NCBI GenBank assembly: GCA_947488655.1
Contig: CANKZZ010000002.1
Span: forward strand, 1-64,000
Source of the DNA: an uncultured Psychroserpens sp.
Lineage (GTDB): Bacteria; Bacteroidota; Bacteroidia; Flavobacteriales; Flavobacteriaceae
DNA length: 64,000 bases
Reading direction: 5' to 3'
Position 1 is the stretch's first letter, and each line of letters opens with the position of its first letter. The notes below the pieces were generated by a model. That model was not told the DNA's origin. It did no database searches and worked only from the letters and a program-made list of their open reading frames with translations. Below are positions 1 to 64,000 of this stretch, piece after piece. The position numbers and the translations under genes were made by a program.

Positions 1-759
1 TTTTTTAGAACAACATCCTCTCAAGACGCGCCAGCTTCCGAAGAACAAGAAGTGCAAACCGAAGGCATCATGCAAAAAATACGCTTAGAATTTAACGCAG
101 TAGATGGACCTGCAACAAAGCGCGAACTATTATTAGGCTTTAGTGATTTTACAACAGATGCATATGATTATGGTTACGAAGCTAAAAATATAGACGAGAA
201 CCAAGATGATTTAAATTTGGTTTTAGAGGGTCAAAATATGATGATACAAGCTTATGCAAGCATCACAGCAGAGAAAGAGGTCCCATTAAAGTTTAAAGCT
301 TCTGGGAGTTATAATTACAGGATTGAATTGACACAAATAGAAAACATAGAGCCAGACCAAGAGATTTATTTAAGAGATAATTTATTAGGTTATTATTTTG
401 ATTTACGAACAGATCAGGCTTATGAATTTTCATCGGAAAGTGGTGTGTTTGCCAACCGATTTGAAATCGTGTTTCAAGAGGCCCATCAAGAATCATTATC
501 TACAACCGAAGAAGATTATACTTACAATTTAATGTATTATAATAATGACACCAATAAGTTATTTGTAAAAGGATTACAGAGTGATGCAGAGCAATTGATG
601 ATTATTAACATGCTAGGCCAAACGGTACAAGAATTTGGTCATGTAGAGGCTCAAAAACTAGATAACGGTATCTCTGTTTCAAACCTATCAACAGGTGCAT
701 ATGTGGTTTATCTAAAAACCAATACAAGTGTAAAAACTAAGAAGATTATTATAAAGTAA
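1..759 (+). CDS. C-terminal part of a secreted T9SS-sorted surface protein (5' truncated)
   Basis: The reading frame is open from base 1, so the gene begins upstream of the window; the GTG at 52 is not a credible start because homology with the next gene continues before it. The last ~220 residues align along their whole length with the C-terminus of the 1297-residue neighbour (shared [23 protein letters not shown] and [11 protein letters not shown]). The final ~80 residues look like a type A type IX secretion sorting domain ending in a basic KTKKIIIK tail. In this family the domain is removed during export through the outer membrane and the passenger is attached to the surface or released. 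Passenger function cannot be judged from this piece. It is followed by an intrinsic terminator. Confidence 0.85.
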   Translation, partial: FFRTTSSQDAPASEEQEVQTEGIMQKIRLEFNAVDGPATKRELLLGFSDFTTDAYDYGYEAKNIDENQDDLNLVLEGQNMMIQAYASITAEKEVPLKFKASGSYNYRIELTQIENIEPDQEIYLRDNLLGYYFDLRTDQAYEFSSESGVFANRFEIVFQEAHQESLSTTEEDYTYNLMYYNNDTNKLFVKGLQSDAEQLMIINMLGQTVQEFGHVEAQKLDNGISVSNLSTGAYVVYLKTNTSVKTKKIIIK

Positions 760-1082
760 TCAACTTCATAATTTAAACATTTAGGCTGTTTCACTAACAA
801 TGAAGTGGCCTTTTTTTATGTGAATTATAGTGTTGATTAAGAGCTTATTCTCTTAGTTAATAGGAGGGTTTTAAGAGATTTTAACAATTGCAGCTAGTCA
901 TTCAACTGATTTCCTAAACATTTCAACTAATTTACCTCATATAGCAATTTCAAACCTATTACTAATGCGTAATATTGTACTAATTATGAGATGAATTGTT
1001 ATGTTCAATTTATTTAATAGATGTCCCTCTAGTAAAATCTATTCGACTAAGAAATTAGTTTTTTAAAATTAACCATTGTGCT
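760..1082. other. Gene-free interval between two tandem T9SS genes
   Basis: 323 bases. Apart from the terminator at 783-817 I see no open frame, repeat or RNA. The last ~100 bases are AT-rich leader or promoter sequence for the next gene, with no clear TAnnTTTG element. Confidence 0.5.
783..817 (+). terminator. Intrinsic terminator behind the first T9SS gene
   Basis: An 11-bp stem (783-793 with 801-811, containing three G-T pairs) and a 7-nt loop are followed by a run of seven T. It lies 24 bases after the stop codon. Confidence 0.7.
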
Positions 1083-4000
1083 ATGAAGCAAAAATTACTA
1101 CATATAGTATTTTTTCTAATACTTTTTTCTATCCCTCAATTGTCTTTCACTCAAGATGCCGATGGCGATACTTATTCAAATAACGTAGATGCGGATTCTG
1201 ATAATGACGGAATTCCAGATAGTATTGAAAAAGGAAACGCGAGCTCTAGCGAACAAGAATGTGGTGGAGAAGTGAACTTTAACTTTAATCCTGCATCAAT
1301 TTCAGAAGAGTCTGGAGATGGTAACGTATCTACTTTTTTAGAAGGAGAGGTATTTCGATTTTCTAATGTAGGTACAGGACTTGATGCTTTATTGACCCTT
1401 GTAAATTTTGAAGGAGCAACTGTGGTTGAGTTAGACAATAACGGTAGTGACCCAACATTTTTAAAACCAGGACTTTCATTTATTGGAGTGCCTGCAAGCA
1501 CAGAAGCCTTTGTAGAATTTAACCTGCAATTTGTTGAAACAGGAACATCAACACCAGTAATTGTTCCAGAAGTTTTTATTAATTTGAATGATATAGATGG
1601 TACTACATTACTGTCTGAAAAAGATAAAGTAAAAAAACCTTTTAGTTATACAATTGATACACCAACCAGTGTAACCATATCAGAAGAGGGCGATTTATTG
1701 GTGGCTACATCTGGAAATCAAAGTTCTCCAGGGACAGGTAATGGTCATCCTAATGTAAATATAGCTTCAAGATATTTTAATTTGTCGAGTTATCCATTCC
1801 GACTTGGGATTTTAACTAGTGACACCTTACCAGAAACATTCCATCCCAATGTAGATCGAAATTTTAGTTTAGAATTTTCTTGCGTTAATAACTTTGTTAG
1901 CCCTACAGTTTTACTTGAAGACGCAGATGGAGATGGTATTGAAAATTATTTAGATATAGATAGCGATAATGATGGTATACCAGATAACGTAGAAGCGCAA
2001 TCTACCCTTGGATATGTTCAACCTTCAGGAGGTGTAGATAGTAATGGTCAGCCAATTAATTACGGTCCGTTTTTAACACCTGTAGATACAGATGGAGATG
2101 GTGTTCCAGATTATTTAGACTTAGATTCCGATAATGATGGTACTCCTGATATTATGGAAAATGGTATGGCAAATACCCTTTCGGGAAATGACACAGATAA
2201 CGATGGTTTAGATGATGTTTTTGAAACAAATGGCGTAAATGACGCTGTTTTTGATGTAAATGAAGATATTAATAATCCTTCAAATTTACCAGATGCTGAT
2301 GGTGATTTGTCTAATGGTGGAGATGTTGATTATAGAGATTTGTTTGATACAAATCAGCCTGCAATTGCAACTATAGATTTAGATGGTGTTAATGATTATT
2401 TGTCTACGCCAGGAATGATAGGAGGTTTAGAAGAAGTTACAATAATGGGTTGGATTAACATTGACTCTCAAAATGCAACCTCCTCTAAAACAACCGTTTT
2501 TGGTGAAAGTGAGGCGTTAAGATTTTATTTGGTTGATGGTAATAAGCCTGGTGTTGAAATGCAAGTTGGTAATAGAAAATCGTCAGTCTCCACGAGCGCT
2601 CAAATACCTTATGATGAGTGGCACCATATATCTCTAAAATTTAATAACTATGAATTTATAGAAAATCTAGGCTATGTAACTGGTGCATTTTTATACATTG
2701 ATGGAGAGCTGTCAACTTATACCATTTGGGTTGAGCCAACAGGAGATGAAACTTTGACAAATAGTGATAACTGGAATGGTAATTTCGAAATAGGAAGAAA
2801 GTCGACCACAGATTCTAATAAAGAATATTTTAATGGGCATATTGATGAAGTAAGAGTGTTTAATACAGCGCTATCAGCTCAACAAGTGCAACAGCAAGTA
2901 TTTCAAGAAATTAAGAATCAATCGGGTAAAGTTAGAGGGACTCAAATAGAAAAAGATATTGTAGACTACTCAACAAATCAAAATATTCCGTGGGTTAACT
3001 TAATAGCTTATTATCCAATGACAGACATCATAAATAATACTGCTTATGATGAATCTAGCTATAATAAAGACTTAAAACTTAGAAATATTTCAAGCATATT
3101 ACCTCAAACAGCACCAATGCCTTTTCAAACGAGTGCTAATGGAGATTGGAGTGCAGAAAACACATGGTTACATGGAGACGTTTGGGATATTGAAAATGCT
3201 GTAGATAATAAAGATTGGAGTATTGTAAAAATAAACCATCAAGTTACTTCAACAAACTCGCACACTAATTTAGGATTGTTTATCGATGACAATCAAAAAC
3301 TTACAATTAATGGAGACCATAAAGTAGAAAATACTTGGTATTTTGAACTTAATGGGATTTTAGATCTTAAAGACGATTCTCAATTAGTTCAAGGTAATAA
3401 TAGTGATTTAGTAACATCTTCATTAGGTAAAATCTTACGTCGTCAAGAAGGTAACTCTAGTGTGTATTGGTATAATTATTGGGCATCACCAATTGGTGCT
3501 ACAAGTGCTACATCATTTTTTGACAATAATACAAGTTCAAATAATACTAGTAATACCAACTATCAATTAAATATGCTAAAAAAAGGTAATGGAGCCAATA
3601 TTCAATTTACCAATGCGCATAATGAAACAGGTAAAGTAAGTACACGATGGACGTACGTGTACCAAAATGGAGTTACGTATAATGATTATGCATCAATAGA
3701 TCAAAACACAATTATACAACCAGGAGTAGGTTACACACAAAAAGGAATAGGAAATTCTGGAGCTGAGCAGCAGTATATTTTTGAAGGTAAACCTAATAAT
3801 GGTACTATTCTAGTTAACGCTATAGATACAGGTGGTAACGGGTCAGTGCCATCAATATCTAGAACAGATTATTTATTAGGTAACCCTTACCCATCAGCAA
3901 TAGATCTTCATAAATTTATTCTAGATAACTTACCAGTTATTGAAGGTCCAATTCAACTTTGGCAACAATGGAGTGGCAATTCTCATTTTTTAGATGAGTA

Positions 4001-4976
4001 TAATGGTGGATATGCTACTGTAACTTTGAGTGGTTCTGTTAGAGCGTCACAATTTGTTGGTTTTGATGGAGGAAATAGTGGAGGAGAAGAAGGCACAAAA
4101 TTACCAACCAGATATCTTCCAGTTGGTCAGGGCTTTAATGCAGAAATCGCAAATTCAGGAAACATCATTTTCAAAAATAGTCAACGTATCTTTATTAAAG
4201 AAGCAGATGCAGATGGTACATCAGATGTAGGCTCAGTATTTTTGAGAACCGACGAAAATTCTCAAGAGGAGCAAATTTCCGAAGATAATATAATGCAGAA
4301 AATTCGTTTAGAGTTTAACTCTGTTGATGGTCCAGCTGCTAGACGCGAGGTTTTATTAGCTTTTAGTGATTTTACTACAGATGAGTTTGACTACGGTTAC
4401 GAAGCAGAAAATTCTGGTGTTGGTGGTGATGATATGAGTCTTGTCTTAAACGACAAATTAATGCTCATTCAAGCCTATGCTTCAGTTACAGATGCTAAAG
4501 TTGTACCATTATCAATTAAAACGTCTGGTAATTTTAATTACACAATTAAAATTTCAGAATTAACAAATTTTGATGAGGATCAACCTATTTATTTAAAAGA
4601 CAATTTTACAGGAGAAACTTTTAATTTGAGAAACAATCAGGCTTATGAGTTTTCTTCGGAAAATGGAACTTTTAACACGAGATTTGAAATTGTTTTTCAA
4701 CCAAGAGAGGCATTATCTACAGTAGAGCAGGATTATCAATATAATCTAATTTATTTCAATACAGATACAAATAAACTGTTTGTAAAAGGGCTTCAAAAAA
4801 ATGTGCAACATGTACAAATAATAAACATGTTAGGTCAAACTGTTCAAGAATTTAAAGACGTAGATTATCAAGATTTAAATAATGGTTTACAACTCTCAAA
4901 ATTAACTACAGGAACTTATGTTGCTTATTTTAAAACCGAAAATGGTATTAAAACTAAGAAGATTTTAGCGCAATAA
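1083..4976 (+). CDS. Large secreted protein with TSP type 3 repeats, LamG-like domain and T9SS sorting domain
   Basis: 1297 residues with an N-terminal signal peptide ending near LSFTQ. Calcium-binding thrombospondin type 3-like repeats (DxDxDGIxD patterns) lie at about residues 25-50 and 280-400. A LamG/concanavalin A-like jelly roll follows at about 427-607 ([33 protein letters not shown]). A long Asn/Ser-rich region with IgG-like or beta-helix-like character leads to a C-terminal T9SS type A sorting domain (about 1215-1297, [11 protein letters not shown], ending KTKKILAQ). This fits a surface adhesin or carbohydrate-binding protein; no catalytic residues were recognised. The last ~230 residues are closely similar to the preceding truncated gene, so the two are tandem paralogues or share a duplicated 3' module. 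The start is the ATG directly before the signal peptide. Confidence 0.85.
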
Positions 4977-4998
4977 GTTGTAATAAAAAAATAAAAAT

Positions 4999-5035
4999 AA
5001 GCCTATACTGTTTTTCAGTGTAGGCTTTCTTTTTT
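4999..5035 (+). terminator. Intrinsic terminator
   Basis: A 12-bp stem (4999-5010 with 5016-5027, one G-T pair) and a 5-nt loop are followed by a T-rich tail. It closes the T9SS gene. Confidence 0.8.
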
Positions 5036-5049
5036 GAAAACCATTTTAT

Positions 5050-5057
5050 TAACTTCG
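5050..5057 (+). promoter_or_regulatory. Possible -7 element (TAACTTCG) very close to the start codon
   Basis: TAACTTCG resembles the Bacteroidota -7 consensus TAnnTTTG with one difference. It ends 4 bases before the ATG at 5062, so a transcript from it would have almost no leader. No clear -33 TTG was found, so this is tentative. Confidence 0.3.
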
Positions 5058-5061
5058 TGAT

Positions 5062-5529
5062 ATGAGAAAAATAATAGCAACACTAGTACTAACATTGATT
5101 TTGTTTTCTTGCGGAACTAAAAACGTAAAATCAAACGATACAGTTATCAATACAACAGAAACGTATGTGTCTAAAATAGATACTAATAAAAACCTCAAAG
5201 AGGAAACTACAGAAGGTGCACTTACCGATGAGAATGGGTTTGAAGATATAGGCACATTTAAATACTCAGTGCTTTTTGATAAGGATAGTAAAGAACTATT
5301 CAGAATAAAAAATATTGAAATCTCTAAAGTTACCATTACAGAACATTATTATTTCCGTAATCACAATTTGGTGTATATCGTGTCATCAACTCCAAATCAA
5401 AATGATAAAAAGATTTATACCAATGGCGATAAAAAAGTAGTTTCGTCAATTAATGTAAGTGATGAAGACGTTAAATTACTTTTACAAAAAGCCAAACGTT
5501 TTAAAAATTCATTTTATAGACAAGAGTAA
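5062..5529 (+). CDS. Small hypothetical lipoprotein
   Basis: 155 residues. The N-terminus has a hydrophobic stretch and a lipobox (LFSCG, Cys near residue 18), so it should be lipidated and membrane anchored. The mature part is polar and Lys/Asp-rich with a beta-rich pattern; I recognise no family. The next gene begins 3 bases after the stop, so the two probably form a transcription unit. A possible -7 element lies directly before the start. Confidence 0.7.
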   Translation: MRKIIATLVLTLILFSCGTKNVKSNDTVINTTETYVSKIDTNKNLKEETTEGALTDENGFEDIGTFKYSVLFDKDSKELFRIKNIEISKVTITEHYYFRNHNLVYIVSSTPNQNDKKIYTNGDKKVVSSINVSDEDVKLLLQKAKRFKNSFYRQE

Positions 5530-5532
5530 GAA

Positions 5533-6123
5533 ATGAAATATGTTGCAATAGTTGTTTTATTTTTTACTGTACTCAAGGGTTTTGCTCAAATACAAGAAGC
5601 TACAATTCATTTTAATGATGGAACTGACGTTTTTGGTTATGGCGAAGTTGTTGATAACTGGAAAATTAAATTTAGAACCTCTAAAGATCTAGATGCAGAT
5701 ATTTGGACAGATGCTATGGTTTCGGGCATTACATTTCACGGTTTTGAAGAAAATGTTGAGTATCGATATATGTACAAAACTGAAGACCAAAGGTATCCAT
5801 TACTTTTAGAAGTCTTAACAGAAGGTGAGGTAACTCTTTATGCAGATGTATTTAGTACTAAGATCTTTATCCCATTTGTTTCTGGTAATGTATTATCGCT
5901 TTCTACAATACAAATCCCAACAACAACCAGATTGTTTGTTAATAGAAAATCTGTATTTGTAATATCTAGTTTAAATGGAGGTTTTAAGAGAAAAGTAAGA
6001 GCATATTTTGCAGATTGCCCTATGTTACTAGAAAAAGTGAATAATAACGAATTTGGTCGACCTCAAATAATAGAATTAGTGAACTATTACAATGATTATT
6101 GTACAGATTGGCAAGACGATTAA
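5533..6123 (+). CDS. Hypothetical exported protein
   Basis: 196 residues with a signal peptide (cleavage probably after GFAQ, about residue 19). The body is beta-rich with repeated aromatic-hydrophobic alternation and has one Cys pair near residues 165-190 (DCP, DYC). There are no motifs I can assign. It probably forms an operon with the small lipoprotein gene 3 bases upstream. Confidence 0.65.
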   Translation: MKYVAIVVLFFTVLKGFAQIQEATIHFNDGTDVFGYGEVVDNWKIKFRTSKDLDADIWTDAMVSGITFHGFEENVEYRYMYKTEDQRYPLLLEVLTEGEVTLYADVFSTKIFIPFVSGNVLSLSTIQIPTTTRLFVNRKSVFVISSLNGGFKRKVRAYFADCPMLLEKVNNNEFGRPQIIELVNYYNDYCTDWQDD

Positions 6124-6206
6124 TCCAAATAAAATAAATTAATTTTAATGTGACTTTTTAGGTTTTTTTGTGTCTTAATAATAGAACATAAATAGTAAAA
6201 CCTAAA

Positions 6207-6275
6207 ATGAAAAACACAAAAAGAATTTTATCCTTAATTGCACTTCTAATAGCATTTAAAATGATATTCTTTTAA
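6207..6275 (+). CDS. Possible 22-residue hydrophobic micro-protein
   Basis: An ATG-started frame encodes a basic N-terminus (MKNTKR) followed by a hydrophobic stretch to the stop. It resembles either a one-segment membrane peptide or the leftover signal peptide of a lost gene. There is no independent evidence of expression. Confidence 0.2.
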   Translation: MKNTKRILSLIALLIAFKMIFF

Positions 6276-6393
6276 TTGATTTAAAACGATAGAATGACAC
6301 AAATCAAATCTATCATTTTAATCCACATTTCGTTGTTCACTACGCATTGCCTTTTTTGCCCTAAATAACCTCAATAATTTTACTAAAATTCCT

Positions 6394-6401
6394 TAATTTC
6401 G
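6394..6401 (+). promoter_or_regulatory. Possible -7 element for ileS (TAATTTCG)
   Basis: This differs at one base from the TAnnTTTG consensus and lies 24 bases before the ileS ATG. No convincing -33 element accompanies it. Confidence 0.3.
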
Positions 6402-6425
6402 CGACTCGACTAGAATATAGATATC

Positions 6426-9400
6426 ATGAGCGCGAAATTTCCTGAATATAAAGGACTTGACTTACCAAAAGTTGCAGAAGACATTCTCAACTACTGGGAA
6501 GAAAACAACATATTTGAAAAAAGTATTTCCACAAGAGAAGGTAGTGAGCCTTACGTCTTTTTTGAAGGACCACCTTCAGCAAATGGATTACCTGGAGTAC
6601 ACCACGTTTTAGCGCGTGCTATTAAAGATATTTTCCCAAGATATAAAACCATGAAAGGGTTCCAAGTTAAGCGTAAAGCTGGTTGGGATACTCATGGCTT
6701 ACCTATTGAACTTGGAGTCGAAAAAGAATTAGGAATTACTAAAGAAGATATTGGTAAAACAATCTCTGTAGAAGATTATAACGCAGCTTGTCGTAAAGCA
6801 GTGATGCGTTATACTGATGTTTGGAACAATCTTACACAAAAAATGGGTTATTGGGTAAATATGGATGACCCATACATTACCTACGATCCCAAATACATGG
6901 AGAGTGTTTGGTGGTTGCTAAAAGAAATTTATAATAAAAGCTTACTTTACAAAGGGTACACCATACAACCGTATTCTCCAAAAGCAGGTACAGGACTGAG
7001 CTCTCATGAGCTTAATCAACCTGGTACATATCAAGATGTTACAGATACAACAGTAGTTGCTCAGTTTAAAGCCAATGCAGATTCTCTACCAGACTTTTTA
7101 CAAAACGAAGGTGATATCTATTTCTTAGCATGGACGACAACACCTTGGACACTGCCAAGTAATACAGCATTAACTGTTGGACCAAAAATTGATTATGTAT
7201 TGGTAGAAACTTATAACCAATACACCTTTCAACCAATGAATGTGGTATTAGCCAAAAAACTGGTTAATTATCAATTCTCCGGAAAGTTTAATTTAGTAGA
7301 AGATAAAGCTGCTTTATTAGATTATAAGGCTGGCGATAAAAAAATACCATACTTTGTCGTAAAAGAATTTGTAGGCAAAGATTTAGTAGGCATCACTTAC
7401 GAACAATTATTACCATATGCACTTCCTAACGATAATCCTGAAAATGCATTTAGAATCATTACAGGAGATTTCGTCACCACAGAAGATGGTACAGGTATAG
7501 TTCATACAGCACCAACATTTGGAGCAGATGATGCATTAGTTGCCAAACAAGCAACACCAGAAATTCCGCCATTATTAGTAAAAGATGATAATGATAATTT
7601 AGTGCCTCTTGTAGATTTACAAGGTCGCTTTAGACCAGAAATGGGTGAGTTTGCTGGCAAGTATGTAAAAAACGAGTATTACAATGATGGTGAAGCTCCA
7701 GAACGTTCAATAGATGTTGAGCTTGCTATTAAATTAAAAGAAGAAAATAAAGCCTTTAAGGTTGAAAAATACAAACACAGTTATCCAAATTGCTGGAGAA
7801 CTGACAAGCCAATTTTATACTATCCGTTAGACTCATGGTTCATTAAGGTGACAGATGTGAAAGAGCGTATGGTAGCATTAAATGATACCATTAACTGGAA
7901 ACCTAAATCTACTGGTACTGGTCGCTTTGGTAATTGGCTAGCAAACGCTAACGACTGGAATTTATCGAGATCTCGTTATTGGGGAATCCCTTTACCAATA
8001 TGGAGAACAGAAGATGGCACAGAAGAAATCTGTATTGGTTCTGTAGAAGAATTAAAATCAGAAATGGCAAAAGCAGTGACTGCTGGAGTTCTAGCTGCAG
8101 ATATATTTGACGATTTTGAAGTTGGCAACTTTTCCGAAGAAAACTATGCGAAAATAGATTTACATAAAAATATCGTTGATGAAATTGTGTTGGTATCACC
8201 AAAAGGTCAACCAATGAAACGCGAAAGTGACTTAATTGATGTGTGGTTCGATTCTGGCTCTATGCCTTATGCACAATGGCATTATCCTTTTGAAAACCAA
8301 GAATTAATTGACGATAATAAATCATTTCCTGCCGATTTTATTGCAGAAGGTGTAGATCAAACTCGTGGTTGGTTCTATACTTTACATGCTATTGGTACTA
8401 TGGTATTTGATTCTGTAGCTTATAAAAACGTAGTTTCTAATGGATTGGTTTTAGACAAAAACGGACAAAAAATGTCTAAACGTCTTGGTAATGCAACAGA
8501 TCCATTTACTACTTTAGATACTTATGGAGCAGATGCTACGCGTTGGTATATGATAATGAACGCAAATCCTTGGGACAATCTAAAGTTTGATTTAGAAGGC
8601 ATAGAAGAGGTAAAACGTAAGTTTTTTGGCACATTATATAACACGTATTCATTTTTTACACTGTATACTAATTTAGATAAATTCACATATTCTGAAGAAG
8701 AAATTCCGTTAGCGCAACGTCCAGAAATTGACCGTTGGATTTTATCTGAGTTACATACATTGATTCAAAAAGTAGATGAGTATTACGCAGCATATGAGCC
8801 AACAAAAGCTGCAAGAGCAATCTCAGAGTTTACACAAGATTATGTAAGTAACTGGTTTGTGCGTTTAAGCAGAAGACGCTTTTGGAAAGGAGACTATGAG
8901 ACAGATAAAATCTCTGCATACCAAACATTATATACTTGTATGTTAACTATTGCTAAGTTAGGAGCGCCAATTGCACCTTTCTTTATGGATAGACTTTACT
9001 TAGATTTAACTCAGGTATCACATAAAGAAAACTTTGAGAGTGTACATTTGGCAGACTTTCCAGTATATGATAAAGCTTATGTAGATAAGAGCTTAGAACG
9101 TAAAATGGAAAGTGCTCAAACCATTTCATCTTTAGTGTTATCATTAAGAGCTAAGGAGAAGATTAAAGTGAGACAGCCATTGCAAAAAATTATGATTCCT
9201 ATAGATTCAAAAGAACAAAAGGAAGAAATTATGGCTGTAGCAGAGTTAATTAAATCTGAGGTTAATGTAAAGTCTGTTGAGGTATTAGAAGATGCAAGTG
9301 ATATTTTGGTAAAGCAAATAAAACCAAATTTTAAAGTATTAGGACCTCGCTTTGGACAAGATATGAAAGCTGTTGCCCAATTAGTTAATGGCTTTGGAGC

Positions 9401-9830
9401 AGATGATATTAAAAAAATCGAGCAAAATGGCAGATTAGACGTTGAAGTAAACGGAAAAAGTATTACTTTAGAACTATCAGATGTTGAGATTACTTCAAAA
9501 GATATTGAAGGTTGGCTTGTAGCAAGTTCTGGAGCATTAACAGTAGCATTAGACGTAACGTTAACAGATGATTTAAAGAAAGAAGGAGTTGCGAGAGAGC
9601 TGGTAAATAGAATTCAAAACTTACGTAAAGATTCTGGTTTTGAGTTAACAGATAGAATTAGCGTTCAATTTCAAAAAGATGCTCAAATTGTTGAGGCGAT
9701 AGAGGCAAATTTAGATTATATAAAGACCGAAACTCTAACAAATAAATTGGAGATTGTAGAAACCTTAAATAGTGGTATAGAAATTGCTTTTGATGATGTA
9801 AATACCAAATTGTTTATTCAAAAATTATAA
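6426..9830 (+). CDS. ileS: Isoleucyl-tRNA synthetase, eukaryote-like (IleRS2) type
   Basis: 1134 residues, well above the ~940 of the common bacterial type, matching the longer eukaryote-like IleRS2 class. It charges tRNA-Ile in the cytoplasm. The class I signature near residues 49-60 (GPPSANGLPGVHH) has GVHH at 57-60, where the standard motif is HxGH: first and third positions are swapped. The second signature KMSKR is intact at 682-686. The CP1 editing domain lies between them (WTTTPWTLPSN, THGLPIELGVEKELG flanks) and a long anticodon-binding C-terminus follows. The start is the ATG giving MSAKFPEY. A DksA-like gene follows after 3 bases, so both are probably co-transcribed. Confidence 0.97.
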   Translation: MSAKFPEYKGLDLPKVAEDILNYWEENNIFEKSISTREGSEPYVFFEGPPSANGLPGVHHVLARAIKDIFPRYKTMKGFQVKRKAGWDTHGLPIELGVEKELGITKEDIGKTISVEDYNAACRKAVMRYTDVWNNLTQKMGYWVNMDDPYITYDPKYMESVWWLLKEIYNKSLLYKGYTIQPYSPKAGTGLSSHELNQPGTYQDVTDTTVVAQFKANADSLPDFLQNEGDIYFLAWTTTPWTLPSNTALTVGPKIDYVLVETYNQYTFQPMNVVLAKKLVNYQFSGKFNLVEDKAALLDYKAGDKKIPYFVVKEFVGKDLVGITYEQLLPYALPNDNPENAFRIITGDFVTTEDGTGIVHTAPTFGADDALVAKQATPEIPPLLVKDDNDNLVPLVDLQGRFRPEMGEFAGKYVKNEYYNDGEAPERSIDVELAIKLKEENKAFKVEKYKHSYPNCWRTDKPILYYPLDSWFIKVTDVKERMVALNDTINWKPKSTGTGRFGNWLANANDWNLSRSRYWGIPLPIWRTEDGTEEICIGSVEELKSEMAKAVTAGVLAADIFDDFEVGNFSEENYAKIDLHKNIVDEIVLVSPKGQPMKRESDLIDVWFDSGSMPYAQWHYPFENQELIDDNKSFPADFIAEGVDQTRGWFYTLHAIGTMVFDSVAYKNVVSNGLVLDKNGQKMSKRLGNATDPFTTLDTYGADATRWYMIMNANPWDNLKFDLEGIEEVKRKFFGTLYNTYSFFTLYTNLDKFTYSEEEIPLAQRPEIDRWILSELHTLIQKVDEYYAAYEPTKAARAISEFTQDYVSNWFVRLSRRRFWKGDYETDKISAYQTLYTCMLTIAKLGAPIAPFFMDRLYLDLTQVSHKENFESVHLADFPVYDKAYVDKSLERKMESAQTISSLVLSLRAKEKIKVRQPLQKIMIPIDSKEQKEEIMAVAELIKSEVNVKSVEVLEDASDILVKQIKPNFKVLGPRFGQDMKAVAQLVNGFGADDIKKIEQNGRLDVEVNGKSITLELSDVEITSKDIEGWLVASSGALTVALDVTLTDDLKKEGVARELVNRIQNLRKDSGFELTDRISVQFQKDAQIVEAIEANLDYIKTETLTNKLEIVETLNSGIEIAFDDVNTKLFIQKL

Positions 9831-9833
9831 AAT

Positions 9834-10214
9834 ATGGCTAACGAGAACACAGTAAGATATTCAGATAAAGATTTAGAAGAATTTAGAACTTTAATCTTAG
9901 AGAAAATTGAAAAAGCAAAACACGATTTAGATTTAATAAAAAGTGCTTACATGAATGATGGTAACAATGGTACAGATGATACTTCGCCAACATTTAAAGC
10001 CTTTGACGAGGGTAGTGCTGTAATGAGTAAAGAGTCTAATTCTCAATTAGCGATTAGACAAGAAAAATTTATTAGAGACCTTAAAAATGCCTTAATTAGA
10101 ATAGAAAATAAATCGTACGGTGTTTGTAGAGTTACAGGAAAACTCATCAATAAAAAGCGTTTAGAATTAGTACCTCATGCGACGTTAAGCATTGAAGCTA
10201 AAAATATGCAATAA
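9834..10214 (+). CDS. TraR/DksA-family protein with degenerate zinc finger
   Basis: 126 residues. The N-terminal half is helical and charged (coiled-coil-like, residues ~8-45). The C-terminal part keeps the DksA/TraR framework (YGVCRVTGKLI, RLELVPHATLSIEAK), but of the usual four zinc Cys only one remains, in GVC. Family members bind the RNA polymerase secondary channel and modulate initiation. Here the fold must hold without zinc, a pattern I associate with Bacteroidota homologues. It lies 3 bases after ileS and before lspA, with a terminator after it. Confidence 0.85.
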   Translation: MANENTVRYSDKDLEEFRTLILEKIEKAKHDLDLIKSAYMNDGNNGTDDTSPTFKAFDEGSAVMSKESNSQLAIRQEKFIRDLKNALIRIENKSYGVCRVTGKLINKKRLELVPHATLSIEAKNMQ

Positions 10215-10247
10215 CATTATTTCTACGGAAATGAGCACAAAAACATT

Positions 10248-10277
10248 AAAACGTCTTAACTATTAAGACGTTTTTTT
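10248..10277 (+). terminator. Intrinsic terminator after ileS-dksA-like unit
   Basis: A 9-bp perfect stem (10251-10259 with 10263-10271), extended by A-T pairs and with a 3-nt loop, runs into seven T. Confidence 0.85.
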
Positions 10278-10295
10278 AGTTCATAATATTAACCT

Positions 10296-10303
10296 TATTT
10301 TTG
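10296..10303 (+). promoter_or_regulatory. lspA: Probable -7 promoter element for lspA (TATTTTTG)
   Basis: It matches TAnnTTTG exactly, lies 18 bases before the lspA ATG and follows the upstream terminator. The -33 region is only weakly TTTG-like. Confidence 0.4.
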
Positions 10304-10321
10304 TTACTCTAAAACCTATAA

Positions 10322-10939
10322 ATGTCTCTAAAAAAAGCCACTATTTTAATAGTAATTATCCTGCTTATAGATCAAATAAGTAAATTTTATATCAAAACAA
10401 ATTTTGCGCTTAATGAGAAGCTAGAAGTTTTTAGTTGGTTTCAAATTGCGTTTGTAGAAAATGAAGGTATGGCTTGGGGAACAAAAATTAGTGATTTTGT
10501 CTCTTTCATATCAGACAGGACAGCAAAGGTATGCTTAACCATTTTTAGAATTATAGCAGTTGTTGGTATAGGTTATTGGTTGAGAAAGTCTATAAAAGAT
10601 AAAAGTTCTAAAACCTTAATTTTTGCTATTTCATTAATCTTAGCAGGTGCATTAGGCAATATTATAGATTCTGTTTTTTACGGGATAATTTTTGACTCAA
10701 GTTCAGGACAAGTTGCAACGTTTTTACCAGAGCAAGGTTATGACACGATATTTCATGGCAAAGTAGTAGATATGCTTCATTTTCCAATGTGGAGTGGTGT
10801 ATTACCAAGCTGGATACCATTTTATGGCGGACAATACTTTACCTTCTTTGATCCTGTTTTTAACATTGCAGATATGGCAATTAGTACAGGTATTGGTATT
10901 TTAATTTTCTTTAATAAAAGAGCATTTAAAACCAGCTAG
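10322..10939 (+). CDS. lspA: Lipoprotein signal peptidase (signal peptidase II)
   Basis: 205 residues and four predicted membrane segments. It cleaves signal peptides of lipidated prolipoproteins at the inner membrane, which suits the many lipoproteins in this window. Visible motifs are DQISKFY near the N-terminus, NEGMAWG (family N-x-G-x-AF/W box), and the two catalytic Asp boxes GNIIDS (about residue 118) and FNIADMAIS (about 183). It is longer than the ~160-residue E. coli enzyme because of an insertion between the first Asp box and VVDMLHF. The gene ends tail to tail with the receiver gene, sharing a CTAG. Confidence 0.95.
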   Translation: MSLKKATILIVIILLIDQISKFYIKTNFALNEKLEVFSWFQIAFVENEGMAWGTKISDFVSFISDRTAKVCLTIFRIIAVVGIGYWLRKSIKDKSSKTLIFAISLILAGALGNIIDSVFYGIIFDSSSGQVATFLPEQGYDTIFHGKVVDMLHFPMWSGVLPSWIPFYGGQYFTFFDPVFNIADMAISTGIGILIFFNKRAFKTS

Positions 10940-11346
10940 GCAGTTCTAGAAAATACAGCTTCTAAATCATCTATGTTAACAGGTTTAACTAAGTAATTTT
11001 GTACAGTACTCAATGACTTAGCCTTATCTATATCTGTGACATTTATAGAAGAGCTAACCACATAAAGTGTAATTCGTTTATCAAATTTATTTTGAATTTT
11101 TGTGAAGCGTTCAATAAATTCCCAGCCATCCATTATTGGCATATTAATATCTAATAAAATAATTTCAGGAATTCCTTTTTGATTCAAATTTTGCAACAAA
11201 GCTTCAAAATAATCAATACCATCTTTTCCATCTTTAAAAACTAGCAAATTATCACAAAGCTTTTTAGTCTCTATTATTTTTTTAACCAAGTTTACATAGA
11301 TATTATCATCATCAATAATACATGCCACTTTAATTTTGTTATTCAT
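10936..11346 (-). CDS. Single-domain response regulator (CheY-like receiver)
   Basis: 136 residues, receiver domain only. The acidic pocket (D12, D13, D14), phospho-acceptor D66 in LLDINMPIMDGW, the Ser/Thr switch region (S98-S100) and the invariant K121 in LVKPV are all visible. There is no DNA-binding output domain, so it must act through protein contacts or as a phosphate shuttle. It follows the PAS histidine kinase gene by 5 bases on the same strand, so the kinase is its likely partner. Confidence 0.93.
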   Translation of the reverse strand: MNNKIKVACIIDDDNIYVNLVKKIIETKKLCDNLLVFKDGKDGIDYFEALLQNLNQKGIPEIILLDINMPIMDGWEFIERFTKIQNKFDKRITLYVVSSSINVTDIDKAKSLSTVQNYLVKPVNIDDLEAVFSRTA

Positions 11347-11351
11347 AGGTG

Positions 11352-12803
11352 CTAAAATTTTATTGTAAAAACGGTTCCTTTATTTACTTCACTGTCAACT
11401 AGTATTTCTCCATTAAGCGATTCTATTTGGTTTTTGGTTATAAAAAGCCCAATCCCAACAGCATCCTTATTAAGATGAAATGTTTTATACATGCCAAAAA
11501 TTTTGTCGCCAAATTTATCTAAGTCTATACCAATACCGTTATCACTAATTTCTAAAATTAAGCGATCATTATTTCTATAATTTAATGAAGTTTTAAAATT
11601 GATAATTGGGTCGCGGTCTGGATGCTTGTATTTTATAGCATTGGTTAAAATATTTAAAATAATACTTTCCATATAAGCAGGTATGTAAGACACAATATCT
11701 CCTGCCTTAAAATCTGTATTTATGGTTACATTGTTTGTTGTAATTATTTGACCTATTGACTTGCAAACCTGGTCTAAAGTTGCACTTATACTAACATCCT
11801 CTTTGTGTTGCTGACAGTTAGTTTGTATCGTTACAACCTCATTTAAATGTCCTATAGTTTTGTTTAAACTAGAAGAAACTTCTTTTATAGTACTTAGCAT
11901 CATTAATTGTTCTGCTGGGTTGTCAATAGATTCTATATATTGAACAATTAATTCTAAATTACTACTATGAGATCTTAAGTTATGAGAAACAATATGAGCA
12001 AAATTAAATAATCTTGAGTTTTGAGATGCGACAATCTCTGATGTTCGTTTTAAATTAATCTCCTTTGTTTTGACGCTATCTATATTTTGAAAAACCCCTC
12101 TCATACCAATAATTTCTCTACCCTCATTATAAACGGGTTTGCCAATGGCTCTAGCCCAAAACCTTTTATTTGTAGATTTTATCATAATAATCTCTAAATC
12201 AAAAGGGGTACCAGATATTGCACAGTTTAAAAATGCATTAGTTGCTATAGCATGATGCTCTTTGGCATATAATGTTAAAGCCATACGTAATGATGGTATA
12301 AAATCTTCTGGATAGTCTAAAATTTTTCTAGTAATTTGATCCCAATAACTTCTTTTGTTTTCAAAATCTATATACCAACTTCCTGTTGAGGTCATTGAGG
12401 CGGTCTCTAGATAATAATAATCGTCTTTTACTTTAGGATGTGTTTTTATTTTAGCCTTAAAAAAATAAATTGCTTTAGCATTTGGCTTAAGGCTTAATGT
12501 AAGTTCCTCGTTGGTTTTACAAATAAACTCCTCATAGTCTCCTTTACTATTTAACAATAATATATTTTGTTTAAAATGCACATCATGTCTTACGAGATTG
12601 TAAAAATTATCTCTAAATGTAGAAGCATGATTTTTATGTATAATTTTACTTAAAAAAAACTCTAGATTTATATCTATTTGAGAGATGTCGTAGCCTAGTT
12701 TGCTAATAAACGCTTGCGACCAAAAACTGGTATTATTATGTAATTCCCAATAGCAAATCTCGCTGTTAGGCATAACAAATTTTTCTAATGTAGATTCAGA
12801 CAT
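11352..12803 (-). CDS. PAS-domain sensor histidine kinase (soluble)
   Basis: 483 residues without signal peptide or membrane segments, so it probably senses in the cytoplasm. The N-terminal ~250 residues hold PAS/PAC-like domains (for example WYIDFENKRSYWD, then RGVFQNID). The phospho-acceptor His sits in AHIVSHNLRSH near residue 270, and the ATPase core has an N box (ILTNAIKYKHP), G1 (ISDNGIGIDL) and G2 (GIGLFI). It forms a two-gene unit with the downstream receiver protein. The signal sensed cannot be predicted. Confidence 0.92.
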   Translation of the reverse strand: MSESTLEKFVMPNSEICYWELHNNTSFWSQAFISKLGYDISQIDINLEFFLSKIIHKNHASTFRDNFYNLVRHDVHFKQNILLLNSKGDYEEFICKTNEELTLSLKPNAKAIYFFKAKIKTHPKVKDDYYYLETASMTSTGSWYIDFENKRSYWDQITRKILDYPEDFIPSLRMALTLYAKEHHAIATNAFLNCAISGTPFDLEIIMIKSTNKRFWARAIGKPVYNEGREIIGMRGVFQNIDSVKTKEINLKRTSEIVASQNSRLFNFAHIVSHNLRSHSSNLELIVQYIESIDNPAEQLMMLSTIKEVSSSLNKTIGHLNEVVTIQTNCQQHKEDVSISATLDQVCKSIGQIITTNNVTINTDFKAGDIVSYIPAYMESIILNILTNAIKYKHPDRDPIINFKTSLNYRNNDRLILEISDNGIGIDLDKFGDKIFGMYKTFHLNKDAVGIGLFITKNQIESLNGEILVDSEVNKGTVFTIKF

Positions 12804-12906
12804 TTTATGTAGGTTATAATAAAATTGCTAATAGTTTGAGGGACAACTACTTTGCAATATAGTAAAAAAATGTATTTAATCTAATTTATTTGCGTTTTAC
12901 CGATAT

Positions 12907-13479
12907 TTATTTACTTCGGAAATTGTAAATCTTGTTAGGAGTAACACAGTAATCTAATTGTATATCTAAAGGATTTATATCTTTAATTTCATTGACTGCC
13001 TCAAAAAAGGCTAAACCAATTTTTAGAGTATGAGGCTTACAGCCTGCCAAAAACTTGTCATAAAATCCTTTGCCATATCCAACTCTGTTACCTTTTTCAT
13101 CAAAAGCTAATAAGGGTATAAAAACTACTTCAATTTGTTGGGAATCAATTGGTATGCCATTTACAGGTTCAGGAATATTCCAAGCATTTTTTTTAATTTT
13201 TGTACTGTCGGTTAGTAAGTAGTGAGACATTTCTCGAGTTGAGAAATTGCTCTTAGAGATAATGATATTTTTATCTTTTCCGGAGAGAATATTTAATATG
13301 TAATCTGTATTAATTTCTTTATGTTCTACTATAGATAAGAAGAGATGATAATATTCAAATTCCCAAATAGGAAGTCTTAATAATTGATTAGCAATACTGA
13401 GGCTAAAATCTTCTAACGCGTCCTCAGATAGAGCCTTTCGCAGAATTTTGTGATGTTTTCTAATTTCAGCTTTTGTCAT
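12907..13479 (-). CDS. 5-formyltetrahydrofolate cyclo-ligase
   Basis: 190 residues, the usual size. It uses ATP to convert 5-formyl-THF to 5,10-methenyl-THF, recovering folate from a dead-end form. The N-terminal basic MTKAEIRKHHKILRK and the family box RVGYGKGFYDKFL (about 140-152) are clear. It overlaps the aspartoacylase-like gene by 14 bases and is the last gene of the RimB-like/RimK operon. A link between folate salvage and protein glutamylation is not established; the overlap may just reflect operon packing. Confidence 0.92.
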   Translation of the reverse strand: MTKAEIRKHHKILRKALSEDALEDFSLSIANQLLRLPIWEFEYYHLFLSIVEHKEINTDYILNILSGKDKNIIISKSNFSTREMSHYLLTDSTKIKKNAWNIPEPVNGIPIDSQQIEVVFIPLLAFDEKGNRVGYGKGFYDKFLAGCKPHTLKIGLAFFEAVNEIKDINPLDIQLDYCVTPNKIYNFRSK

Positions 13480-14443
13480 TATTTACAGCAGTTGAAATGT
13501 GAAAAATAGCATCTCCTTGATAGATAATTGGAGATTCGTTAACATTAAAAATATAGCCTGCGTTAGGAGCTTTCACAAAATGATTAAAACTACCATAAGG
13601 ATCTGTAATATTACCAATAACATCATTTTTATTTACAAACGCATTTATTGAAACAGTTGCCTTAAACATCCCAGAAAATTTAGCTCTTAACCACTTACTT
13701 TCTTCAATTATAATAGCTTGGGTTTTAGGTTTAGAAACTTTAAATTTTCTATTTAACATCCCTAAATGATGTAAAACACGTTTGGCACCATTAACTCCAG
13801 TATTAGTTACTGTACTATGTATATTAAAAGATTTACCGCCTTCAAACAATAACATTGGTACGCCAGCTTTACTACATGCGTTTCTAAAAGATTTATTTAA
13901 GTTTTGCGAGTAATAGATAAAAGGAGCTCCAAAAACATGAGCTAATTCTATAAGTCTGTCGTCGTCTTTAACGATTCTAATTTGTGATGCATTAAAACGA
14001 TCTGCACCACCTGTATGAAAATCCATAGCAAAATCTACATGAGGAACTAATTCTTTCATTACAAAGTTGGCTACTCTACTTGCTAAAGAGCCATTAGCAC
14101 TTCCTGGGAAAACGCGGTTTAAATCTCTACCATCTGGAAATAAACGGTCCATGTTTAAAAACCCAAATACATTTATAACAGGAACACAAATAGTGGTTCC
14201 AATTTTAGGTTTATTAATACCTTTTGCAATAATCTGTCTAACTATTTCTACGCCATTTATTTCATCGCCATGAATACCTGCAGTAATTAAAACCGTTGGT
14301 CCAGGTTTTTTTGATCGTTCTATAATGATTGGGACTTCTAGTGTATTACGAGTATGAAGTTTTGCAACTTCAAAATTTACAGTTGCACTTTTGCCTAAAG
14401 CAATTTTTTCTCCTAAAATTTCTAAAACGTCTTTATTACTCAT
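13466..14443 (-). CDS. Succinylglutamate desuccinylase/aspartoacylase-family zinc enzyme
   Basis: 325 residues. The zinc site of the M14-like AstE/AspA superfamily is visible: GIHGDE with H58 and E61, and the third ligand H143 in DFHTGG. Members hydrolyse N-acyl amino acids or C-terminal amide/glutamyl bonds. The C-terminal ~90 residues are a barrel-sandwich-like beta domain (KAPNAGYIFNV). Its place directly after rimK suggests it acts on the glutamate tails RimK makes, or on a related acylated amino acid; that is inference. The start is the ATG 37 bases after the rimK stop. Confidence 0.88.
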   Translation of the reverse strand: MSNKDVLEILGEKIALGKSATVNFEVAKLHTRNTLEVPIIIERSKKPGPTVLITAGIHGDEINGVEIVRQIIAKGINKPKIGTTICVPVINVFGFLNMDRLFPDGRDLNRVFPGSANGSLASRVANFVMKELVPHVDFAMDFHTGGADRFNASQIRIVKDDDRLIELAHVFGAPFIYYSQNLNKSFRNACSKAGVPMLLFEGGKSFNIHSTVTNTGVNGAKRVLHHLGMLNRKFKVSKPKTQAIIIEESKWLRAKFSGMFKATVSINAFVNKNDVIGNITDPYGSFNHFVKAPNAGYIFNVNESPIIYQGDAIFHISTAVNNDKS

Positions 14444-14480
14444 TTGTAGACTATTTTTTTATTAGCTCTTACACCAAAAC

Positions 14481-15359
14481 TTATTTTTTAGTACTACGCT
14501 CTATAAATGTAATAATTGCTCTTGCAATATTTTTTCCAGTAGCACCTTCAATTCCTTCTAAACCTGGAGTAGAGTTAACTTCTAGCAGTAACGGTCCTCT
14601 TGCAGATTGTAGCATATCTACACCACATACAGGTAGTTTTAAAGCCTTTGCAGCATTCATAGCAAGCTTTAGCTCATCTGTATCTAATTTTATAATATTT
14701 GCACTACCACCTCGATGTAGATTAGATCTAAACTCACCTTCTTTGCCTTGTCTTTTCATTGCGCCAACAACTTGACCGTCAACAACTAAAGCTCTAATAT
14801 CTGCGCCTTTAGCCTCTTTAATAAATTCTTGTACAATCACTCTGGCTTGTAAACCATTAAATGCTTCTAAAACAGATTCTGCTGCATTTTTACTTTCGGC
14901 TAAAACAACACCTAAACCTTGAGTGCCTTCTAGAAGTTTAATAATTACAGGTGTACCTCCAACATGCTCAATTACTTCTTCGACATCGCGAGAATAATTT
15001 GTAAATACTGTTTTTGGCATTCCTATTCCTGCTTTACTTAAACGCTGTAAGCTTCGTAATTTATCTCGTGAGCGTTGTATAGCATCTGAAGTCGCTATTG
15101 TAAATACACCCATTTCTTCAAACTGTCTTACAACTGCACAACCATAAAAGGTTACAGAAGATCCAATTCTTGGTATAATAGCGTCTACATAATCTAAATA
15201 ACGATCTTTATAAAAAATTGTAGGTTTTTCTTTTTCAATGATGATATCACATTTAAGCGGATCAATGATTTCTACCTCATGACCTCTAGATTCGGCTTCT
15301 TTAATAAGGCGATCTGTAGAGTATAAATGGGCATTTCTGGATAAAATTACTATATTCAT
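14481..15359 (-). CDS. rimK: RimK-family ATP-grasp glutamate ligase
   Basis: 292 residues, close to E. coli RimK (300). It adds glutamate to the C-terminus of ribosomal protein S6 in characterised species, using ATP and a glutamyl-phosphate intermediate. Visible motifs are the N-terminal pre-ATP-grasp (MNIVILSRN), [12 protein letters not shown], the ATP-binding [14 protein letters not shown], and the metal/nucleotide box [15 protein letters not shown]. It overlaps the RimB-like gene by 4 bases (ATGA), so the two are translationally coupled. Whether S6 is the substrate here is not testable from this window. Confidence 0.92.
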
Positions 15360-15781
15360 GAGTTAGTATTATTAAAAGAGACGTTTTCTAGATTAACATC
15401 AACTAAAAACTTCTTGCTAAGAAATTGTCGTCCTATAAGCACAGGAAATTTCATATCATCTCTAGTGCTTAAAGTTAAGTTAATCTTATATGTTTTACCA
15501 AAGAATATGATGTCTGATTTGATTTTATAACGGTTTTCTTTAAACCCGTTGCTGCTTTTTACATCTGTAAGTGTATAGTTATCAAAAATAATATTCTCAC
15601 TTTTAAAGTTGGGATGCCCTTTACTTTCAAAAGTGCAAATTAATTTACCATCTTGTTCTGTAATTTTTGAGCAATGAATAGCCGATGTGTACGCACCAGT
15701 ATCTATTTTAACATCAACACTTTTTAAATTAAGTTTAGGAAAGTCTATTTTATCGATTCTCCCAATTATTTTTTTGGCCAT
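15356..15781 (-). CDS. RimB-like retropepsin-fold protease (ATP-dependent zinc protease family)
   Basis: 141 residues forming one retropepsin-like lobe. The active-site box is [12 protein letters not shown] with catalytic D27, and a second hydrophobic-Gly element ([10 protein letters not shown]) sits near residue 115. The family is annotated as ATP-dependent zinc protease, but the motif is that of aspartic proteases. In Pseudomonas a homologue encoded with rimK removes the glutamate residues RimK adds. The 4-base overlap with rimK supports the same ligase/protease pairing here. It is the first gene of a four-gene minus-strand operon. Confidence 0.85.
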
Positions 15782-15884
15782 TTATCTATTTTAAGAGGCG
15801 AAAGGTAAACAATATGTGTATCTAAAAAATAATTTTTATCTCTAATTTTTAACACATAAAAAATGAGTTTTAATTAGTAAATAC

Positions 15885-15892
15885 TAACTTTG
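15885..15892 (+). promoter_or_regulatory. uvrC: Probable -7 promoter element for uvrC (TAACTTTG)
   Basis: An exact TAnnTTTG match that ends 6 bases before the ATG at 15899. If used, the uvrC transcript would have a leader of only a few bases or none. The -33 position has no good TTTG. Confidence 0.4.
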
Positions 15893-15898
15893 ATAAAA

Positions 15899-17692
15899 AT
15901 GGATAAACCTTCACTAGACATACAATTAAAAACGTTACCACAAGAGCCTGGTGTGTATCAATATTTTGATGCCGATGATAAGTTAATTTACGTTGGTAAA
16001 GCCAAAAATTTAAAAAAAAGAGTAAGTTCTTACTTTACAAAAACTCATGATAATGGCAAAACACGTGTACTTGTAAAAAAGATTAGAAATATTAAGCATA
16101 TCGTTGTAGAGACAGAAACTGATGCGCTTTTACTAGAAAATAATCTTATAAAAAAATACAAGCCTCGTTATAATGTATTGCTTAAAGATGACAAATCTTA
16201 CCCATGGATTTGTATAAAAAACGAACGTTTTCCAAGAGTGTTTCCTACGCGACGTATTTTTAAAGATGGATCAGAGTATTATGGTCCATATACAAGTATG
16301 AAAACGGTTTGGACATTATTAGATTTAATTAAAGGTTTATATAGCTTACGTACTTGTAATTATAATCTTTCCGAAGAAAAAATAGAAGCAGGAAAATACA
16401 AAGTTTGTTTAGAGTACCATTTAGGTAATTGCAAAGGTCCTTGTGAAGATTTGCAAAGCGAAGAAGAGTATAATGCACACATTATCGCCATAAGAGAAAT
16501 TATTAAAGGTAATTTTAAAGACTCATTATCGCAGTTTAAAAGTCAAATGAAACGGTTGGCTCAAGATATGCAGTTTGAAGAAGCGCAACGCATTAAAGAA
16601 AAAATTCAGATTTTAGAGAATTATCAAGCAAAATCAACCATTGTTAATCCTAAAATTAGCAACGTAGATGTGTTTAGCATTATGAGTGATGAAAGTTACG
16701 CCTATGTTAATTTTTTACAATTATCCTACGGAAGTATAATTAGGTCGCACACCTTAGAAATTAAAAAGAAATTAGACGAAACTAATTTACAATTGTTAGA
16801 ATTGGCAATTACCGAAATTAGACAACGTTTTAACTCCTCATCAAGAGAAATTTATGTGCCTTTTAAGGTAGATTTGGGTAATGATGTAAAAGTTACAGTG
16901 CCAAAATTGGGTGACAAAAAGAAAATATTAGATTTATCTCTTCGGAATGCAAAATACTATCGTATGGAGCGTTTTAAACAAGTAAAAATTGTAGATCCAG
17001 ATCGTCATGCTAATAGAATTATGGCTCAAATGAAGGTAGATTTACGTTTACCCGAAGAACCAAGGCATATAGAGTGTTTTGATAATTCTAACATACAAGG
17101 AACCAATCCTGTGGCTGCTTGTGTGGTTTTTAAGGATGGCAAACCTAGTAAAAAGGATTATCGTCATTTTAATATAAAAACAGTAGTTGGACCAGATGAT
17201 TTTGCATCTATGGAAGAGGTGGTTTATCGTCGTTATAAAAGACTATTAGAAGAAGAAGAACCTCTACCGCAATTAATAATTATTGATGGAGGTAAAGGGC
17301 AATTATCATCGGCTCTAAAAAGTTTGGATGCTTTAGGACTTAGAAACACAATTGCAATAATTGGTATTGCTAAACGTTTGGAAGAATTATTCTATCCAGA
17401 TGATCCAATTCCCTTATATTTAGATAAAAAAAGCGAAACATTAAAGGTTATACAACATTTAAGAAATGAAGCCCATCGTTTTGGGATTGAGCATCATAGA
17501 AATAGACGTAGTAAACAGGCTTTAAATACAGAGTTAGAAACCATACCAGGAATTGGAGAGCAGACGGTTGTGGCTTTAATGAAAAAATTTAAGTCGGTTA
17601 AGCGTATTTCCGAAGCGAAAAAAGAAGATCTCGAGAAAGTTGTGGGCTTATCTCGAGCTCAAAAAATAATAGACTATTACAGTAAAAAGTGA
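15899..17692 (+). CDS. uvrC: Excinuclease ABC subunit C
   Basis: 597 residues. It makes both incisions around damaged bases during nucleotide excision repair with UvrA/UvrB. Domain order: GIY-YIG nuclease (GVYQYFDADDKLIYVGKAKN, ~12-90), a Cys-containing linker (CLEYHLGNCKGPC), the UvrB-interacting UVR motif (~200-235, FEEAQRIKEKI), the RNase H-like 3' nuclease with ECFDNSNIQG and IIDGGKGQL, and C-terminal helix-hairpin-helix (ETIPGIGEQT). I chose ATG 15899 (MDKPSLDIQ) over the in-frame TTG three codons upstream, because that TTG lies inside a likely -7 promoter element. It overlaps the patatin gene by 4 bases. Confidence 0.95.
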   Translation: MDKPSLDIQLKTLPQEPGVYQYFDADDKLIYVGKAKNLKKRVSSYFTKTHDNGKTRVLVKKIRNIKHIVVETETDALLLENNLIKKYKPRYNVLLKDDKSYPWICIKNERFPRVFPTRRIFKDGSEYYGPYTSMKTVWTLLDLIKGLYSLRTCNYNLSEEKIEAGKYKVCLEYHLGNCKGPCEDLQSEEEYNAHIIAIREIIKGNFKDSLSQFKSQMKRLAQDMQFEEAQRIKEKIQILENYQAKSTIVNPKISNVDVFSIMSDESYAYVNFLQLSYGSIIRSHTLEIKKKLDETNLQLLELAITEIRQRFNSSSREIYVPFKVDLGNDVKVTVPKLGDKKKILDLSLRNAKYYRMERFKQVKIVDPDRHANRIMAQMKVDLRLPEEPRHIECFDNSNIQGTNPVAACVVFKDGKPSKKDYRHFNIKTVVGPDDFASMEEVVYRRYKRLLEEEEPLPQLIIIDGGKGQLSSALKSLDALGLRNTIAIIGIAKRLEELFYPDDPIPLYLDKKSETLKVIQHLRNEAHRFGIEHHRNRRSKQALNTELETIPGIGEQTVVALMKKFKSVKRISEAKKEDLEKVVGLSRAQKIIDYYSKK

Positions 17693-19926
17693 AATACAAA
17701 ATCTTTTTAATATTAATACTAGCGTGCACTTTTACAATGCATGCACAATCTAATAGTAAGCCTAAAAAACCTAAGGTTGGATTAGTGTTGAGTGGTGGTG
17801 GAGCAAAAGGTTTTGCGCATATTGGTGTGCTAAAAGTTATTGATAGTCTTGGTATTAAAGTAGATTATGTTGCAGGCACTAGTATGGGAGCAATAATTGG
17901 TTCCTTATATGCCTCTGGGTACTCTGGCCAACAGCTAGACTCTATTTTTGCGAGTCTGGATTTTGATGCTGTAATAAATGACGATTTGCCGAGATCTTCT
18001 AAAACTATTTACGAACGCAATAATACAGAGAAGTACGGTGTGGTACTTCCGTTTAACCATTTTAAACTCAAATTACCTTCGGCTTTGTCGAGAGGTCAAA
18101 ACGTTTTTAATTTACTTACTAAACTCACTATGCATGTAAGTGAAGTGGATAAGTTTAAGGAGTTGCCAATTCCGTTTTTTTGCATTGCTACCAATGTAGA
18201 AACAGGTAAGCAAGTCATATTAGATTCTGGTAATTTACCACAGTGTATAACAGCTAGTGGTGCGTTTCCTTCATTGTTTCAGCCTGTAGCAATTGGTGAT
18301 GATTTGTTGATAGATGGTGGTGTTGTTAATAATTATCCTATAGATGAATTAAAAGCTAAAGGCATGGATATTATTATTGGTGTAGATGTACAAGATGACT
18401 TGGCAACTAGAGATGAAATGACATCTGCACCAGATGTATTATTGCAGATAAATAATTTTAGAACCATTAATGATATGATATTAAAGTCTAAAAAGACAGA
18501 TATCTATATTAAACCAGATATTAAAAATTTTACAGTTATTTCCTTTAGTGAAGGTAAAGACATTATTAAAAATGGTAAAATAGCTGCCTTAGAGCAAATA
18601 GAAGCCTTAAGTACATTACCCAAACAAAAGGTAGATAGAGAAAAGATACCACTTAACTTAAAGTCAAAAGATAGTATCACAATTAATGGAGCTTACATTA
18701 CAGGTAATAATCGGTACACACGATCTTACATTATGGGTAAATTAAAGCTCAAAGGAAGTGAAACGGTGAGTTATGAAGATTTTAATCAAGGTGTAAATAA
18801 CTTAATTGCGACTAACAACTTTGATTCATTTCAATATAATTTTAAGCCTTCAAAAAATAAAGAGGGTTATGATTTTGAGGCAAATGTTAGAGAAGCTAAA
18901 ATTACCACATTTTTAAAATTAGGTATACACTATGATGATGTTTATAAAAGTGCAGCTTTAGTAAATTTAACTAAAAAGAGGTTATTGTTTAATAATGATA
19001 TAGCATCATTAGATATTATTTTGGGAGATAATGTAAGGTATAATTTCGAATACTTAATCGATAAAGGTTTTTACTGGAGTGTTGGTTTACGCTCGCGTTA
19101 TAATCAATTTGAAAAAGGTATAAATAGTGAGTTGCTTTTAAATGAAGCACAAATTGCAGAAACAGGAATAAATAAGTTAGACGTTAAGTTGAGAGATCAA
19201 ACCAATCAATTTTATTTACAAACCTTATTTAGAAAAGATTTTGCGTTAAGTATTGGTGCAGAGCATAAACGATTAACGATTAAATCTGAAACGTTAGCAA
19301 TAGACGCTCAAACTGATGATTTTCAATTTGAGAATACCGATTATTTTAGTGTTTTTGGCACATTAAAACTAGACACATACAATAGTAAACATTACCCATC
19401 ATCTGGCGTTTATTTTAGCGGAGATTTGCATACCTATTTAATTGCTTCAAAATTTAATAACGATTTTGAACAGTTTTCTATAGCAAAAGCCGATATGGGA
19501 TACGCTTTTAGAGTTTCAAAAAAAATAAGTTTTAATTTAAAAACAGGAGGTGGTTTTAAATTTGGAGATAATTCTACCAGTACATTAGATTTTGCTTTGG
19601 GTGGTTATGGTAATAATTTCATAAATAATTTCATACCGTTTCTAGGTTATGATTATATATCTCTAACAGGAAATAGTTATGTAAAAGCCTATGCAAGCGC
19701 AGATTATGAGATTTTTAATAAAAACCACATTACATTAGAAGCTAATTGGGCAAATATTGATAATGATATTTTTGATTCGGGAGAATGGTTTACTCTGCCA
19801 GATTATAGAGGTTATGCTTTAGGTTATGGCGTTGAAACTTTCTTAGGTCCAATCCAAGCAAAATTTAGTTATTCTCCAGAGCAACGTGAAAGTGTATGGT
19901 ATTTTAATATCGGGTTTTGGTTTTAG
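17689..19926 (+). CDS. Patatin-like phospholipase fused to an outer-membrane beta-barrel
   Basis: 745 residues with signal peptide (ending near MHAQ, residue 20). The patatin domain (about 29-310) shows the oxyanion loop LSGGGAKGFAH, nucleophile S65 in GTSMG and the catalytic D209 in IDGGVVNNYP. It is followed by a POTRA-like segment (~330-400, INGAYITGNNRYT) and a BamA/Omp85-type barrel to the C-terminal aromatic residues (IGFWF). This resembles type Vd autotransporters such as PlpD, but in Bacteroidota the lipase is usually thought to stay attached; export was not tested here. It starts with GTG overlapping the uvrC stop (GTGA); the next ATG would remove the signal peptide. Confidence 0.92.
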   Translation: MKYKIFLILILACTFTMHAQSNSKPKKPKVGLVLSGGGAKGFAHIGVLKVIDSLGIKVDYVAGTSMGAIIGSLYASGYSGQQLDSIFASLDFDAVINDDLPRSSKTIYERNNTEKYGVVLPFNHFKLKLPSALSRGQNVFNLLTKLTMHVSEVDKFKELPIPFFCIATNVETGKQVILDSGNLPQCITASGAFPSLFQPVAIGDDLLIDGGVVNNYPIDELKAKGMDIIIGVDVQDDLATRDEMTSAPDVLLQINNFRTINDMILKSKKTDIYIKPDIKNFTVISFSEGKDIIKNGKIAALEQIEALSTLPKQKVDREKIPLNLKSKDSITINGAYITGNNRYTRSYIMGKLKLKGSETVSYEDFNQGVNNLIATNNFDSFQYNFKPSKNKEGYDFEANVREAKITTFLKLGIHYDDVYKSAALVNLTKKRLLFNNDIASLDIILGDNVRYNFEYLIDKGFYWSVGLRSRYNQFEKGINSELLLNEAQIAETGINKLDVKLRDQTNQFYLQTLFRKDFALSIGAEHKRLTIKSETLAIDAQTDDFQFENTDYFSVFGTLKLDTYNSKHYPSSGVYFSGDLHTYLIASKFNNDFEQFSIAKADMGYAFRVSKKISFNLKTGGGFKFGDNSTSTLDFALGGYGNNFINNFIPFLGYDYISLTGNSYVKAYASADYEIFNKNHITLEANWANIDNDIFDSGEWFTLPDYRGYALGYGVETFLGPIQAKFSYSPEQRESVWYFNIGFWF

Positions 19927-19990
19927 ATAAAAGCAGTAAAGAATAAATTACATACTGCTTATTATAGTATCTACTCTTCGATTGTTTTTA

Positions 19991-20212
19991 TTATTTTTTA
20001 GTCTTGAGATAAGAAATACAATACCAAAGAAAAAAAGCTAGGCAACTTATTTGTAAAGAAAATGCTCGTATAGAAAATTCATTTTTATTTACAATATCAT
20101 CTAAGAATCCTGCGGTCATAATTAATACTCCTGCGAAACACCAAATAAATATAAATATTGATTTTGGGATGTTTATTGATGAATTGAAAATATTTAGTTT
20201 GAAGATTTTCAA
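19991..20212 (-). CDS. Small hypothetical membrane protein
   Basis: 73 residues with two hydrophobic segments (about 17-36 and 50-68) and a basic C-terminus (KTKK). It overlaps the preceding gene by 4 bases, so it is the last member of a four-gene minus-strand set. No family recognised. Confidence 0.6.
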   Translation of the reverse strand: MKIFKLNIFNSSINIPKSIFIFIWCFAGVLIMTAGFLDDIVNKNEFSIRAFSLQISCLAFFLWYCISYLKTKK

Positions 20213-20676
20213 AATTTTATACCAAAATTAAAATTTAAAGGTTGAGTCTTAATAATTGGCGCATTAGGGCTACCATCTATTTTAATAAGTTGCGGTTGTA
20301 TTGAAAAATAGCTGGTTGTACTATTTCTAAAACTATACTCTGCACCAAAAGACCCATTAATATCTAACGCATCAAATGTTTTTATAGGTAATTCTCTATT
20401 ATTAGATTGGTATATTGTTGATAACTGTATGCCTCCAGATAAAGACCAAAATCTATTGATATTTTTAGTTAAAATTATTGGGATATTTAGTGTGTTGTAA
20501 TCTCCACTATATGTCATAATTAAACTTTGAGTAAATGAGAAGTCTTTATTTAAATATGTAGTAAACGTATAGCCTTTGTTAAATATGATATGTTTAAACT
20601 CAGTTTGTGCTTGGCTTTTTACGTTACAAAAAATTGCAAATATTAATGACAATATTAAAAAATTTTTCAAATGCAT
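20209..20676 (-). CDS. Hypothetical exported beta-rich protein, probably outer membrane
   Basis: 155 residues with signal peptide (NVKSQAQ near 20-26). Alternating polar/aromatic strands (FWSLSGGIQLSTIYQS, FGAEYSF) and the C-terminal FNFGIKF suggest a small beta-barrel. It sits 16 bases after the gene for a larger barrel-like protein. No family recognised. Confidence 0.6.
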   Translation of the reverse strand: MHLKNFLILSLIFAIFCNVKSQAQTEFKHIIFNKGYTFTTYLNKDFSFTQSLIMTYSGDYNTLNIPIILTKNINRFWSLSGGIQLSTIYQSNNRELPIKTFDALDINGSFGAEYSFRNSTTSYFSIQPQLIKIDGSPNAPIIKTQPLNFNFGIKF

Positions 20677-20692
20677 AGGCTTAGCAACTTTA

Positions 20693-21376
20693 TTACAAAC
20701 GTCCTAGATTATAACTAAATTTGAAATATGGTACTGTAAAGTTAACATTTTCTTCAAAATATTCAGAAATACTTGAAGTATAAAATCCAAGCATAATTTC
20801 GATTTTTCTTTTTTTCCAACCAAGTCCCAAATTAGATGGTTCATAACTGAAATCAGAACTGCTGTCTAATACCGTCAACACATTTCCCTCGCTATCAAAA
20901 AAAGTAGTTTTAGAATTTATATTTGTTCCTCTATTTAATAAAGATTTGCCAACTCTAATAAATAATTCACTTTCTTTAAATATTTTGAAATGATAATCTA
21001 AATAAAAATGATACCCAATTATTAGTCCTCTATTTGAGGGTTTTTTTCCAAAATCACCTTTTATTTGAGCTATATCACCTCCCAAATAATCATATCTTAA
21101 AGAATTGGAAAAACCTAAGTTTAAATTCTTGGTTATAAACATATCAAGATTGTAGGCAAATGCCATACCAGAATTTTGCAAATCAGGATCAACTGTAACA
21201 CCTGGTTTAATGGGTTCAGTGTAAGTTAATGGAGTAATACGATATTCACTACTAACTTTAAAAAATAATTGTCCTATTCTGTTTTCAGGTGTTAAATAAT
21301 CTAAATCTTGAGCATTAGTTGTATTAATAAATATAAGCGAAAGTAAAGAAAAAGAAAGTAGGTTTTTTAAAGTCAT
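20693..21376 (-). CDS. Hypothetical outer-membrane beta-barrel protein
   Basis: 227 residues with signal peptide (ending near TTNAQ). Regular amphipathic strands with aromatic ends (NLGFSNSLRYDYLGG, LIIGYHFYLDYHFKIF) and a final YFKFSYNLGRL fit a small outer-membrane barrel. It is the second gene in the unknown envelope set, about 54 bases after the lipoprotein gene. Confidence 0.6.
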   Translation of the reverse strand: MTLKNLLSFSLLSLIFINTTNAQDLDYLTPENRIGQLFFKVSSEYRITPLTYTEPIKPGVTVDPDLQNSGMAFAYNLDMFITKNLNLGFSNSLRYDYLGGDIAQIKGDFGKKPSNRGLIIGYHFYLDYHFKIFKESELFIRVGKSLLNRGTNINSKTTFFDSEGNVLTVLDSSSDFSYEPSNLGLGWKKRKIEIMLGFYTSSISEYFEENVNFTVPYFKFSYNLGRL

Positions 21377-21430
21377 GTGTTTGGTTTTAATATTATGCAG
21401 CTCAAATCTTGAGCTGCATAATTGTTGTTA

Positions 21431-22621
21431 TTATTGTCCTCTAGTTAAATTATATTTAATACCTCCATTTTCATTTGAGAAATCATTTGTAAAAGGAATA
21501 TTATAGGGATTTGTATAATTTTGAGATAATAATTGAGAATCATAGTCACCTTGCCATGAACGATATTCTAAAATTCTATACTGATTATTTGGAAAATTAT
21601 AAGTATTACTTTTTTTAGGAGCAGGCCATGAATCTTGTTCAAAAATTGTAAAAAACAGATATTCGTCAGGATTTGCATAACTAGGATCTTCTTTTACCAA
21701 ATAATTCATAGTTCTTTCATCACCAATCCAGCTTCTTTTAAAACGATCAATTCTTTTACCGTCTGGGTTGTAGCAGTTTAAAGATCCAGCAATATTTTGA
21801 CCACAATATCCACTTGTGATAGGTAATCCAGCAGTTTTAAAGCCAATAAAATTAACTTCTGAACGTCCTGGCCATCCTTCTTTATGATGTTTTACGGTCA
21901 TTTTGTTAATTCGTATTCTAGCAGTAGAAGATGTGTTTCCATTTCCAGTACCACCTGAGCCTTCACTACCGTCTGCATAGACATCATCACAATTTACAAA
22001 GGCATCTGGTCCAGCGATGCCCTCTTCTCCACAACCAGATATGTCTACTAACATAATTTCACGGTTAGAATGTAAATCTTCTTCAAGCTCTTCATGAATT
22101 AATTCTAGTTCATCTAGTTCATTTTGCTCATAACCTTCATAGGTTTGTTCTTCATTTACAATTTTCTCTAGTGCAATTATGGGTTTATCATTTTGATCTT
22201 CACCGGTTCTAGCTTGTATAAAACTCAGATCAGAATTAATAAAGGTTACCGTAGGATACCAGTTTTTACCTTCAATATTAAGAAAAGCATCCATTGATTT
22301 CTGTAATTGAGGGTCAATAGTATTTTCTATATTATTAACTAAATAATTAATTGATATTGTGAAGTAATCAGAATCATTTATGTTATTTTCGTTTACTAGT
22401 TCTCTTACTTGCGTTAAGTTTTTAGTTAACCAATTACCTAATTTTTTTAAATGGGTTTTTTTATATTCCAATTGTTGATCTAATCTAGCATTTTCAATAG
22501 TATTTGAAGTGAATTCTTCAGTATCAATTTGAGATGTAGGTTCTTTGTATTGTGAATCATTACTGCATGATGCAAACATTATAGCAGTAAATAACAATAA
22601 ACACAGTTTTTGTGTATTCAT
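21431..22621 (-). CDS. Hypothetical lipoprotein heading an unknown envelope gene set
   Basis: 396 residues with a clear lipobox (MFASCS, Cys ~19). The N-terminal half is acidic and helical (residues ~40-190, many E/N/Q), then comes a Gly/Ser linker (GSEGSGGTGNGN, ~218-230). The C-terminal ~160 residues are beta-like with several Trp and Cys (GYCGQN, LNCYNPDG). No catalytic pattern or family was recognised. It is the first gene of a four-gene minus-strand group, with a repeat array 52-123 bases upstream of its start that could carry its control region. Confidence 0.6.
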   Translation of the reverse strand: MNTQKLCLLLFTAIMFASCSNDSQYKEPTSQIDTEEFTSNTIENARLDQQLEYKKTHLKKLGNWLTKNLTQVRELVNENNINDSDYFTISINYLVNNIENTIDPQLQKSMDAFLNIEGKNWYPTVTFINSDLSFIQARTGEDQNDKPIIALEKIVNEEQTYEGYEQNELDELELIHEELEEDLHSNREIMLVDISGCGEEGIAGPDAFVNCDDVYADGSEGSGGTGNGNTSSTARIRINKMTVKHHKEGWPGRSEVNFIGFKTAGLPITSGYCGQNIAGSLNCYNPDGKRIDRFKRSWIGDERTMNYLVKEDPSYANPDEYLFFTIFEQDSWPAPKKSNTYNFPNNQYRILEYRSWQGDYDSQLLSQNYTNPYNIPFTNDFSNENGGIKYNLTRGQ

Positions 22622-22672
22622 AATTTCTTGATTTTTAACCTATATCATAGGTCTATTAAACTAATTTTTCAA

Positions 22673-22744
22673 AGAAGTCAAGAAGTCAAGAAGTCAAATG
22701 GTTTTAGAAGTCATATTTTTAGAAGTCAAGAAGTCAAGAAGTCA
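22673..22744. repeat. Interrupted direct-repeat array of AGAAGTCA (3+1+3 units)
   Basis: Seven perfect AGAAGTCA octamers: 22673-22680, 22681-22688 and 22689-22696 in tandem, a lone copy at 22706-22713, then 22721-22728, 22729-22736 and 22737-22744 in tandem. Spacers are 9 and 7 bases of AT-rich DNA, giving a nearly symmetric layout. A slippage-prone simple repeat or a multi-site protein-binding array are the two main readings. Confidence 0.85.
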
Positions 22745-22779
22745 TTTTTTAAATAAAAAACAAGCACTTGTTTAAGTTG

Positions 22780-22791
22780 CAACAATTGTTG
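22780..22791. promoter_or_regulatory. 12-bp perfect palindrome, possible operator
   Basis: CAACAATTGTTG reads identically on both strands. It stands in the hmgA/lipoprotein divergent region, about 480 bases before hmgA and 160 before the lipoprotein gene. Possible dimeric regulator site; function is inferred only from symmetry. Confidence 0.3.
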
Positions 22792-22968
22792 TCAAATCAA
22801 TTTTGAGCGACTTCTAACCCTCTCAAAACATTCATTTTCAACCACTCAAAGTAAACACAATAAAACGAAAAAACAAAATTCCACCGAAAAATTAAAAACC
22901 ACCGCTCAACCCACGCCAAATCTAAAGACTGCGGAAATACCGTAAATTTTTGACTTAAATATTCCGAA

Positions 22969-22998
22969 CTTTAACATTTGGCTGTTAAAGTCAATTTT
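22969..22998 (+). terminator. Hairpin followed by T run in gene-free region
   Basis: A perfect 8-bp stem (22969-22976 with 22983-22990, one further A-T pair outside) and a 6-nt loop are followed by TCAATTTTTTT. An alternative pairing exists between TTGACTT at 22950-22956 and AAGTCAA at 22989-22995. No gene ends just upstream, so it may close an unseen transcript or act as an attenuator before hmgA. Confidence 0.35.
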
Positions 22999-23272
22999 TT
23001 TATTGCAAAAGCGTTTTTTTTTTTGTAAAAGATTGTCAATTATTGTCTTATTATTTTCAAAATTTCAACATCAGGTTTTAAATTATTTATATTTTCCCGA
23101 TATTTACATCATGCAAAATCTCATCTTCAAAGATTTATTAAGTCATCTTCAATTTCTTCTTAAAAGGAAACCTGAATAAAGCTACATATTCGTATATTTA
23201 TAACAAGTCAAAAAAAGTGAAGCAGGTATTTGTACCTCAAACTTTTAAAATCTAATATTTAATATTTCAAAT

Positions 23273-24433
23273 ATGCCTTTCTATCATAAATTAGGAAAAA
23301 TTCCGCCAAAACGACACACCCAATTTCGTAAAGAAGATGGGACCTTATATGCTGAGCAATTATTTGGCACTATAGGTTTTGATGGAATGTCAACCAATAG
23401 CTATCATGAGCAACGACCAACACAAGTCAAAGCAATAAAAAAACAATATAGTGTTGCACCAAAAATTGCGAAAGCAAATCATATTCAATCCTATCGTTTA
23501 AGAGGGTTTCAAGTCAAACCAGAAAATGATTATTTAGAGAGCAGAAAAGCAATGCTCACTAATAGCGATTGTACTATTATTTTAGCAGCACCAAAAAACA
23601 AAACCACAGATTACTTCTATAAAAACACAGATGCAGATGAGCTAATTTTTATTCATAAAGGCTCAGGGAAATTAAGATCACACCTAGGAAATCTAGATTT
23701 TAAATATGGAGACTATTTAGTAATACCAAGAGGTGTTATCTATAAAATGGATTTTGATACAGAAGATAACAGACTCTTCATCGTAGAATCTCGCAGACCA
23801 ATTTACACACCAAAACGATATCGTAATTGGTTTGGTCAACTCCTTGAACATTCGCCATTTTGTGAACGTGATTTACGTCAGCCTTATGAGTTGGAAACCA
23901 ATAACGAATCTGGTGAGTTTTTAATGAAAGTCAAAAAGCAAGACGATATTTTTGAAATGGTCTATGCCTCACATCCTTTTGATGTGGTTGGGTATGATGG
24001 TTATAATTATCCGTATGCGTTTTCAATACACGATTTTGAACCTATAACTGGTCGCATTCATCAACCACCACCAGTACATCAAACTTTTGAAACTGATGCC
24101 TTTGTTGTATGTAGCTTCGTCCCTCGATTATATGATTACCATCCAGATAGTATTCCTGCACCATACAATCATAGCAATATAGATAGTGATGAGGTGTTGT
24201 ATTACGTCGATGGCGATTTTATGAGTAGAAACGATATTGATGCAGGACACATAAGTTTACATCCAGCAGGTATACCTCATGGTCCACATCCTGGAGCCAC
24301 AGAGCGTAGTATTGGTAAAGTAAAAACAGATGAGCTTGCAGTTATGGTAGATACATTTAAACCATTAAAAATAACAGAAGAGGCATTAAAAATTGCCGAC
24401 GAAGATTACTATAAATCATGGTTAGAACATTAA
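23273..24433 (+). CDS. hmgA: Homogentisate 1,2-dioxygenase
   Basis: 386 residues, shorter than the ~440 of the human/Pseudomonas enzymes but matching the compact form seen in Bacteroidota. It opens the ring of homogentisate with O2 and Fe(II) to maleylacetoacetate. Family features are the N-terminal PFYHKLGKIPPKRHTQFR, cupin strands, RIHQPPPVHQTFET, a His/acidic ligand region near residues 299-308 (NHSNIDSDE) and HGPHPG with H336/H339. It precedes HPPD by one gene, so two successive steps of tyrosine breakdown are encoded together. The start is the ATG at MPFYHK. Confidence 0.92.
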   Translation: MPFYHKLGKIPPKRHTQFRKEDGTLYAEQLFGTIGFDGMSTNSYHEQRPTQVKAIKKQYSVAPKIAKANHIQSYRLRGFQVKPENDYLESRKAMLTNSDCTIILAAPKNKTTDYFYKNTDADELIFIHKGSGKLRSHLGNLDFKYGDYLVIPRGVIYKMDFDTEDNRLFIVESRRPIYTPKRYRNWFGQLLEHSPFCERDLRQPYELETNNESGEFLMKVKKQDDIFEMVYASHPFDVVGYDGYNYPYAFSIHDFEPITGRIHQPPPVHQTFETDAFVVCSFVPRLYDYHPDSIPAPYNHSNIDSDEVLYYVDGDFMSRNDIDAGHISLHPAGIPHGPHPGATERSIGKVKTDELAVMVDTFKPLKITEEALKIADEDYYKSWLEH

Positions 24434-24439
24434 ATCGTA

Positions 24440-24946
24440 ATGGAAAACAATAAATTATCGGCAGACCCATCGTCGCTCATTTTAGGTATCATTGCCATCA
24501 CTATTTCTTTAGCAGGCTGTTGTTGTGGTATTTTTGCAATCATACCAGTAATTCTTAGTATTATAGGTCTGGTTATTGCCAATAAAAGCTTGCACGAGTA
24601 TAAAGCAAATCCTGAGGCTTATAGCCTAAACAGTAAAAGCAATGTAGCTACAGCAAAGATTATAAACATTATTTCATTAGTTATAAGCTCATTAATAACC
24701 TTAGGTTATGTTGCATACTTTATGATTTATGGTGTGTTTATATCAGAGATATTTCAACAAGTATACGAAGAATCTAAAAACAATAATGGCGATTATGATT
24801 ATGAGTGGCAAAATGATTCTCTATATCTTTATGAGGACGATGATTTCCAAATAGAAAAAGATACCATTAGAGTTGACTCTATCAATATTAATGAATTAAT
24901 TGAAGAGGAGTTGATAGAAACAGAAATAGACAGTTTAAACAATTAA
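24440..24946 (+). CDS. CCC-motif membrane protein (DUF4190-like)
   Basis: 168 residues. Two hydrophobic hairpin segments (about 12-50 and 68-96) contain a run of three Cys (AGCCCGIF). An acidic cytoplasmic or periplasmic tail (~105-168, DYDYEW, EDDDF) follows. Proteins with this layout are common in flavobacteria and of unknown function. It begins 6 bases after hmgA and ends 64 bases before hppD, so it is probably co-transcribed with the tyrosine genes without an obvious role in the pathway. Confidence 0.8.
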   Translation: MENNKLSADPSSLILGIIAITISLAGCCCGIFAIIPVILSIIGLVIANKSLHEYKANPEAYSLNSKSNVATAKIINIISLVISSLITLGYVAYFMIYGVFISEIFQQVYEESKNNNGDYDYEWQNDSLYLYEDDDFQIEKDTIRVDSININELIEEELIETEIDSLNN

Positions 24947-24960
24947 AATAATAAATTTTT

Positions 24961-24972
24961 TTTCTTCGGAAA
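24961..24972 (-). repeat. Dispersed 12-mer motif, intergenic copy
   Basis: Exact TTTCCGAAGAAA on the minus strand, in the 64-bp gap before hppD. Confidence 0.8.
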
Positions 24973-25010
24973 CATGAAAACTCCAAAGAAAATTGTAAAA
25001 TAAAATCATT

Positions 25011-26171
25011 ATGGCAAAAGAAGTAAAAAGTGTTGATTACGGATTAGAAAAAATCTTTGAAGGTGCACAAGATTTTTTACCATTATTAGGTACAGATTAT
25101 GTAGAGTTTTACGTAGGTAACGCCAAGCAATCTGCACATTTCTACAAAACAGCATTCGGGTTTCAATCCTATGCTTATCGTGGATTAGAAACAGGTTCAA
25201 AAGACTCAGTGAGTTATGTACTTAAACAAGATAAAATTAGATTGGTATTAACAACACCATTAAATAGTAAATCACCAATTAACGATCATATTGTAAAGCA
25301 TGGAGATGGTGTAAAGGTTGTAGCGCTTTGGGTAGATGATGCAAGAAAATCGTATGAAGAAACCACAAAAAGAGGAGCAAAATCTTATATGGAGCCAACC
25401 GTTGAAAAAGATGAACACGGTGAAGTCGTAAGAGCAGGAATTTACACGTATGGAGAAACCGTTCACATGTTTGTTGAACGTAAAAACTATAATGGCACTT
25501 TTATGCCAGGATTTGTAGAGTGGAACAGTGATTACAATCCAGAACCTGTAGGATTAAAATACATTGATCACATGGTTGGTAATGTAGGTTGGGGACAAAT
25601 GAATACTTGGGTAAAATGGTATGAAGATGTGATGGGATTTGTTAATTTCTTGTCATTTGATGACAAACAAATACATACAGAGTATTCTGCACTTATGAGT
25701 AAAGTAATGAGTAATGGTAATGGTCGCATTAAATTTCCAATAAACGAGCCAGCAAAAGCAGCAAAAAAATCTCAAATTGAAGAATATTTAGATTTTTATG
25801 AAGATTCTGGAGTGCAGCATATAGCTGTAGCAACAGATGATATTATAAAAACAGTATCTCAATTAAAAGCTAGAGGAGTTGAGTTTTTACCACCACCACC
25901 TCAGGCATACTATGATGATATTCCAAATCGTTTAGGAGAACATATGGAAATGATGAAAGAAGATATTAGCCAACTACAAAACTTGTCTATTATGATTGAT
26001 GCAGATGAAGAAGGTTATTTGCTTCAAATATTTACAAAACCTGTAGAGGATAGACCAACCTTGTTTTTTGAAATTATTCAAAGAATGGGAGCTCAAGGTT
26101 TTGGAGCTGGAAACTTTAAAGCGCTTTTTGAATCTATTGAAAGAGAGCAGGCAAAGAGAGGTACATTGTAA
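25011..26171 (+). CDS. hppD: 4-hydroxyphenylpyruvate dioxygenase
   Basis: 386 residues. It converts 4-hydroxyphenylpyruvate to homogentisate, the substrate of HmgA encoded just upstream. It has two vicinal-oxygen-chelate halves. The Fe(II) ligands H187 (YIDHMVGN), H270 (VQHIAVATDD) and E354 (LFFEIIQR) are visible, as is the C-terminal GFGAGNFKALFESIEREQ that closes over the active site. The start is the ATG at MAKEVKSVDYG. It is closed by a terminator. Confidence 0.95.
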   Translation: MAKEVKSVDYGLEKIFEGAQDFLPLLGTDYVEFYVGNAKQSAHFYKTAFGFQSYAYRGLETGSKDSVSYVLKQDKIRLVLTTPLNSKSPINDHIVKHGDGVKVVALWVDDARKSYEETTKRGAKSYMEPTVEKDEHGEVVRAGIYTYGETVHMFVERKNYNGTFMPGFVEWNSDYNPEPVGLKYIDHMVGNVGWGQMNTWVKWYEDVMGFVNFLSFDDKQIHTEYSALMSKVMSNGNGRIKFPINEPAKAAKKSQIEEYLDFYEDSGVQHIAVATDDIIKTVSQLKARGVEFLPPPPQAYYDDIPNRLGEHMEMMKEDISQLQNLSIMIDADEEGYLLQIFTKPVEDRPTLFFEIIQRMGAQGFGAGNFKALFESIEREQAKRGTL

Positions 26172-26198
26172 TAAAACGATTCTATAATTAAAGATTAA

Positions 26199-26228
26199 AA
26201 CTCAATCCTAAAAAGATTGGGTTTTTTT
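26199..26228 (+). terminator. Intrinsic terminator after hppD
   Basis: A 9-bp stem (26199-26207 with 26215-26223, one G-T pair) and a 7-nt loop are followed by a run of T. Confidence 0.75.
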
Positions 26229-26255
26229 ATGATCTCTAAAGATGGATGAAGCACA

Positions 26256-26267
26256 TTTCCGAAGAAA
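26256..26267 (+). repeat. Dispersed 12-mer motif, intergenic copy
   Basis: Exact TTTCCGAAGAAA, 28 bases behind the hppD terminator. The 17-base context GCACATTTCCGAAGAAA is shared exactly with the copy at 41574. Confidence 0.85.
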
Positions 26268-26328
26268 AAAAAATTTAAATCTCTCATAACTATAACGCCT
26301 TTATTTATAATGGTTTCAATAAAATTTA

Positions 26329-26336
26329 TATTTTTG
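26329..26336 (+). promoter_or_regulatory. Probable -7 promoter element (TATTTTTG)
   Basis: Exact TAnnTTTG match 74 bases before the DUF3108 gene, downstream of the hppD terminator. It would start a separate transcript covering DUF3108, the tryptophan-dioxygenase family gene, M23 and pgi. Confidence 0.4.
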
Positions 26337-26410
26337 GAATAGTAATTGTAATTCTACCTACTGAACAATAAAATGAAACACAAAAAGTTTCATTTATAAT
26401 AATTACAAAA

Positions 26411-27190
26411 ATGAAAAATATACTACTTATAATTGGTGTTCTGTTTTGTATGCAAACTTCTTTTGCCCAAAAGAAAAGTGCTTTTAAAGATGGAGAATGG
26501 TTTAAATTTGAAATGAGTTATAGTGGGTTTTTAAAAGCTGGTAATGCTACGCTATCTGTTGATGAGACAACCTTAAATGGTAAACCTGTTTATCATGTAA
26601 CAGGAAAAGGGTGGACAACTGGTGCGATAAAGTGGGTTTTTAAAGTTAAAGATAAGTATGAAAGCTATTTTGATAAAGAAACAGGAGTGCCTTATAAATT
26701 TATTAGAAAAATAGACGAAGGTGGTCATACAAAAGATATAGAAATAGCATTTGATCAAGTTAAGCAAGAAGCCTTAGTTGAAAATAAAAAGTACAAAACA
26801 AAAAAAACTGTTGCTACAGAGCCTAACGTACAAGATATGGTATCTGCATTTTATTATCTTCGTAATAATTATGATACAGATAATATAAGGGTTGGTGATG
26901 TTGTAGAGTTAGATATGTTTTTCGATGAAGAAAATTTTGGTTTTAAATTAAAGTTTTTGGGACGAGAAACGATTGAGACAGAGTTTGGTAAAATAAAAAC
27001 GTTAAGATTTAGGCCATATGTTATGGCAGGACGTGTCTTTAAGGAGCAAGAAAGTTTGACACTTTGGGTTAGTGCAGATGAAAATAAGATTCCGCTAAAA
27101 ATAAAAGCAGATTTGGCAGTAGGTTCGTTAAGAGCAGATTTGGTAGAATTTAAAGGTCTTAAACATTATTTCCCGATACAATTTGATTAA
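26411..27190 (+). CDS. DUF3108-family exported protein
   Basis: 259 residues with signal peptide (ending near SFAQK). The mature part matches the DUF3108 pattern: GEWFKFEMSYSGFLKAGNATL, KGWTTGAIKWVFKVKDKYESYFD, and ESLTLWVSADENKIPLKIKADLAVGSLRADL at the end (regions quoted in part). It is a beta-rich periplasmic or outer-membrane-associated protein of unknown function, often found with envelope genes. Four bases separate it from the tryptophan-dioxygenase family gene. Confidence 0.82.
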   Translation: MKNILLIIGVLFCMQTSFAQKKSAFKDGEWFKFEMSYSGFLKAGNATLSVDETTLNGKPVYHVTGKGWTTGAIKWVFKVKDKYESYFDKETGVPYKFIRKIDEGGHTKDIEIAFDQVKQEALVENKKYKTKKTVATEPNVQDMVSAFYYLRNNYDTDNIRVGDVVELDMFFDEENFGFKLKFLGRETIETEFGKIKTLRFRPYVMAGRVFKEQESLTLWVSADENKIPLKIKADLAVGSLRADLVEFKGLKHYFPIQFD

Positions 27191-27194
27191 TTAA

Positions 27195-28127
27195 ATGGAT
27201 GATTTACACAAGTTTGACAATGTGGTCAAACAATTACAAGAGAAATATATAAAAATAGATCAGGATACAGATGATCACCTACATGGCTTGCTTTACAGCA
27301 AGCCTATTACATATTGGGACTACATACAAACAGATGCGCTGTTAAGTCTTCAAATACAGCGTACTACTTTGCCAGATGAAATGGTTTTTATCGCCTATCA
27401 TCAAATAAATGAACTTATTTTTAAGATGATTTTATGGGAAATACAGCAAGTAGCAGAGAAAGAAGAGCTAAACGTTACCTTTTTTGAAGAAAAGATTATG
27501 CGAGTGAGCAGGTATTTTGATATGCTTACCACATCTTTTAATATTATGAGAGAAGGCATGTCTATAGAGCAATATATGAAGTTTAGATATACGTTAACTC
27601 CTGCCAGCGGATTTCAAAGTGCTCAATATAGAAAAATTGAATTTGCCTCAACAGAGCTTATAAATCTCATAGATTATAGATTTAGAAAAACGATAGATCG
27701 CAATACACCTTTTGAGCATGCTTTTGAGCATTTATATTGGCAAGCAGCAGGAAAAGATTATAAAACTGGTAAAAAATCTACGCTCTTAGTTAACTTTGAA
27801 AAACGTTACAAAGGCGATTTTATTCGTTTTATGCAAACCTACAATACAAAAAATCTATGGTCTAGATTTAAAGAACTTCCTAAAGAAGATCAAAAAGATG
27901 AAGATTTAGTGAAAGCCATGCGTCATTTTGATTACACGGTTAATATTACCTGGGTAATGGCTCATTATAATGCAGCTCGACATTATATAGAAAGCGGTAC
28001 AGGAGATGGTGAAGCTACAGGTGGAAGTGATTGGAAAAAATACATGCATCCTAAATATCAAAAACGCATATTTTTTCCAGAATTATGGAGTGAAGACGAA
28101 TTAAAAAATTGGGGAGAAAATATCTAA
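27195..28127 (+). CDS. Tryptophan 2,3-dioxygenase family protein
   Basis: 310 residues, nearly all helical, without signal peptide. It carries the TDO family landmarks: YWDYIQTDALLSLQ, FIAYHQINELIFKMILWE (substrate/heme pocket helix), ASGFQSAQYRKIEFAS and the C-terminal VMAHYNAARHYI with a likely heme-ligand His. TDO converts L-tryptophan to N-formylkynurenine with heme and O2. No other kynurenine gene lies in the window. Its nearness to hmgA/hppD suggests an aromatic amino acid catabolic neighbourhood. The exact substrate is inferred from the family. Confidence 0.85.
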   Translation: MDDLHKFDNVVKQLQEKYIKIDQDTDDHLHGLLYSKPITYWDYIQTDALLSLQIQRTTLPDEMVFIAYHQINELIFKMILWEIQQVAEKEELNVTFFEEKIMRVSRYFDMLTTSFNIMREGMSIEQYMKFRYTLTPASGFQSAQYRKIEFASTELINLIDYRFRKTIDRNTPFEHAFEHLYWQAAGKDYKTGKKSTLLVNFEKRYKGDFIRFMQTYNTKNLWSRFKELPKEDQKDEDLVKAMRHFDYTVNITWVMAHYNAARHYIESGTGDGEATGGSDWKKYMHPKYQKRIFFPELWSEDELKNWGENI

Positions 28128-28138
28128 TAGACTAATTA

Positions 28139-29425
28139 ATGCAACCAAAACAATTATTAATAGCACTTTTATTATGCATCTGTTTTTTTTCTTGTAAAGA
28201 GGAAGAGAAACCAGAAGTAAAAACGATAGAAACCATTGCAGAACCAGAACCAATTAAAGAATTTGGTTTTGTTTTAGAAGATTACATTGTAAAACGAGAT
28301 ACCATTAGAAATGGAGATAGTTTTGGAGAAATTCTAGAACGCAACCACATTGGGTATCCAAGAATTTTTAATATAGCAGAAAAAGCTAAAGACAGCTTTG
28401 ATATTAGAAAACTACAAGTGGGTAAGCCTTACACTTTATTATGTGCTAAAGATTCGCTTCAAACACCAGAGTGTTTTATTTACCAACGTAACAGTATAGA
28501 TTACGTCGTTATTAAATTTGCAGATTCTATAATGGCTTATAATGATAAAAAGCCAATAACTATTGTTCAAAGAGAAGCATCTGGTATTGTTATGAATAAT
28601 CTTTCTGAAACAATGGAGAAGCAAGGTTTGCCTTACGGTTTAATAAACGATATGAGCGATATCTATGCATGGACTATTGACTTTTTTAGACTTCAAAAAG
28701 GCGATCGATTTAAAATTGTATATAAACAACGATACATTGAAGACTCTATTTACGCAGGAATAGAAAGTATTGATGCAGCCTATTTTAAACATAAAGACGA
28801 ACCATTTTATGCTTTTAATTTTGAGGTAGATAGCACAAAAAATATATCAGATTATTTTGACGAAAACACTAAAAGTTTGCGACGTACATTCTTAAAAGCG
28901 CCTGTACAATTTAGTAGAATTTCTTCTCGCTATAATTTAAACAGACGTATAAAGTATTACGGTTATAGATTAAAGCCTCACAAAGGCACCGACTTTGCAG
29001 CACCTATTGGTACCGAGATTTTAGCAACTGCAAACGGTACAGTTACAGAGTCAACAAGACGTGGCGGAAACGGTAAATATGTAAAAATAAAGCATAATGG
29101 TACCTACAGTACGCAGTATTTACATATGAAAGCTCAAAATGTTAAAAAGGGAGATTTTGTAAGGCAAGGAGATGTAATTGGTTGGGTTGGTATGACAGGT
29201 AATACTGGAGGACCTCATGTGTGCTACCGTTTTTGGAAAAATGGTAAACAAGTAGATCCTTTTAAAGAAAAACTACCAGCAGCAGAGTCCATACCAGACT
29301 CCCTAAAAACGAGATACTCAGAGTATATAAAACCCTTGAAATTGCAACTAGATAATATTCAATTTGAAGATAATAATATAGAAATACCTTCGGAAGAAGA
29401 AACACTTACCAGTAAAATAAAATAA
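28139..29425 (+). CDS. M23-family metallopeptidase lipoprotein
   Basis: 428 residues with a lipobox (CFFSCK, Cys ~19). An OapA/LysM-like N-terminal part (~40-120) precedes the peptidase domain at about 275-385. Zinc ligands are visible in HKGTDFAAP (H and D), HMKAQNV and the final HVCYRFW. Such enzymes cleave cross-bridge peptides of peptidoglycan and are often envelope-remodelling endopeptidases. The LysM-like part may hold it to the wall. It shares one base with the pgi start (TAATG), so the genes are coupled. Confidence 0.9.
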   Translation: MQPKQLLIALLLCICFFSCKEEEKPEVKTIETIAEPEPIKEFGFVLEDYIVKRDTIRNGDSFGEILERNHIGYPRIFNIAEKAKDSFDIRKLQVGKPYTLLCAKDSLQTPECFIYQRNSIDYVVIKFADSIMAYNDKKPITIVQREASGIVMNNLSETMEKQGLPYGLINDMSDIYAWTIDFFRLQKGDRFKIVYKQRYIEDSIYAGIESIDAAYFKHKDEPFYAFNFEVDSTKNISDYFDENTKSLRRTFLKAPVQFSRISSRYNLNRRIKYYGYRLKPHKGTDFAAPIGTEILATANGTVTESTRRGGNGKYVKIKHNGTYSTQYLHMKAQNVKKGDFVRQGDVIGWVGMTGNTGGPHVCYRFWKNGKQVDPFKEKLPAAESIPDSLKTRYSEYIKPLKLQLDNIQFEDNNIEIPSEEETLTSKIK

Positions 29426-31071
29426 TGGCATTAAAAACAATCAACCCAACAAAAACAAATGCTTGGAAAAAATTACAGGCACATTTTGAAACAATAGAAG
29501 ATACTCATATTAAAAATCTATTTGAAGAAAATCCAAATAGAGCCAATGATATGACCATTAAATGGGAAGATTTCTATGTAGATTATTCAAAGCATAGACT
29601 TACTCAAGAAACACTTGATTTGCTTTTAGAATTAGCACACGAAGTGGATTTAAAAGATGCCATGAACAAGTATTTTGGAGGAGATGTTATAAACAAAACC
29701 GAAGGACGTGAGGTTTTACATACAGCGTTGAGAAACAATAAAGATGCTGAGGTTTTAGTAGAAGGAGAAAATGTAATGAAAGACGTCTTTGAGGTAAAAT
29801 CAAAAATTGAAGACTTTACAAGCAAGATAATCAACGGAGACTTAAAAACTTATAACAACCAGCCCTTTACAGATGTTGTAAATATAGGTATTGGTGGCTC
29901 AGATTTGGGTCCAGCAATGGTTGTAGATTCATTAGCATATTACAAAAATCACTTAAAAACGCATTTTGTAAGTAATGTTGATGGAGATCATGTAAATGAA
30001 ATTATTAAAAATTTAAATCCAGAAACAACACTTTTTGTTATCGTTTCAAAAACATTTACAACTCAAGAAACTTTATCTAATGCAAATACACTTAGAGAGT
30101 GGTTTTTAAAACATGCACCACAAGATGCAGTGTCTAAACATTTTGTCGCTGTATCTACTAATATAGAAAAAGTAAAAGCCTTTGGTATTGATGAGGCTAA
30201 TGTTTTCCCAATGTGGAATTGGGTTGGAGGACGTTTTTCTTTATGGAGTGCTGTAGGTTTAACTATAAGTTTAGCGGTTGGTTTTGATAATTTTAATAAG
30301 CTCCTTTTAGGTGCTCATAAAATGGATGAGCACTTTAAAACTCAAGATTTTGATAAAAATATTCCTGTAATTACAGCACTATTAAGCGTATGGTATAATA
30401 ATTTTTTTAATGCCGAAAGTGAAGCTGTTATTCCATATTCGCAATATTTAAATCAATTTGCTACTTACCTGCAACAAGGTATAATGGAGAGTAATGGGAA
30501 AAGTATAGATAGAAATGGAGATAAAGTAAACTACCAAACAGGAACCATTATTTGGGGAGAACCTGGTACAAATTCGCAACATGCATTTTTTCAATTAATT
30601 CACCAAGGGACAAAGTTAATTCCTGCAGAGTTTATTGGTTTTGCAAAATCGCTGCATGGTAATCAAGACCATCAAGATAAGCTCATGTCAAACTTCTTTG
30701 CTCAAACAGAGGCTTTAATGAGTGGTAAGTCTCAAAAAGTGGTAATTGATGAGTTAAAAGAGCAAGGTGTTTCCGAAGAAAAAATTAAAGATCTCACACC
30801 TTTTAAAGTCTTTGAGGGCAATAAGCCAACCACAACTATTTTAATAGAAAAATTAACTCCCGAAAGTTTAGGGAAGTTAATAGCAATGTACGAACACAAG
30901 ATTTTTGTACAAGGTATTATTTGGAATATCTTTAGCTACGATCAATTTGGAGTAGAATTAGGAAAACAACTTGCAAACACGATTTTAAAGGAGCTTAAAG
31001 ACGTAAATGTTATTAACAATCACGACAATTCTACCCAAAACCTCATTAAATACTACCAACAACTTGATTAG
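29425..31071 (+). CDS. pgi: Glucose-6-phosphate isomerase
   Basis: 548 residues, matching the standard E. coli-type enzyme (549). It interconverts glucose-6-phosphate and fructose-6-phosphate in the cytoplasm. PGI signatures are IGIGGSDLGPAM, the substrate loop SKTFTTQET, WGEPGTNSQHAFFQLIHQG and the C-terminal GVELGKQLA with catalytic Lys. It starts on the stop of the M23 gene. No other sugar metabolism genes adjoin it. Confidence 0.97.
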   Translation: MALKTINPTKTNAWKKLQAHFETIEDTHIKNLFEENPNRANDMTIKWEDFYVDYSKHRLTQETLDLLLELAHEVDLKDAMNKYFGGDVINKTEGREVLHTALRNNKDAEVLVEGENVMKDVFEVKSKIEDFTSKIINGDLKTYNNQPFTDVVNIGIGGSDLGPAMVVDSLAYYKNHLKTHFVSNVDGDHVNEIIKNLNPETTLFVIVSKTFTTQETLSNANTLREWFLKHAPQDAVSKHFVAVSTNIEKVKAFGIDEANVFPMWNWVGGRFSLWSAVGLTISLAVGFDNFNKLLLGAHKMDEHFKTQDFDKNIPVITALLSVWYNNFFNAESEAVIPYSQYLNQFATYLQQGIMESNGKSIDRNGDKVNYQTGTIIWGEPGTNSQHAFFQLIHQGTKLIPAEFIGFAKSLHGNQDHQDKLMSNFFAQTEALMSGKSQKVVIDELKEQGVSEEKIKDLTPFKVFEGNKPTTTILIEKLTPESLGKLIAMYEHKIFVQGIIWNIFSYDQFGVELGKQLANTILKELKDVNVINNHDNSTQNLIKYYQQLD

Positions 31072-31192
31072 TAGGTGTTAAATACTTAGCTAACTATCAG
31101 CAATCTGGTCTCATGTTTTAAGAAAATTTTAAGTAATTTTGTGTGTTAATAATTCTTAACATTATGGTAATATAGTATCGTTTAAACAGACG

Positions 31193-31200
31193 TATTTTTG
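31193..31200 (+). promoter_or_regulatory. Probable -7 promoter element (TATTTTTG)
   Basis: Exact TAnnTTTG match 34 bases before the TonB receptor ATG. The -33 region lacks a clean TTTG. Confidence 0.45.
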
Positions 31201-31234
31201 CCGAAAATTAAAACTCTTAAATAAATCTTAAACA

Positions 31235-33781
31235 ATGAAAAAATTTTCAAAATGTTTATTGGTACTTGTAGTCTTTTTGTGCACTACACTTGCCTTTTCA
31301 CAAAGCACAATAACTGGTAAAATTTTAGGGTCAGATTATAATGAGCCTTTACCAGGTGCAAATATTGTTGAAAAAGGAACATCAAATGGAACTACTACAG
31401 ATTTTGATGGAAACTTTACCTTCAAAACCAATGCAGCTTCTGGTGAGCTTGTACTTTCTTTTGTAGGTTACAATTCTAAAACGATTTCTTTTTCTGGAGA
31501 TCAAGATTTAGGAACAATTATTTTAACATCTAGTGAAGTTGGTTTACAGGAAATTCAAATTATTGCATCTGTTGCAGTAGATAGAAAAACTCCTGTTGCT
31601 GTATCTACAGTTAGAGCTGCTGAGATTGAATTAAAATTAGGAACACAAGAGTTTCCTGAAATTTTAAAATCAACACCTGGAGTTTATGCTACTAAAACTG
31701 GTGGTGGTTATGGTGATGGAGAAATAAGACTTCGTGGTTTTAATTCTGAAAACGTAGCTGTTATGATTAACGGTGTACCAGTTAACGACATGGAAAACGG
31801 ACAAGTTTACTGGAGTAACTGGGCAGGTTTAGGTGATGTAACTAGCTCTATGCAAGTACAACGTGGTTTAGGAGCTTCTAAGGTTGCTGTACCTTCTATT
31901 GGTGGTACAATTAACATTATTTCTAAAACTACAGATGTTGAAGAAGGTGGTAACTTTTACACAACTTTAGGTAATGACGGATTTAGAAAATTTGGATTTA
32001 CATACTCTACTGGTTTAATGGAAAATGGTTTAGCAGCAACAGTATCTGGATCTAAAACAGATGGTGACGGTTATGTTGATGGAACACCTTTTAATGCAGT
32101 ATCATATTTTGTAAATGTTTCTAAGCAAATTAACGATGATCATAAATTATCTTTAACTGCTTTTGGAGCAAAACAAAATCACGGTCAAAGACAAAATTCT
32201 CATTTTGTAAAGACATTTAGAGAAAGTGAAAGAGGAAGAAAATATAACTCAGATTGGGGTTATAAAAATGGACAGTTAACTAATTCTGAAGATAACTTTT
32301 ACCATAAACCACAAATTTCATTAAATCATTACTGGACTATCAATGATAAAACAAGTTTATCAACTGCAGCTTACGTGTCATTTGGCTCTGGAGGTGGAGG
32401 CGGATTTAGTGGAGAAAACAAATTCGGTTTTGATAACAGTGATTACAGAATAGGACATTTAGGTACAATTGATTTTGATAAAATCGTTGACGAAAATATC
32501 GCAGCTGGTGTAAATGGGTCTGAATCTATTTTAAGAGCTTCACGTAATGATCACAAATGGTATGGTCTTTTATCAACTTTAAAAACAGATCTTTCTGATG
32601 ATATGGTTTTATTAGCTGGTGTAGATTTTAGAGGTTATAAAGGAATTCACTTTACAGAAGTAACAGATTTATTAGGTGGTCAATACTATTCAGATGATAG
32701 TAATGTAAACAATCCAAATAACATGGCTCAAGTAGGAGATAAAATCTTATATGACAATGATGGTAAAGTAGGATGGTTAGGAGCTTTTGCTCAAGTAGAG
32801 TATGATATACAAGAAAATTTAAATGCATTCTTATCTGTTTCTGCATCTAATACATCTTACCAAAGAGTTGATCGTTTTCTTTACTTAGATAGCGATCCTT
32901 TACAAGAGTCAGAAAAATACAACTACTTTGCTTATGGAGCAAAAGGAGGAGCTAGCTATAGATTTGATGATAAAAACAACGTATTTGCTAACTTAGGATA
33001 TTTTGAAAGAGCACCTTACTTTAACTCTATCTTTGCTAACCGTAACAATACAGATGTTAATGAGGATGCAGAGAATCAAAAAATTACAAGTTTTGAATTA
33101 GGTTATGGTCACAGAGGAGAAAAATTATCTGCAAACGTAAACGTATACCATACAACTTGGAAAGATAGAACAGAGTTTGTAAGCTTCCAAGGTCAAGAAG
33201 CTGGTACACGTAACTTTGCTAACATTTTAGGTGTTAATGCAGTACACCAAGGTATTGAAGTTGATTTTACTTATAAAGCTACAGATGATTTATCTATTAC
33301 TGGTATGGCTTCTATTGGTGATTGGAGATGGCAAAACAATGTTGAAGATGTTCAAATTTTTGACGAAGAAAACAACGAAGTTGGAGATCCAATAAACATC
33401 TTTATTGAAGATTTACATGTTGGTAACGCTGCACAAACAACATTTGCTTTAGGTACTAATTATAAATTAACTGCTAAAACTACATTTACAGTAGATTACA
33501 ACTATTTTGCAGATATCTACGCAGATTACGATCCTAGTAACCGTACAACACCTGGTCCAGATGCATGGAAATTACCAGATTACGGTATTTTTGATGCTGC
33601 TTTAAGACACGAATTCAAATTTGGTAGCTTTGATGCAGCACTTACAGGAAGAATAAACAATGTTTTTGATACTGAGTATATTGCTGATGCTCGTGATGGT
33701 GCAGATTCAGATGTTTTTACTTCAAGAGTTTATTATGGTTTTGGAAGAACATTTAGTGTTGGTGCAAAACTTAATTTTTAA
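31235..33781 (+). CDS. TonB-dependent outer-membrane receptor
   Basis: 848 residues with signal peptide (ending near LAFSQ). A carboxypeptidase-regulatory-like domain (~24-95, ITGKILGSDYNEPLPGANI) is followed by a plug (~120-230, TPGVYATKTGGG, IRLRGFNSENVAVMING) and a large barrel ending in VGAKLNF. It imports a substrate across the outer membrane using TonB energy. The substrate is not evident: it lacks the SusC length and no SusD follows, but a lipoprotein gene starts 12 bases downstream and is the probable partner. Codon use is richer in GTT/GCT/TTA than average, suggesting strong expression. Confidence 0.92.
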   Translation: MKKFSKCLLVLVVFLCTTLAFSQSTITGKILGSDYNEPLPGANIVEKGTSNGTTTDFDGNFTFKTNAASGELVLSFVGYNSKTISFSGDQDLGTIILTSSEVGLQEIQIIASVAVDRKTPVAVSTVRAAEIELKLGTQEFPEILKSTPGVYATKTGGGYGDGEIRLRGFNSENVAVMINGVPVNDMENGQVYWSNWAGLGDVTSSMQVQRGLGASKVAVPSIGGTINIISKTTDVEEGGNFYTTLGNDGFRKFGFTYSTGLMENGLAATVSGSKTDGDGYVDGTPFNAVSYFVNVSKQINDDHKLSLTAFGAKQNHGQRQNSHFVKTFRESERGRKYNSDWGYKNGQLTNSEDNFYHKPQISLNHYWTINDKTSLSTAAYVSFGSGGGGGFSGENKFGFDNSDYRIGHLGTIDFDKIVDENIAAGVNGSESILRASRNDHKWYGLLSTLKTDLSDDMVLLAGVDFRGYKGIHFTEVTDLLGGQYYSDDSNVNNPNNMAQVGDKILYDNDGKVGWLGAFAQVEYDIQENLNAFLSVSASNTSYQRVDRFLYLDSDPLQESEKYNYFAYGAKGGASYRFDDKNNVFANLGYFERAPYFNSIFANRNNTDVNEDAENQKITSFELGYGHRGEKLSANVNVYHTTWKDRTEFVSFQGQEAGTRNFANILGVNAVHQGIEVDFTYKATDDLSITGMASIGDWRWQNNVEDVQIFDEENNEVGDPINIFIEDLHVGNAAQTTFALGTNYKLTAKTTFTVDYNYFADIYADYDPSNRTTPGPDAWKLPDYGIFDAALRHEFKFGSFDAALTGRINNVFDTEYIADARDGADSDVFTSRVYYGFGRTFSVGAKLNF

Positions 33782-33793
33782 AAAAAAAGAAAA

Positions 33794-35503
33794 ATGAAAA
33801 AAGTAATTTATTTATTCGCTTTAGTGGCTGCAATTTTTACAAGTTGTAACCCATTAGATGATATCAACGAACAAGTTGATGCCATACCTGACGAGCCAAA
33901 TATTGGTGTGTTTGAATACACACTAATCGATGCAGATTATGAACGTTTTGACTTAGGTTTTGGGAACTTTGGTTCTGAGCAACAAGCAAAAGATTCTATT
34001 CCATTATTATTAGAAGAATTGTATCCTTTATATGGAGAAGGTTCATCTGTATTAGTTAACTATGATCTTTTTGTTGGTGCTGCAGATGGTGTAAGTGATT
34101 TTACAGGTGCAACAACGTATCAATTAACAAATGCAGATTACGCTGCAACTGGAAGTGATGCTTTTGGATTTTATCCAAATGTTGATCCAACTAATCAAAT
34201 TCCTGCTGTTTTAGATACTCAAATAGCTAATCCAGTTGATGGTCAATTAGTTTTAGCTACTTATAAGCAATATTTTGAAACTCCAGTTATTGGTTTAGCT
34301 AATATTTACCAGGCAACTTTTCCTGGAGATTATGGTAGTTTAGAGAGAGTAACAGTAACTAATCCTGATACAGCTAGTTTTGGATGGACTGAAACTGCTA
34401 GTAATGTAACTGGTAATGGTTTTGATTCTTCAATATTTGAGCAACTTACGGTAGAAGAGTGGTTAATTACTCCACAAATCAATTTAAGTGGTCAGTCTAA
34501 TGTTGTATTTGAAATAACTCAAGAAATTGATTTTCTTGGAGATGAGAATTTAATCGATATCTTAGTTTCAACTACATATACTCCAGGAGGAGGAATTGAT
34601 CCTGCAGATTGGACAGCGTTTGATTTTGATAAAAATGCTTTTGGTTCGTTAACGTCATCTGGAGATTTAGATTTCTCAGATTATGATGGACAGCAAGTTT
34701 ATATTGCTTTAAAATATAGCTCTGTTGGAGAAGATGAAGATCCTGCACCAGATACAGGTGATGCAGCAAGATGGAGAGTAGAGTCATTTGCTGTGAAAGC
34801 AGTAGGTGTTTCTGGAGATACAGATAGCAAAGGAGAATACTTTGTATACGATGGTGGTTCTTGGGAAGAAGCAGAAGATGTGTATTACTTAAGTGATTCA
34901 GATTATGACTCAATGGGTGAAGGATCTGGACAGCCAGGTGCTTTTAATAACTTTAGTAGTTCTACACCTGCAGATAATTACTTACCTACATTTTTAAGTT
35001 TAGAATATCCTTTTGCTCAAGAAGAAGATCAAATTTTCGTGATCTATAAGTACTTCTCTAGTAACAGTGGTTTAGGTATAAGAGGTGATTTTTACACATT
35101 CTTAAACGGTTCTTGGACTAAAAGTGAATCTGTAATCTCTACATCTTTACAATTTGGATTTGCAGATGGTGAATGGGTGCCAGATAATACAATTAGATAT
35201 ACTATAACAGGATCTGATTACGACTATATCGAAGCTAATTATGCAGATGTTGTTGGTTTTGAATCTGCGGTATCTAGTATGGCTAATTTTGGTAACTTTG
35301 ATAGAAGACCATCAAATGCAGCATTTTGGAGTAATGATATGATTTTAACTGTGTTTGCAGATCTTCTAAACAATGTTATTGCTCCTGGAGCAGAAGAAGA
35401 GCAAAAATATGTTATGACTGTTGATATCTATGATGGTGGTAATGGTACTGAAGATTTCAGTTTAATAAAATTAGAAGGAGAATGGGTTTACAACGTAGAC
35501 TAA
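33794..35503 (+). CDS. Hypothetical surface lipoprotein partnered with the TonB receptor
   Basis: 569 residues with a lipobox (IFTSCN, Cys ~18). Two or three repeated acidic modules are visible: YTLIDADYERFDLGFGNF (~44), YQLTNADYAATGSDAFG (~120), YYLSDSDYDSMGEGSGQ (~355) and YTITGSDYDYIEANYAD (~473), each with a Y-x-L/I-T/S-x-x-DY core. A choice-of-anchor J-like jelly roll lies around residues 170-320 (WLITPQINLSGQSNVVFEI). It has no enzyme motifs and is rich in Asp, so calcium or ligand binding is plausible. It starts 12 bases after the receptor gene and ends with a strong terminator. Confidence 0.75.
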   Translation: MKKVIYLFALVAAIFTSCNPLDDINEQVDAIPDEPNIGVFEYTLIDADYERFDLGFGNFGSEQQAKDSIPLLLEELYPLYGEGSSVLVNYDLFVGAADGVSDFTGATTYQLTNADYAATGSDAFGFYPNVDPTNQIPAVLDTQIANPVDGQLVLATYKQYFETPVIGLANIYQATFPGDYGSLERVTVTNPDTASFGWTETASNVTGNGFDSSIFEQLTVEEWLITPQINLSGQSNVVFEITQEIDFLGDENLIDILVSTTYTPGGGIDPADWTAFDFDKNAFGSLTSSGDLDFSDYDGQQVYIALKYSSVGEDEDPAPDTGDAARWRVESFAVKAVGVSGDTDSKGEYFVYDGGSWEEAEDVYYLSDSDYDSMGEGSGQPGAFNNFSSSTPADNYLPTFLSLEYPFAQEEDQIFVIYKYFSSNSGLGIRGDFYTFLNGSWTKSESVISTSLQFGFADGEWVPDNTIRYTITGSDYDYIEANYADVVGFESAVSSMANFGNFDRRPSNAAFWSNDMILTVFADLLNNVIAPGAEEEQKYVMTVDIYDGGNGTEDFSLIKLEGEWVYNVD

Positions 35504-35530
35504 TACATTACATCCTTTAAATTATAAAAA

Positions 35531-35562
35531 ATGCCTATCGTTAATTCGATAGGCATTTTTTT
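35531..35562 (+). terminator. Intrinsic terminator after receptor-lipoprotein unit
   Basis: A 10-bp perfect stem (35531-35540 with 35547-35556) and a 6-nt loop are followed by seven T. Confidence 0.9.
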
Positions 35563-35563
35563 A

Positions 35564-35575
35564 TTTCCGAAGAAA
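35564..35575 (+). repeat. Dispersed 12-mer motif, intergenic copy
   Basis: Exact TTTCCGAAGAAA, starting 7 bases after the terminator stem at 35531-35556. Confidence 0.85.
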
Positions 35576-35680
35576 GAATAAATTTAAGTTTTGTTTAGAT
35601 TTTTGAGAGTATGCAATATTGTCTCTGCTAGTAAATATGTAGAAGGCATAATCTAATGTGTAGAATAAAATAGAGAATCG

Positions 35681-36262
35681 TTATTTTTTCCACTCTACAG
35701 TTTCCATAATATGCTTTATATCGTTTTTAAGATAAGCTGCTGCTGGTAAAATAGAATCGTAATTAGGTTTTGCATAAAAGTATAAAGAGCCAGTTAAAAA
35801 GTGTTTAGTACTGTCTGTAACATAAAATTGAGATTGTGATGCTGCATTACCTCCAACTGCATAAAACATTCCAAAAACATTGTTTTCTGGATTTTCATAA
35901 ATCACACTTTCAATCTCATCTGCTTTCAAAGTGTGCTTTTGAGTTAATGTTTGCGCATCTCTCAATAAGGAGTCTAGATTTGTTTCGTTTACTTTTTTGT
36001 ATGTAAGGTAGATGGTACCTTTCATTGTAGGATAATTAATGTTTACTCCAGATAGATTATTTACGCCATCTAATTTTATGCTAGAAATTTTATCTGCAAG
36101 TTCATTTTTTTCAAATGTAAAAGGTAATCTTACATCTACTTTAGAGTATTTTGGTGCCTTATAATCTAATCTTAGCATTGCCTTTGGTTTTGGTAATGGA
36201 TCATTTCCGCAGGAAAAACAAGCAACAGTTAGTAAAGGGATAATTAATCTTTTAATTCTCAT
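35681..36262 (-). CDS. gldD: Gliding motility lipoprotein GldD
   Basis: 193 residues with a lipobox (ACFSCG, Cys ~18). Length, the proline-rich mature start (PLPKPKAMLRLDYKAPKY) and the gene order behind gldE match GldD, a membrane-associated lipoprotein needed for gliding and type IX secretion in Flavobacterium johnsoniae. The TMKGTIYLTYK and SLYFYAKPNYDS segments are typical of the family. It ends a minus-strand unit mutY-ssb-gldE-gldD and agrees with the T9SS cargo at the window start. Confidence 0.92.
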   Translation of the reverse strand: MRIKRLIIPLLTVACFSCGNDPLPKPKAMLRLDYKAPKYSKVDVRLPFTFEKNELADKISSIKLDGVNNLSGVNINYPTMKGTIYLTYKKVNETNLDSLLRDAQTLTQKHTLKADEIESVIYENPENNVFGMFYAVGGNAASQSQFYVTDSTKHFLTGSLYFYAKPNYDSILPAAAYLKNDIKHIMETVEWKK

Positions 36263-36277
36263 AGTAGTTAGATTATT

Positions 36278-37585
36278 TTAATCTAAGATGGTAAATTTAA
36301 TTTGTTTAATGCGCTTTTTGTCAATAGCCTCTACTGTAAAAACGTAATTTTTAAAATTTATTTTGCTTTGACGTCTTGGGAAAATCCCAGAAATTTCTAA
36401 AACAAAACCAGCAAGAGTTTCGGCTTCGCCTTTGTGGTTTTCAAAATCTGTTTCGTCTACTAGCTTTATAATTTTGTAAAAATCTTTTAAAGTTGTTTTA
36501 CCTTCAAATGAATAATTGTTTTTGTCAATTTTAGTGTAAATAACATCGTCATCATCAAACTCATCACTTATATCACCTACAATTTCTTCGATCACATCTT
36601 CTAAGGAAACAACACCAGAAGTGCCACCATACTCATCTACAACGATGGCAAGGTGTACTTTCTTTTCTTGAAACTCAACCATTAAATCGTCCAGTTTTTT
36701 GTTTTCTGGCACAAAAAAAGGATCTCTAAGTAAAGTGGTCCAATTAAACGTTTCTCTATCTATGTATGGTAATAAATCTTTGACATATAATATTCCAGTA
36801 ACAGCGTCTATACTATCTTTAAAAACAGGAATTCTTGAGTAACCATTACTAATCACTTGAGTAATAATATCTGCATATTTAGCATCTTCATTTAATGCAA
36901 AAATATCCATTCTTGGTCGCATGACTTGCTTAGTATCTGTATTACCAAAAGATACAATACCTTTTAAAATTTTATGCTCTTCGTCTGTGGTATCACTATC
37001 GCCTGTTAACTCAAGAGCCTGAGATAATTGATCTACACTTAGATTAGATTTTTGTTTACCTAGTTTGTTATGAATACCTAAGGTTATTTGGCGCATTGGT
37101 AGACTAATTGGAGAAAAAATTACATCTAACACTTTAAGAGGTATAGCCATAAAAACCGAAAATTTAACTCGGTTTCTACTGGCATAAATTTTTGGTACAA
37201 TTTCACCAAATAATAAAATTAAAAATGTAATAACAACAACTTCTAATAGAAATCTTACCCAAGATAGCTCTACGCTAGCAAATAAAGTTTCACCTAAATA
37301 TGCAAAGAGTATAACAATCCCAATATTTATAAAATTATTAGCCACAAGAATTGTTGCCAGTAGCTTTTTTGGACGCTCTAAAAGTTTAGATATTATATTA
37401 AATTTTTTAGCGTTTTCATCAAGTCCTAAATCAATATCAGATTTACTAAGCGAGAAAAAAGCCACTTCTACACCAGATATTAATGCAGAGCAAAACAATA
37501 AAACAAATAACAAAATAAGCCCAGAAACGAATGATACGTTGTCATTAAGCATTAAAATTATTAAACTCGTGGGTTCAGGATCCAA
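36278..37585 (-). CDS. gldE: Gliding-associated CBS-domain membrane protein GldE
   Basis: 435 residues. An N-terminal DUF21/CNNM transmembrane domain (~15-200, four hydrophobic segments; SGVEVAFFSLSKSDID) precedes a CBS pair (~215-335, RPRMDIFALN, LAIVVDEYGGTSGVVS) and a C-terminal CorC_HlyC domain (~350-435). Paralogues are linked to Mg/Co transport; GldE supports the function of its partner GldD. The gene pair spacing is 15 bases. The long leucine/valine-rich N-terminus begins MDPEPTSL, without a signal peptide. Confidence 0.9.
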   Translation of the reverse strand: MDPEPTSLIILMLNDNVSFVSGLILLFVLLFCSALISGVEVAFFSLSKSDIDLGLDENAKKFNIISKLLERPKKLLATILVANNFINIGIVILFAYLGETLFASVELSWVRFLLEVVVITFLILLFGEIVPKIYASRNRVKFSVFMAIPLKVLDVIFSPISLPMRQITLGIHNKLGKQKSNLSVDQLSQALELTGDSDTTDEEHKILKGIVSFGNTDTKQVMRPRMDIFALNEDAKYADIITQVISNGYSRIPVFKDSIDAVTGILYVKDLLPYIDRETFNWTTLLRDPFFVPENKKLDDLMVEFQEKKVHLAIVVDEYGGTSGVVSLEDVIEEIVGDISDEFDDDDVIYTKIDKNNYSFEGKTTLKDFYKIIKLVDETDFENHKGEAETLAGFVLEISGIFPRRQSKINFKNYVFTVEAIDKKRIKQIKFTILD

Positions 37586-37604
37586 GGTAAATAGTTTAGT
37601 TTAA

Positions 37605-38057
37605 TTAAAACGGAAGATCATCTGCATCTTCAGTCTTTGTTTCGGTTACAGGATTATTGGCAGGTTTTTGAGCAGCCTGTTGTGAGTTTGTTGCTGGCGC
37701 ATTTGCACCTTGATTGTCGTTTTTAGTAGATAAAAATGTAAAATCTGTACATTGTATTTCTGTAGAGTAACGATCCATCCCTTTATCATCCTGCCATTTT
37801 CTAGTCTTTAATCGACCCTCAATATACACTTTGTCGCCTTTAGATAGATACTTTTCGCAAATTTCGGCAGCCTTATTTCTTACCACAATATTGTGCCACT
37901 CGGTATTAGTAACACGCTCATTAGTTTGTTTATTCGTGTATGTTTCGTTTGTTGCTAAAGGGAAGCGACCAACACAATTGCCACCATCAAAATAATGCAT
38001 CTTTACTTCATCTCCCAAATGCCCAATAAGCATTACTTTATTTAATGTTCCTGACAT
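37605..38057 (-). CDS. ssb: Single-stranded DNA-binding protein
   Basis: 150 residues. An OB-fold covers ~5-108 (NKVMLIGHLGDE, WHNIVVRNKAAE, YIEGRLKTRKWQDDKG), then a Gln/Asn/Ala-rich linker and the acidic tip DDLPF that recruits partner proteins. It protects single-stranded DNA in replication and repair. It sits between mutY and gldE in the order known from F. johnsoniae. Confidence 0.96.
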   Translation of the reverse strand: MSGTLNKVMLIGHLGDEVKMHYFDGGNCVGRFPLATNETYTNKQTNERVTNTEWHNIVVRNKAAEICEKYLSKGDKVYIEGRLKTRKWQDDKGMDRYSTEIQCTDFTFLSTKNDNQGANAPATNSQQAAQKPANNPVTETKTEDADDLPF

Positions 38058-38140
38058 ATTTAATTTTATTTAAGATTACAAAATTAAGCTTTTTGTTATC
38101 ACTGTATTAAAAGTATGAAAAAATTATGATTTTTCTAAAA

Positions 38141-39181
38141 TTAGAAATTAAAGGCATCTATAAAATTACTTATTAAAATAGGTGTGGGATAATTTTTTAC
38201 TTCGGAAACAGGAATACTACTACTCTCAATCTTTTTAACCTCAATAATCCAAAACTTAGTATATAAATGTTGATGCGATAATTTATGAATAATATCAACC
38301 TCATTATATAAAGAGTATTCTATAGATGTATCCTTTAAAATCGTGTCATCTAAATTGAGTTGATCAAACTCATGAGATTCTAAGCTTTTAGTTGACTCAA
38401 TTAAAGGGAACTGATATAGATTTTGCCATATACCTTTAGAGACACGCTTTTCAAAAACAGTTTGTTTGTCTTGAGATATTATAACTAAAAAATTAAAGTA
38501 CTTATTACTAACCTTGGTCTTTTTAATTTTAACAGGTAAATTATCAACCTTATCCCTTTGTAAAGCAACACAACTATTATTTAGAGGGCAAAGCGCACAA
38601 TCTGGATTTTTAGGTTTGCATTGTATAGCACCAAACTCCATAATAGCCTCATTATAGTCACCAGGATTTTTAGTGTCTAATAGTTTGGTAGCTAAGACCT
38701 TAAACTCTTTAATGCCCAAAGTAGTATTAATAGGAGTAGAGATGCCAAAATATCTGGCAAGAACACGATATACATTACCATCAACAACCGCATGTGGCTC
38801 TTTAAAGCAAATAGATGAAATAGCACTAGCAGTGTAATCGCCAACACCTTTAAGCTTTAATAAAGTTTTATAAGTAGAAGGGAATTCGCCATTAAGATCA
38901 TTAACAATATACTTTGCAGATGCATGTAGATTTCTAGCTCTAGAATAATAACCTAATCCTTGCCAAAGCTTTAAAATATCTTGTTCATTAGCGTTTGCCA
39001 GGTCAAAAACAGAAGGAAAATTGGTAACAAAAGCTTCATAATAAGGTAAACCTTGTTTAATTTGGGTTTGTTGCATAATTATTTCAGACAACCAAATATG
39101 ATACGGGTTTTTAGTAAGTCTCCATGGTAAATCTCTTTTATTAACTGAATACCAACGTGTTAAAATCTCTGTAAATTTCAT
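38141..39181 (-). CDS. mutY: A/G-specific adenine glycosylase
   Basis: 346 residues. It removes adenine mispaired with 8-oxoguanine. Visible features are LPWRLTKNPYHIWLSEIM-like N-terminus with the catalytic Glu region (IIMQQTQI), helix-hairpin-helix LKGVGDYTASAI, catalytic Asp in AVVDGNVYRV, the 4Fe-4S cluster C-x6-C-x2-C-x5-C (CKPKNPDCALCPLNNSC) and a NUDIX-like MutT-related C-terminus that recognises 8-oxoG. It is first in the mutY-ssb-gldE-gldD unit and is divergent from HU. A near copy (one mismatch) of the dispersed 12-mer core lies in its 3' end. Confidence 0.96.
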   Translation of the reverse strand: MKFTEILTRWYSVNKRDLPWRLTKNPYHIWLSEIIMQQTQIKQGLPYYEAFVTNFPSVFDLANANEQDILKLWQGLGYYSRARNLHASAKYIVNDLNGEFPSTYKTLLKLKGVGDYTASAISSICFKEPHAVVDGNVYRVLARYFGISTPINTTLGIKEFKVLATKLLDTKNPGDYNEAIMEFGAIQCKPKNPDCALCPLNNSCVALQRDKVDNLPVKIKKTKVSNKYFNFLVIISQDKQTVFEKRVSKGIWQNLYQFPLIESTKSLESHEFDQLNLDDTILKDTSIEYSLYNEVDIIHKLSHQHLYTKFWIIEVKKIESSSIPVSEVKNYPTPILISNFIDAFNF

Positions 39182-39200
39182 TTAGAATAATAAATTACAG

Positions 39201-39208
39201 CAAAAGTA
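39201..39208 (-). promoter_or_regulatory. mutY: Probable -7 promoter element for mutY (TACTTTTG)
   Basis: Exact TAnnTTTG on the minus strand, 19 bases before the mutY ATG. A divergent element for HU is about 60 bases away. Confidence 0.4.
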
Positions 39209-39242
39209 AATCTTTAGTATGTTAAATTTTAATTAATTACGC

Positions 39243-39274
39243 TTGAAATATTGAAATTAAATTGCCTATATTTG
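39243..39274 (+). promoter_or_regulatory. Probable promoter of the HU gene
   Basis: The -7 element TATATTTG (39267-39274) and a TTG at 39243-39245 are separated by 21 bases, matching the Bacteroidota -33/-7 arrangement. The gene starts 40 bases downstream. Confidence 0.55.
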
Positions 39275-39314
39275 CATCCCTTATAATTAATAGATAACCC
39301 TAAAATTAATAACA

Positions 39315-39605
39315 ATGACAAAAGCTGATATTGTAGCTAAAATTTCTGATAAATTAGGAATTGAAAAAGGAGATGTTCAAGCAACGGTTGAAACATTTAT
39401 GGAAGAAGTAAAATCATCTTTAGAAGGTGGTGATAATGTTTACCTAAGAGGATTTGGAAGTTTTATTGTAAAAACTAGAGCAGAAAAAACTGGACGTAAC
39501 ATATCAAAAAACACAACAATCAAAATACCTGCACATAATATTCCTGCATTTAAACCTGCAAAAGTATTTGTAGAAGGTGTTAAGACTAACGTGGAAGTAA
39601 ACTAA
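39315..39605 (+). CDS. HU-family DNA-binding protein
   Basis: 96 residues. It is a nucleoid protein that bends DNA as a dimer. The N-terminal MTKADIVAKISDKLG helices and the beta-arm region (RGFGSFIVKTRAEKTGRNISK, here in part; NIPAFKPAK) are typical. It is expressed from its own promoter and is followed by a short hairpin before the small basic gene. It differs from IHF subunits in lacking their longer N-terminal extensions. Confidence 0.95.
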   Translation: MTKADIVAKISDKLGIEKGDVQATVETFMEEVKSSLEGGDNVYLRGFGSFIVKTRAEKTGRNISKNTTIKIPAHNIPAFKPAKVFVEGVKTNVEVN

Positions 39606-39613
39606 AACATTTG

Positions 39614-39632
39614 TACCAAAAGGGTTTTGGTA
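39614..39632 (+). terminator. Hairpin between HU and the small basic gene
   Basis: A perfect 8-bp stem (39614-39621 with 39625-39632) with a GGG loop and a weak T tail. It could be a partial terminator or an mRNA 3'-end stabiliser. Confidence 0.45.
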
Positions 39633-39666
39633 TTTAAACGAATATTAATTTAAAAAAAACTTATTT

Positions 39667-39756
39667 ATGCCAAGTGGTAAAAAAAGAAAAAGACACAAGG
39701 TAGCGACGCATAAGCGTAAAAAACGTAGACGCGCTAATCGTCACAAGAAAAAATAA
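39667..39756 (+). CDS. Tiny basic AURKAIP1/COX24-domain protein, probable small-subunit ribosomal protein
   Basis: 29 residues, of which more than half are Lys, Arg or His. It starts MPSGKKRKRHK and ends RANRHKKK. The pattern matches the AURKAIP1/COX24 (mS38-like) small proteins that Bacteroidota encode and that resemble a mitochondrial ribosomal protein, so a ribosome-bound role is likely. It lies between HU and the RNase E/G gene and is followed by a strong terminator. It is easily missed because of its length. Confidence 0.8.
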   Translation: MPSGKKRKRHKVATHKRKKRRRANRHKKK

Positions 39757-39795
39757 TTAAGAAAAGTAGTTTTTAACTACTTTTCTTAATTTTTA
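39757..39795 (+). terminator. Intrinsic terminator after the small basic gene
   Basis: A 15-bp perfect stem (39757-39771 with 39775-39789) with a TTT loop, followed by TTTTT. Confidence 0.9.
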
Positions 39796-39936
39796 ACAAC
39801 AACGTTCTTTGATATAAAATTCATGAAATTATTACGTTTACCTTCGTAATACATGGGTTTGCTGGATTAAATATCCTGTGTCAAAATAAATATCCATCTG
39901 TTTTGAAATGAATCAAAATAGATTAAAATTAACAAC

Positions 39937-41481
39937 ATGGAAAAAGAATTGATTATTAGATCGAGTTCTGATATTGTTGATTTTGCCTTATTAAAAGATG
40001 GAAAACTTATCGAGTTACACAAAGATGAAGATGATAACAACTTTGCAGTTGGTGATATATTTATTTCCAAAATACGCAAAGCTGTTCCTGGACTAAACGC
40101 TGCATTTGTTAATGTAGGTTATGAGAAAGATGCTTTTTTGCATTACCATGACTTAGGGCCAAAATTACCTTCACTTTTAAAATTCGTTAAACGTGTAAGC
40201 GCAGGTAGACATACCGATTTTTTACTGAAAAATTTTCAGTTTGAGAAAGATATAGATAAAAACGGAAGCATAGCTAACGTTCTAAAATCTAATCAATCTC
40301 TTTTAGTACAAATTGTAAAAGAACCAATTTCAACTAAAGGACCTCGTATAAGTAGCGAGCTGTCTATTGCAGGTCGTTATATTGTTCTTGTGCCATTTTC
40401 AGATCGAATTTCAATCTCTCAAAAGATTGAATCTAAAGAAGAAAAAGAGCGTTTAAAACGTTTGGTCAAGAGTATTACGCCTAGAGGTTTTGGTGTTATA
40501 ATTCGTACTGTCGCAGAAGGCAAGAAAGTTGCTGAGCTCGACAAAGATTTACAGAATTTGCTGAATAGATGGACAGCAATGTGTAGAAAGTTAAATAAAG
40601 CACATCATCCTAGTAAAGTGTTGAGTGAAATGAACAAAGCATCGTCTATTTTAAGAGACATTTTTGATGATTCATTCTCAAGTATTACAGTAGATGACGA
40701 AGTACTTTATGGACAAATTAAAGATTACGTGCAAGAAATTGCACCTGCTAAAGAATCAATAGTCAAGATGTATAAAAATGGTGTACCACTTTACGAAAAG
40801 TTTGGAATTGAACGTCAAATAAAAACATCTTTTGGTCGCACAGTTTCTATGGCACGAGGCGCTTATTTGGTAATTGAACATACCGAAGCGATGCATGTTA
40901 TTGATGTTAATAGCGGTAATAGATCTAACAAAGAAAAAAATCAAGAGGACACTGCTTTAGAAGTTAATATGATTTCTGCTTCAGAGATTGCTCGACAATT
41001 GCGTTTACGTGATATGGGAGGAATTATCGTAGTAGATTTTATTGACATGAATAAAGCAGAGAATCGAAAAAAATTGTACAATCATCTTCGTGACGAAATG
41101 AAAGATGATAAGGCAAAGCACAAAATTTTGCCTCCTAGTAAGTTTGGTTTAATACAAATTACCAGACAACGTGTTCGCCCAGAACGCAATATTAAAACAA
41201 AAGAAGACAATCCAAATGGTGTTGCAGGAGAAGAAATTGAAGCACCAATTAAAGTGATTCAACGTATTACTCAAGACCTGGAGAGACTCTTTAAAAAAGA
41301 CTATAAAAAGATTACGCTAAATGCGCATCCATTTATAGCAGCCTTTATAACCAAAGGGTTTCCATCAGTACGTTCTAAGTGGTTTATGGAACACAAAAAA
41401 TGGGTAAAAGTTTTACCTAGAGATGCTTACACATATCTTGAATACCATTTTATTGATAAAGATGGTAAGGAAATCAAATAA
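39937..41481 (+). CDS. Ribonuclease E/G family endoribonuclease
   Basis: 514 residues, the compact RNase G-like length without the long RNase E scaffold tail. It cuts single-stranded AU-rich RNA in rRNA maturation and mRNA decay. An S1 domain lies at about 35-130 (GDIFISKIRKAVPGLNAAFVNVG), with RNase H-like and DNase I-like parts. The metal-binding residues are visible in VIDVNSGN and VVDFIDMN. The C-terminal Zn-link Cys pair is not evident. A possible -7 element (TACCTTCG) lies about 97 bases upstream, and a terminator follows. Confidence 0.93.
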   Translation: MEKELIIRSSSDIVDFALLKDGKLIELHKDEDDNNFAVGDIFISKIRKAVPGLNAAFVNVGYEKDAFLHYHDLGPKLPSLLKFVKRVSAGRHTDFLLKNFQFEKDIDKNGSIANVLKSNQSLLVQIVKEPISTKGPRISSELSIAGRYIVLVPFSDRISISQKIESKEEKERLKRLVKSITPRGFGVIIRTVAEGKKVAELDKDLQNLLNRWTAMCRKLNKAHHPSKVLSEMNKASSILRDIFDDSFSSITVDDEVLYGQIKDYVQEIAPAKESIVKMYKNGVPLYEKFGIERQIKTSFGRTVSMARGAYLVIEHTEAMHVIDVNSGNRSNKEKNQEDTALEVNMISASEIARQLRLRDMGGIIVVDFIDMNKAENRKKLYNHLRDEMKDDKAKHKILPPSKFGLIQITRQRVRPERNIKTKEDNPNGVAGEEIEAPIKVIQRITQDLERLFKKDYKKITLNAHPFIAAFITKGFPSVRSKWFMEHKKWVKVLPRDAYTYLEYHFIDKDGKEIK

Positions 41482-41486
41482 TATCT

Positions 41487-41524
41487 AAAACCCCTTTTCA
41501 CTTACGTGGAAAGGGGTTTTTGTT
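41487..41524 (+). terminator. Intrinsic terminator after RNase E/G gene
   Basis: A 13-bp stem including four G-C pairs, with a 6-nt loop at 41501-41506, is followed by a T run. Confidence 0.9.
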
Positions 41525-41539
41525 TTTAAAACGGTTTTA

Positions 41540-41586
41540 ATTTCTTCGGAAATTTTAAATCAAGTTTAGCACATTTCCGAAGAAAT
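41540..41586. repeat. Inverted pair of the dispersed 12-mer, 14-bp stem
   Basis: 41540-41553 and 41573-41586 are perfect reverse complements (ATTTCTTCGGAAAT / ATTTCCGAAGAAAT), 19 bases apart. Each contains an exact copy of the 12-mer. They lie between convergent genes, 16 bases behind the RNase E/G terminator and 5 bases before the end of the reductase gene. Confidence 0.9.
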
Positions 41587-41590
41587 AAAA

Positions 41591-42628
41591 TCAAGGTGCT
41601 GGATTAGGAATCTCAGCATGCACTTCGTTTATTTCCTTTAAAATCTCATCACTCAATGTGATATTTACACTATTAATATTTTCTTCTAATTGCTCTAAAG
41701 AGGTAGCACCAATAATATTACTGGTCATAAATGGTCTGTCGGTTACAAAAGCTAATGACATTTGAGCTAAAGACATATTATGGTCTTCAGCAATTTTCAT
41801 ATAACGTTTTGTAGCTTCTGTACAATTATCGCTGCTATATCTTGCAAATCTTGGGAATAATTTTAATCGAGAATTATCTGGTGCTTTGCCATTGAGATAC
41901 TTTCCTGAGAGCACACCAAATGCCATAGGAGAATAGGCTAAAAGTCCAATTTCTTCACGTATGGCAACCTCTGCCATGTCGCCTTCAAAAACACGGTTTA
42001 ATAGAGAATAAGCATTTTGTATGGTTATCATTCTTGGTAAATCGTTAGTTTTTGATTCTTCTAAATAACGCATGGTTCCCCAAGCTTTTTCGTTAGAAAT
42101 TCCTACTTGGCGTATTTTACCTGCTTTAATAATGTCATCTAAATTATGTAAAATTTCATTAAAATTATCTTTCCACTTATCTTGAGATTTATGGTCATAA
42201 TCACGTACTCCAAAAGTGTTAGTTTCTCGTTCTGGCCAATGTAATTGGTATAAATCTATATAATCGGTTTTTAGACGCTTTAAACTTTGGTTTACTGCAT
42301 CATTTAGGGCTTCTTTACTAAAACCGTTAGTTCTTATATGAGCAGTATAATCTCCAGTACCAGCAATTTTACTTGCTAAAACTACTTTATCTCTATTGCC
42401 TGTTTTCTCAAACCAGTTACCAATAATACGCTCAGTTTCGGCATACGTTTTTTGCTCTGCAGGAACAGGATACAGCTCTGCTGTATCAAAAAAGTTAACG
42501 CCTTTATCAAGTGCTAAATCCATTTGAGCAAAACCTTCGTTTTGTGTGTTTTGATTTCCCCAAGTCATTGTGCCTAAGCATATTTTGCTGACTTTTATAT
42601 CTGTTTTTGGTAGTGTTGTATATTTCAT
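41591..42628 (-). CDS. Aldo/keto reductase, Tas-like
   Basis: 345 residues. An NADPH-dependent (beta/alpha)8 oxidoreductase. The catalytic tetrad positions are visible: Asp and Tyr in FFDTAELYP, Lys in VVLASKIAG and His in YQLHWPERETNTFG. Length, EARLY motifs YPVPAEQ and HWPERxTNxFG closely follow E. coli Tas (346 residues). The physiological substrate is unknown. It is transcribed alone, convergent with the RNase E/G gene. Confidence 0.9.
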   Translation of the reverse strand: MKYTTLPKTDIKVSKICLGTMTWGNQNTQNEGFAQMDLALDKGVNFFDTAELYPVPAEQKTYAETERIIGNWFEKTGNRDKVVLASKIAGTGDYTAHIRTNGFSKEALNDAVNQSLKRLKTDYIDLYQLHWPERETNTFGVRDYDHKSQDKWKDNFNEILHNLDDIIKAGKIRQVGISNEKAWGTMRYLEESKTNDLPRMITIQNAYSLLNRVFEGDMAEVAIREEIGLLAYSPMAFGVLSGKYLNGKAPDNSRLKLFPRFARYSSDNCTEATKRYMKIAEDHNMSLAQMSLAFVTDRPFMTSNIIGATSLEQLEENINSVNITLSDEILKEINEVHAEIPNPAP

Positions 42629-42642
42629 AGCAAATTCTTGGA

Positions 42643-42825
42643 TTTGTCATCCTGAATTCGTTTCAGGAGCTTATTCATTAGTTAAACTTTAATGTATGTA
42701 AATATAAAAAGACCTTTCAGGTTTTTAAAGTCTGAAAGGTCTAAATGTGTGTTAAGGTTTTAAAAATTTATTAATCTTATTTCATAAAGATGTATTAAAG
42801 ATTCTTCACTACGCTCTGAATGACA
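42643..42825. repeat. Possible REP-like element bounded by inverted TTTGTCAT ends
   Basis: The left end TTTGTCATCCTGAA (42643-) and the right end CTGAATGACAAA (to about 42828) are near reverse complements. Just inside the left end CCTGAA/TTCAGG form a small hairpin (42651-42667), and a further 11-bp hairpin sits in the middle (42710-42742). TGTCATCCTGAA-type sequences are frequent dispersed repeats in flavobacterial genomes as I recall them. No transposase or ORF inside. Confidence 0.45.
42705..42742 (-). terminator. Intrinsic terminator for the OmpA-like gene
   Basis: An 11-bp perfect stem (42710-42720 with 42732-42742). On the minus strand it runs into TTTTT, so it suits transcription arriving from the OmpA-like gene 170 bases upstream on that strand. 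Confidence 0.65.
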
Positions 42826-42911
42826 AAACTACTTTTTAATTGCAAAATCTGTTATGTAATTAAGAAGGAGGTAACGACTGATGAATCTCATGTTTAATTT
42901 AATTAATAGCT

Positions 42912-43871
42912 TTAAATATCATTCAACAATTTAGAAATCTCATCTAGTTTAGGTGTTAGAATCACTTCAATACGTCTATTTTGAGCTTTACCTTGCGAAG
43001 AATCGTTACTCGCTATTGGAGCAAATTCTCCACGTCCTGCAGCAGTTAGGTTTTCTGGGCGAATAGATGGGTTTTCTCTTAGTATATTAACGATTGCAGT
43101 TGCTCGTTTTGCAGATAGATCCCAATTACCGCTTAATAGATCGTTACCTTTATATGGGACGTCATCTGTATGACCTTCTATTAAAATGGCAATTTCTGGG
43201 TTGTCTGCCAATACTTCGCCAAGTTGTTTTACAGCTTGCTTTCCTTGTGAGCCTACTGCCCAACTACCAGACTGAAAAAGTAATTTATTTTCCATAGAAA
43301 CATAAACCTTACCATTACGTTGTTCTACAGTTAAACCTTTGCCTTCAAAATTAGTTAGCGCCTTTGATATTGCATTTTTTAATTTGGTCATAGCAGCATC
43401 TTTAGAAGCAATTACATGTTCTAACTCTGCAACGCGTTGCGATCTAGACTCTAATTCTTTTTTCATTTTTTCAAGTCTTGCATTTTCTGCAGCAAGAGCC
43501 TGTTCTTTGGCTTCTAATTGAGCTAACAATTCTCTATTTTTTTTAGAGTTTTCTGCAATAGATGCACTGCTATTTTTTTCTAAAGCGTCATAAGATGCTT
43601 TTAAATTATCTAGATTAGATTTTGTGGCAGCATAATCTGATTTAAGCTTATTGAGTTCTTCTAATGCATTGTCATATTGCTTGGAAAGCGTGGTTAAATC
43701 ATTAGTAAGACTGTTTTTCATGTCTGTTAAATCTGAATTTTCGTCAGCTAAAGACCGATTTTCTTTTTTTAGATTAGCGTACTTGCTCTCTAAGTCTGTA
43801 TATACTTTTTTAGAAACGCATGACGTTGTTAATGCTAGGGTTAGTGCTATTAATGACAATTTTTTAAGCAT
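42912..43871 (-). CDS. OmpA-family lipoprotein with coiled-coil
   Basis: 319 residues with a lipobox (TTSCVS, Cys 18). A long coiled-coil follows (~25-170, Leu/Glu/Lys/Asn heptads), then an OmpA-like peptidoglycan-binding domain (~195-310) with LIEGHTDDVPYKG, SAKRATAIVN and NRRIEV, including the Asp and Arg that bind diaminopimelate. It should tether the outer membrane to the wall across the periplasm. It is a single gene with its own terminator. Confidence 0.92.
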   Translation of the reverse strand: MLKKLSLIALTLALTTSCVSKKVYTDLESKYANLKKENRSLADENSDLTDMKNSLTNDLTTLSKQYDNALEELNKLKSDYAATKSNLDNLKASYDALEKNSSASIAENSKKNRELLAQLEAKEQALAAENARLEKMKKELESRSQRVAELEHVIASKDAAMTKLKNAISKALTNFEGKGLTVEQRNGKVYVSMENKLLFQSGSWAVGSQGKQAVKQLGEVLADNPEIAILIEGHTDDVPYKGNDLLSGNWDLSAKRATAIVNILRENPSIRPENLTAAGRGEFAPIASNDSSQGKAQNRRIEVILTPKLDEISKLLNDI

Positions 43872-44049
43872 GTTGTTTTTAATTTAAATTATTTAATTTG
43901 GGTTATCTATTTTTTTTGGTGTTTATGAATACTATGTAATTGTTAAAGCAACATTCGCTTTTAGAAATAAGTACTTAAAACTTCGCTTTGCAACTCCATT
44001 AAACTAGGTTCGTACCTTTATTTAAAATATATTTTAATCTCGTTAACAT

Positions 44050-44157
44050 TCATTTTTTATGCATTAGGGAACTCAATTCCTCCAATTGATTTGGGCCATG
44101 AACATCAACTATATTTTGTTCTTCCCAAAATTGCTTTCTATTTTTACTAGCAGCCAA
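44050..44157 (-). pseudogene. 35-codon open tail in frame with xth, possible gene remnant
   Basis: Directly after two in-frame stops (TAA TAA) closing xth, the frame stays open for 35 codons. It encodes a peptide rich in charged and amide residues (KNRKQFWEEQN, GPNQLEELSS) and ends in TGA. There is no ATG near its beginning, only TTG. It is either a small independent peptide or the degraded 3' end of another gene. Confidence 0.3.
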
Positions 44158-44160
44158 TTA

Positions 44161-44919
44161 TTAATCTATTTGAACCAAGATAGGACAATGATCACTATGT
44201 ACAGCTTCTGTAAGTATAACGCTTCGTTTAATTTTTTCTTGTAAAGGTTTGCTTACCATTGCATAATCTAATCGCCAACCTTTATTGTTGGCACGAGAAT
44301 TTGCTCTGTAACTCCACCAAGAGAATTCTTGTTTTTCGGGATGTAAGTGTCTGTAAGCATCTATAAAACCACTTTCTATAAATTCTCCAAGCCATTCGCG
44401 CTCTTCGGGTAAAAAACCGCTTACACCTTTCATTTTCGGATTATGAATATCAATTTCTTCATGACAAATATTATAATCGCCAAGTACCACAAGGTTAGGA
44501 TGCTCAATACATAATTCATTTAAATATTGGTGAATCATATTCATGTACTCAAATTTATGAGCTAATCTTGCATCGTTAGTTCCAGATGGTAAATACATAC
44601 TCATTACAGAAATGCCATCAAAATCTGCTCTTATATTACGACCTTCAAAATCCATAGATTCAATACCAGTTCCATACTCAACATGGTTAGGCTCTATCTT
44701 ACTCAAAATCGCAACTCCACTATAGCCTTTTTTTTGTGCACTAAACCAGTAGTTATATTTATATCCAGCGTTTTCAATAGCCTCGATATCAACTTGTTCT
44801 TTCATGGCTTTGATTTCTTGTAAGCAAACAACATCAGGATTTGCACTCTTAAGCCAGTCAACTAAGCCTTTATTCATGGCAGCTCTAATACCGTTAACGT
44901 TGTAGGAGATGATTTTCAT
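44161..44919 (-). CDS. xth: Exodeoxyribonuclease III
   Basis: 252 residues. AP endonuclease and 3'-5' exonuclease of base excision repair. All exonuclease III motifs are visible: SYNVNGIRAA with metal-binding Asn, LQEIKA with Glu ~36, MYLPSG, GDYNICHEEID, SWWSYRAN, RLDYAMVS and the catalytic SDHCPI at the end. It starts at MKIISYNVNG. It stands alone on the minus strand, divergent from the giant surface protein gene. Confidence 0.96.
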   Translation of the reverse strand: MKIISYNVNGIRAAMNKGLVDWLKSANPDVVCLQEIKAMKEQVDIEAIENAGYKYNYWFSAQKKGYSGVAILSKIEPNHVEYGTGIESMDFEGRNIRADFDGISVMSMYLPSGTNDARLAHKFEYMNMIHQYLNELCIEHPNLVVLGDYNICHEEIDIHNPKMKGVSGFLPEEREWLGEFIESGFIDAYRHLHPEKQEFSWWSYRANSRANNKGWRLDYAMVSKPLQEKIKRSVILTEAVHSDHCPILVQID

Positions 44920-45030
44920 GGTTAGGTTTTTAATTTTAGCTAAAAATAAATAATACTGTACTTTTACACGACTATTTTAACCCGATTTTAAGGATAAAAT
45001 ATTTTCTGTGTTTTGAAGTTTATATACTGA

Positions 45031-48000
45031 ATGAAAATTGCTATTTCACTTATTTGTTTTATGCTGTCCTTTTGTGCGCTCGCACAAGAGACAACAACTA
45101 ATTATAGAACAAAAAAAGTGATGGTTAGAGATTCTGTAAAAATAGATACAGTAAGCATCAACTCAAGCTGGTTTTTTCTTAGGAAAACAAATAACACACT
45201 CATAGATACATCCTTTTATAAAGTTAATTTTGCCAAGGCATTACTAACCTTTAAAAAACCTATAGATGTAGATTCCATAGAAATATCATATTTACGATAT
45301 CCAGATTTTTTAACTCGGAAATATGCCCAACTTGACGAAAAGATCATTGTAGAAAACACAGATAATCTACAAAGACTCTATAAGCTCAACCAATCTAATA
45401 TTCAAAAAAATTACACACCCTTTGGAGGATTAAGCACCTCTGGAAGTATTTCGCGAGGCGTAACACTAGGTAATAACCAAAACTCGGTTTTAAATAGTGA
45501 GTTGGATTTACAAATTTCTGGTAAACTGAGTGATAAGGTATCGCTTAGAGCCTCTATACAAGATGCTAATATTCCTTTACAAGAGAGTGGTTATTCACAA
45601 CGATTAGATGAGTTTGATCAAGTATTTATAGAACTGTTTAGTGACCGTTGGAATATAAGAGCAGGTGACATAGATCTCACAAATACTAATAGTTATTTTG
45701 CCAACTTCACCAAGCGCGTACAAGGTTTGCAAGTCGCAGCAAATTTTGGAGATGAAGACTCAAAAACCACGCTTTTTGCCTCTGGAGCTTTGGTTAGAGG
45801 TCAATTTACCACGAGTCAATTTACAGCTCAAGAAGGTAATCAAGGACCTTATAAACTCACAGGACCCAATAATGAGTTATTTGTATTAATCGTTTCTGGT
45901 AGCGAAACTGTCTATGTCAATGGAATTCCAATAGAGCGTGGCGAAAACAAAGATTACATCATAGATTATAATGCTGGAGAGATTATATTTAATTCTACGT
46001 TTCCTATTACTTCAGAAATGAGAATCACTGTAGATTATCAGTTTAGTGAGCGTAATTTTTCTCGATTTACCATTTTTGGAGGTGGTGCTTATGAATCTGA
46101 AAAGTTAAAACTTGGTGTTTCAGTCTATTCTGAAGCAGATGCAAAAAATCAACCCTTACAGCAAAATCTTTCAGCAGAACAAGTAGAAATATTATCTAAC
46201 GCAGGTGATAATCAATCGCTAATGATTGCGCCATCAGACGTTTCCGAAGCCTACGATGAAAACCGAATATTATATAGAAAAGAGATTATAAATGGGATAG
46301 AACGTTTTGTGTTTTCAAATAATGAAGATGACGATTTGTTTAGTGTACGTTTTACATTAGTTGGTGCCAATCTTGGTAATTATGTTTTGATAAACAGTAA
46401 CGCAATTGAGAACATTTTTGAATATGTAGATCCTGTAAATGGAATTCCGCAAGGAAATTACGAACCGATTGTTAGATTAATTGCACCAGAAAAATTGCAA
46501 GTTGCTGTTGTTAATGGCGCATATAAACCAACCGAAAAAACAGATGTGTTTTTTGAATTGGCTGGTAGTAAAAATGATGAAAACTTATTTTCTAATTTAG
46601 ATGATGGTAATAATGATGGCTTTGCAGCAAAGTTACGGGTCAACCAAAACATCATTAAAACGGATAGTCTTTGGAATCTTAACGCCAATTTTGATGTAGA
46701 TATAATTAACAAAAACTTTGAAACTATACAGCGTTTATATAGAGCAGAGTTTAATCGAGATTGGAATTTAGAAAACCCCTTAGGTAATCAATCATTACTC
46801 ACAACAGGTTTAGAATTGTTGCATCCAAAAAAAGGATTGGCGTCTTATCAATTTGAACATCTTAGTTACTCAGAAAATTTTAATGGTAATCGTCATAATG
46901 TGTTTGCCAATCTTAAACTTAATGATTTTAATGTGTTTTCTAGCTCTAGTTTTTTAAATAATAATAGTAGTCTCTCTACATCTACATTTATACGCTCTTT
47001 TAATAGAGTAACCTACAATTTTAAAAAACAATGGGTTGGTACTAGAATTGCGTTAGAAGATAATGAGCAGCGAGATAAACAAACAGACTCTTTAACAGTT
47101 TTGAGTCAGCGTTTTAAGTCGTATGAAGTATTTACAGGTATTGGAGATAGTACTGGTGTTTTTGTTGAGGTTGGTTACAAACATCGTGTTAATGATAGTT
47201 TACGAGCTAATGTCATTAAACGCGTAAATTCATCTAATACGTATTATTTAAAGTCTAAGATTATTCAAAATCAAAATACTAATTTAGGTCTTTATGCAAA
47301 TTATCGTAAGCTAATTAGCCAGGATGAAAGTATAGAGGATGAAAATTCGTTAAATTCTCGATTAAATTTTAATCAAAAACTATGGAATAATCTTGTGCTT
47401 TTAAACACCGTTTTTGAAACTAACTCAGGCACTTTGCCTCAACAAGATTTTACTTATGTAGCGGTAGAGCCTGGTCAAGGTGCCTATACTTGGATAGATT
47501 ATAACGACAATGGTATACAAGAACTTAATGAGTTTGAGGTTGCGCAATTTAGTGATCAAGGAGAATATATTAGAGTCTTACTCCCAAACCAGGTTTTTGT
47601 AAAAACCCATCAAAACAGATTTAGTCAAACATTAACTGTAAACCCACAACAATGGGCAGTATCAGAAGACAAAGGAAAAAAATTCTGGTCTCATTTTTAT
47701 AATCAAACGTCTTATTTAATTGATAGAAAAAATAGACGAGAAGGTGAGGAGTTTGACTTAAATCCGTTTTCTACTTCTAACGATAATCAGTTAGCATTGA
47801 ATAAAAGTATTCGTAACGTGCTATTTTTTAATAGAGGGAAGCAAAATTTTACCACATCGTACACTTATCTAGAAAACACGAATAGAACAACACTATCTAT
47901 TGGTTTTCAAGAAAACACATTAGAAAGTCACCAATTGCAATTCAATCATAAGTTTTTAACAAGCTGGCTTCTTAATTTACAATCTAGCTTAGAAACAAAT

Positions 48001-48441
48001 GAAAGTTTGAGCGAAAATTTCGCCACCCGAAATTATGAATTAGATGAGATAAGATTTCAGCCTAAATTATCATATTTGTTTAATGAAAATGCACGTTTTG
48101 ATATCTTTTATCAATACACATCAAAAGACAATACTATTGGTAGTTTAGAGCAACTAATCCAGAATAATTACGGATTGTCATTTACATATAACAACACAAA
48201 CAAAATGGCTTTAACAGGAGAAGTTAACTTTTTTAAAAACGAATTTACTGGTAATGCAAATACACCTGTTGCCTATCAAATTTTAGAAGGTTTACAACCA
48301 GGAAACAACTTTACTTGGAGTTTATTGGCACAAAAGAAGCTTACTAAATTTTTAGATTTAAATATAAATTACTTTGGAAGAAAAACCGAAACTAGCAAAA
48401 CCATTCATACAGGAACAGTACAGTTAAAGGCTTATTTTTAA
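45031..48441 (+). CDS. Giant hypothetical outer-membrane/surface protein
   Basis: 1136 residues with signal peptide (ending near CALAQE). An N-terminal domain (~30-110) with repeated DSVKIDTVSI/DVDSIEISYL strands precedes a Gly/Ser hinge (GGLSTSGSISRGVTLG, ~132). The long remainder (~150-1136) has regular amphipathic strands and ends TVQLKAYF, typical of a very large beta-barrel. It has no plug, CarboxypepD domain or TonB box. YNDNGIQELNEFEVAQF near 830 is a short acidic loop, possibly calcium binding. It recalls conserved flavobacterial proteins of unknown function; no role assigned. Confidence 0.75.
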   Translation: MKIAISLICFMLSFCALAQETTTNYRTKKVMVRDSVKIDTVSINSSWFFLRKTNNTLIDTSFYKVNFAKALLTFKKPIDVDSIEISYLRYPDFLTRKYAQLDEKIIVENTDNLQRLYKLNQSNIQKNYTPFGGLSTSGSISRGVTLGNNQNSVLNSELDLQISGKLSDKVSLRASIQDANIPLQESGYSQRLDEFDQVFIELFSDRWNIRAGDIDLTNTNSYFANFTKRVQGLQVAANFGDEDSKTTLFASGALVRGQFTTSQFTAQEGNQGPYKLTGPNNELFVLIVSGSETVYVNGIPIERGENKDYIIDYNAGEIIFNSTFPITSEMRITVDYQFSERNFSRFTIFGGGAYESEKLKLGVSVYSEADAKNQPLQQNLSAEQVEILSNAGDNQSLMIAPSDVSEAYDENRILYRKEIINGIERFVFSNNEDDDLFSVRFTLVGANLGNYVLINSNAIENIFEYVDPVNGIPQGNYEPIVRLIAPEKLQVAVVNGAYKPTEKTDVFFELAGSKNDENLFSNLDDGNNDGFAAKLRVNQNIIKTDSLWNLNANFDVDIINKNFETIQRLYRAEFNRDWNLENPLGNQSLLTTGLELLHPKKGLASYQFEHLSYSENFNGNRHNVFANLKLNDFNVFSSSSFLNNNSSLSTSTFIRSFNRVTYNFKKQWVGTRIALEDNEQRDKQTDSLTVLSQRFKSYEVFTGIGDSTGVFVEVGYKHRVNDSLRANVIKRVNSSNTYYLKSKIIQNQNTNLGLYANYRKLISQDESIEDENSLNSRLNFNQKLWNNLVLLNTVFETNSGTLPQQDFTYVAVEPGQGAYTWIDYNDNGIQELNEFEVAQFSDQGEYIRVLLPNQVFVKTHQNRFSQTLTVNPQQWAVSEDKGKKFWSHFYNQTSYLIDRKNRREGEEFDLNPFSTSNDNQLALNKSIRNVLFFNRGKQNFTTSYTYLENTNRTTLSIGFQENTLESHQLQFNHKFLTSWLLNLQSSLETNESLSENFATRNYELDEIRFQPKLSYLFNENARFDIFYQYTSKDNTIGSLEQLIQNNYGLSFTYNNTNKMALTGEVNFFKNEFTGNANTPVAYQILEGLQPGNNFTWSLLAQKKLTKFLDLNINYFGRKTETSKTIHTGTVQLKAYF

Positions 48442-48531
48442 TATTTTAACGTAACCTATTTAGTATACTTGCATCTTAAATCTGGAACAATTGTTGATAC
48501 AATTGCGCTATTAACTCTAAACTAAATTTTT

Positions 48532-49107
48532 ATGAAAACTACGCTTTTATCTATTGCTTGTCTATTTATATTTTTGTCTGGTGCTTATGCACAAAATGAC
48601 TCCATACAAGACCCTTATAAAAAGGATAACGAAATTAAATTAAACGCAGTTTTTCTGTTAATAGGAGCGCTTGAGCCAAGTTATGAGCGTAATTTATCAG
48701 AGTCATCCTCGGTTGGTATATCTGCTTTAATTCCATTAGATATAGAAAATTTAGATACAGATTTAAATTATTACGTTTCACCTTATTATCGTGTTTTCTT
48801 CGGAAAAAAATATGCAGCAGGTTTTTTTATTGAAGGTTTTGGGATGGTATCATCTTATGACGAACGAAATTCGTTTTTTACAGGCAATGAATTTGACCCA
48901 ACACTTGTAACTGAAGAAAATACATTTACTAATGTTGCTGTAGGATTTGGTCTTGGAGGAAAGTGGGTGACCAAAAGTGGTTTTGTTTTTGAGCTAAATG
49001 CAGGTTTTGGTAGAAATATAATTAATAACAGTAATACCAGCAATAATGATAACAACGATTTTGATTTTGTTGGAAAGTTTGGTTTTAATTTGGGATATAG
49101 GTTTTAA
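48532..49107 (+). CDS. Hypothetical outer-membrane beta-barrel protein
   Basis: 191 residues with signal peptide (ending near GAYAQ). It has eight or so amphipathic strands, Gly-rich turns (GFGLGGKWVTKSG) and the C-terminal FGFNLGYRF, consistent with a small DUF3575-like or OmpA-type barrel. A TATACTTG element lies ~65 bases upstream. It is closed by a terminator shared with glyS. Confidence 0.7.
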   Translation: MKTTLLSIACLFIFLSGAYAQNDSIQDPYKKDNEIKLNAVFLLIGALEPSYERNLSESSSVGISALIPLDIENLDTDLNYYVSPYYRVFFGKKYAAGFFIEGFGMVSSYDERNSFFTGNEFDPTLVTEENTFTNVAVGFGLGGKWVTKSGFVFELNAGFGRNIINNSNTSNNDNNDFDFVGKFGFNLGYRF

Positions 49108-49131
49108 ATATATCTAATTACAATAAAAAAT

Positions 49132-49166
49132 AAAACTCCCAAATCTTAACGGTTTGGGAGTTTTTA
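49132..49166. terminator. Bidirectional intrinsic terminator
   Basis: A 12-bp stem (49132-49143 with 49153-49164) with a 9-nt loop, A-rich before and T-rich after. It can serve both the small barrel gene and the convergent glyS. Confidence 0.85.
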
Positions 49167-49168
49167 TA

Positions 49169-49180
49169 TTTCCGAAGAAA
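49169..49180 (+). repeat. Dispersed 12-mer motif, intergenic copy
   Basis: Exact TTTCCGAAGAAA, 4 bases after the bidirectional terminator stem and 11 bases before the glyS stop. Confidence 0.85.
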
Positions 49181-49191
49181 AAATAAATGAT

Positions 49192-50730
49192 TTACATTTT
49201 TTGAAGCCAGTGTTTTACATCAACTTCCTTTTTAATGATATCTTTTAAATCTTCAATTTTAACACGTTGTTGCTCCATTGTATCACGATGACGAATGGTA
49301 ACTGTGTTATCTTCTAAAGTGTCATGATCTACAGTAATACAAAAAGGTGTACCATTTGCATCTTGTCTTCTATAACGTCTTCCTACTGCATCTTTTTCAT
49401 CATAGTCAACACTAAAATCCCATTTTAAATCGTCTACAATTTGTCTAGCAATTTCTGGTAAACCATCTTTTTTAACTAGAGGTAAAACTGCTGCTTTTAC
49501 AGGCGCTAAAACTGCTGGTAATTTTAAAACAGTTCTAACACTTCCATCTTCTAAAGTTTCATCTTCTAAAGCATTTGAGAAAACAGCTAAAAACATACGG
49601 TCTAAACCAATTGAAGTTTCTAAAACATAAGGTGTGTAATTCTCATTATCTTCATGGTCAAAATATTGTAATTTCTTACCAGAGAACTCTTCGTGTTGTT
49701 TTAAGTCAAAATCTGTACGCGAGTGTATACCTTCTAGTTCTTTAAACCCAAATGGGAATTTAAATTCTATATCTGTTGCAGCATCTGCATAATGCGCTAA
49801 CTTTTCATGGTCATGAAAACGATAATTGTCTTCTCCCAACCCTAAAGATAAATGCCATTTTAATCTGTTTTCTTTCCAGTGCTCAAACCATTCTTTTTGT
49901 GTTCCAGGTTTAATGAAAAACTGCATTTCCATTTGTTCGAACTCACGCATTCTAAAAATAAATTGTCTTGCAACAATTTCGTTTCTAAAGGCTTTACCAG
50001 TTTGGGCAATCCCAAAAGGAATTTTCATACGTCCTGTTTTTTGAACGTTTAAAAAGTTTACAAAAATACCTTGAGCGGTTTCTGGACGTAGATATAAATC
50101 CATAGCATGTTCTGCGCTTGCTCCTAATTTTGTGCCAAACATGAGGTTAAATTGCTTCACATCTGTCCAGTTACGAGAGCCAGAAAGTGGATCGGCAATT
50201 TCTAACTCTTCAATTAGAGCTTTCACATCTGCCAAATCTTCTTTCTCTAAAGATTGACCTAAACGTTTAAGTATAGTATCAATTTTTTCTTGGTAACCAA
50301 CAACTCTACCATTGGTAGTTATAAATTCTTCTTTATTAAAAGCGTCTCCAAAACGTTTCTCTGCTTTTTTGACTTCTTTGTCTATTTTGTTTTCAATTTT
50401 AGCGCAATAATCTTCTACTAAAACATCTGCACGATATCTTTTTTTAGAATCTTTATTGTCAATTAACGGGTCGCTAAATGCATCAACGTGTCCAGAAGCT
50501 TTCCAGGTTGTTGGGTGCATAAAAATTGCAGCATCTATACCTACAATGTTTTCATTCATTTGCACCATGGCTTTCCACCAGTAGTCGCGAATGTTTTTTT
50601 TGAGTTCTGCACCATTTTGAGCATAATCGTAAACTGCACTTAATCCGTCGTAGATTTCACTACTTTGAAATACGTAACCATACTCCTTTGCGTGAGAGAT
50701 TACTTTTTTAAATTGATCTTCATTTGCCAT
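49192..50730 (-). CDS. glyS: Glycyl-tRNA synthetase, alpha2 (single-chain) type
   Basis: 512 residues, a single-polypeptide class II synthetase like that of eukaryotes, archaea and Gram-positives rather than the alpha/beta bacterial form. It charges tRNA-Gly. Visible are the class II motif 2 (FRNEIVARQFIFRMREFEQME), YLRPETAQGIF, the motif 3 region ETSIGLDRM and a C-terminal anticodon-binding domain. N-terminal MANEDQFKKVISHAKEYG is the family start. It is convergent with the small barrel gene. Confidence 0.96.
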   Translation of the reverse strand: MANEDQFKKVISHAKEYGYVFQSSEIYDGLSAVYDYAQNGAELKKNIRDYWWKAMVQMNENIVGIDAAIFMHPTTWKASGHVDAFSDPLIDNKDSKKRYRADVLVEDYCAKIENKIDKEVKKAEKRFGDAFNKEEFITTNGRVVGYQEKIDTILKRLGQSLEKEDLADVKALIEELEIADPLSGSRNWTDVKQFNLMFGTKLGASAEHAMDLYLRPETAQGIFVNFLNVQKTGRMKIPFGIAQTGKAFRNEIVARQFIFRMREFEQMEMQFFIKPGTQKEWFEHWKENRLKWHLSLGLGEDNYRFHDHEKLAHYADAATDIEFKFPFGFKELEGIHSRTDFDLKQHEEFSGKKLQYFDHEDNENYTPYVLETSIGLDRMFLAVFSNALEDETLEDGSVRTVLKLPAVLAPVKAAVLPLVKKDGLPEIARQIVDDLKWDFSVDYDEKDAVGRRYRRQDANGTPFCITVDHDTLEDNTVTIRHRDTMEQQRVKIEDLKDIIKKEVDVKHWLQKM

Positions 50731-50742
50731 ACTGCAAAAATA

Positions 50743-50773
50743 AAAAACCGCATCAATAAATAGTGCGGTTTTT
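50743..50773 (-). terminator. Intrinsic terminator upstream of glyS
   Basis: A 10-bp perfect stem (50743-50752 with 50764-50773) with an 11-nt loop and a T run on the minus strand. It separates the coiled-coil membrane gene from glyS. Confidence 0.8.
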
Positions 50774-50806
50774 AATAAATTATATCGTGTTATTTATAAA
50801 TAAAAT

Positions 50807-51691
50807 CTAATTCAAATATACTTGCGTACTCCCTAATTTTCTGTCTTTATGAAAAATAGAGATATAATAATTGCCTTTTTCTAAGGGTTGCTCGTTAATA
50901 TCTGCATCAACATCTATACTAACTTCTACCACATCATTATTATAATTTACAACTTGCTTTTCGCTATATATTAAAGTAGAATTTCCAAAATCTATAGAGC
51001 CTTTATCTGCAACTACATTGTTGCGAGGATTCACAATTTGTATGTATATTTCTTTTTCTCCAGCTTCGGTTAATGAGTTTTCGGCTAAAATAAAACTAAC
51101 CTCTATACTGTGTACGCGTTTAGCTTTTGTACTCGGTCTCTTTGCACCAAAGAATTTTTCAAAACCTTGAGCTTCAAAAGAGTTGGCTGTTAACAAGGCA
51201 CCTTTTTCTAAGCTTTCGTTTAAATTTTTATTTTTTTGAACAAGCGTAGAGTTTTCTCGTTGTTGTTGTCGTAAAGCATTGTATGCTAGTAGTTTTTCTC
51301 TTTCTAAATCTTTATTTACTTTATCTAAAGAGTCTGCAGTTTTAAATAAAGCCTTATTTTTAAGTTTTATGTAAAAGAGTTGCTGCTTAAACTTTGAAAT
51401 TAAAGAGAGATCGCTACGTGCCATTCTAAGAGAATCCAAAGTTAAAATGGTTGCTCGTTTGGCATCTTCCAGTTTGGAAGATATCAGATCATTGGAAGAA
51501 GAAACATCATCATAGCGCGTAATCATTTGGGAGAGCTCGCTTTCAACTAGTTTTTTTTCTTGTTCTAAAAATTGCTGATGCGATGCAATGGATTTGTAAC
51601 TTGTAAAACTGTAAACAGTTAAAACTGCAACTGCAATAATTAAAGAACCAATAATTAATCTGTAGTTAAATAATTGAGGGTTAACTATCAT
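50807..51691 (-). CDS. Coiled-coil membrane-anchored protein of unknown function
   Basis: 294 residues. One transmembrane segment (~12-30) leads into long coiled-coils (~35-165, repeated L/K/E/Q heptads), then a C-terminal beta domain (~185-294, IEVSFILAENSLTEAGEKEIY, YYISIFHKD). The N-terminus is short and without a lipobox, so the bulk is probably periplasmic. It lacks recognisable catalytic motifs. Similar proteins are sometimes labelled chromosome partitioning in databases, without support visible here. Confidence 0.65.
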   Translation of the reverse strand: MIVNPQLFNYRLIIGSLIIAVAVLTVYSFTSYKSIASHQQFLEQEKKLVESELSQMITRYDDVSSSNDLISSKLEDAKRATILTLDSLRMARSDLSLISKFKQQLFYIKLKNKALFKTADSLDKVNKDLEREKLLAYNALRQQQRENSTLVQKNKNLNESLEKGALLTANSFEAQGFEKFFGAKRPSTKAKRVHSIEVSFILAENSLTEAGEKEIYIQIVNPRNNVVADKGSIDFGNSTLIYSEKQVVNYNNDVVEVSIDVDADINEQPLEKGNYYISIFHKDRKLGSTQVYLN

Positions 51692-51694
51692 TAT

Positions 51695-51702
51695 TAATTT
51701 TG
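51695..51702 (+). promoter_or_regulatory. Possible -7 element for comF (TAATTTTG)
   Basis: TAnnTTTG match 58 bases before the comF-like ATG, in the divergent gap. Confidence 0.3.
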
Positions 51703-51760
51703 TTAATTAATCAGGCGAAACTAAAGAATATGTTGTCAATAATTAATTTTAATCGTTGAA

Positions 51761-52441
51761 ATGATAAAAAACTTGTTAAACTTATTTTTCCCAGAAGTTT
51801 GCAGAGCTTGCAGTAATCATTTGTCTGATAATGAATTACTAATTTGCACACATTGTAGACATGATTTACCGCTCACTAATTTTCATGAAGACAAGGATAA
51901 CGCAGTTCATAAAATACTCTGCGGAAGAGTAAAATTAGAACAAGCCACAGCATTACTTCATTTTTCTAAAAAAAGCATTGTACAGCAGCTTATGCACAAT
52001 CTTAAATATCGTGGTCACGAAGAGATTGGCCACTTATTAGGAGAATGGTTGGGAGAAGAGTTACAGCAAATTGATGCGTACTCTAAAATTGATGTAGTAA
52101 TACCTGTCCCTCTACACAAAGCAAAACTTAAATCCAGAGGTTTTAATCAAGTAGATAGGTTTGGGATAGCTATAGCTAAAGCGTTAAATGCAAAATATTA
52201 CCCTACAGTATTAATAAAAACTACAAATACAAAAACACAAGTTTTTAAAGACAGATTAAAACGAAATTTTAACGAACACACCAATTTTAAAATAATTAAT
52301 ACAGAGGGTTTAGAAAACAAGCATATACTTATTGTAGATGATATTATTACTACAGGAGCTACAATAGAGGATTGTGCCAATACATTATTAGATATTAAAG
52401 GTGTGAGGTTAAGTTTAGCAACAATGTCTATCACAGATTAA
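51761..52441 (+). CDS. comF: ComF-family phosphoribosyltransferase-like protein
   Basis: 226 residues. Four N-terminal Cys in CRAC (residues ~14-17) and CTHC (~34-37) form the ComF zinc ribbon. The phosphoribosyltransferase fold ends with the PRPP-binding loop LIVDDIITTGATIEDC (~187-202). ComF homologues are needed for DNA uptake during natural transformation in several bacteria. No other competence gene lies here. This is of interest beside the dispersed 12-mer, whose role could be uptake; that link is speculation. Confidence 0.92.
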   Translation: MIKNLLNLFFPEVCRACSNHLSDNELLICTHCRHDLPLTNFHEDKDNAVHKILCGRVKLEQATALLHFSKKSIVQQLMHNLKYRGHEEIGHLLGEWLGEELQQIDAYSKIDVVIPVPLHKAKLKSRGFNQVDRFGIAIAKALNAKYYPTVLIKTTNTKTQVFKDRLKRNFNEHTNFKIINTEGLENKHILIVDDIITTGATIEDCANTLLDIKGVRLSLATMSITD

Positions 52442-52597
52442 AAAACAGATAACTCTACTCTCAAACAATTAAAACTCAAATTTTAAAATAATGAGTGTAA
52501 ACATTAGTTTTTAGTAGATTTCTTTAGGTTAAATTGGTACTAAATTGTTTTGAGGATACATTGCTTTATTGTTAATTTGTTGAAATTTGAAGTACGC

Positions 52598-54205
52598 ATG
52601 CACAAAAATCTTTTACAAAGCTTAATCATACTTATTATTATTTCATTAGTAATAAGTTGTGCAAATAGAGGTACACCTTCTGGTGGACCAAAAGATGTGG
52701 AAGCACCATTAATTATAAAATCTTCTCCAGAGAATTTAACGACTAATTTTAAAGGCAAAGAGATTAAAATTTATTTTGACGAATACGTTAAAATAAAAAA
52801 CCTTCAAAAACAACTTATTATTTCGCCTCCTATGGACCCAGAGCCAACGGTAACTCCATTAGGTACAGCGAGTAAATACATTACAATTATTATAAATGAT
52901 ACTTTAGATGATAACACCACTTATGCCTTTAATTTTGGACAAAGTATAGTAGATAATAATGAAGAAAACGCATATGATTATTATAGATATGTATTCTCTA
53001 CAGGACCTTACATAGATTCATTATCTGTTAAAGGACAAATATTAGATGCCGAAAATAGAAGTCCAGAGTCATTTGTATCTGTCATGTTATATGAGAAAGA
53101 TTCTACGTATACAGACTCTATTGTGTATAAAAACAAACCTAAATATATAACTAATACTTTAGACAGTCTCACAACTTTTAGTATAGATAATATTAAACCT
53201 GGCACCTATAAATTGGTAGCTCTAAAAGATGATAATGGAAATTTTACATTTCAGCAGGACAAAGATAAAATAGGGTTTTATGAAGGTTTTGTAACCGCTC
53301 CAACAGATGAGAGTTATACTATAAAATTATTTAAAGAACCTATTAATTTTGATATTAAAAGACCTCGTCAAGTTGCAGGTCAAAAAATAGCATTTGGTTT
53401 TGAAGGTGATTATAAATCAATGGAAATAGAGTTGTTAGACAACAAACCAGAAGGCTATACCACTAGAATTACAAAAGACCCAAGTGCAGATACATTGTTC
53501 TATTGGTACAAGCCAAAATTAGAATTAGACTCCACCCAATTTATTATAAAAAACAAAACCTATATAGATACGTTAAATCATAGATTTAGAACCGTAGATA
53601 GAGATTCTTTAACGATTAAAATGTTGTCATCTGGTACGTTAGGGTTTAGCGATAACGTAGAAATTACAGGAACAATACCATTTGTAAAATTTAATGAGGA
53701 GAAGATTCAAATTTTAGATAAAGACTCACTTAGTGTCGCATTTAACACTAATTATGATGCTTTTAAAAACGTTTATAGTTTGCAATTTGATAAAGATCAA
53801 ACCCAGCAGTATGCAATACAAATGTTGCCTGGAGCTTTAGAAGATTTCTTCGGAAATGTAAATGACACACTAAATTATAGCGCAAGAACAAAACTTTACT
53901 CAGATTACTCAAACATACGAGTAACGCTTAGAAATATGACCTATCCTGTCATTCTACAACTGGTTACAGAAAAAGGAGTTGTGAAATACGAGCAGTTTTC
54001 GGAAGAAGAACGCTTATTTGATTTTAGAAACCTCACACCAGGAAATTATTACTTACGAGTAGTTTTTGATACTAACGGAAACCAAAAATGGGATTCTGGA
54101 AATTATTTAGAACAACGACAAGCAGAGCGTATAAGTTATTATCCAGAACCTATTGATGCTCGAGCAAACTGGGATCCAGTTATAGAATTTAGTGTTTTAG
54201 AGTAA
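52598..54205 (+). CDS. Ig-like-domain lipoprotein
   Basis: 535 residues. I start at the ATG at 52598 (MHKNLLQ) because it directly precedes a lipoprotein signal (LVISCANRG, Cys 21); an in-frame TTG lies 48 bases upstream. A Gly-rich GTPSGGPKD and an SbsA-like Ig domain (~40-130, YFDEYVKIKNLQKQLIISPP, TYAFNFGQSI) are followed by repeated beta-domains, including YKLVALKDDNGNFTFQ and YYLRVVFDTNGNQKWDSG, similar to prealbumin-like repeats. It is an outer-membrane lipoprotein of unknown function, common in Bacteroidota. Its 3' end overlaps the convergent amidase gene by 17 bases. Confidence 0.82.
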   Translation: MHKNLLQSLIILIIISLVISCANRGTPSGGPKDVEAPLIIKSSPENLTTNFKGKEIKIYFDEYVKIKNLQKQLIISPPMDPEPTVTPLGTASKYITIIINDTLDDNTTYAFNFGQSIVDNNEENAYDYYRYVFSTGPYIDSLSVKGQILDAENRSPESFVSVMLYEKDSTYTDSIVYKNKPKYITNTLDSLTTFSIDNIKPGTYKLVALKDDNGNFTFQQDKDKIGFYEGFVTAPTDESYTIKLFKEPINFDIKRPRQVAGQKIAFGFEGDYKSMEIELLDNKPEGYTTRITKDPSADTLFYWYKPKLELDSTQFIIKNKTYIDTLNHRFRTVDRDSLTIKMLSSGTLGFSDNVEITGTIPFVKFNEEKIQILDKDSLSVAFNTNYDAFKNVYSLQFDKDQTQQYAIQMLPGALEDFFGNVNDTLNYSARTKLYSDYSNIRVTLRNMTYPVILQLVTEKGVVKYEQFSEEERLFDFRNLTPGNYYLRVVFDTNGNQKWDSGNYLEQRQAERISYYPEPIDARANWDPVIEFSVLE

Positions 54206-54971
54206 ATTGATCTCTATCATTTAAAAAGCCTAGCTTTTCTCTGTACTTAGAAATATGTTCTTTTTTAAGCGTAACAATTTGGGTAAATTCTTTGTCTTCA
54301 GGTATAGAATCTATGCGCTTGCCAAGAATATCATAAGCACCAGAATTACCAGAATATTCATAATTATTGGCATCTAAGCCAACACGGTTAACACCAATGC
54401 AATAACTCATATTCTCAATAGCACGAGCTTTTAACAACGCATCCCATGCTGAAACTCTAATTTTTGGCCAATTGGCAACATAAAGCAATACATCATAATC
54501 ATTGTTGTTTCTAGCCCAAACAGGAAAGCGTAAATCATAACACACTAAGGTGCGTATTTTCCATCCTAAATAATTTATCGTCAATTGTTTTGAGCCAGCT
54601 CTATAAACTTTGTGTTCACCAGCTAAAGTAAACGTGTGTTTTTTATCATAATACTCAACTTTACCATCAGGAAAAACAAAAAGGAGTCTATTGTAATATT
54701 CATTATTTTCTTTAACGATGACACTACCTGTAATGGCAGTTTTTTTTATGTTAGCTAATTTTTGCATCCATGAAACTGTGTCTCCATTCATAGTTTCGGC
54801 AACTAGGGTAGGGTTCATAGTAAAGCCTGTAGTAAACATTTCGGGTAAAACAATAAGATCTACAGTTTCTAATATGGCACTAATTTTATTAGTAAAATTA
54901 ATTCTGTTTTGCTCAGGATTTTCCCAGACCAGATTAGCTTGTATAAGTGCTATTTTTAATTCTTTTTGCAT
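54189..54971 (-). CDS. Nitrilase-superfamily omega-amidase, YafV-like
   Basis: 260 residues. The catalytic triad of the superfamily is visible: E44 (VLPEMFTTGF), K110 (YYDKKHTF) and C144 (LVCYDLRFPVW). The size and motifs match YafV/Nit2-type amidases that hydrolyse alpha-ketoglutaramate or 2-oxo-4-methylthiobutyrate-derived amides. The YbdL-like aminotransferase that would produce such keto-amides is encoded nearby on the same strand, supporting a joint role. The start is the ATG of MQKELKIALIQ. Confidence 0.9.
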   Translation of the reverse strand: MQKELKIALIQANLVWENPEQNRINFTNKISAILETVDLIVLPEMFTTGFTMNPTLVAETMNGDTVSWMQKLANIKKTAITGSVIVKENNEYYNRLLFVFPDGKVEYYDKKHTFTLAGEHKVYRAGSKQLTINYLGWKIRTLVCYDLRFPVWARNNNDYDVLLYVANWPKIRVSAWDALLKARAIENMSYCIGVNRVGLDANNYEYSGNSGAYDILGKRIDSIPEDKEFTQIVTLKKEHISKYREKLGFLNDRDQFTLKH

Positions 54972-55004
54972 GTCTTAAATTTACAAATTTTTAAATGAGC
55001 TAAA

Positions 55005-55051
55005 TAAAAAAATCCATTCTAGTTTCGTGAGATTTAACTAAAATGGATTTT
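55005..55051 (-). terminator. Intrinsic terminator after the coiled-coil pair
   Basis: Complementary arms with one mismatch (about 55007-55024 with 55036-55051), with a T run on the minus strand. Confidence 0.7.
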
Positions 55052-55073
55052 AAATTTTATAGAATTAGAATTG

Positions 55074-55583
55074 CTATATTTTACTTTTAGCTTTTTCTAT
55101 ATTTTCTCTTAACTTTTTAAGCTTTTCAAGCCATTTTTCATCGTCATTAGGAGAGAGTTTGCCTTTGCGCTTAAGTTTATCATATTTTTTTTGAGCATCA
55201 TCTAATTTCTTAGTTGCTCGTTCTAATTTTTCTTGAGCCTTCTGTTGCTTTTCTAAAGCCTTCTCTGCTCGTTTTTGTTCTTTTTCTGCCTTTTTTTGAG
55301 CTTTTTCAGCTTTTTTCATGCCTTTCTCAAGCTTTTTAGCTTCTTTTTCTTGTTTTTCAGCTCTTTTCATTTCCTGCTCCTTTAAAGCAGTTTTTTCATT
55401 AATTAGACGAGCTGCTTCTAGAATAGAAGCTGTTTCTTCAATACTTAAAGTTTGGGTGATATCTTTTCCATCTAAGAAAATTTTATCTTTTTTAACTTCG
55501 TATGTTTTTCCGTTTTTCTCAACTTGTTGAGCATTTAAAACACATCCAAATAGGATGATAATTATTGTAACAATGTGTTTCAT
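55074..55583 (-). CDS. Exported coiled-coil protein, paralogue of the upstream gene
   Basis: 169 residues. The signal peptide ends near VLNAQQ. A beta-like module (VEKNGKTYEVKKDKIFLDGKD) precedes a long, highly charged Ala/Glu/Lys/Gln helix (~45-140) and an end LSPNDDEKWLEKLKKLRENI. The upstream gene has the same layout (LSPRDEADWEERFKDL). One base is shared between the stop and start codons, so it is co-translated. No known function; long charged helices of this kind may act as periplasmic spacers. Confidence 0.7.
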   Translation of the reverse strand: MKHIVTIIIILFGCVLNAQQVEKNGKTYEVKKDKIFLDGKDITQTLSIEETASILEAARLINEKTALKEQEMKRAEKQEKEAKKLEKGMKKAEKAQKKAEKEQKRAEKALEKQQKAQEKLERATKKLDDAQKKYDKLKRKGKLSPNDDEKWLEKLKKLRENIEKAKSKI

Positions 55584-56116
55584 TAGTCTTGTTTATTTAA
55601 ATTATCTAATTTTTCTTTTGCCTTGTTAAGTGTCTCATTTAAATCTTTAAATCGCTCTTCCCAATCGGCTTCATCACGAGGTGACAATTTACCTTTTTCT
55701 TTTAAACGCTCGTATCTTTTTTGCTTTTTTTCTAGTTCTTTTTTTGCTTTAATAAAAGCGTCTCTGGCATCTTCTTTTTCCTTTTGTTTACGCTCAAATT
55801 CTCTTTGAATTTTCTCTAATTCATCCTGCTTTTTTTTGGCAGCTTCTTGCGCTTTTTTTAATTCTTTTTGTTTGTCTTCTAATTCTTTTTGTTTTTTTTC
55901 TGTGGCTTCTTTAAGCTCATTTTTTTCTGATATTTTAGTTTTTATCGACATCTTCTCCTCATCGGTCAATTGATTTGTAACATCAACACCATCACTTTTA
56001 TAAGTACCGCCTTTAACTTCTATAATTTTACCATCATCTGTTATGATGCTTTCTGTGGTACCACATGATACCAGTAGTAAGATTGTGAATAACTGTAAGA
56101 TTTTTATTGACTTCAT
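55583..56116 (-). CDS. Coiled-coil lipoprotein, paralogue of the downstream gene
   Basis: 177 residues from the chosen ATG at 56116 (MKSIKILQ). This start puts the lipobox (LLVSCG, Cys ~18) at the usual place; earlier in-frame ATGs would add an unlikely basic extension. A short beta-module (ITDDGKIIEVKGGTYKSDGVD) precedes a charged Lys/Glu helix (~50-150) and a C-terminal LSPRDEADWEERF. It is the partner paralogue of the next gene. Function unknown. Confidence 0.68.
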   Translation of the reverse strand: MKSIKILQLFTILLLVSCGTTESIITDDGKIIEVKGGTYKSDGVDVTNQLTDEEKMSIKTKISEKNELKEATEKKQKELEDKQKELKKAQEAAKKKQDELEKIQREFERKQKEKEDARDAFIKAKKELEKKQKRYERLKEKGKLSPRDEADWEERFKDLNETLNKAKEKLDNLNKQD

Positions 56117-56227
56117 TGTTTTTAACGTTTTTATTAATTTCATGTTTTCAATAAACGCAATTACTTTTAATACTATCAATGGTATTAATTAATAATTTGA
56201 TTCATATGCTAAATACGTAGATGTCTT

Positions 56228-57370
56228 TTAAATTCTATTTAATATATCTGCAGCTGTTTTAAGTGTGTCTTCGGTTTTTGCAAAACAAAAACGTAATACT
56301 TTATCGTCGCGCTCATAATCATTAAAAACAGATAAAGGGATTGAGGCAAGTCCATTTTCTATAGTAAGACGTTTTGCAAATTCTGTATCTTTTTCCGTAG
56401 TAATATTAGAGAAATCCAATACCTGAAAATAGGTTCCTTTTGCAGGTGTGAATTTAAATCTAGAGGGCTTTATGAGTTCTAAAAATTTATCACGTTTTTC
56501 TTGATAAAATCCTGCTAGTTCTTGGTAATGACTAGGTGTTTGTAAATAATCTGCCAACCCTTTTTGTGTAGGATGATGCACAGAGAAAACATTAAACTGA
56601 TGTACATTTTTAAAGGCTTTCATAAGGTCTTTTGGTGCACAAGTGTAACCAACTTTCCAACCAGTATTATGAAAAGTTTTTCCAAACGACGCTGTGATAA
56701 AACTGCGTTGTTTTAATTGCGGGAAAAGACATACACTTTGATGTTGCTCCTCATCAAAAATAATATGCTCATAAACTTCATCACTCAAAACTATAATGTT
56801 TGTATTATTTGTTAGCTCTTGTAATTTCAATAAATCTGTTTTAGTTAATACAGTCCCACTAGGATTGTGTGGTGTATTAATCAAAATCATTTTGGTGTTT
56901 TTAGTTATAGAGTTCGCAACGCTAACCCAATCTATCTTATAATTTGGTGCTTTAAGCGCTATAGAAATTGTTTTGCCACCATTTAATGTTATTGCAGGTT
57001 CATAACAATCATAAGCTGGTTTAAAAATAATGACTTCGTCTCCAGGTTTTATAAATGTAGATATTATAGTAAAAATAGCTTGGGTTGCACCAGCAGTCAC
57101 TGTAATTTCGGTTTCTGGATGATAGGATGAGTTATAAAGAGTTTCGAATTTTTTATTTATAGCTTGTCTTAATTCTAAATTACCAGCCATTGGAGCATAT
57201 TGATTATAACCCGTATTCATGGCTTTTGAAACTGCATCAATAAGTTTTTGGTCGCTTTTAAAATTAGGAAAACCTTGAGATAGATTAATTGCGTTATGTT
57301 TGTTGGCTAACGCGCTCATTATTGAAAAAATAGAGGTTTCTACCTTATTAAGTTTTGGAGATAATTGCAT
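56228..57370 (-). CDS. PLP-dependent aminotransferase, YbdL/kynurenine-aminotransferase type
   Basis: 380 residues, fold type I. The PLP-Lys lies in SFGKTFHNTGWK (~235-246) and pyridoxal-phosphate contacts are in NTPHNPSGTVL and LSDEVYEHI. The start MQLSPKLNKVETSIFS and INLSQGFPNF fit methionine/glutamine (YbdL) and kynurenine aminotransferases, which accept glutamine and methionine and yield keto-amides for an omega-amidase. Its proximity to the YafV-like gene supports that reading. Kynurenine transamination is the alternative, given the tryptophan-dioxygenase gene in the window. Confidence 0.88.
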   Translation of the reverse strand: MQLSPKLNKVETSIFSIMSALANKHNAINLSQGFPNFKSDQKLIDAVSKAMNTGYNQYAPMAGNLELRQAINKKFETLYNSSYHPETEITVTAGATQAIFTIISTFIKPGDEVIIFKPAYDCYEPAITLNGGKTISIALKAPNYKIDWVSVANSITKNTKMILINTPHNPSGTVLTKTDLLKLQELTNNTNIIVLSDEVYEHIIFDEEQHQSVCLFPQLKQRSFITASFGKTFHNTGWKVGYTCAPKDLMKAFKNVHQFNVFSVHHPTQKGLADYLQTPSHYQELAGFYQEKRDKFLELIKPSRFKFTPAKGTYFQVLDFSNITTEKDTEFAKRLTIENGLASIPLSVFNDYERDDKVLRFCFAKTEDTLKTAADILNRI

Positions 57371-57431
57371 ATTGTAAAGATAATAATTAAATAAAAAAAG
57401 AGTTTTAGAGGTATAACCAATCTAATGCCTT

Positions 57432-58220
57432 ATCAAGAATTATTTACTTATATTATTAATTCTATTGTGTGCTTGCAATATAAATGCTGAAAAAAGCCCA
57501 ATCTTAGAACAATCTAAGAAAGAAATTACTGAAGTTTTAGAAACTCCCATTGATATTCTCGAACCATCATTAGATTCTTTAAAACTTAAACTAAATTTTA
57601 TACCTAAAGGCAACTATACATCAATAAAAAGTAAAATAGAGAATGATAAATCTTATTTTAAAAGCTTGTATGAAACCAATCCAGAAAAAGCAATAGATAG
57701 CGCCTCTCAATATTTATATTCTAAATTATTAAATGATATTGTACCACATTGGTATGGTACAGGATGGGATTTTAATGGTCATACCAACATCCCAAACCAA
57801 GGCGAAATTGCTTGTGGTTATTTCGTATCTACTACATTAAAACATTTTGGGTTTAATCTCAATCGTTATAAAATGGCACAACAGGCAGGACTTATAGAAG
57901 CTAGAATGTTGCAGTCAAACTCTCAACTTAAAATATTTAGAAATGTGACTTTTGAAGATTTAAAAACTAAAGTCAACTCAGTTTATGATGATGGGATTTA
58001 TTTTGTTGGTTTAGATAACCACGTTGGTTATGTGATTGGTAAAGATGAGGTACTTTATTTTCTACATTCTAGTTATTGTGATGATAAGGTAGTTTTTGAA
58101 TTAGCAGAAACCTCGCCTTGCTTCTCATCAAATATTTATGTTTTTGCAGAAATATCAACTAATAAGAAATTGATTAAAAGCTGGATTTTTGATGAGCGCT
58201 TAAGTGTGCCTAGCAATTAA
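57432..58220 (+). CDS. NlpC/P60-like lipoprotein with an apparent ATC start codon
   Basis: 262 residues if read from ATC 57432. That start makes a perfect lipoprotein leader (KNYLLILLILLCAC, Cys ~15), whereas the only in-frame conventional start (TTG 57465) cuts the signal peptide away. An ATG at 57424 is in another frame. The mature protein shows a cysteine-peptidase-like layout: Cys in GEIACGYFVSTTL (~128), His in LDNHVGYVIG (~197) and a later HSS, as in NlpC/P60 or CHAP hydrolases. It ends 2 bases before the convergent DinB-like gene. Either non-AUG initiation, a sequencing error or a mutated, possibly silent gene must be considered. Confidence 0.6.
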   Translation: MKNYLLILLILLCACNINAEKSPILEQSKKEITEVLETPIDILEPSLDSLKLKLNFIPKGNYTSIKSKIENDKSYFKSLYETNPEKAIDSASQYLYSKLLNDIVPHWYGTGWDFNGHTNIPNQGEIACGYFVSTTLKHFGFNLNRYKMAQQAGLIEARMLQSNSQLKIFRNVTFEDLKTKVNSVYDDGIYFVGLDNHVGYVIGKDEVLYFLHSSYCDDKVVFELAETSPCFSSNIYVFAEISTNKKLIKSWIFDERLSVPSN

Positions 58221-58222
58221 TC

Positions 58223-58690
58223 TTATTTCTTCGTCACTATATCATTAATTATCTTAACATGGTGATTTGTATGAAGTTCTAAAAATCTATAAATCCTTTT
58301 GCTATTAACGTTTCCGAAGAAAGGATGCTTAAAATAGGCGTCTTTATGTAAATCATCTATAGTGTTAACGTTGGTTCTAGCGAGCTGTAATTGCGAAATT
58401 AAATCTTCTTTTAAAATAGTTTCTGGCGGAATTACATATTTTGGAGCTTTCGCTTTTCCGCGAGGAAAAAAACCTAGTGTAAAAAATATCTTTCCTAATA
58501 AACTAAAATTGTTTCTATAGGTTTCAGGATCTGATGCTTGTAATGTTTCGCAAACTCTATTAATTACTTTTAGACTGTGGTCAATATGCCAGGCAATACC
58601 GCTTTTAGATATTTTTGGATTAGAAACAGTATGGTTTTCTATATGTGCTTCTAGTTTGTTAAGTAAACCATTTATTTTTTCTGAACTCAT
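58223..58690 (-). CDS. DUF1569 (DinB-like) protein
   Basis: 155 residues and helical. Metal-site histidines typical of the DinB/DUF1569 fold are seen in IAWHIDHSLKVI (~34-44) and LELHTNHHVKII (~138-149), with HPFFGNVNSKRIYRF between them. Members bind divalent metals and some act as thiol-dependent hydrolases or transferases; the activity here is unknown. The convergent neighbour ends 2 bases away. An exact dispersed 12-mer (58311-58322) encodes part of the HPFFGN box. Confidence 0.85.
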   Translation of the reverse strand: MSSEKINGLLNKLEAHIENHTVSNPKISKSGIAWHIDHSLKVINRVCETLQASDPETYRNNFSLLGKIFFTLGFFPRGKAKAPKYVIPPETILKEDLISQLQLARTNVNTIDDLHKDAYFKHPFFGNVNSKRIYRFLELHTNHHVKIINDIVTKK

Positions 58691-58852
58691 AGGTTTTTAG
58701 TATTTAGACTGTGAAAGTACTAATAAATTTTTCCTTTAAGCTCCATACTTTAGCTAAAGGAATGCAAATTTTAATTGATCAAAATGTCATAATGTAAACC
58801 GTCTCAGGTAATATTAGCACTCGTAAAATGTAATTTACAATGACTTAAACTC

Positions 58853-58888
58853 AAAAAAAATCCCAAACAATTATGTTTGGGATTTTTT
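58853..58888 (-). terminator. Bidirectional intrinsic terminator behind ahcY
   Basis: A 13-bp stem (58856-58868 with 58875-58887) with a 6-nt loop, A-rich on the left and T-rich on the right. It closes ahcY on the minus strand. A second hairpin overlaps the ahcY stop (arms around 58895-58918). Confidence 0.85.
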
Positions 58889-58919
58889 AATATTATACTT
58901 CTTTTTTTAAAGAAGTATA

Positions 58920-60236
58920 TTAGTATCTGTAATGCTCAGGTTTGTATGGTCCCTCTACAGTTACGCCAATATATTCTGCTTGATAAGGAGCAAGCTCAGT
59001 AAGCTCAACACCAATTTTCTCTAAATGTAATTTTGCTACTTTTTCATCTAAATGCTTAGGTAACATATACACATCATTTTCATAAGCATCAGCATTTTTC
59101 CATAACTCAATTTGAGCTAAAGTTTGGTTAGTAAATGAGTTACTCATCACAAAACTAGGGTGACCAGTTGCACAACCTAAGTTTACCAAACGACCTTCTG
59201 CTAAAATGATAATATCTTTACCATCAATAGTATATTTGTCTACTTGTGGTTTAATTGTATCTTTTGTATTACCATGCTTTTCGTTTAACCAACCCATTTG
59301 GATTTCGTTATCAAAATGCCCAATGTTACACACGATAACTTTATCTTTCATTGCCTCAAAATGCTCAGCACGAACGATGTCTTTATTACCCGTTGTTGTG
59401 ATAATAATATCTGAGTTACCAACAACTGTTTCTAATTTCTTTACTTCAAAACCATCCATTGCAGCTTGTAATGCACAAATTGGGTCAATCTCTGTAACCG
59501 TTACAATACTTCCTGCACCTTTAAAAGAGGCAGCAGTACCTTTACCAACATCACCATAACCACAAACAGTAACACGTTTTCCTGCTAACATTATATCTGT
59601 TGCACGACGTATTGCATCTACTGCACTTTCTTTACAACCGTATTTGTTATCAAATTTAGATTTTGTAACAGAATCATTTACATTGATTGCTGGCATTGTT
59701 AATGTACCATTTTTTACACGCTCGTATAAACGGTGAACTCCTGTTGTTGTTTCTTCAGATAGTCCTTTAATTCCGTCAGATAATTCTGGATATTTATCCA
59801 AAACCATATTTGTTAAATCACCACCATCATCAAGAATCATATTTAATGGTTTACGATCTTCTCCAAAAAATAACGTTTGCTCAATACACCAGTCAAATTC
59901 TTCTTCTGTCATATCTTTCCAAGCATACACAGCAGTTCCAGCCTCTGCAATTGCAGCAGCAGCTTGATCTTGTGTAGAGAAAATGTTACAAGAACTCCAA
60001 GTAACTTCTGCTCCTAAAGCTTGCAATGTTTCTATTAAAACAGCAGTTTGAATTGTCATATGAAGACATCCAGCTATACGAGCACCTTTTAATGGTTGTT
60101 CGTTTTTGTACTCTTCACGAAGACTCATAAGTCCTGGCATTTCAGCTTCAGCCAATTCAATTTCTTTTCTTCCCCATGCAGCAAGAGATATATCTTTTAC
60201 TTTATTAGGCACGTAAGTCGTTGTTTTTGTATTCAT
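58920..60236 (-). CDS. ahcY: Adenosylhomocysteinase
   Basis: 438 residues. It hydrolyses S-adenosylhomocysteine to adenosine and homocysteine, relieving inhibition of methyltransferases. Visible: [41 protein letters not shown], the NAD-binding [25 protein letters not shown] and the C-terminal YKPEHYRY. The length corresponds to the compact bacterial form. Its 5' leader contains small GCC/GGC hairpins, but no known SAH riboswitch pattern was recognised. Confidence 0.97.
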
Positions 60237-60341
60237 CTATCTTTTTACTTTGTTTATTAATTTATAATATGCCTTTGGCTTAAGTACTTAAAATAACTAA
60301 ATTCGCTATTGTAAAATATACAGCATTTGCCTTAGGCGATG

Positions 60342-60349
60342 CAAAGATA
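60342..60349 (-). promoter_or_regulatory. ahcY: Probable -7 promoter element for ahcY (TATCTTTG)
   Basis: Exact TAnnTTTG on the minus strand, 105 bases before the ahcY ATG. It implies a ~100-base leader containing a GCC-TAA-GGC hairpin. Confidence 0.4.
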
Positions 60350-60372
60350 ATCATTAAGTTTCAGATAATTAA

Positions 60373-60999
60373 ATGCCACTTTATAAAACTATTGAGCCTA
60401 ATTCACAAACTACTGTTAAAATCTGGAAGATTACAGAGGCTTATAATGAGTTGCTCCAACCACTAGATTTAAAACCTAATAGTTTGGAGCGTGTTTTAGG
60501 GATGAAGAGTGAATTGCATCAACGTGGTTTTTTAAGTGTGAGACATTTGCTTAGAGAATTTGGTTATACAGATCAAGATTTGTTTTATGATGATCATGGG
60601 AAACCACATTTAAAAGATGGTAAATACATTTCTATTACACATTCGTTTACGTTTTCTGGTGTTATAATTTCTTCTTCGGAAATTGGCATAGACATAGAAA
60701 AGCAGAGAGATAAAATTGCAATTATCGCCAAAAAATTTGTGGATTATGAATTTAAATATCTTTCTAAAACAGACGAAGATTACATTAAAAAACTAACCGT
60801 AATTTGGGGAATTAAAGAATCGCTATACAAACTATTTGCAACTCCAGGCATGCTATTTAGAGAGCATTTTTTGGTGATTCCATTTATGTTAGAAGATGGT
60901 GAAACTGTTGCTTGGATAGATTATAAAGGCAAAAAGTATAGATATAACACGCATTTCTTAGAGTTTGAAGGATTCTCTTGTGCTTTTGTAACAACGTAA
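60373..60999 (+). CDS. 4'-phosphopantetheinyl transferase, Sfp-like
   Basis: 208 residues. It activates carrier proteins by adding phosphopantetheine from coenzyme A. Mg-binding signatures are GIDIEKQRDK (~100-109) and the WGIKESLYKLF box (~154-164). ISITHSF precedes them as in Sfp-type enzymes. The stop codon directly adjoins the next start, so the two genes are coupled although no shared pathway is obvious. Confidence 0.92.
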   Translation: MPLYKTIEPNSQTTVKIWKITEAYNELLQPLDLKPNSLERVLGMKSELHQRGFLSVRHLLREFGYTDQDLFYDDHGKPHLKDGKYISITHSFTFSGVIISSSEIGIDIEKQRDKIAIIAKKFVDYEFKYLSKTDEDYIKKLTVIWGIKESLYKLFATPGMLFREHFLVIPFMLEDGETVAWIDYKGKKYRYNTHFLEFEGFSCAFVTT

Positions 61000-61725
61000 A
61001 TGAAATCGACCTACAGCGACATATTGAGTTCTATTTCCGAAGAAAAAAAATTGCTAGCAGTTTTAATAGATCCAGATAAAATGAAGCTCGAAGCCTTATC
61101 TGGTTTTATGCAAAAACTAAATCAATCTATTGCGACTCATATTTTTGTTGGAGGAAGCACAGTTAACGATTATGCTACTGAATTAATAGTACTTGAAATT
61201 AAAAAACACACCAAATTACCTGTCGTATTATTTCCAGGTGATGTTTCTCAAATTACCAATAAAGCAGATGCGTTGTTGTTTTTGTCATTAATTTCTGGTG
61301 ATAATCCCGAGTATTTAATTGGAAAGCATATTAAAGCAGTTTCAAAATTAAGAGACTTGGCTTTAGAAGTTATTCCAACAGGATATTTGTTGATTGAAAA
61401 TGGTAGGCAGACTACTGTAGAAAAGGTCACACAAACGCTACCTTTGCCTATAGAGAATGTTCAATATATAATTGACACTGCAAAAGCTGGCGAATTGCTA
61501 GGTATGAAGCTTGTTTATCTCGAAGCGGGAAGTGGAGCACTACAACCAGTGCCATTAGAAATCATTAGTTTTGTAAAGCAAGAATTAAGCGTCCCTTTAA
61601 TTGTAGGTGGCGGAATTAGAACAAAACAACAATTAAATGAAGCTTATAATTTTGGTGCAGACCTTGTGGTTATAGGTACCGCATTTGAGGATGATGAAGC
61701 GTTTTTTGATCAACTACGCAAGTAG
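61000..61725 (+). CDS. Geranylgeranylglyceryl/heptaprenylglyceryl phosphate synthase-family enzyme
   Basis: 241 residues of a (beta/alpha)8 fold. GGGPS/PcrB motifs are visible: VLIDPDKMKLE (~21-31), VFVGGSTVND-like IFVGGSTVND (~48-57), PVVLFPGDVSQIT, the EVIPTGYLLIENG region and VGGGIRTKQQL phosphate-binding loop near 202. The family joins polyprenyl diphosphate to sn-glycerol-1-phosphate. Bacteroidota homologues form a bacterial branch of this mainly archaeal family. The product in this organism is inferred; prenyl chain length cannot be read. It begins immediately after the PPTase stop. Confidence 0.9.
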   Translation: MKSTYSDILSSISEEKKLLAVLIDPDKMKLEALSGFMQKLNQSIATHIFVGGSTVNDYATELIVLEIKKHTKLPVVLFPGDVSQITNKADALLFLSLISGDNPEYLIGKHIKAVSKLRDLALEVIPTGYLLIENGRQTTVEKVTQTLPLPIENVQYIIDTAKAGELLGMKLVYLEAGSGALQPVPLEIISFVKQELSVPLIVGGGIRTKQQLNEAYNFGADLVVIGTAFEDDEAFFDQLRK

Positions 61726-61810
61726 TTCGTCATGCTAAACTAATTTCAACATCTCAAAATTAAAATATAAGTATAACTAAATAAAAGTATCGCTTTCGCG
61801 GAAAACTAAT

Positions 61811-62071
61811 ATGAAAATATCAGTAGAATTAACACTAACACCTTTGCATGACGATTATGAGCCTGCAATAATTCAGTTTATAAAAAAACTGAGAGCTTCT
61901 AACTTAAAAGTACTCGAAAATCCATTAAGCACTCAAGTTTATGGAGAGTATGATGAGGTAATGAAAACGTTAACAGTAGAAATAAAAGAAGCTTTTGAAC
62001 TCATAGAAAGAGGTTTGCTACACATGAAAATTGTAAAATCAGACCGTTACGATTATGAACCACATTTTTAA
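61811..62071 (+). CDS. Thiamine-binding/DUF77 (MTH1187-like) protein
   Basis: 86 residues. A ferredoxin-like alpha/beta sandwich with MKISVELTLTPL and LSTQVYGEYDEVM. Family members (YkoF-related) bind thiamine or hydroxymethylpyrimidine. It overlaps pnuC by 17 bases, so the two are translated together; this argues for a vitamin uptake role. No TPP riboswitch signature was found in the 85 bases upstream. Confidence 0.82.
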   Translation: MKISVELTLTPLHDDYEPAIIQFIKKLRASNLKVLENPLSTQVYGEYDEVMKTLTVEIKEAFELIERGLLHMKIVKSDRYDYEPHF

Positions 62072-62693
62072 TTTCTTTTTTGGTCAATATTTTGACTACT
62101 CTACTACAGATATTATTCTAGAAATAACAGCTGTTGTTTTTGGATTTCTCTCGGTTTTGTTCTCTAAACAAAACAAAATTTGGGTGTTTCCTACAGGTAT
62201 GATAAGCACTGCTATTTTTGTTTATTTATTAGTAAAATGGGAGTTGCTAGGTGATATGATGATAAACGTTTACTATTTTATAATGAGCGTTTATGGTTGG
62301 TATATCTGGACAAGAAAAGTTGATGATTCTCATATGACACCAATTACTAGAACGACCTTAAAAGAGAAAAAAATAAGTGTATTAATATTTATTGCAACTT
62401 TGATTTTTGTCTATGTAGTTTATCAAGCTTTTGATAAATGGACAAGTTGGGTAGCTTACGTTGATACGATTACTACAGCCATATTTTTTGTTGGTATGTG
62501 GTTGATGGCAAGACGAAAATTAGAAAATTGGATATATTGGATTGTTGGCGATATTATTTCTGTACCACTTTATTTTTATAAAGGATTTACTTTTACCAGT
62601 TTTCAGTATTTAGGATTCACATTTATTGCCATTTTTGGCTATTTAGCATGGAAGAAAAACTTAAACAAATCACAGACAACTCAAACTGCATAA
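62055..62693 (+). CDS. pnuC: PnuC-family vitamin/nucleoside transporter
   Basis: 212 residues with seven to eight membrane segments. Typical PnuC features: WVFPTGMISTAIFVYLLVKWELLGDM and YGWYIWTRK near the front, and NWIYWIVGDIISVPLYFYKG near residue 160. Characterised members carry nicotinamide riboside (PnuC) or thiamine (PnuT). The thiamine-binding neighbour points to thiamine, while the NadR-like kinase downstream points to nicotinamide riboside; the sequence alone does not decide. It overlaps the kinase gene by 46 bases. Confidence 0.88.
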   Translation: MNHIFNFFFGQYFDYSTTDIILEITAVVFGFLSVLFSKQNKIWVFPTGMISTAIFVYLLVKWELLGDMMINVYYFIMSVYGWYIWTRKVDDSHMTPITRTTLKEKKISVLIFIATLIFVYVVYQAFDKWTSWVAYVDTITTAIFFVGMWLMARRKLENWIYWIVGDIISVPLYFYKGFTFTSFQYLGFTFIAIFGYLAWKKNLNKSQTTQTA

Positions 62694-63211
62694 AAGTAGT
62701 TTTGTATGGTCCTGAGTCTACAGGTAAGTCTTCACTTGCAATAGAATTGGCAAATTGGTATAACACAGTTTATGTTAAAGAGTTTTCTCGTTTATATGCG
62801 CAAAAAAAAGTAGAGCAAAATCAAAAACTCACTAAAAATGATGTGTTACCAATAGCTATTGGTCAAATGTTTGAGGAAAACAGGCAAATAAAAAAAGCAA
62901 ATAATCTATTGATTTGCGATACAGATTTACTCGAAACAAAAGTGTACTCACAGCATTATTATAATGGATTTTGCCCACAAGTTGTAGAAAAATATGCAAA
63001 AGAAAATACTTACGATTTATATTTTTTAACTTATATTGACACGGTTTGGGAAGATGATGGCATACGAGACCAACCCAATAACAGGCAGCAACTTTTTGAT
63101 AGTTTTGAGGACGCTTTAAAAGATTTTAAAAAACCTTACGTTATAGTAAAAGGTAGTTTTGAAGAGCGATTAGAATTTTGCAAAACCCAAATTGATAACC
63201 TATTAAAATAA
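62648..63211 (+). CDS. NadR/AAA-type nucleoside kinase
   Basis: 187 residues. A P-loop (LYGPESTGKSSLA, ~19-31) and a Walker B-like region (LLICDTDLLETKVYS) are visible, as in the ribosylnicotinamide kinase domain of NadR. It lacks the N-terminal adenylyltransferase and repressor domains of full NadR. A kinase after a PnuC-type facilitator normally traps the imported vitamin by phosphorylation. It overlaps pnuC by 46 bases. Thiamine kinase activity is an alternative. Confidence 0.85.
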   Translation: MEEKLKQITDNSNCIKVVLYGPESTGKSSLAIELANWYNTVYVKEFSRLYAQKKVEQNQKLTKNDVLPIAIGQMFEENRQIKKANNLLICDTDLLETKVYSQHYYNGFCPQVVEKYAKENTYDLYFLTYIDTVWEDDGIRDQPNNRQQLFDSFEDALKDFKKPYVIVKGSFEERLEFCKTQIDNLLK

Positions 63212-63216
63212 AGACA

Positions 63217-64000
63217 TTGAATTTTTCTCAAAAAGATATACAACAAATAGAAAATAAGGGCTTAACAGTAAGTGATGTTGAGCAGCAAATACGACTTTTT
63301 GAAAACGGATTGCCTTTTGCTAATCTGGTTTCTGAAGCAACCATAAATAATGGAATACTTAGATTATCAAAAACTGAAATAGAACGTTATATCTCAAAAT
63401 TTGACGATAAAAAAAATGATAAATCTATTTTAAAATTTGTTCCTGCATCTGGTGCTGCAACAAGGATGTTCAAATTTTTATTTACATTTTTAGACGAATA
63501 TAATATTGAGAAAGGAAGTATTAACTCTTATATCAATAAAACAAAAAATAAAGATTTATCAATCTTTTTTATAGGTTTAGAAAAGTTCCCCTTTTATCAT
63601 ATTGTGGTTAATAGACTAAAAGATACTTATCCAGATTTTGAAGAGAGCTCAATTAATGAGCAAGGTCTTAGATTTGTGCAAATGATGCTAGATAGCAATA
63701 AGCTAGATTATGGTAATTCTCCAAAAGGATTATTACCTTTTCATCAATATAAAGAACAAAAGATTTCTACAGCTTTTGAAGAGCATTTATACGAATCTGC
63801 ATTGTACTCATCTAGTAAGAAATCTGCTAAATTGCATTTTACAATTTCTGAAAAACATAAACATAAGTTTGACGAAGAGTTTGCAAGAATTGAAAAAAAA
63901 GTAGAAGAAATAACAAAATCAAAATTTGATATTTCATTCTCGTATCAAAAAGAATCTACAGATACTATTGCAGTTACCTCAAAAAATAAGCCTTTTAGAG
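63217..64000 (+). CDS. DUF4301-family protein (3' truncated)
   Basis: The frame is open from 63217 through the window end (261 codons). The N-terminus NFSQKDIQQIENKG, the box FVPASGAATRMFKFL (~76-90) and LPFHQYKE (~170) match the DUF4301 family of Bacteroidota, whose proteins are ~500 residues and of unknown function. No ATG precedes the conserved region, so the TTG at 63217 is the likely start. It begins 5 bases after the kinase gene, so it is probably in the same operon. The GAATRM segment recalls nucleotide-sugar transferase folds, but I do not assign activity. Confidence 0.8.
   Translation, partial: MNFSQKDIQQIENKGLTVSDVEQQIRLFENGLPFANLVSEATINNGILRLSKTEIERYISKFDDKKNDKSILKFVPASGAATRMFKFLFTFLDEYNIEKGSINSYINKTKNKDLSIFFIGLEKFPFYHIVVNRLKDTYPDFEESSINEQGLRFVQMMLDSNKLDYGNSPKGLLPFHQYKEQKISTAFEEHLYESALYSSSKKSAKLHFTISEKHKHKFDEEFARIEKKVEEITKSKFDISFSYQKESTDTIAVTSKNKPFR

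Follow-up and report, generated by a model that had tools for sequence, protein, structure and literature searches.

The 64-kb window analyzed here (the whole stretch of 64,000 nucleotides from a Psychroserpens genome) contains many copies of a 12-mer, TTTCCGAAGAAA, which belongs to a DNA word that is real, under constraint, specific to its lineage and uptake-sequence-like in its behavior. The word is strongly enriched, has a defined anatomy, is conserved site by site among related genomes, prefers intergenic DNA, is balanced between the strands, is absent from integrated islands and is confined to part of one family. We think it probable that this motif is the genomic DNA uptake sequence of a natural-transformation system of the Flavobacteriaceae, the role that we favor among several that an initial annotation of the window had put forward. 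We infer a competent organism, selection of the word through DNA uptake and a single protein that reads the word. To our knowledge, genome-wide uptake sequences have been established only in the Neisseriaceae and the Pasteurellaceae.

The window holds 14 exact copies of the 12-mer (nine on the plus strand and five on the minus strand), 16 copies of the 10-mer TTCCGAAGAA and 23 copies of the core octamer TTCCGAAG (Table 1). The initial annotation had listed all 14 exact copies, and every position and strand that it gave was borne out. It had also listed two additional copies of the inner 10-mer, which are present but start at 36 (plus) and 60672 (minus) rather than at 35 and 60671. Its near copies at 4277, 10221, 12912 and 38198 are indeed one-mismatch matches, although their starts were placed one base off, while at ~16938 the core TTCCGAAG is kept (minus strand, 16940) with more than one mismatch to the 12-mer. 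When up to one mismatch to the 12-mer was allowed, we found 21 matches in the window, whereas 100 dinucleotide shuffles averaged 0.81 and never exceeded 4. The genome (3,599,606 bases in 20 contigs) contains 363 copies of the 12-mer, 173 forward and 190 reverse, and only 2 copies of the reversed 12-mer that served as a control, so the strong over-representation that had been claimed from the window holds for the genome as well. In viral contigs, isolated matches were present for a 14-mer and for the reversed control, among the matches listed. As separate observations on the gene content of the window, the encoded UvrC shares 89% identity with its Psychroserpens algicola counterpart, and at 31235-35503 a TonB-dependent receptor gene is followed by a gene for a 569-aa protein without a Pfam family.

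Table 1. Positions of the motif in the 64-kb window, with the placement of each copy and its state in aligned relatives
Feature	Position	Strand	Placement and conservation
Exact 12-mer	4651..4662	-	Coding (ORF call)
Exact 12-mer	8131..8142	+	In isoleucyl-tRNA synthetase-like gene (Pfam)
Exact 12-mer	16368..16379	+	In uvrC (Pfam)
Exact 12-mer	24961..24972	-	Intergenic; core exact in G018, G002, G009, G003
Exact 12-mer	26256..26267	+	Intergenic; core exact in G018, G002, G009, G003
Exact 12-mer	30770..30781	+	In pgi (Pfam); core kept in G002, G009, G003; one change in G018
Exact 12-mer	35564..35575	+	Intergenic, 61 bases past the stop codon of an ORF that ends at 35503; alignable in G009 only and kept there
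Exact 12-mer	41541..41552	-	Intergenic; left arm of inverted pair, convergent genes on either side
Exact 12-mer	41574..41585	+	Intergenic; right arm of the 41541/41574 inverted pair
Exact 12-mer	48795..48806	-	Within ORF 48532-49107
Exact 12-mer	49169..49180	+	Intergenic, convergent genes on both sides (ORF calls)
Exact 12-mer	53845..53856	-	Within ORF 52550-54205
Exact 12-mer	58311..58322	+	Within minus-strand ORF 58223-58690
Exact 12-mer	61034..61045	+	Close to start of PcrB-like gene (Pfam)
10-mer TTCCGAAGAA	36..45	+	Upstream of ORF 52-759
10-mer TTCCGAAGAA	60672..60681	-	Coding
Core TTCCGAAG	4277..4284	+	Coding
Core TTCCGAAG	12914..12921	-	Coding
Core TTCCGAAG	16940..16947	-	Coding
Core TTCCGAAG	17608..17615	+	Coding
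Core TTCCGAAG	29388..29395	-	Coding; kept in G018, G009, G003; one change in G002
Core TTCCGAAG	38200..38207	-	Coding; kept in G002, G009, G003, G008
Core TTCCGAAG	46242..46249	+	Coding

In 464 kb of the source genome, made up of the window and 400 kb of contig C1, TTCCGAAG was the most enriched octamer, with 165 copies. A base profile of 164 sites revealed a T before TTCCGAAG in 74%; each of the six following positions carried an A in 62-82%, and there was little further signal within 40 bases. Since the A-tract stands on one side only, the actual unit consists of the asymmetric core TTTCCGAAG with a downstream A-tract and is not a hairpin, and the quasi-palindrome that the initial annotation had described looks incidental. 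The asymmetry and the 23 core copies in the window had escaped that annotation. This asymmetry also separates the motif from HIP1 of cyanobacteria, to which it had been likened; HIP1 is likewise a highly iterated short word found in coding and intergenic DNA, but it is a perfect palindrome. The Pasteurellaceae USS, a nine-base core next to A/T-rich tracts, resembles the motif in build and is also similar in density to the motif in G299, where we observed the highest core density (0.77 per kb), although its core is another word and only a single tract adjoins the core here. Several one-change variants of the motif were over-represented too (CTTCCGAAG, ATTCCGAAG, TTTCCGTAG, TTTCCGCAG and TTTCCCAAG); the excess of TTTCCCAAG is tentatively put down to a different repeat. 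TTTCTGAAGAAA is raised in some motif-enriched genomes (e.g., 59 copies in G075 and 58 in G294), but we do not claim a C-to-T dialect because the A-tract is absent at TTCTGAAG sites. Two other repeats were seen along the way: one around GTACCTTGATTTTCCCAAG, with 10 to 13 copies in the 464 kb (contig C1:1-400000 and the window), and a longer one with ~44 copies in G009 (C1:1-200000, L131-L140), containing words such as GTGGATTCGCAGG, which is probably one repetitive gene.

Within the 464 kb, 138 of the 165 octamers lie in genes, reading with the gene in 72 cases and against it in 66, and the codon start coincides with the octamer start in only four of the 138. Forty synonymous-codon shuffles of 388 predicted genes yielded 6.9 octamers (sd 3.0, maximum 12), placing TTCCGAAG ~20-fold above the shuffles in coding DNA. 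The 12-mer occurred 39 times compared to a mean of 0.9 and a maximum of 3 in the 40 shuffles, and its frequency is thus higher than a codon model predicts, a comparison on which the initial annotation had let its claim depend. The shuffles and the conservation in relatives described below agree that the constraint lies on the DNA, as had been argued from the use of TCC for serine in coding copies; TCC is indeed uncommon, accounting for 3.1% of serine codons. By ORF calls, on which the split between coding and intergenic DNA rests, TTCCGAAG had a density of 0.325 per kb within genes and 0.690 per kb between them, and the 12-mer one of 0.092 and 0.460 per kb, respectively (464 kb), an intergenic excess of ~2-fold for the octamer and ~5-fold for the 12-mer. 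Six of the 14 exact copies in the window are intergenic by these calls, as had been annotated.

The placement between genes could point to a transcription terminator or another RNA element, the more so as the reverse strand could fold at the quasi-palindrome into a stem of four base pairs with a UUCG loop. Convergent intergenic DNA is the class richest in the motif, with 11 copies in 7.4 kb among the 26 intergenic copies flanked by two genes, and the inverted pair at 41541/41574 is flanked by convergent genes. We nevertheless find such an element scarcely credible, given that most copies are coding and divided between sense and antisense, that intergenic copies had no clear orientation in the 464 kb, that inverted pairs 31-32 bases apart numbered only two (four copies), that the information runs to one side only and that an Rfam search of the window returned no match. 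Neighboring cores less than 200 bases apart were in minus-plus order in 9 of 14 cases here and in 3 of 10 in a stretch of G009.

To assess conservation, we aligned 209 kb of the genome with four high-copy relatives. The octamer was exact in 56 of 70 cases, compared to 605 of 3,875 for permuted octamers, and identity by position was 0.93-0.97 over the stretch between -1 and +7 and again high, at 0.96, for +10. In the flanks of the aligned motif sites, identity fell to ~0.6-0.7 at every third base. A second set comprised the surroundings of pgi (at most 20 kb per genome) in 20 relatives; here, the octamer was kept among the five highest-copy genomes in 88 of 110 cases, compared to 840 of 5,684 for permuted octamers, in a set that shares some sequence with the 209-kb alignment and in which genome pairs share sequences and are hence not independent. 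Approximately 3 of 297 control octamers with at least eight cases matched the conservation of the octamer among these five genomes. The effect was smaller from high- to low-copy species (62 of 399 vs. 1,968 of 20,699 for controls) and among low-copy species (70 of 438 vs. 8,241 of 73,146). Over the pgi regions of all 21 genus genomes, the octamer was kept in only 282 of 1,065 cases, a level that about one-tenth of control words equaled, and the conservation effect therefore belongs to the high-copy group; we count this weakness across the genus against an uptake sequence.

A weaker effect was seen in another genus (g63), where G299 and G084 (73.5% identity) kept the core in 22 of 63 cases compared to 123 of 1,726 for controls, with the second C of the core kept poorly (0.56). 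Flank variability gave values of 0.714 around the motif and 0.739 for comparison in this pair (P = 0.011), indicating slightly more variable flanks. In Psychroserpens, the values were 0.802 and 0.797 at random places, so that flanks are not more variable there, unlike those of neisserial uptake sequences, which likewise counts against the uptake reading.

Chi sites and KOPS are also over-represented, non-palindromic words and are strand-biased along replichores. A Chi-like or FtsK-orienting (KOPS-like) site would explain the abundance and asymmetry of the motif and its absence from foreign DNA, and a recombination or segregation site was among the roles that had been suggested. However, a two-arc strand contrast was absent from G275, G122 and contig C1 (P = 0.34, 0.52 and 0.60, respectively), and copies did not favor the G-rich strand in the stretches sampled from G000 (the source genome), G009, G299 and G304 (P = 0.42 to 0.74), which makes a polar segregation or Chi-like site very unlikely. 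The spacing of copies outside the island described below was slightly more even than random; this was not significant, and it is a further point that we count against uptake.

Absence from recently acquired DNA was judged from a post-hoc look at the largest motif gaps, as opposed to a count of core and accessory genes, and by this measure the motif is missing from such DNA. The 400 kb of contig C1 has one outlying gap of 25,476 bases (C1:306743-332219, L046:6743 to L047:12219), where 0.017 such gaps are expected. This 25.5-kb desert encodes a tyrosine integrase, a DUF3987 protein and proteins matching SspA, SspB, SspC, SspD, PbeA and PbeC, and by its gene content it is predicted to be an integrated phosphorothioation (SspABCD/Pbe) defense island. 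The two largest gaps in G084, which adjoin each other with one core between them (13.7 and 12.0 kb), form a PglX/Schlafen/integrase defense island, and in one of two stretches of G299 the largest gap (12.7 kb, 0.0085 expected) corresponds to a defense island with a cytosine methylase and a Z1-domain protein. In the other G299 stretch, no mobile gene was evident by eye in the largest gap (9.7 kb, 0.06 expected), which we count against the uptake reading. Separately, the AAA_24 protein of the C1 island and its integrase have relatives in the BREX-like PglX island of G084.

A self-mark read inside the cell by a modification or defense system, that is, a methylation or protection site distinguishing own from foreign DNA, would also be missing from integrated islands and could occur as patchily among genera as this motif does. 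Known modification enzymes recognize short fixed sites, however, and a nine-base core with an A-tract and tolerated variants is unlike these, so we regard a self-mark as decidedly improbable.

Enrichment is patchy and restricted to part of one family. The 23 Psychroserpens genomes contain 9 to 485 copies, an ~50-fold range within one genus without a known cause, which is a point against an uptake sequence. Among 299 Flavobacteriaceae genomes from 236 genera, a hand count gave 38 genomes, belonging to 27 genera, with at least 24 copies of the 12-mer; most others have 0 to 5. Among the 381 genomes from other families in our sample of the class (n = 395), none had more than 15 copies. TTCCGAAG was also the top enriched octamer in sampled stretches of G009, G262, G294, G299 and G304; it was not the top octamer in those of G015 and G121, though G121 has 63 copies of the 12-mer.

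This distribution bears on whether the motif is the binding site of a nucleoid, segregation or other chromosome-organizing protein, used chromosome-wide and kept site by site by selection. Such a site would account for the strong conservation of individual copies, their wide spread over the contigs and their intergenic preference, and the absence from islands fits this reading and an uptake sequence alike and does not separate them. A 50-fold range in copy number within a genus and background numbers in most of the family would be odd for a housekeeping function, and the motif lacks strand polarity. We therefore judge a chromosome-organizing site unlikely.

Returning to the uptake sequence, we propose that a putative surface or periplasmic part of an uptake machine would bind TTTCCGAAG and the A-tract on environmental DNA, favoring its entry. 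DNA of close relatives, because it bears the word, would then enter the cell and recombine with the chromosome at a higher rate than foreign DNA does. As fragments with the word replaced resident DNA again and again, damaged copies would be repaired and chance ones spread, and the word would therefore build up on both strands, preferably at the least harmful places, while remaining absent from recent islands.

In Neisseriaceae, the type IV pilin ComP recognizes the DUS, whereas the source genome has no match to PF00437 (T2SSE) above the curated cut-off. Treangen et al. (PMC2397512) describe published uptake sequences as highly conserved, rich between genes and absent from recently acquired genes, and the neisserial DUS, with hundreds to thousands of copies on both strands, shares all of these features with our motif. 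It is a different word in a different phylum, and for our motif an uptake bias is predicted. Variants of DUS between lineages are described in another study (PMC3630211). Four strings of the motif searched as whole words had no match in the open-licence literature; a search there for uptake sequences with Flavobacteriaceae, Bacteroidetes or Bacteroidota returned only one relevant paper (PMC7965970), and no reports of uptake or transformation in Psychroserpens were found in the literature searched, a point that we weigh against the uptake reading. PMC7965970 reports that Riemerella columbina favors its own DNA, which we count toward that reading, and the examined portion of its k-mer table contains A-rich words; a conserved word such as ours in related genera would offer a possible reason for a preference of this kind. 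Under the taxonomy used here, Riemerella may fall outside the Flavobacteriaceae.

We see about an even chance that part of the Flavobacteriaceae shares TTTCCGAAG plus the A-tract as an uptake sequence read by an outer-membrane machine without type IV pili. If this is true, a self-DNA tag evolved independently in another phylum and was repeatedly gained and lost in one family, providing a replicate for the question of why uptake words evolve. A conserved word in related genera would further serve as a ligand in the search for the receptor, and marine flavobacteria could become easier to transform in the laboratory.

Among candidate uptake genes, the initial annotation had pointed to comF, which it considered only a weak fit to uptake; a ComF-like gene is present at 51761-52441, and the other candidates sit elsewhere in the genome. 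In R. anatipestifer, transformation requires ComEC, DprA, ComF and RecA along with four more essential proteins without known uptake relatives; two of these are a DUF5689 protein and a carboxypeptidase-regulatory-like protein of the outer membrane (PMC8459023). The source genome has a DUF5689 and outer-membrane CarboxypepD_reg gene pair at ~C1:465061-469421 (L544), adjoining a divergent Exo_endo_phos_3 nuclease gene, that resembles the transformation-essential pair of Riemerella and may be orthologous to it; we count this likeness toward the uptake reading.

None of the three proteins that we surveyed (T2SSE, the primary DUF5689 protein and a second DUF5689 protein) tracks copy number across the family, which also weighs against uptake. 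Of the 299 genomes, 65 had a match above the cut-off to a PF00437 pilus/secretion ATPase, the candidate uptake engine; certain of these matches were only short and partial, and by eye the ATPase was unrelated to copy number. The primary DUF5689 protein occurs in 271 of 299 genomes, with at least 24 12-mers in 37 of the 271 with it and in 1 of the 28 without it (Fisher P = 0.23; copy numbers were read by hand, and 8 of the 28 absences were inferred from gaps in the match list). Being nearly universal, it is uninformative as an explanation of copy number. The second, a secreted protein of the T9SS type (583 aa) whose DUF5689 domain is weak (L537:9284-11035, minus strand; G000 C2:104286-106034), is present in 7 of 21 Psychroserpens genomes, namely the six with the highest copy numbers and G001 (P = 0.0008, ignoring kinship). 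In a family survey that scored at most four or five candidates per genome, however, it had long matches in the background genomes G200, G114, G091 and G056, whereas in the high-copy genomes G084, G299, G304, G061 and G262 all matches were short or weak, and we rejected it as the reader. By eye, an outer-membrane protein gene in G299 (C1:215887-219873, L565) adjoins a divergent nuclease-like gene, in the same arrangement as at L544.
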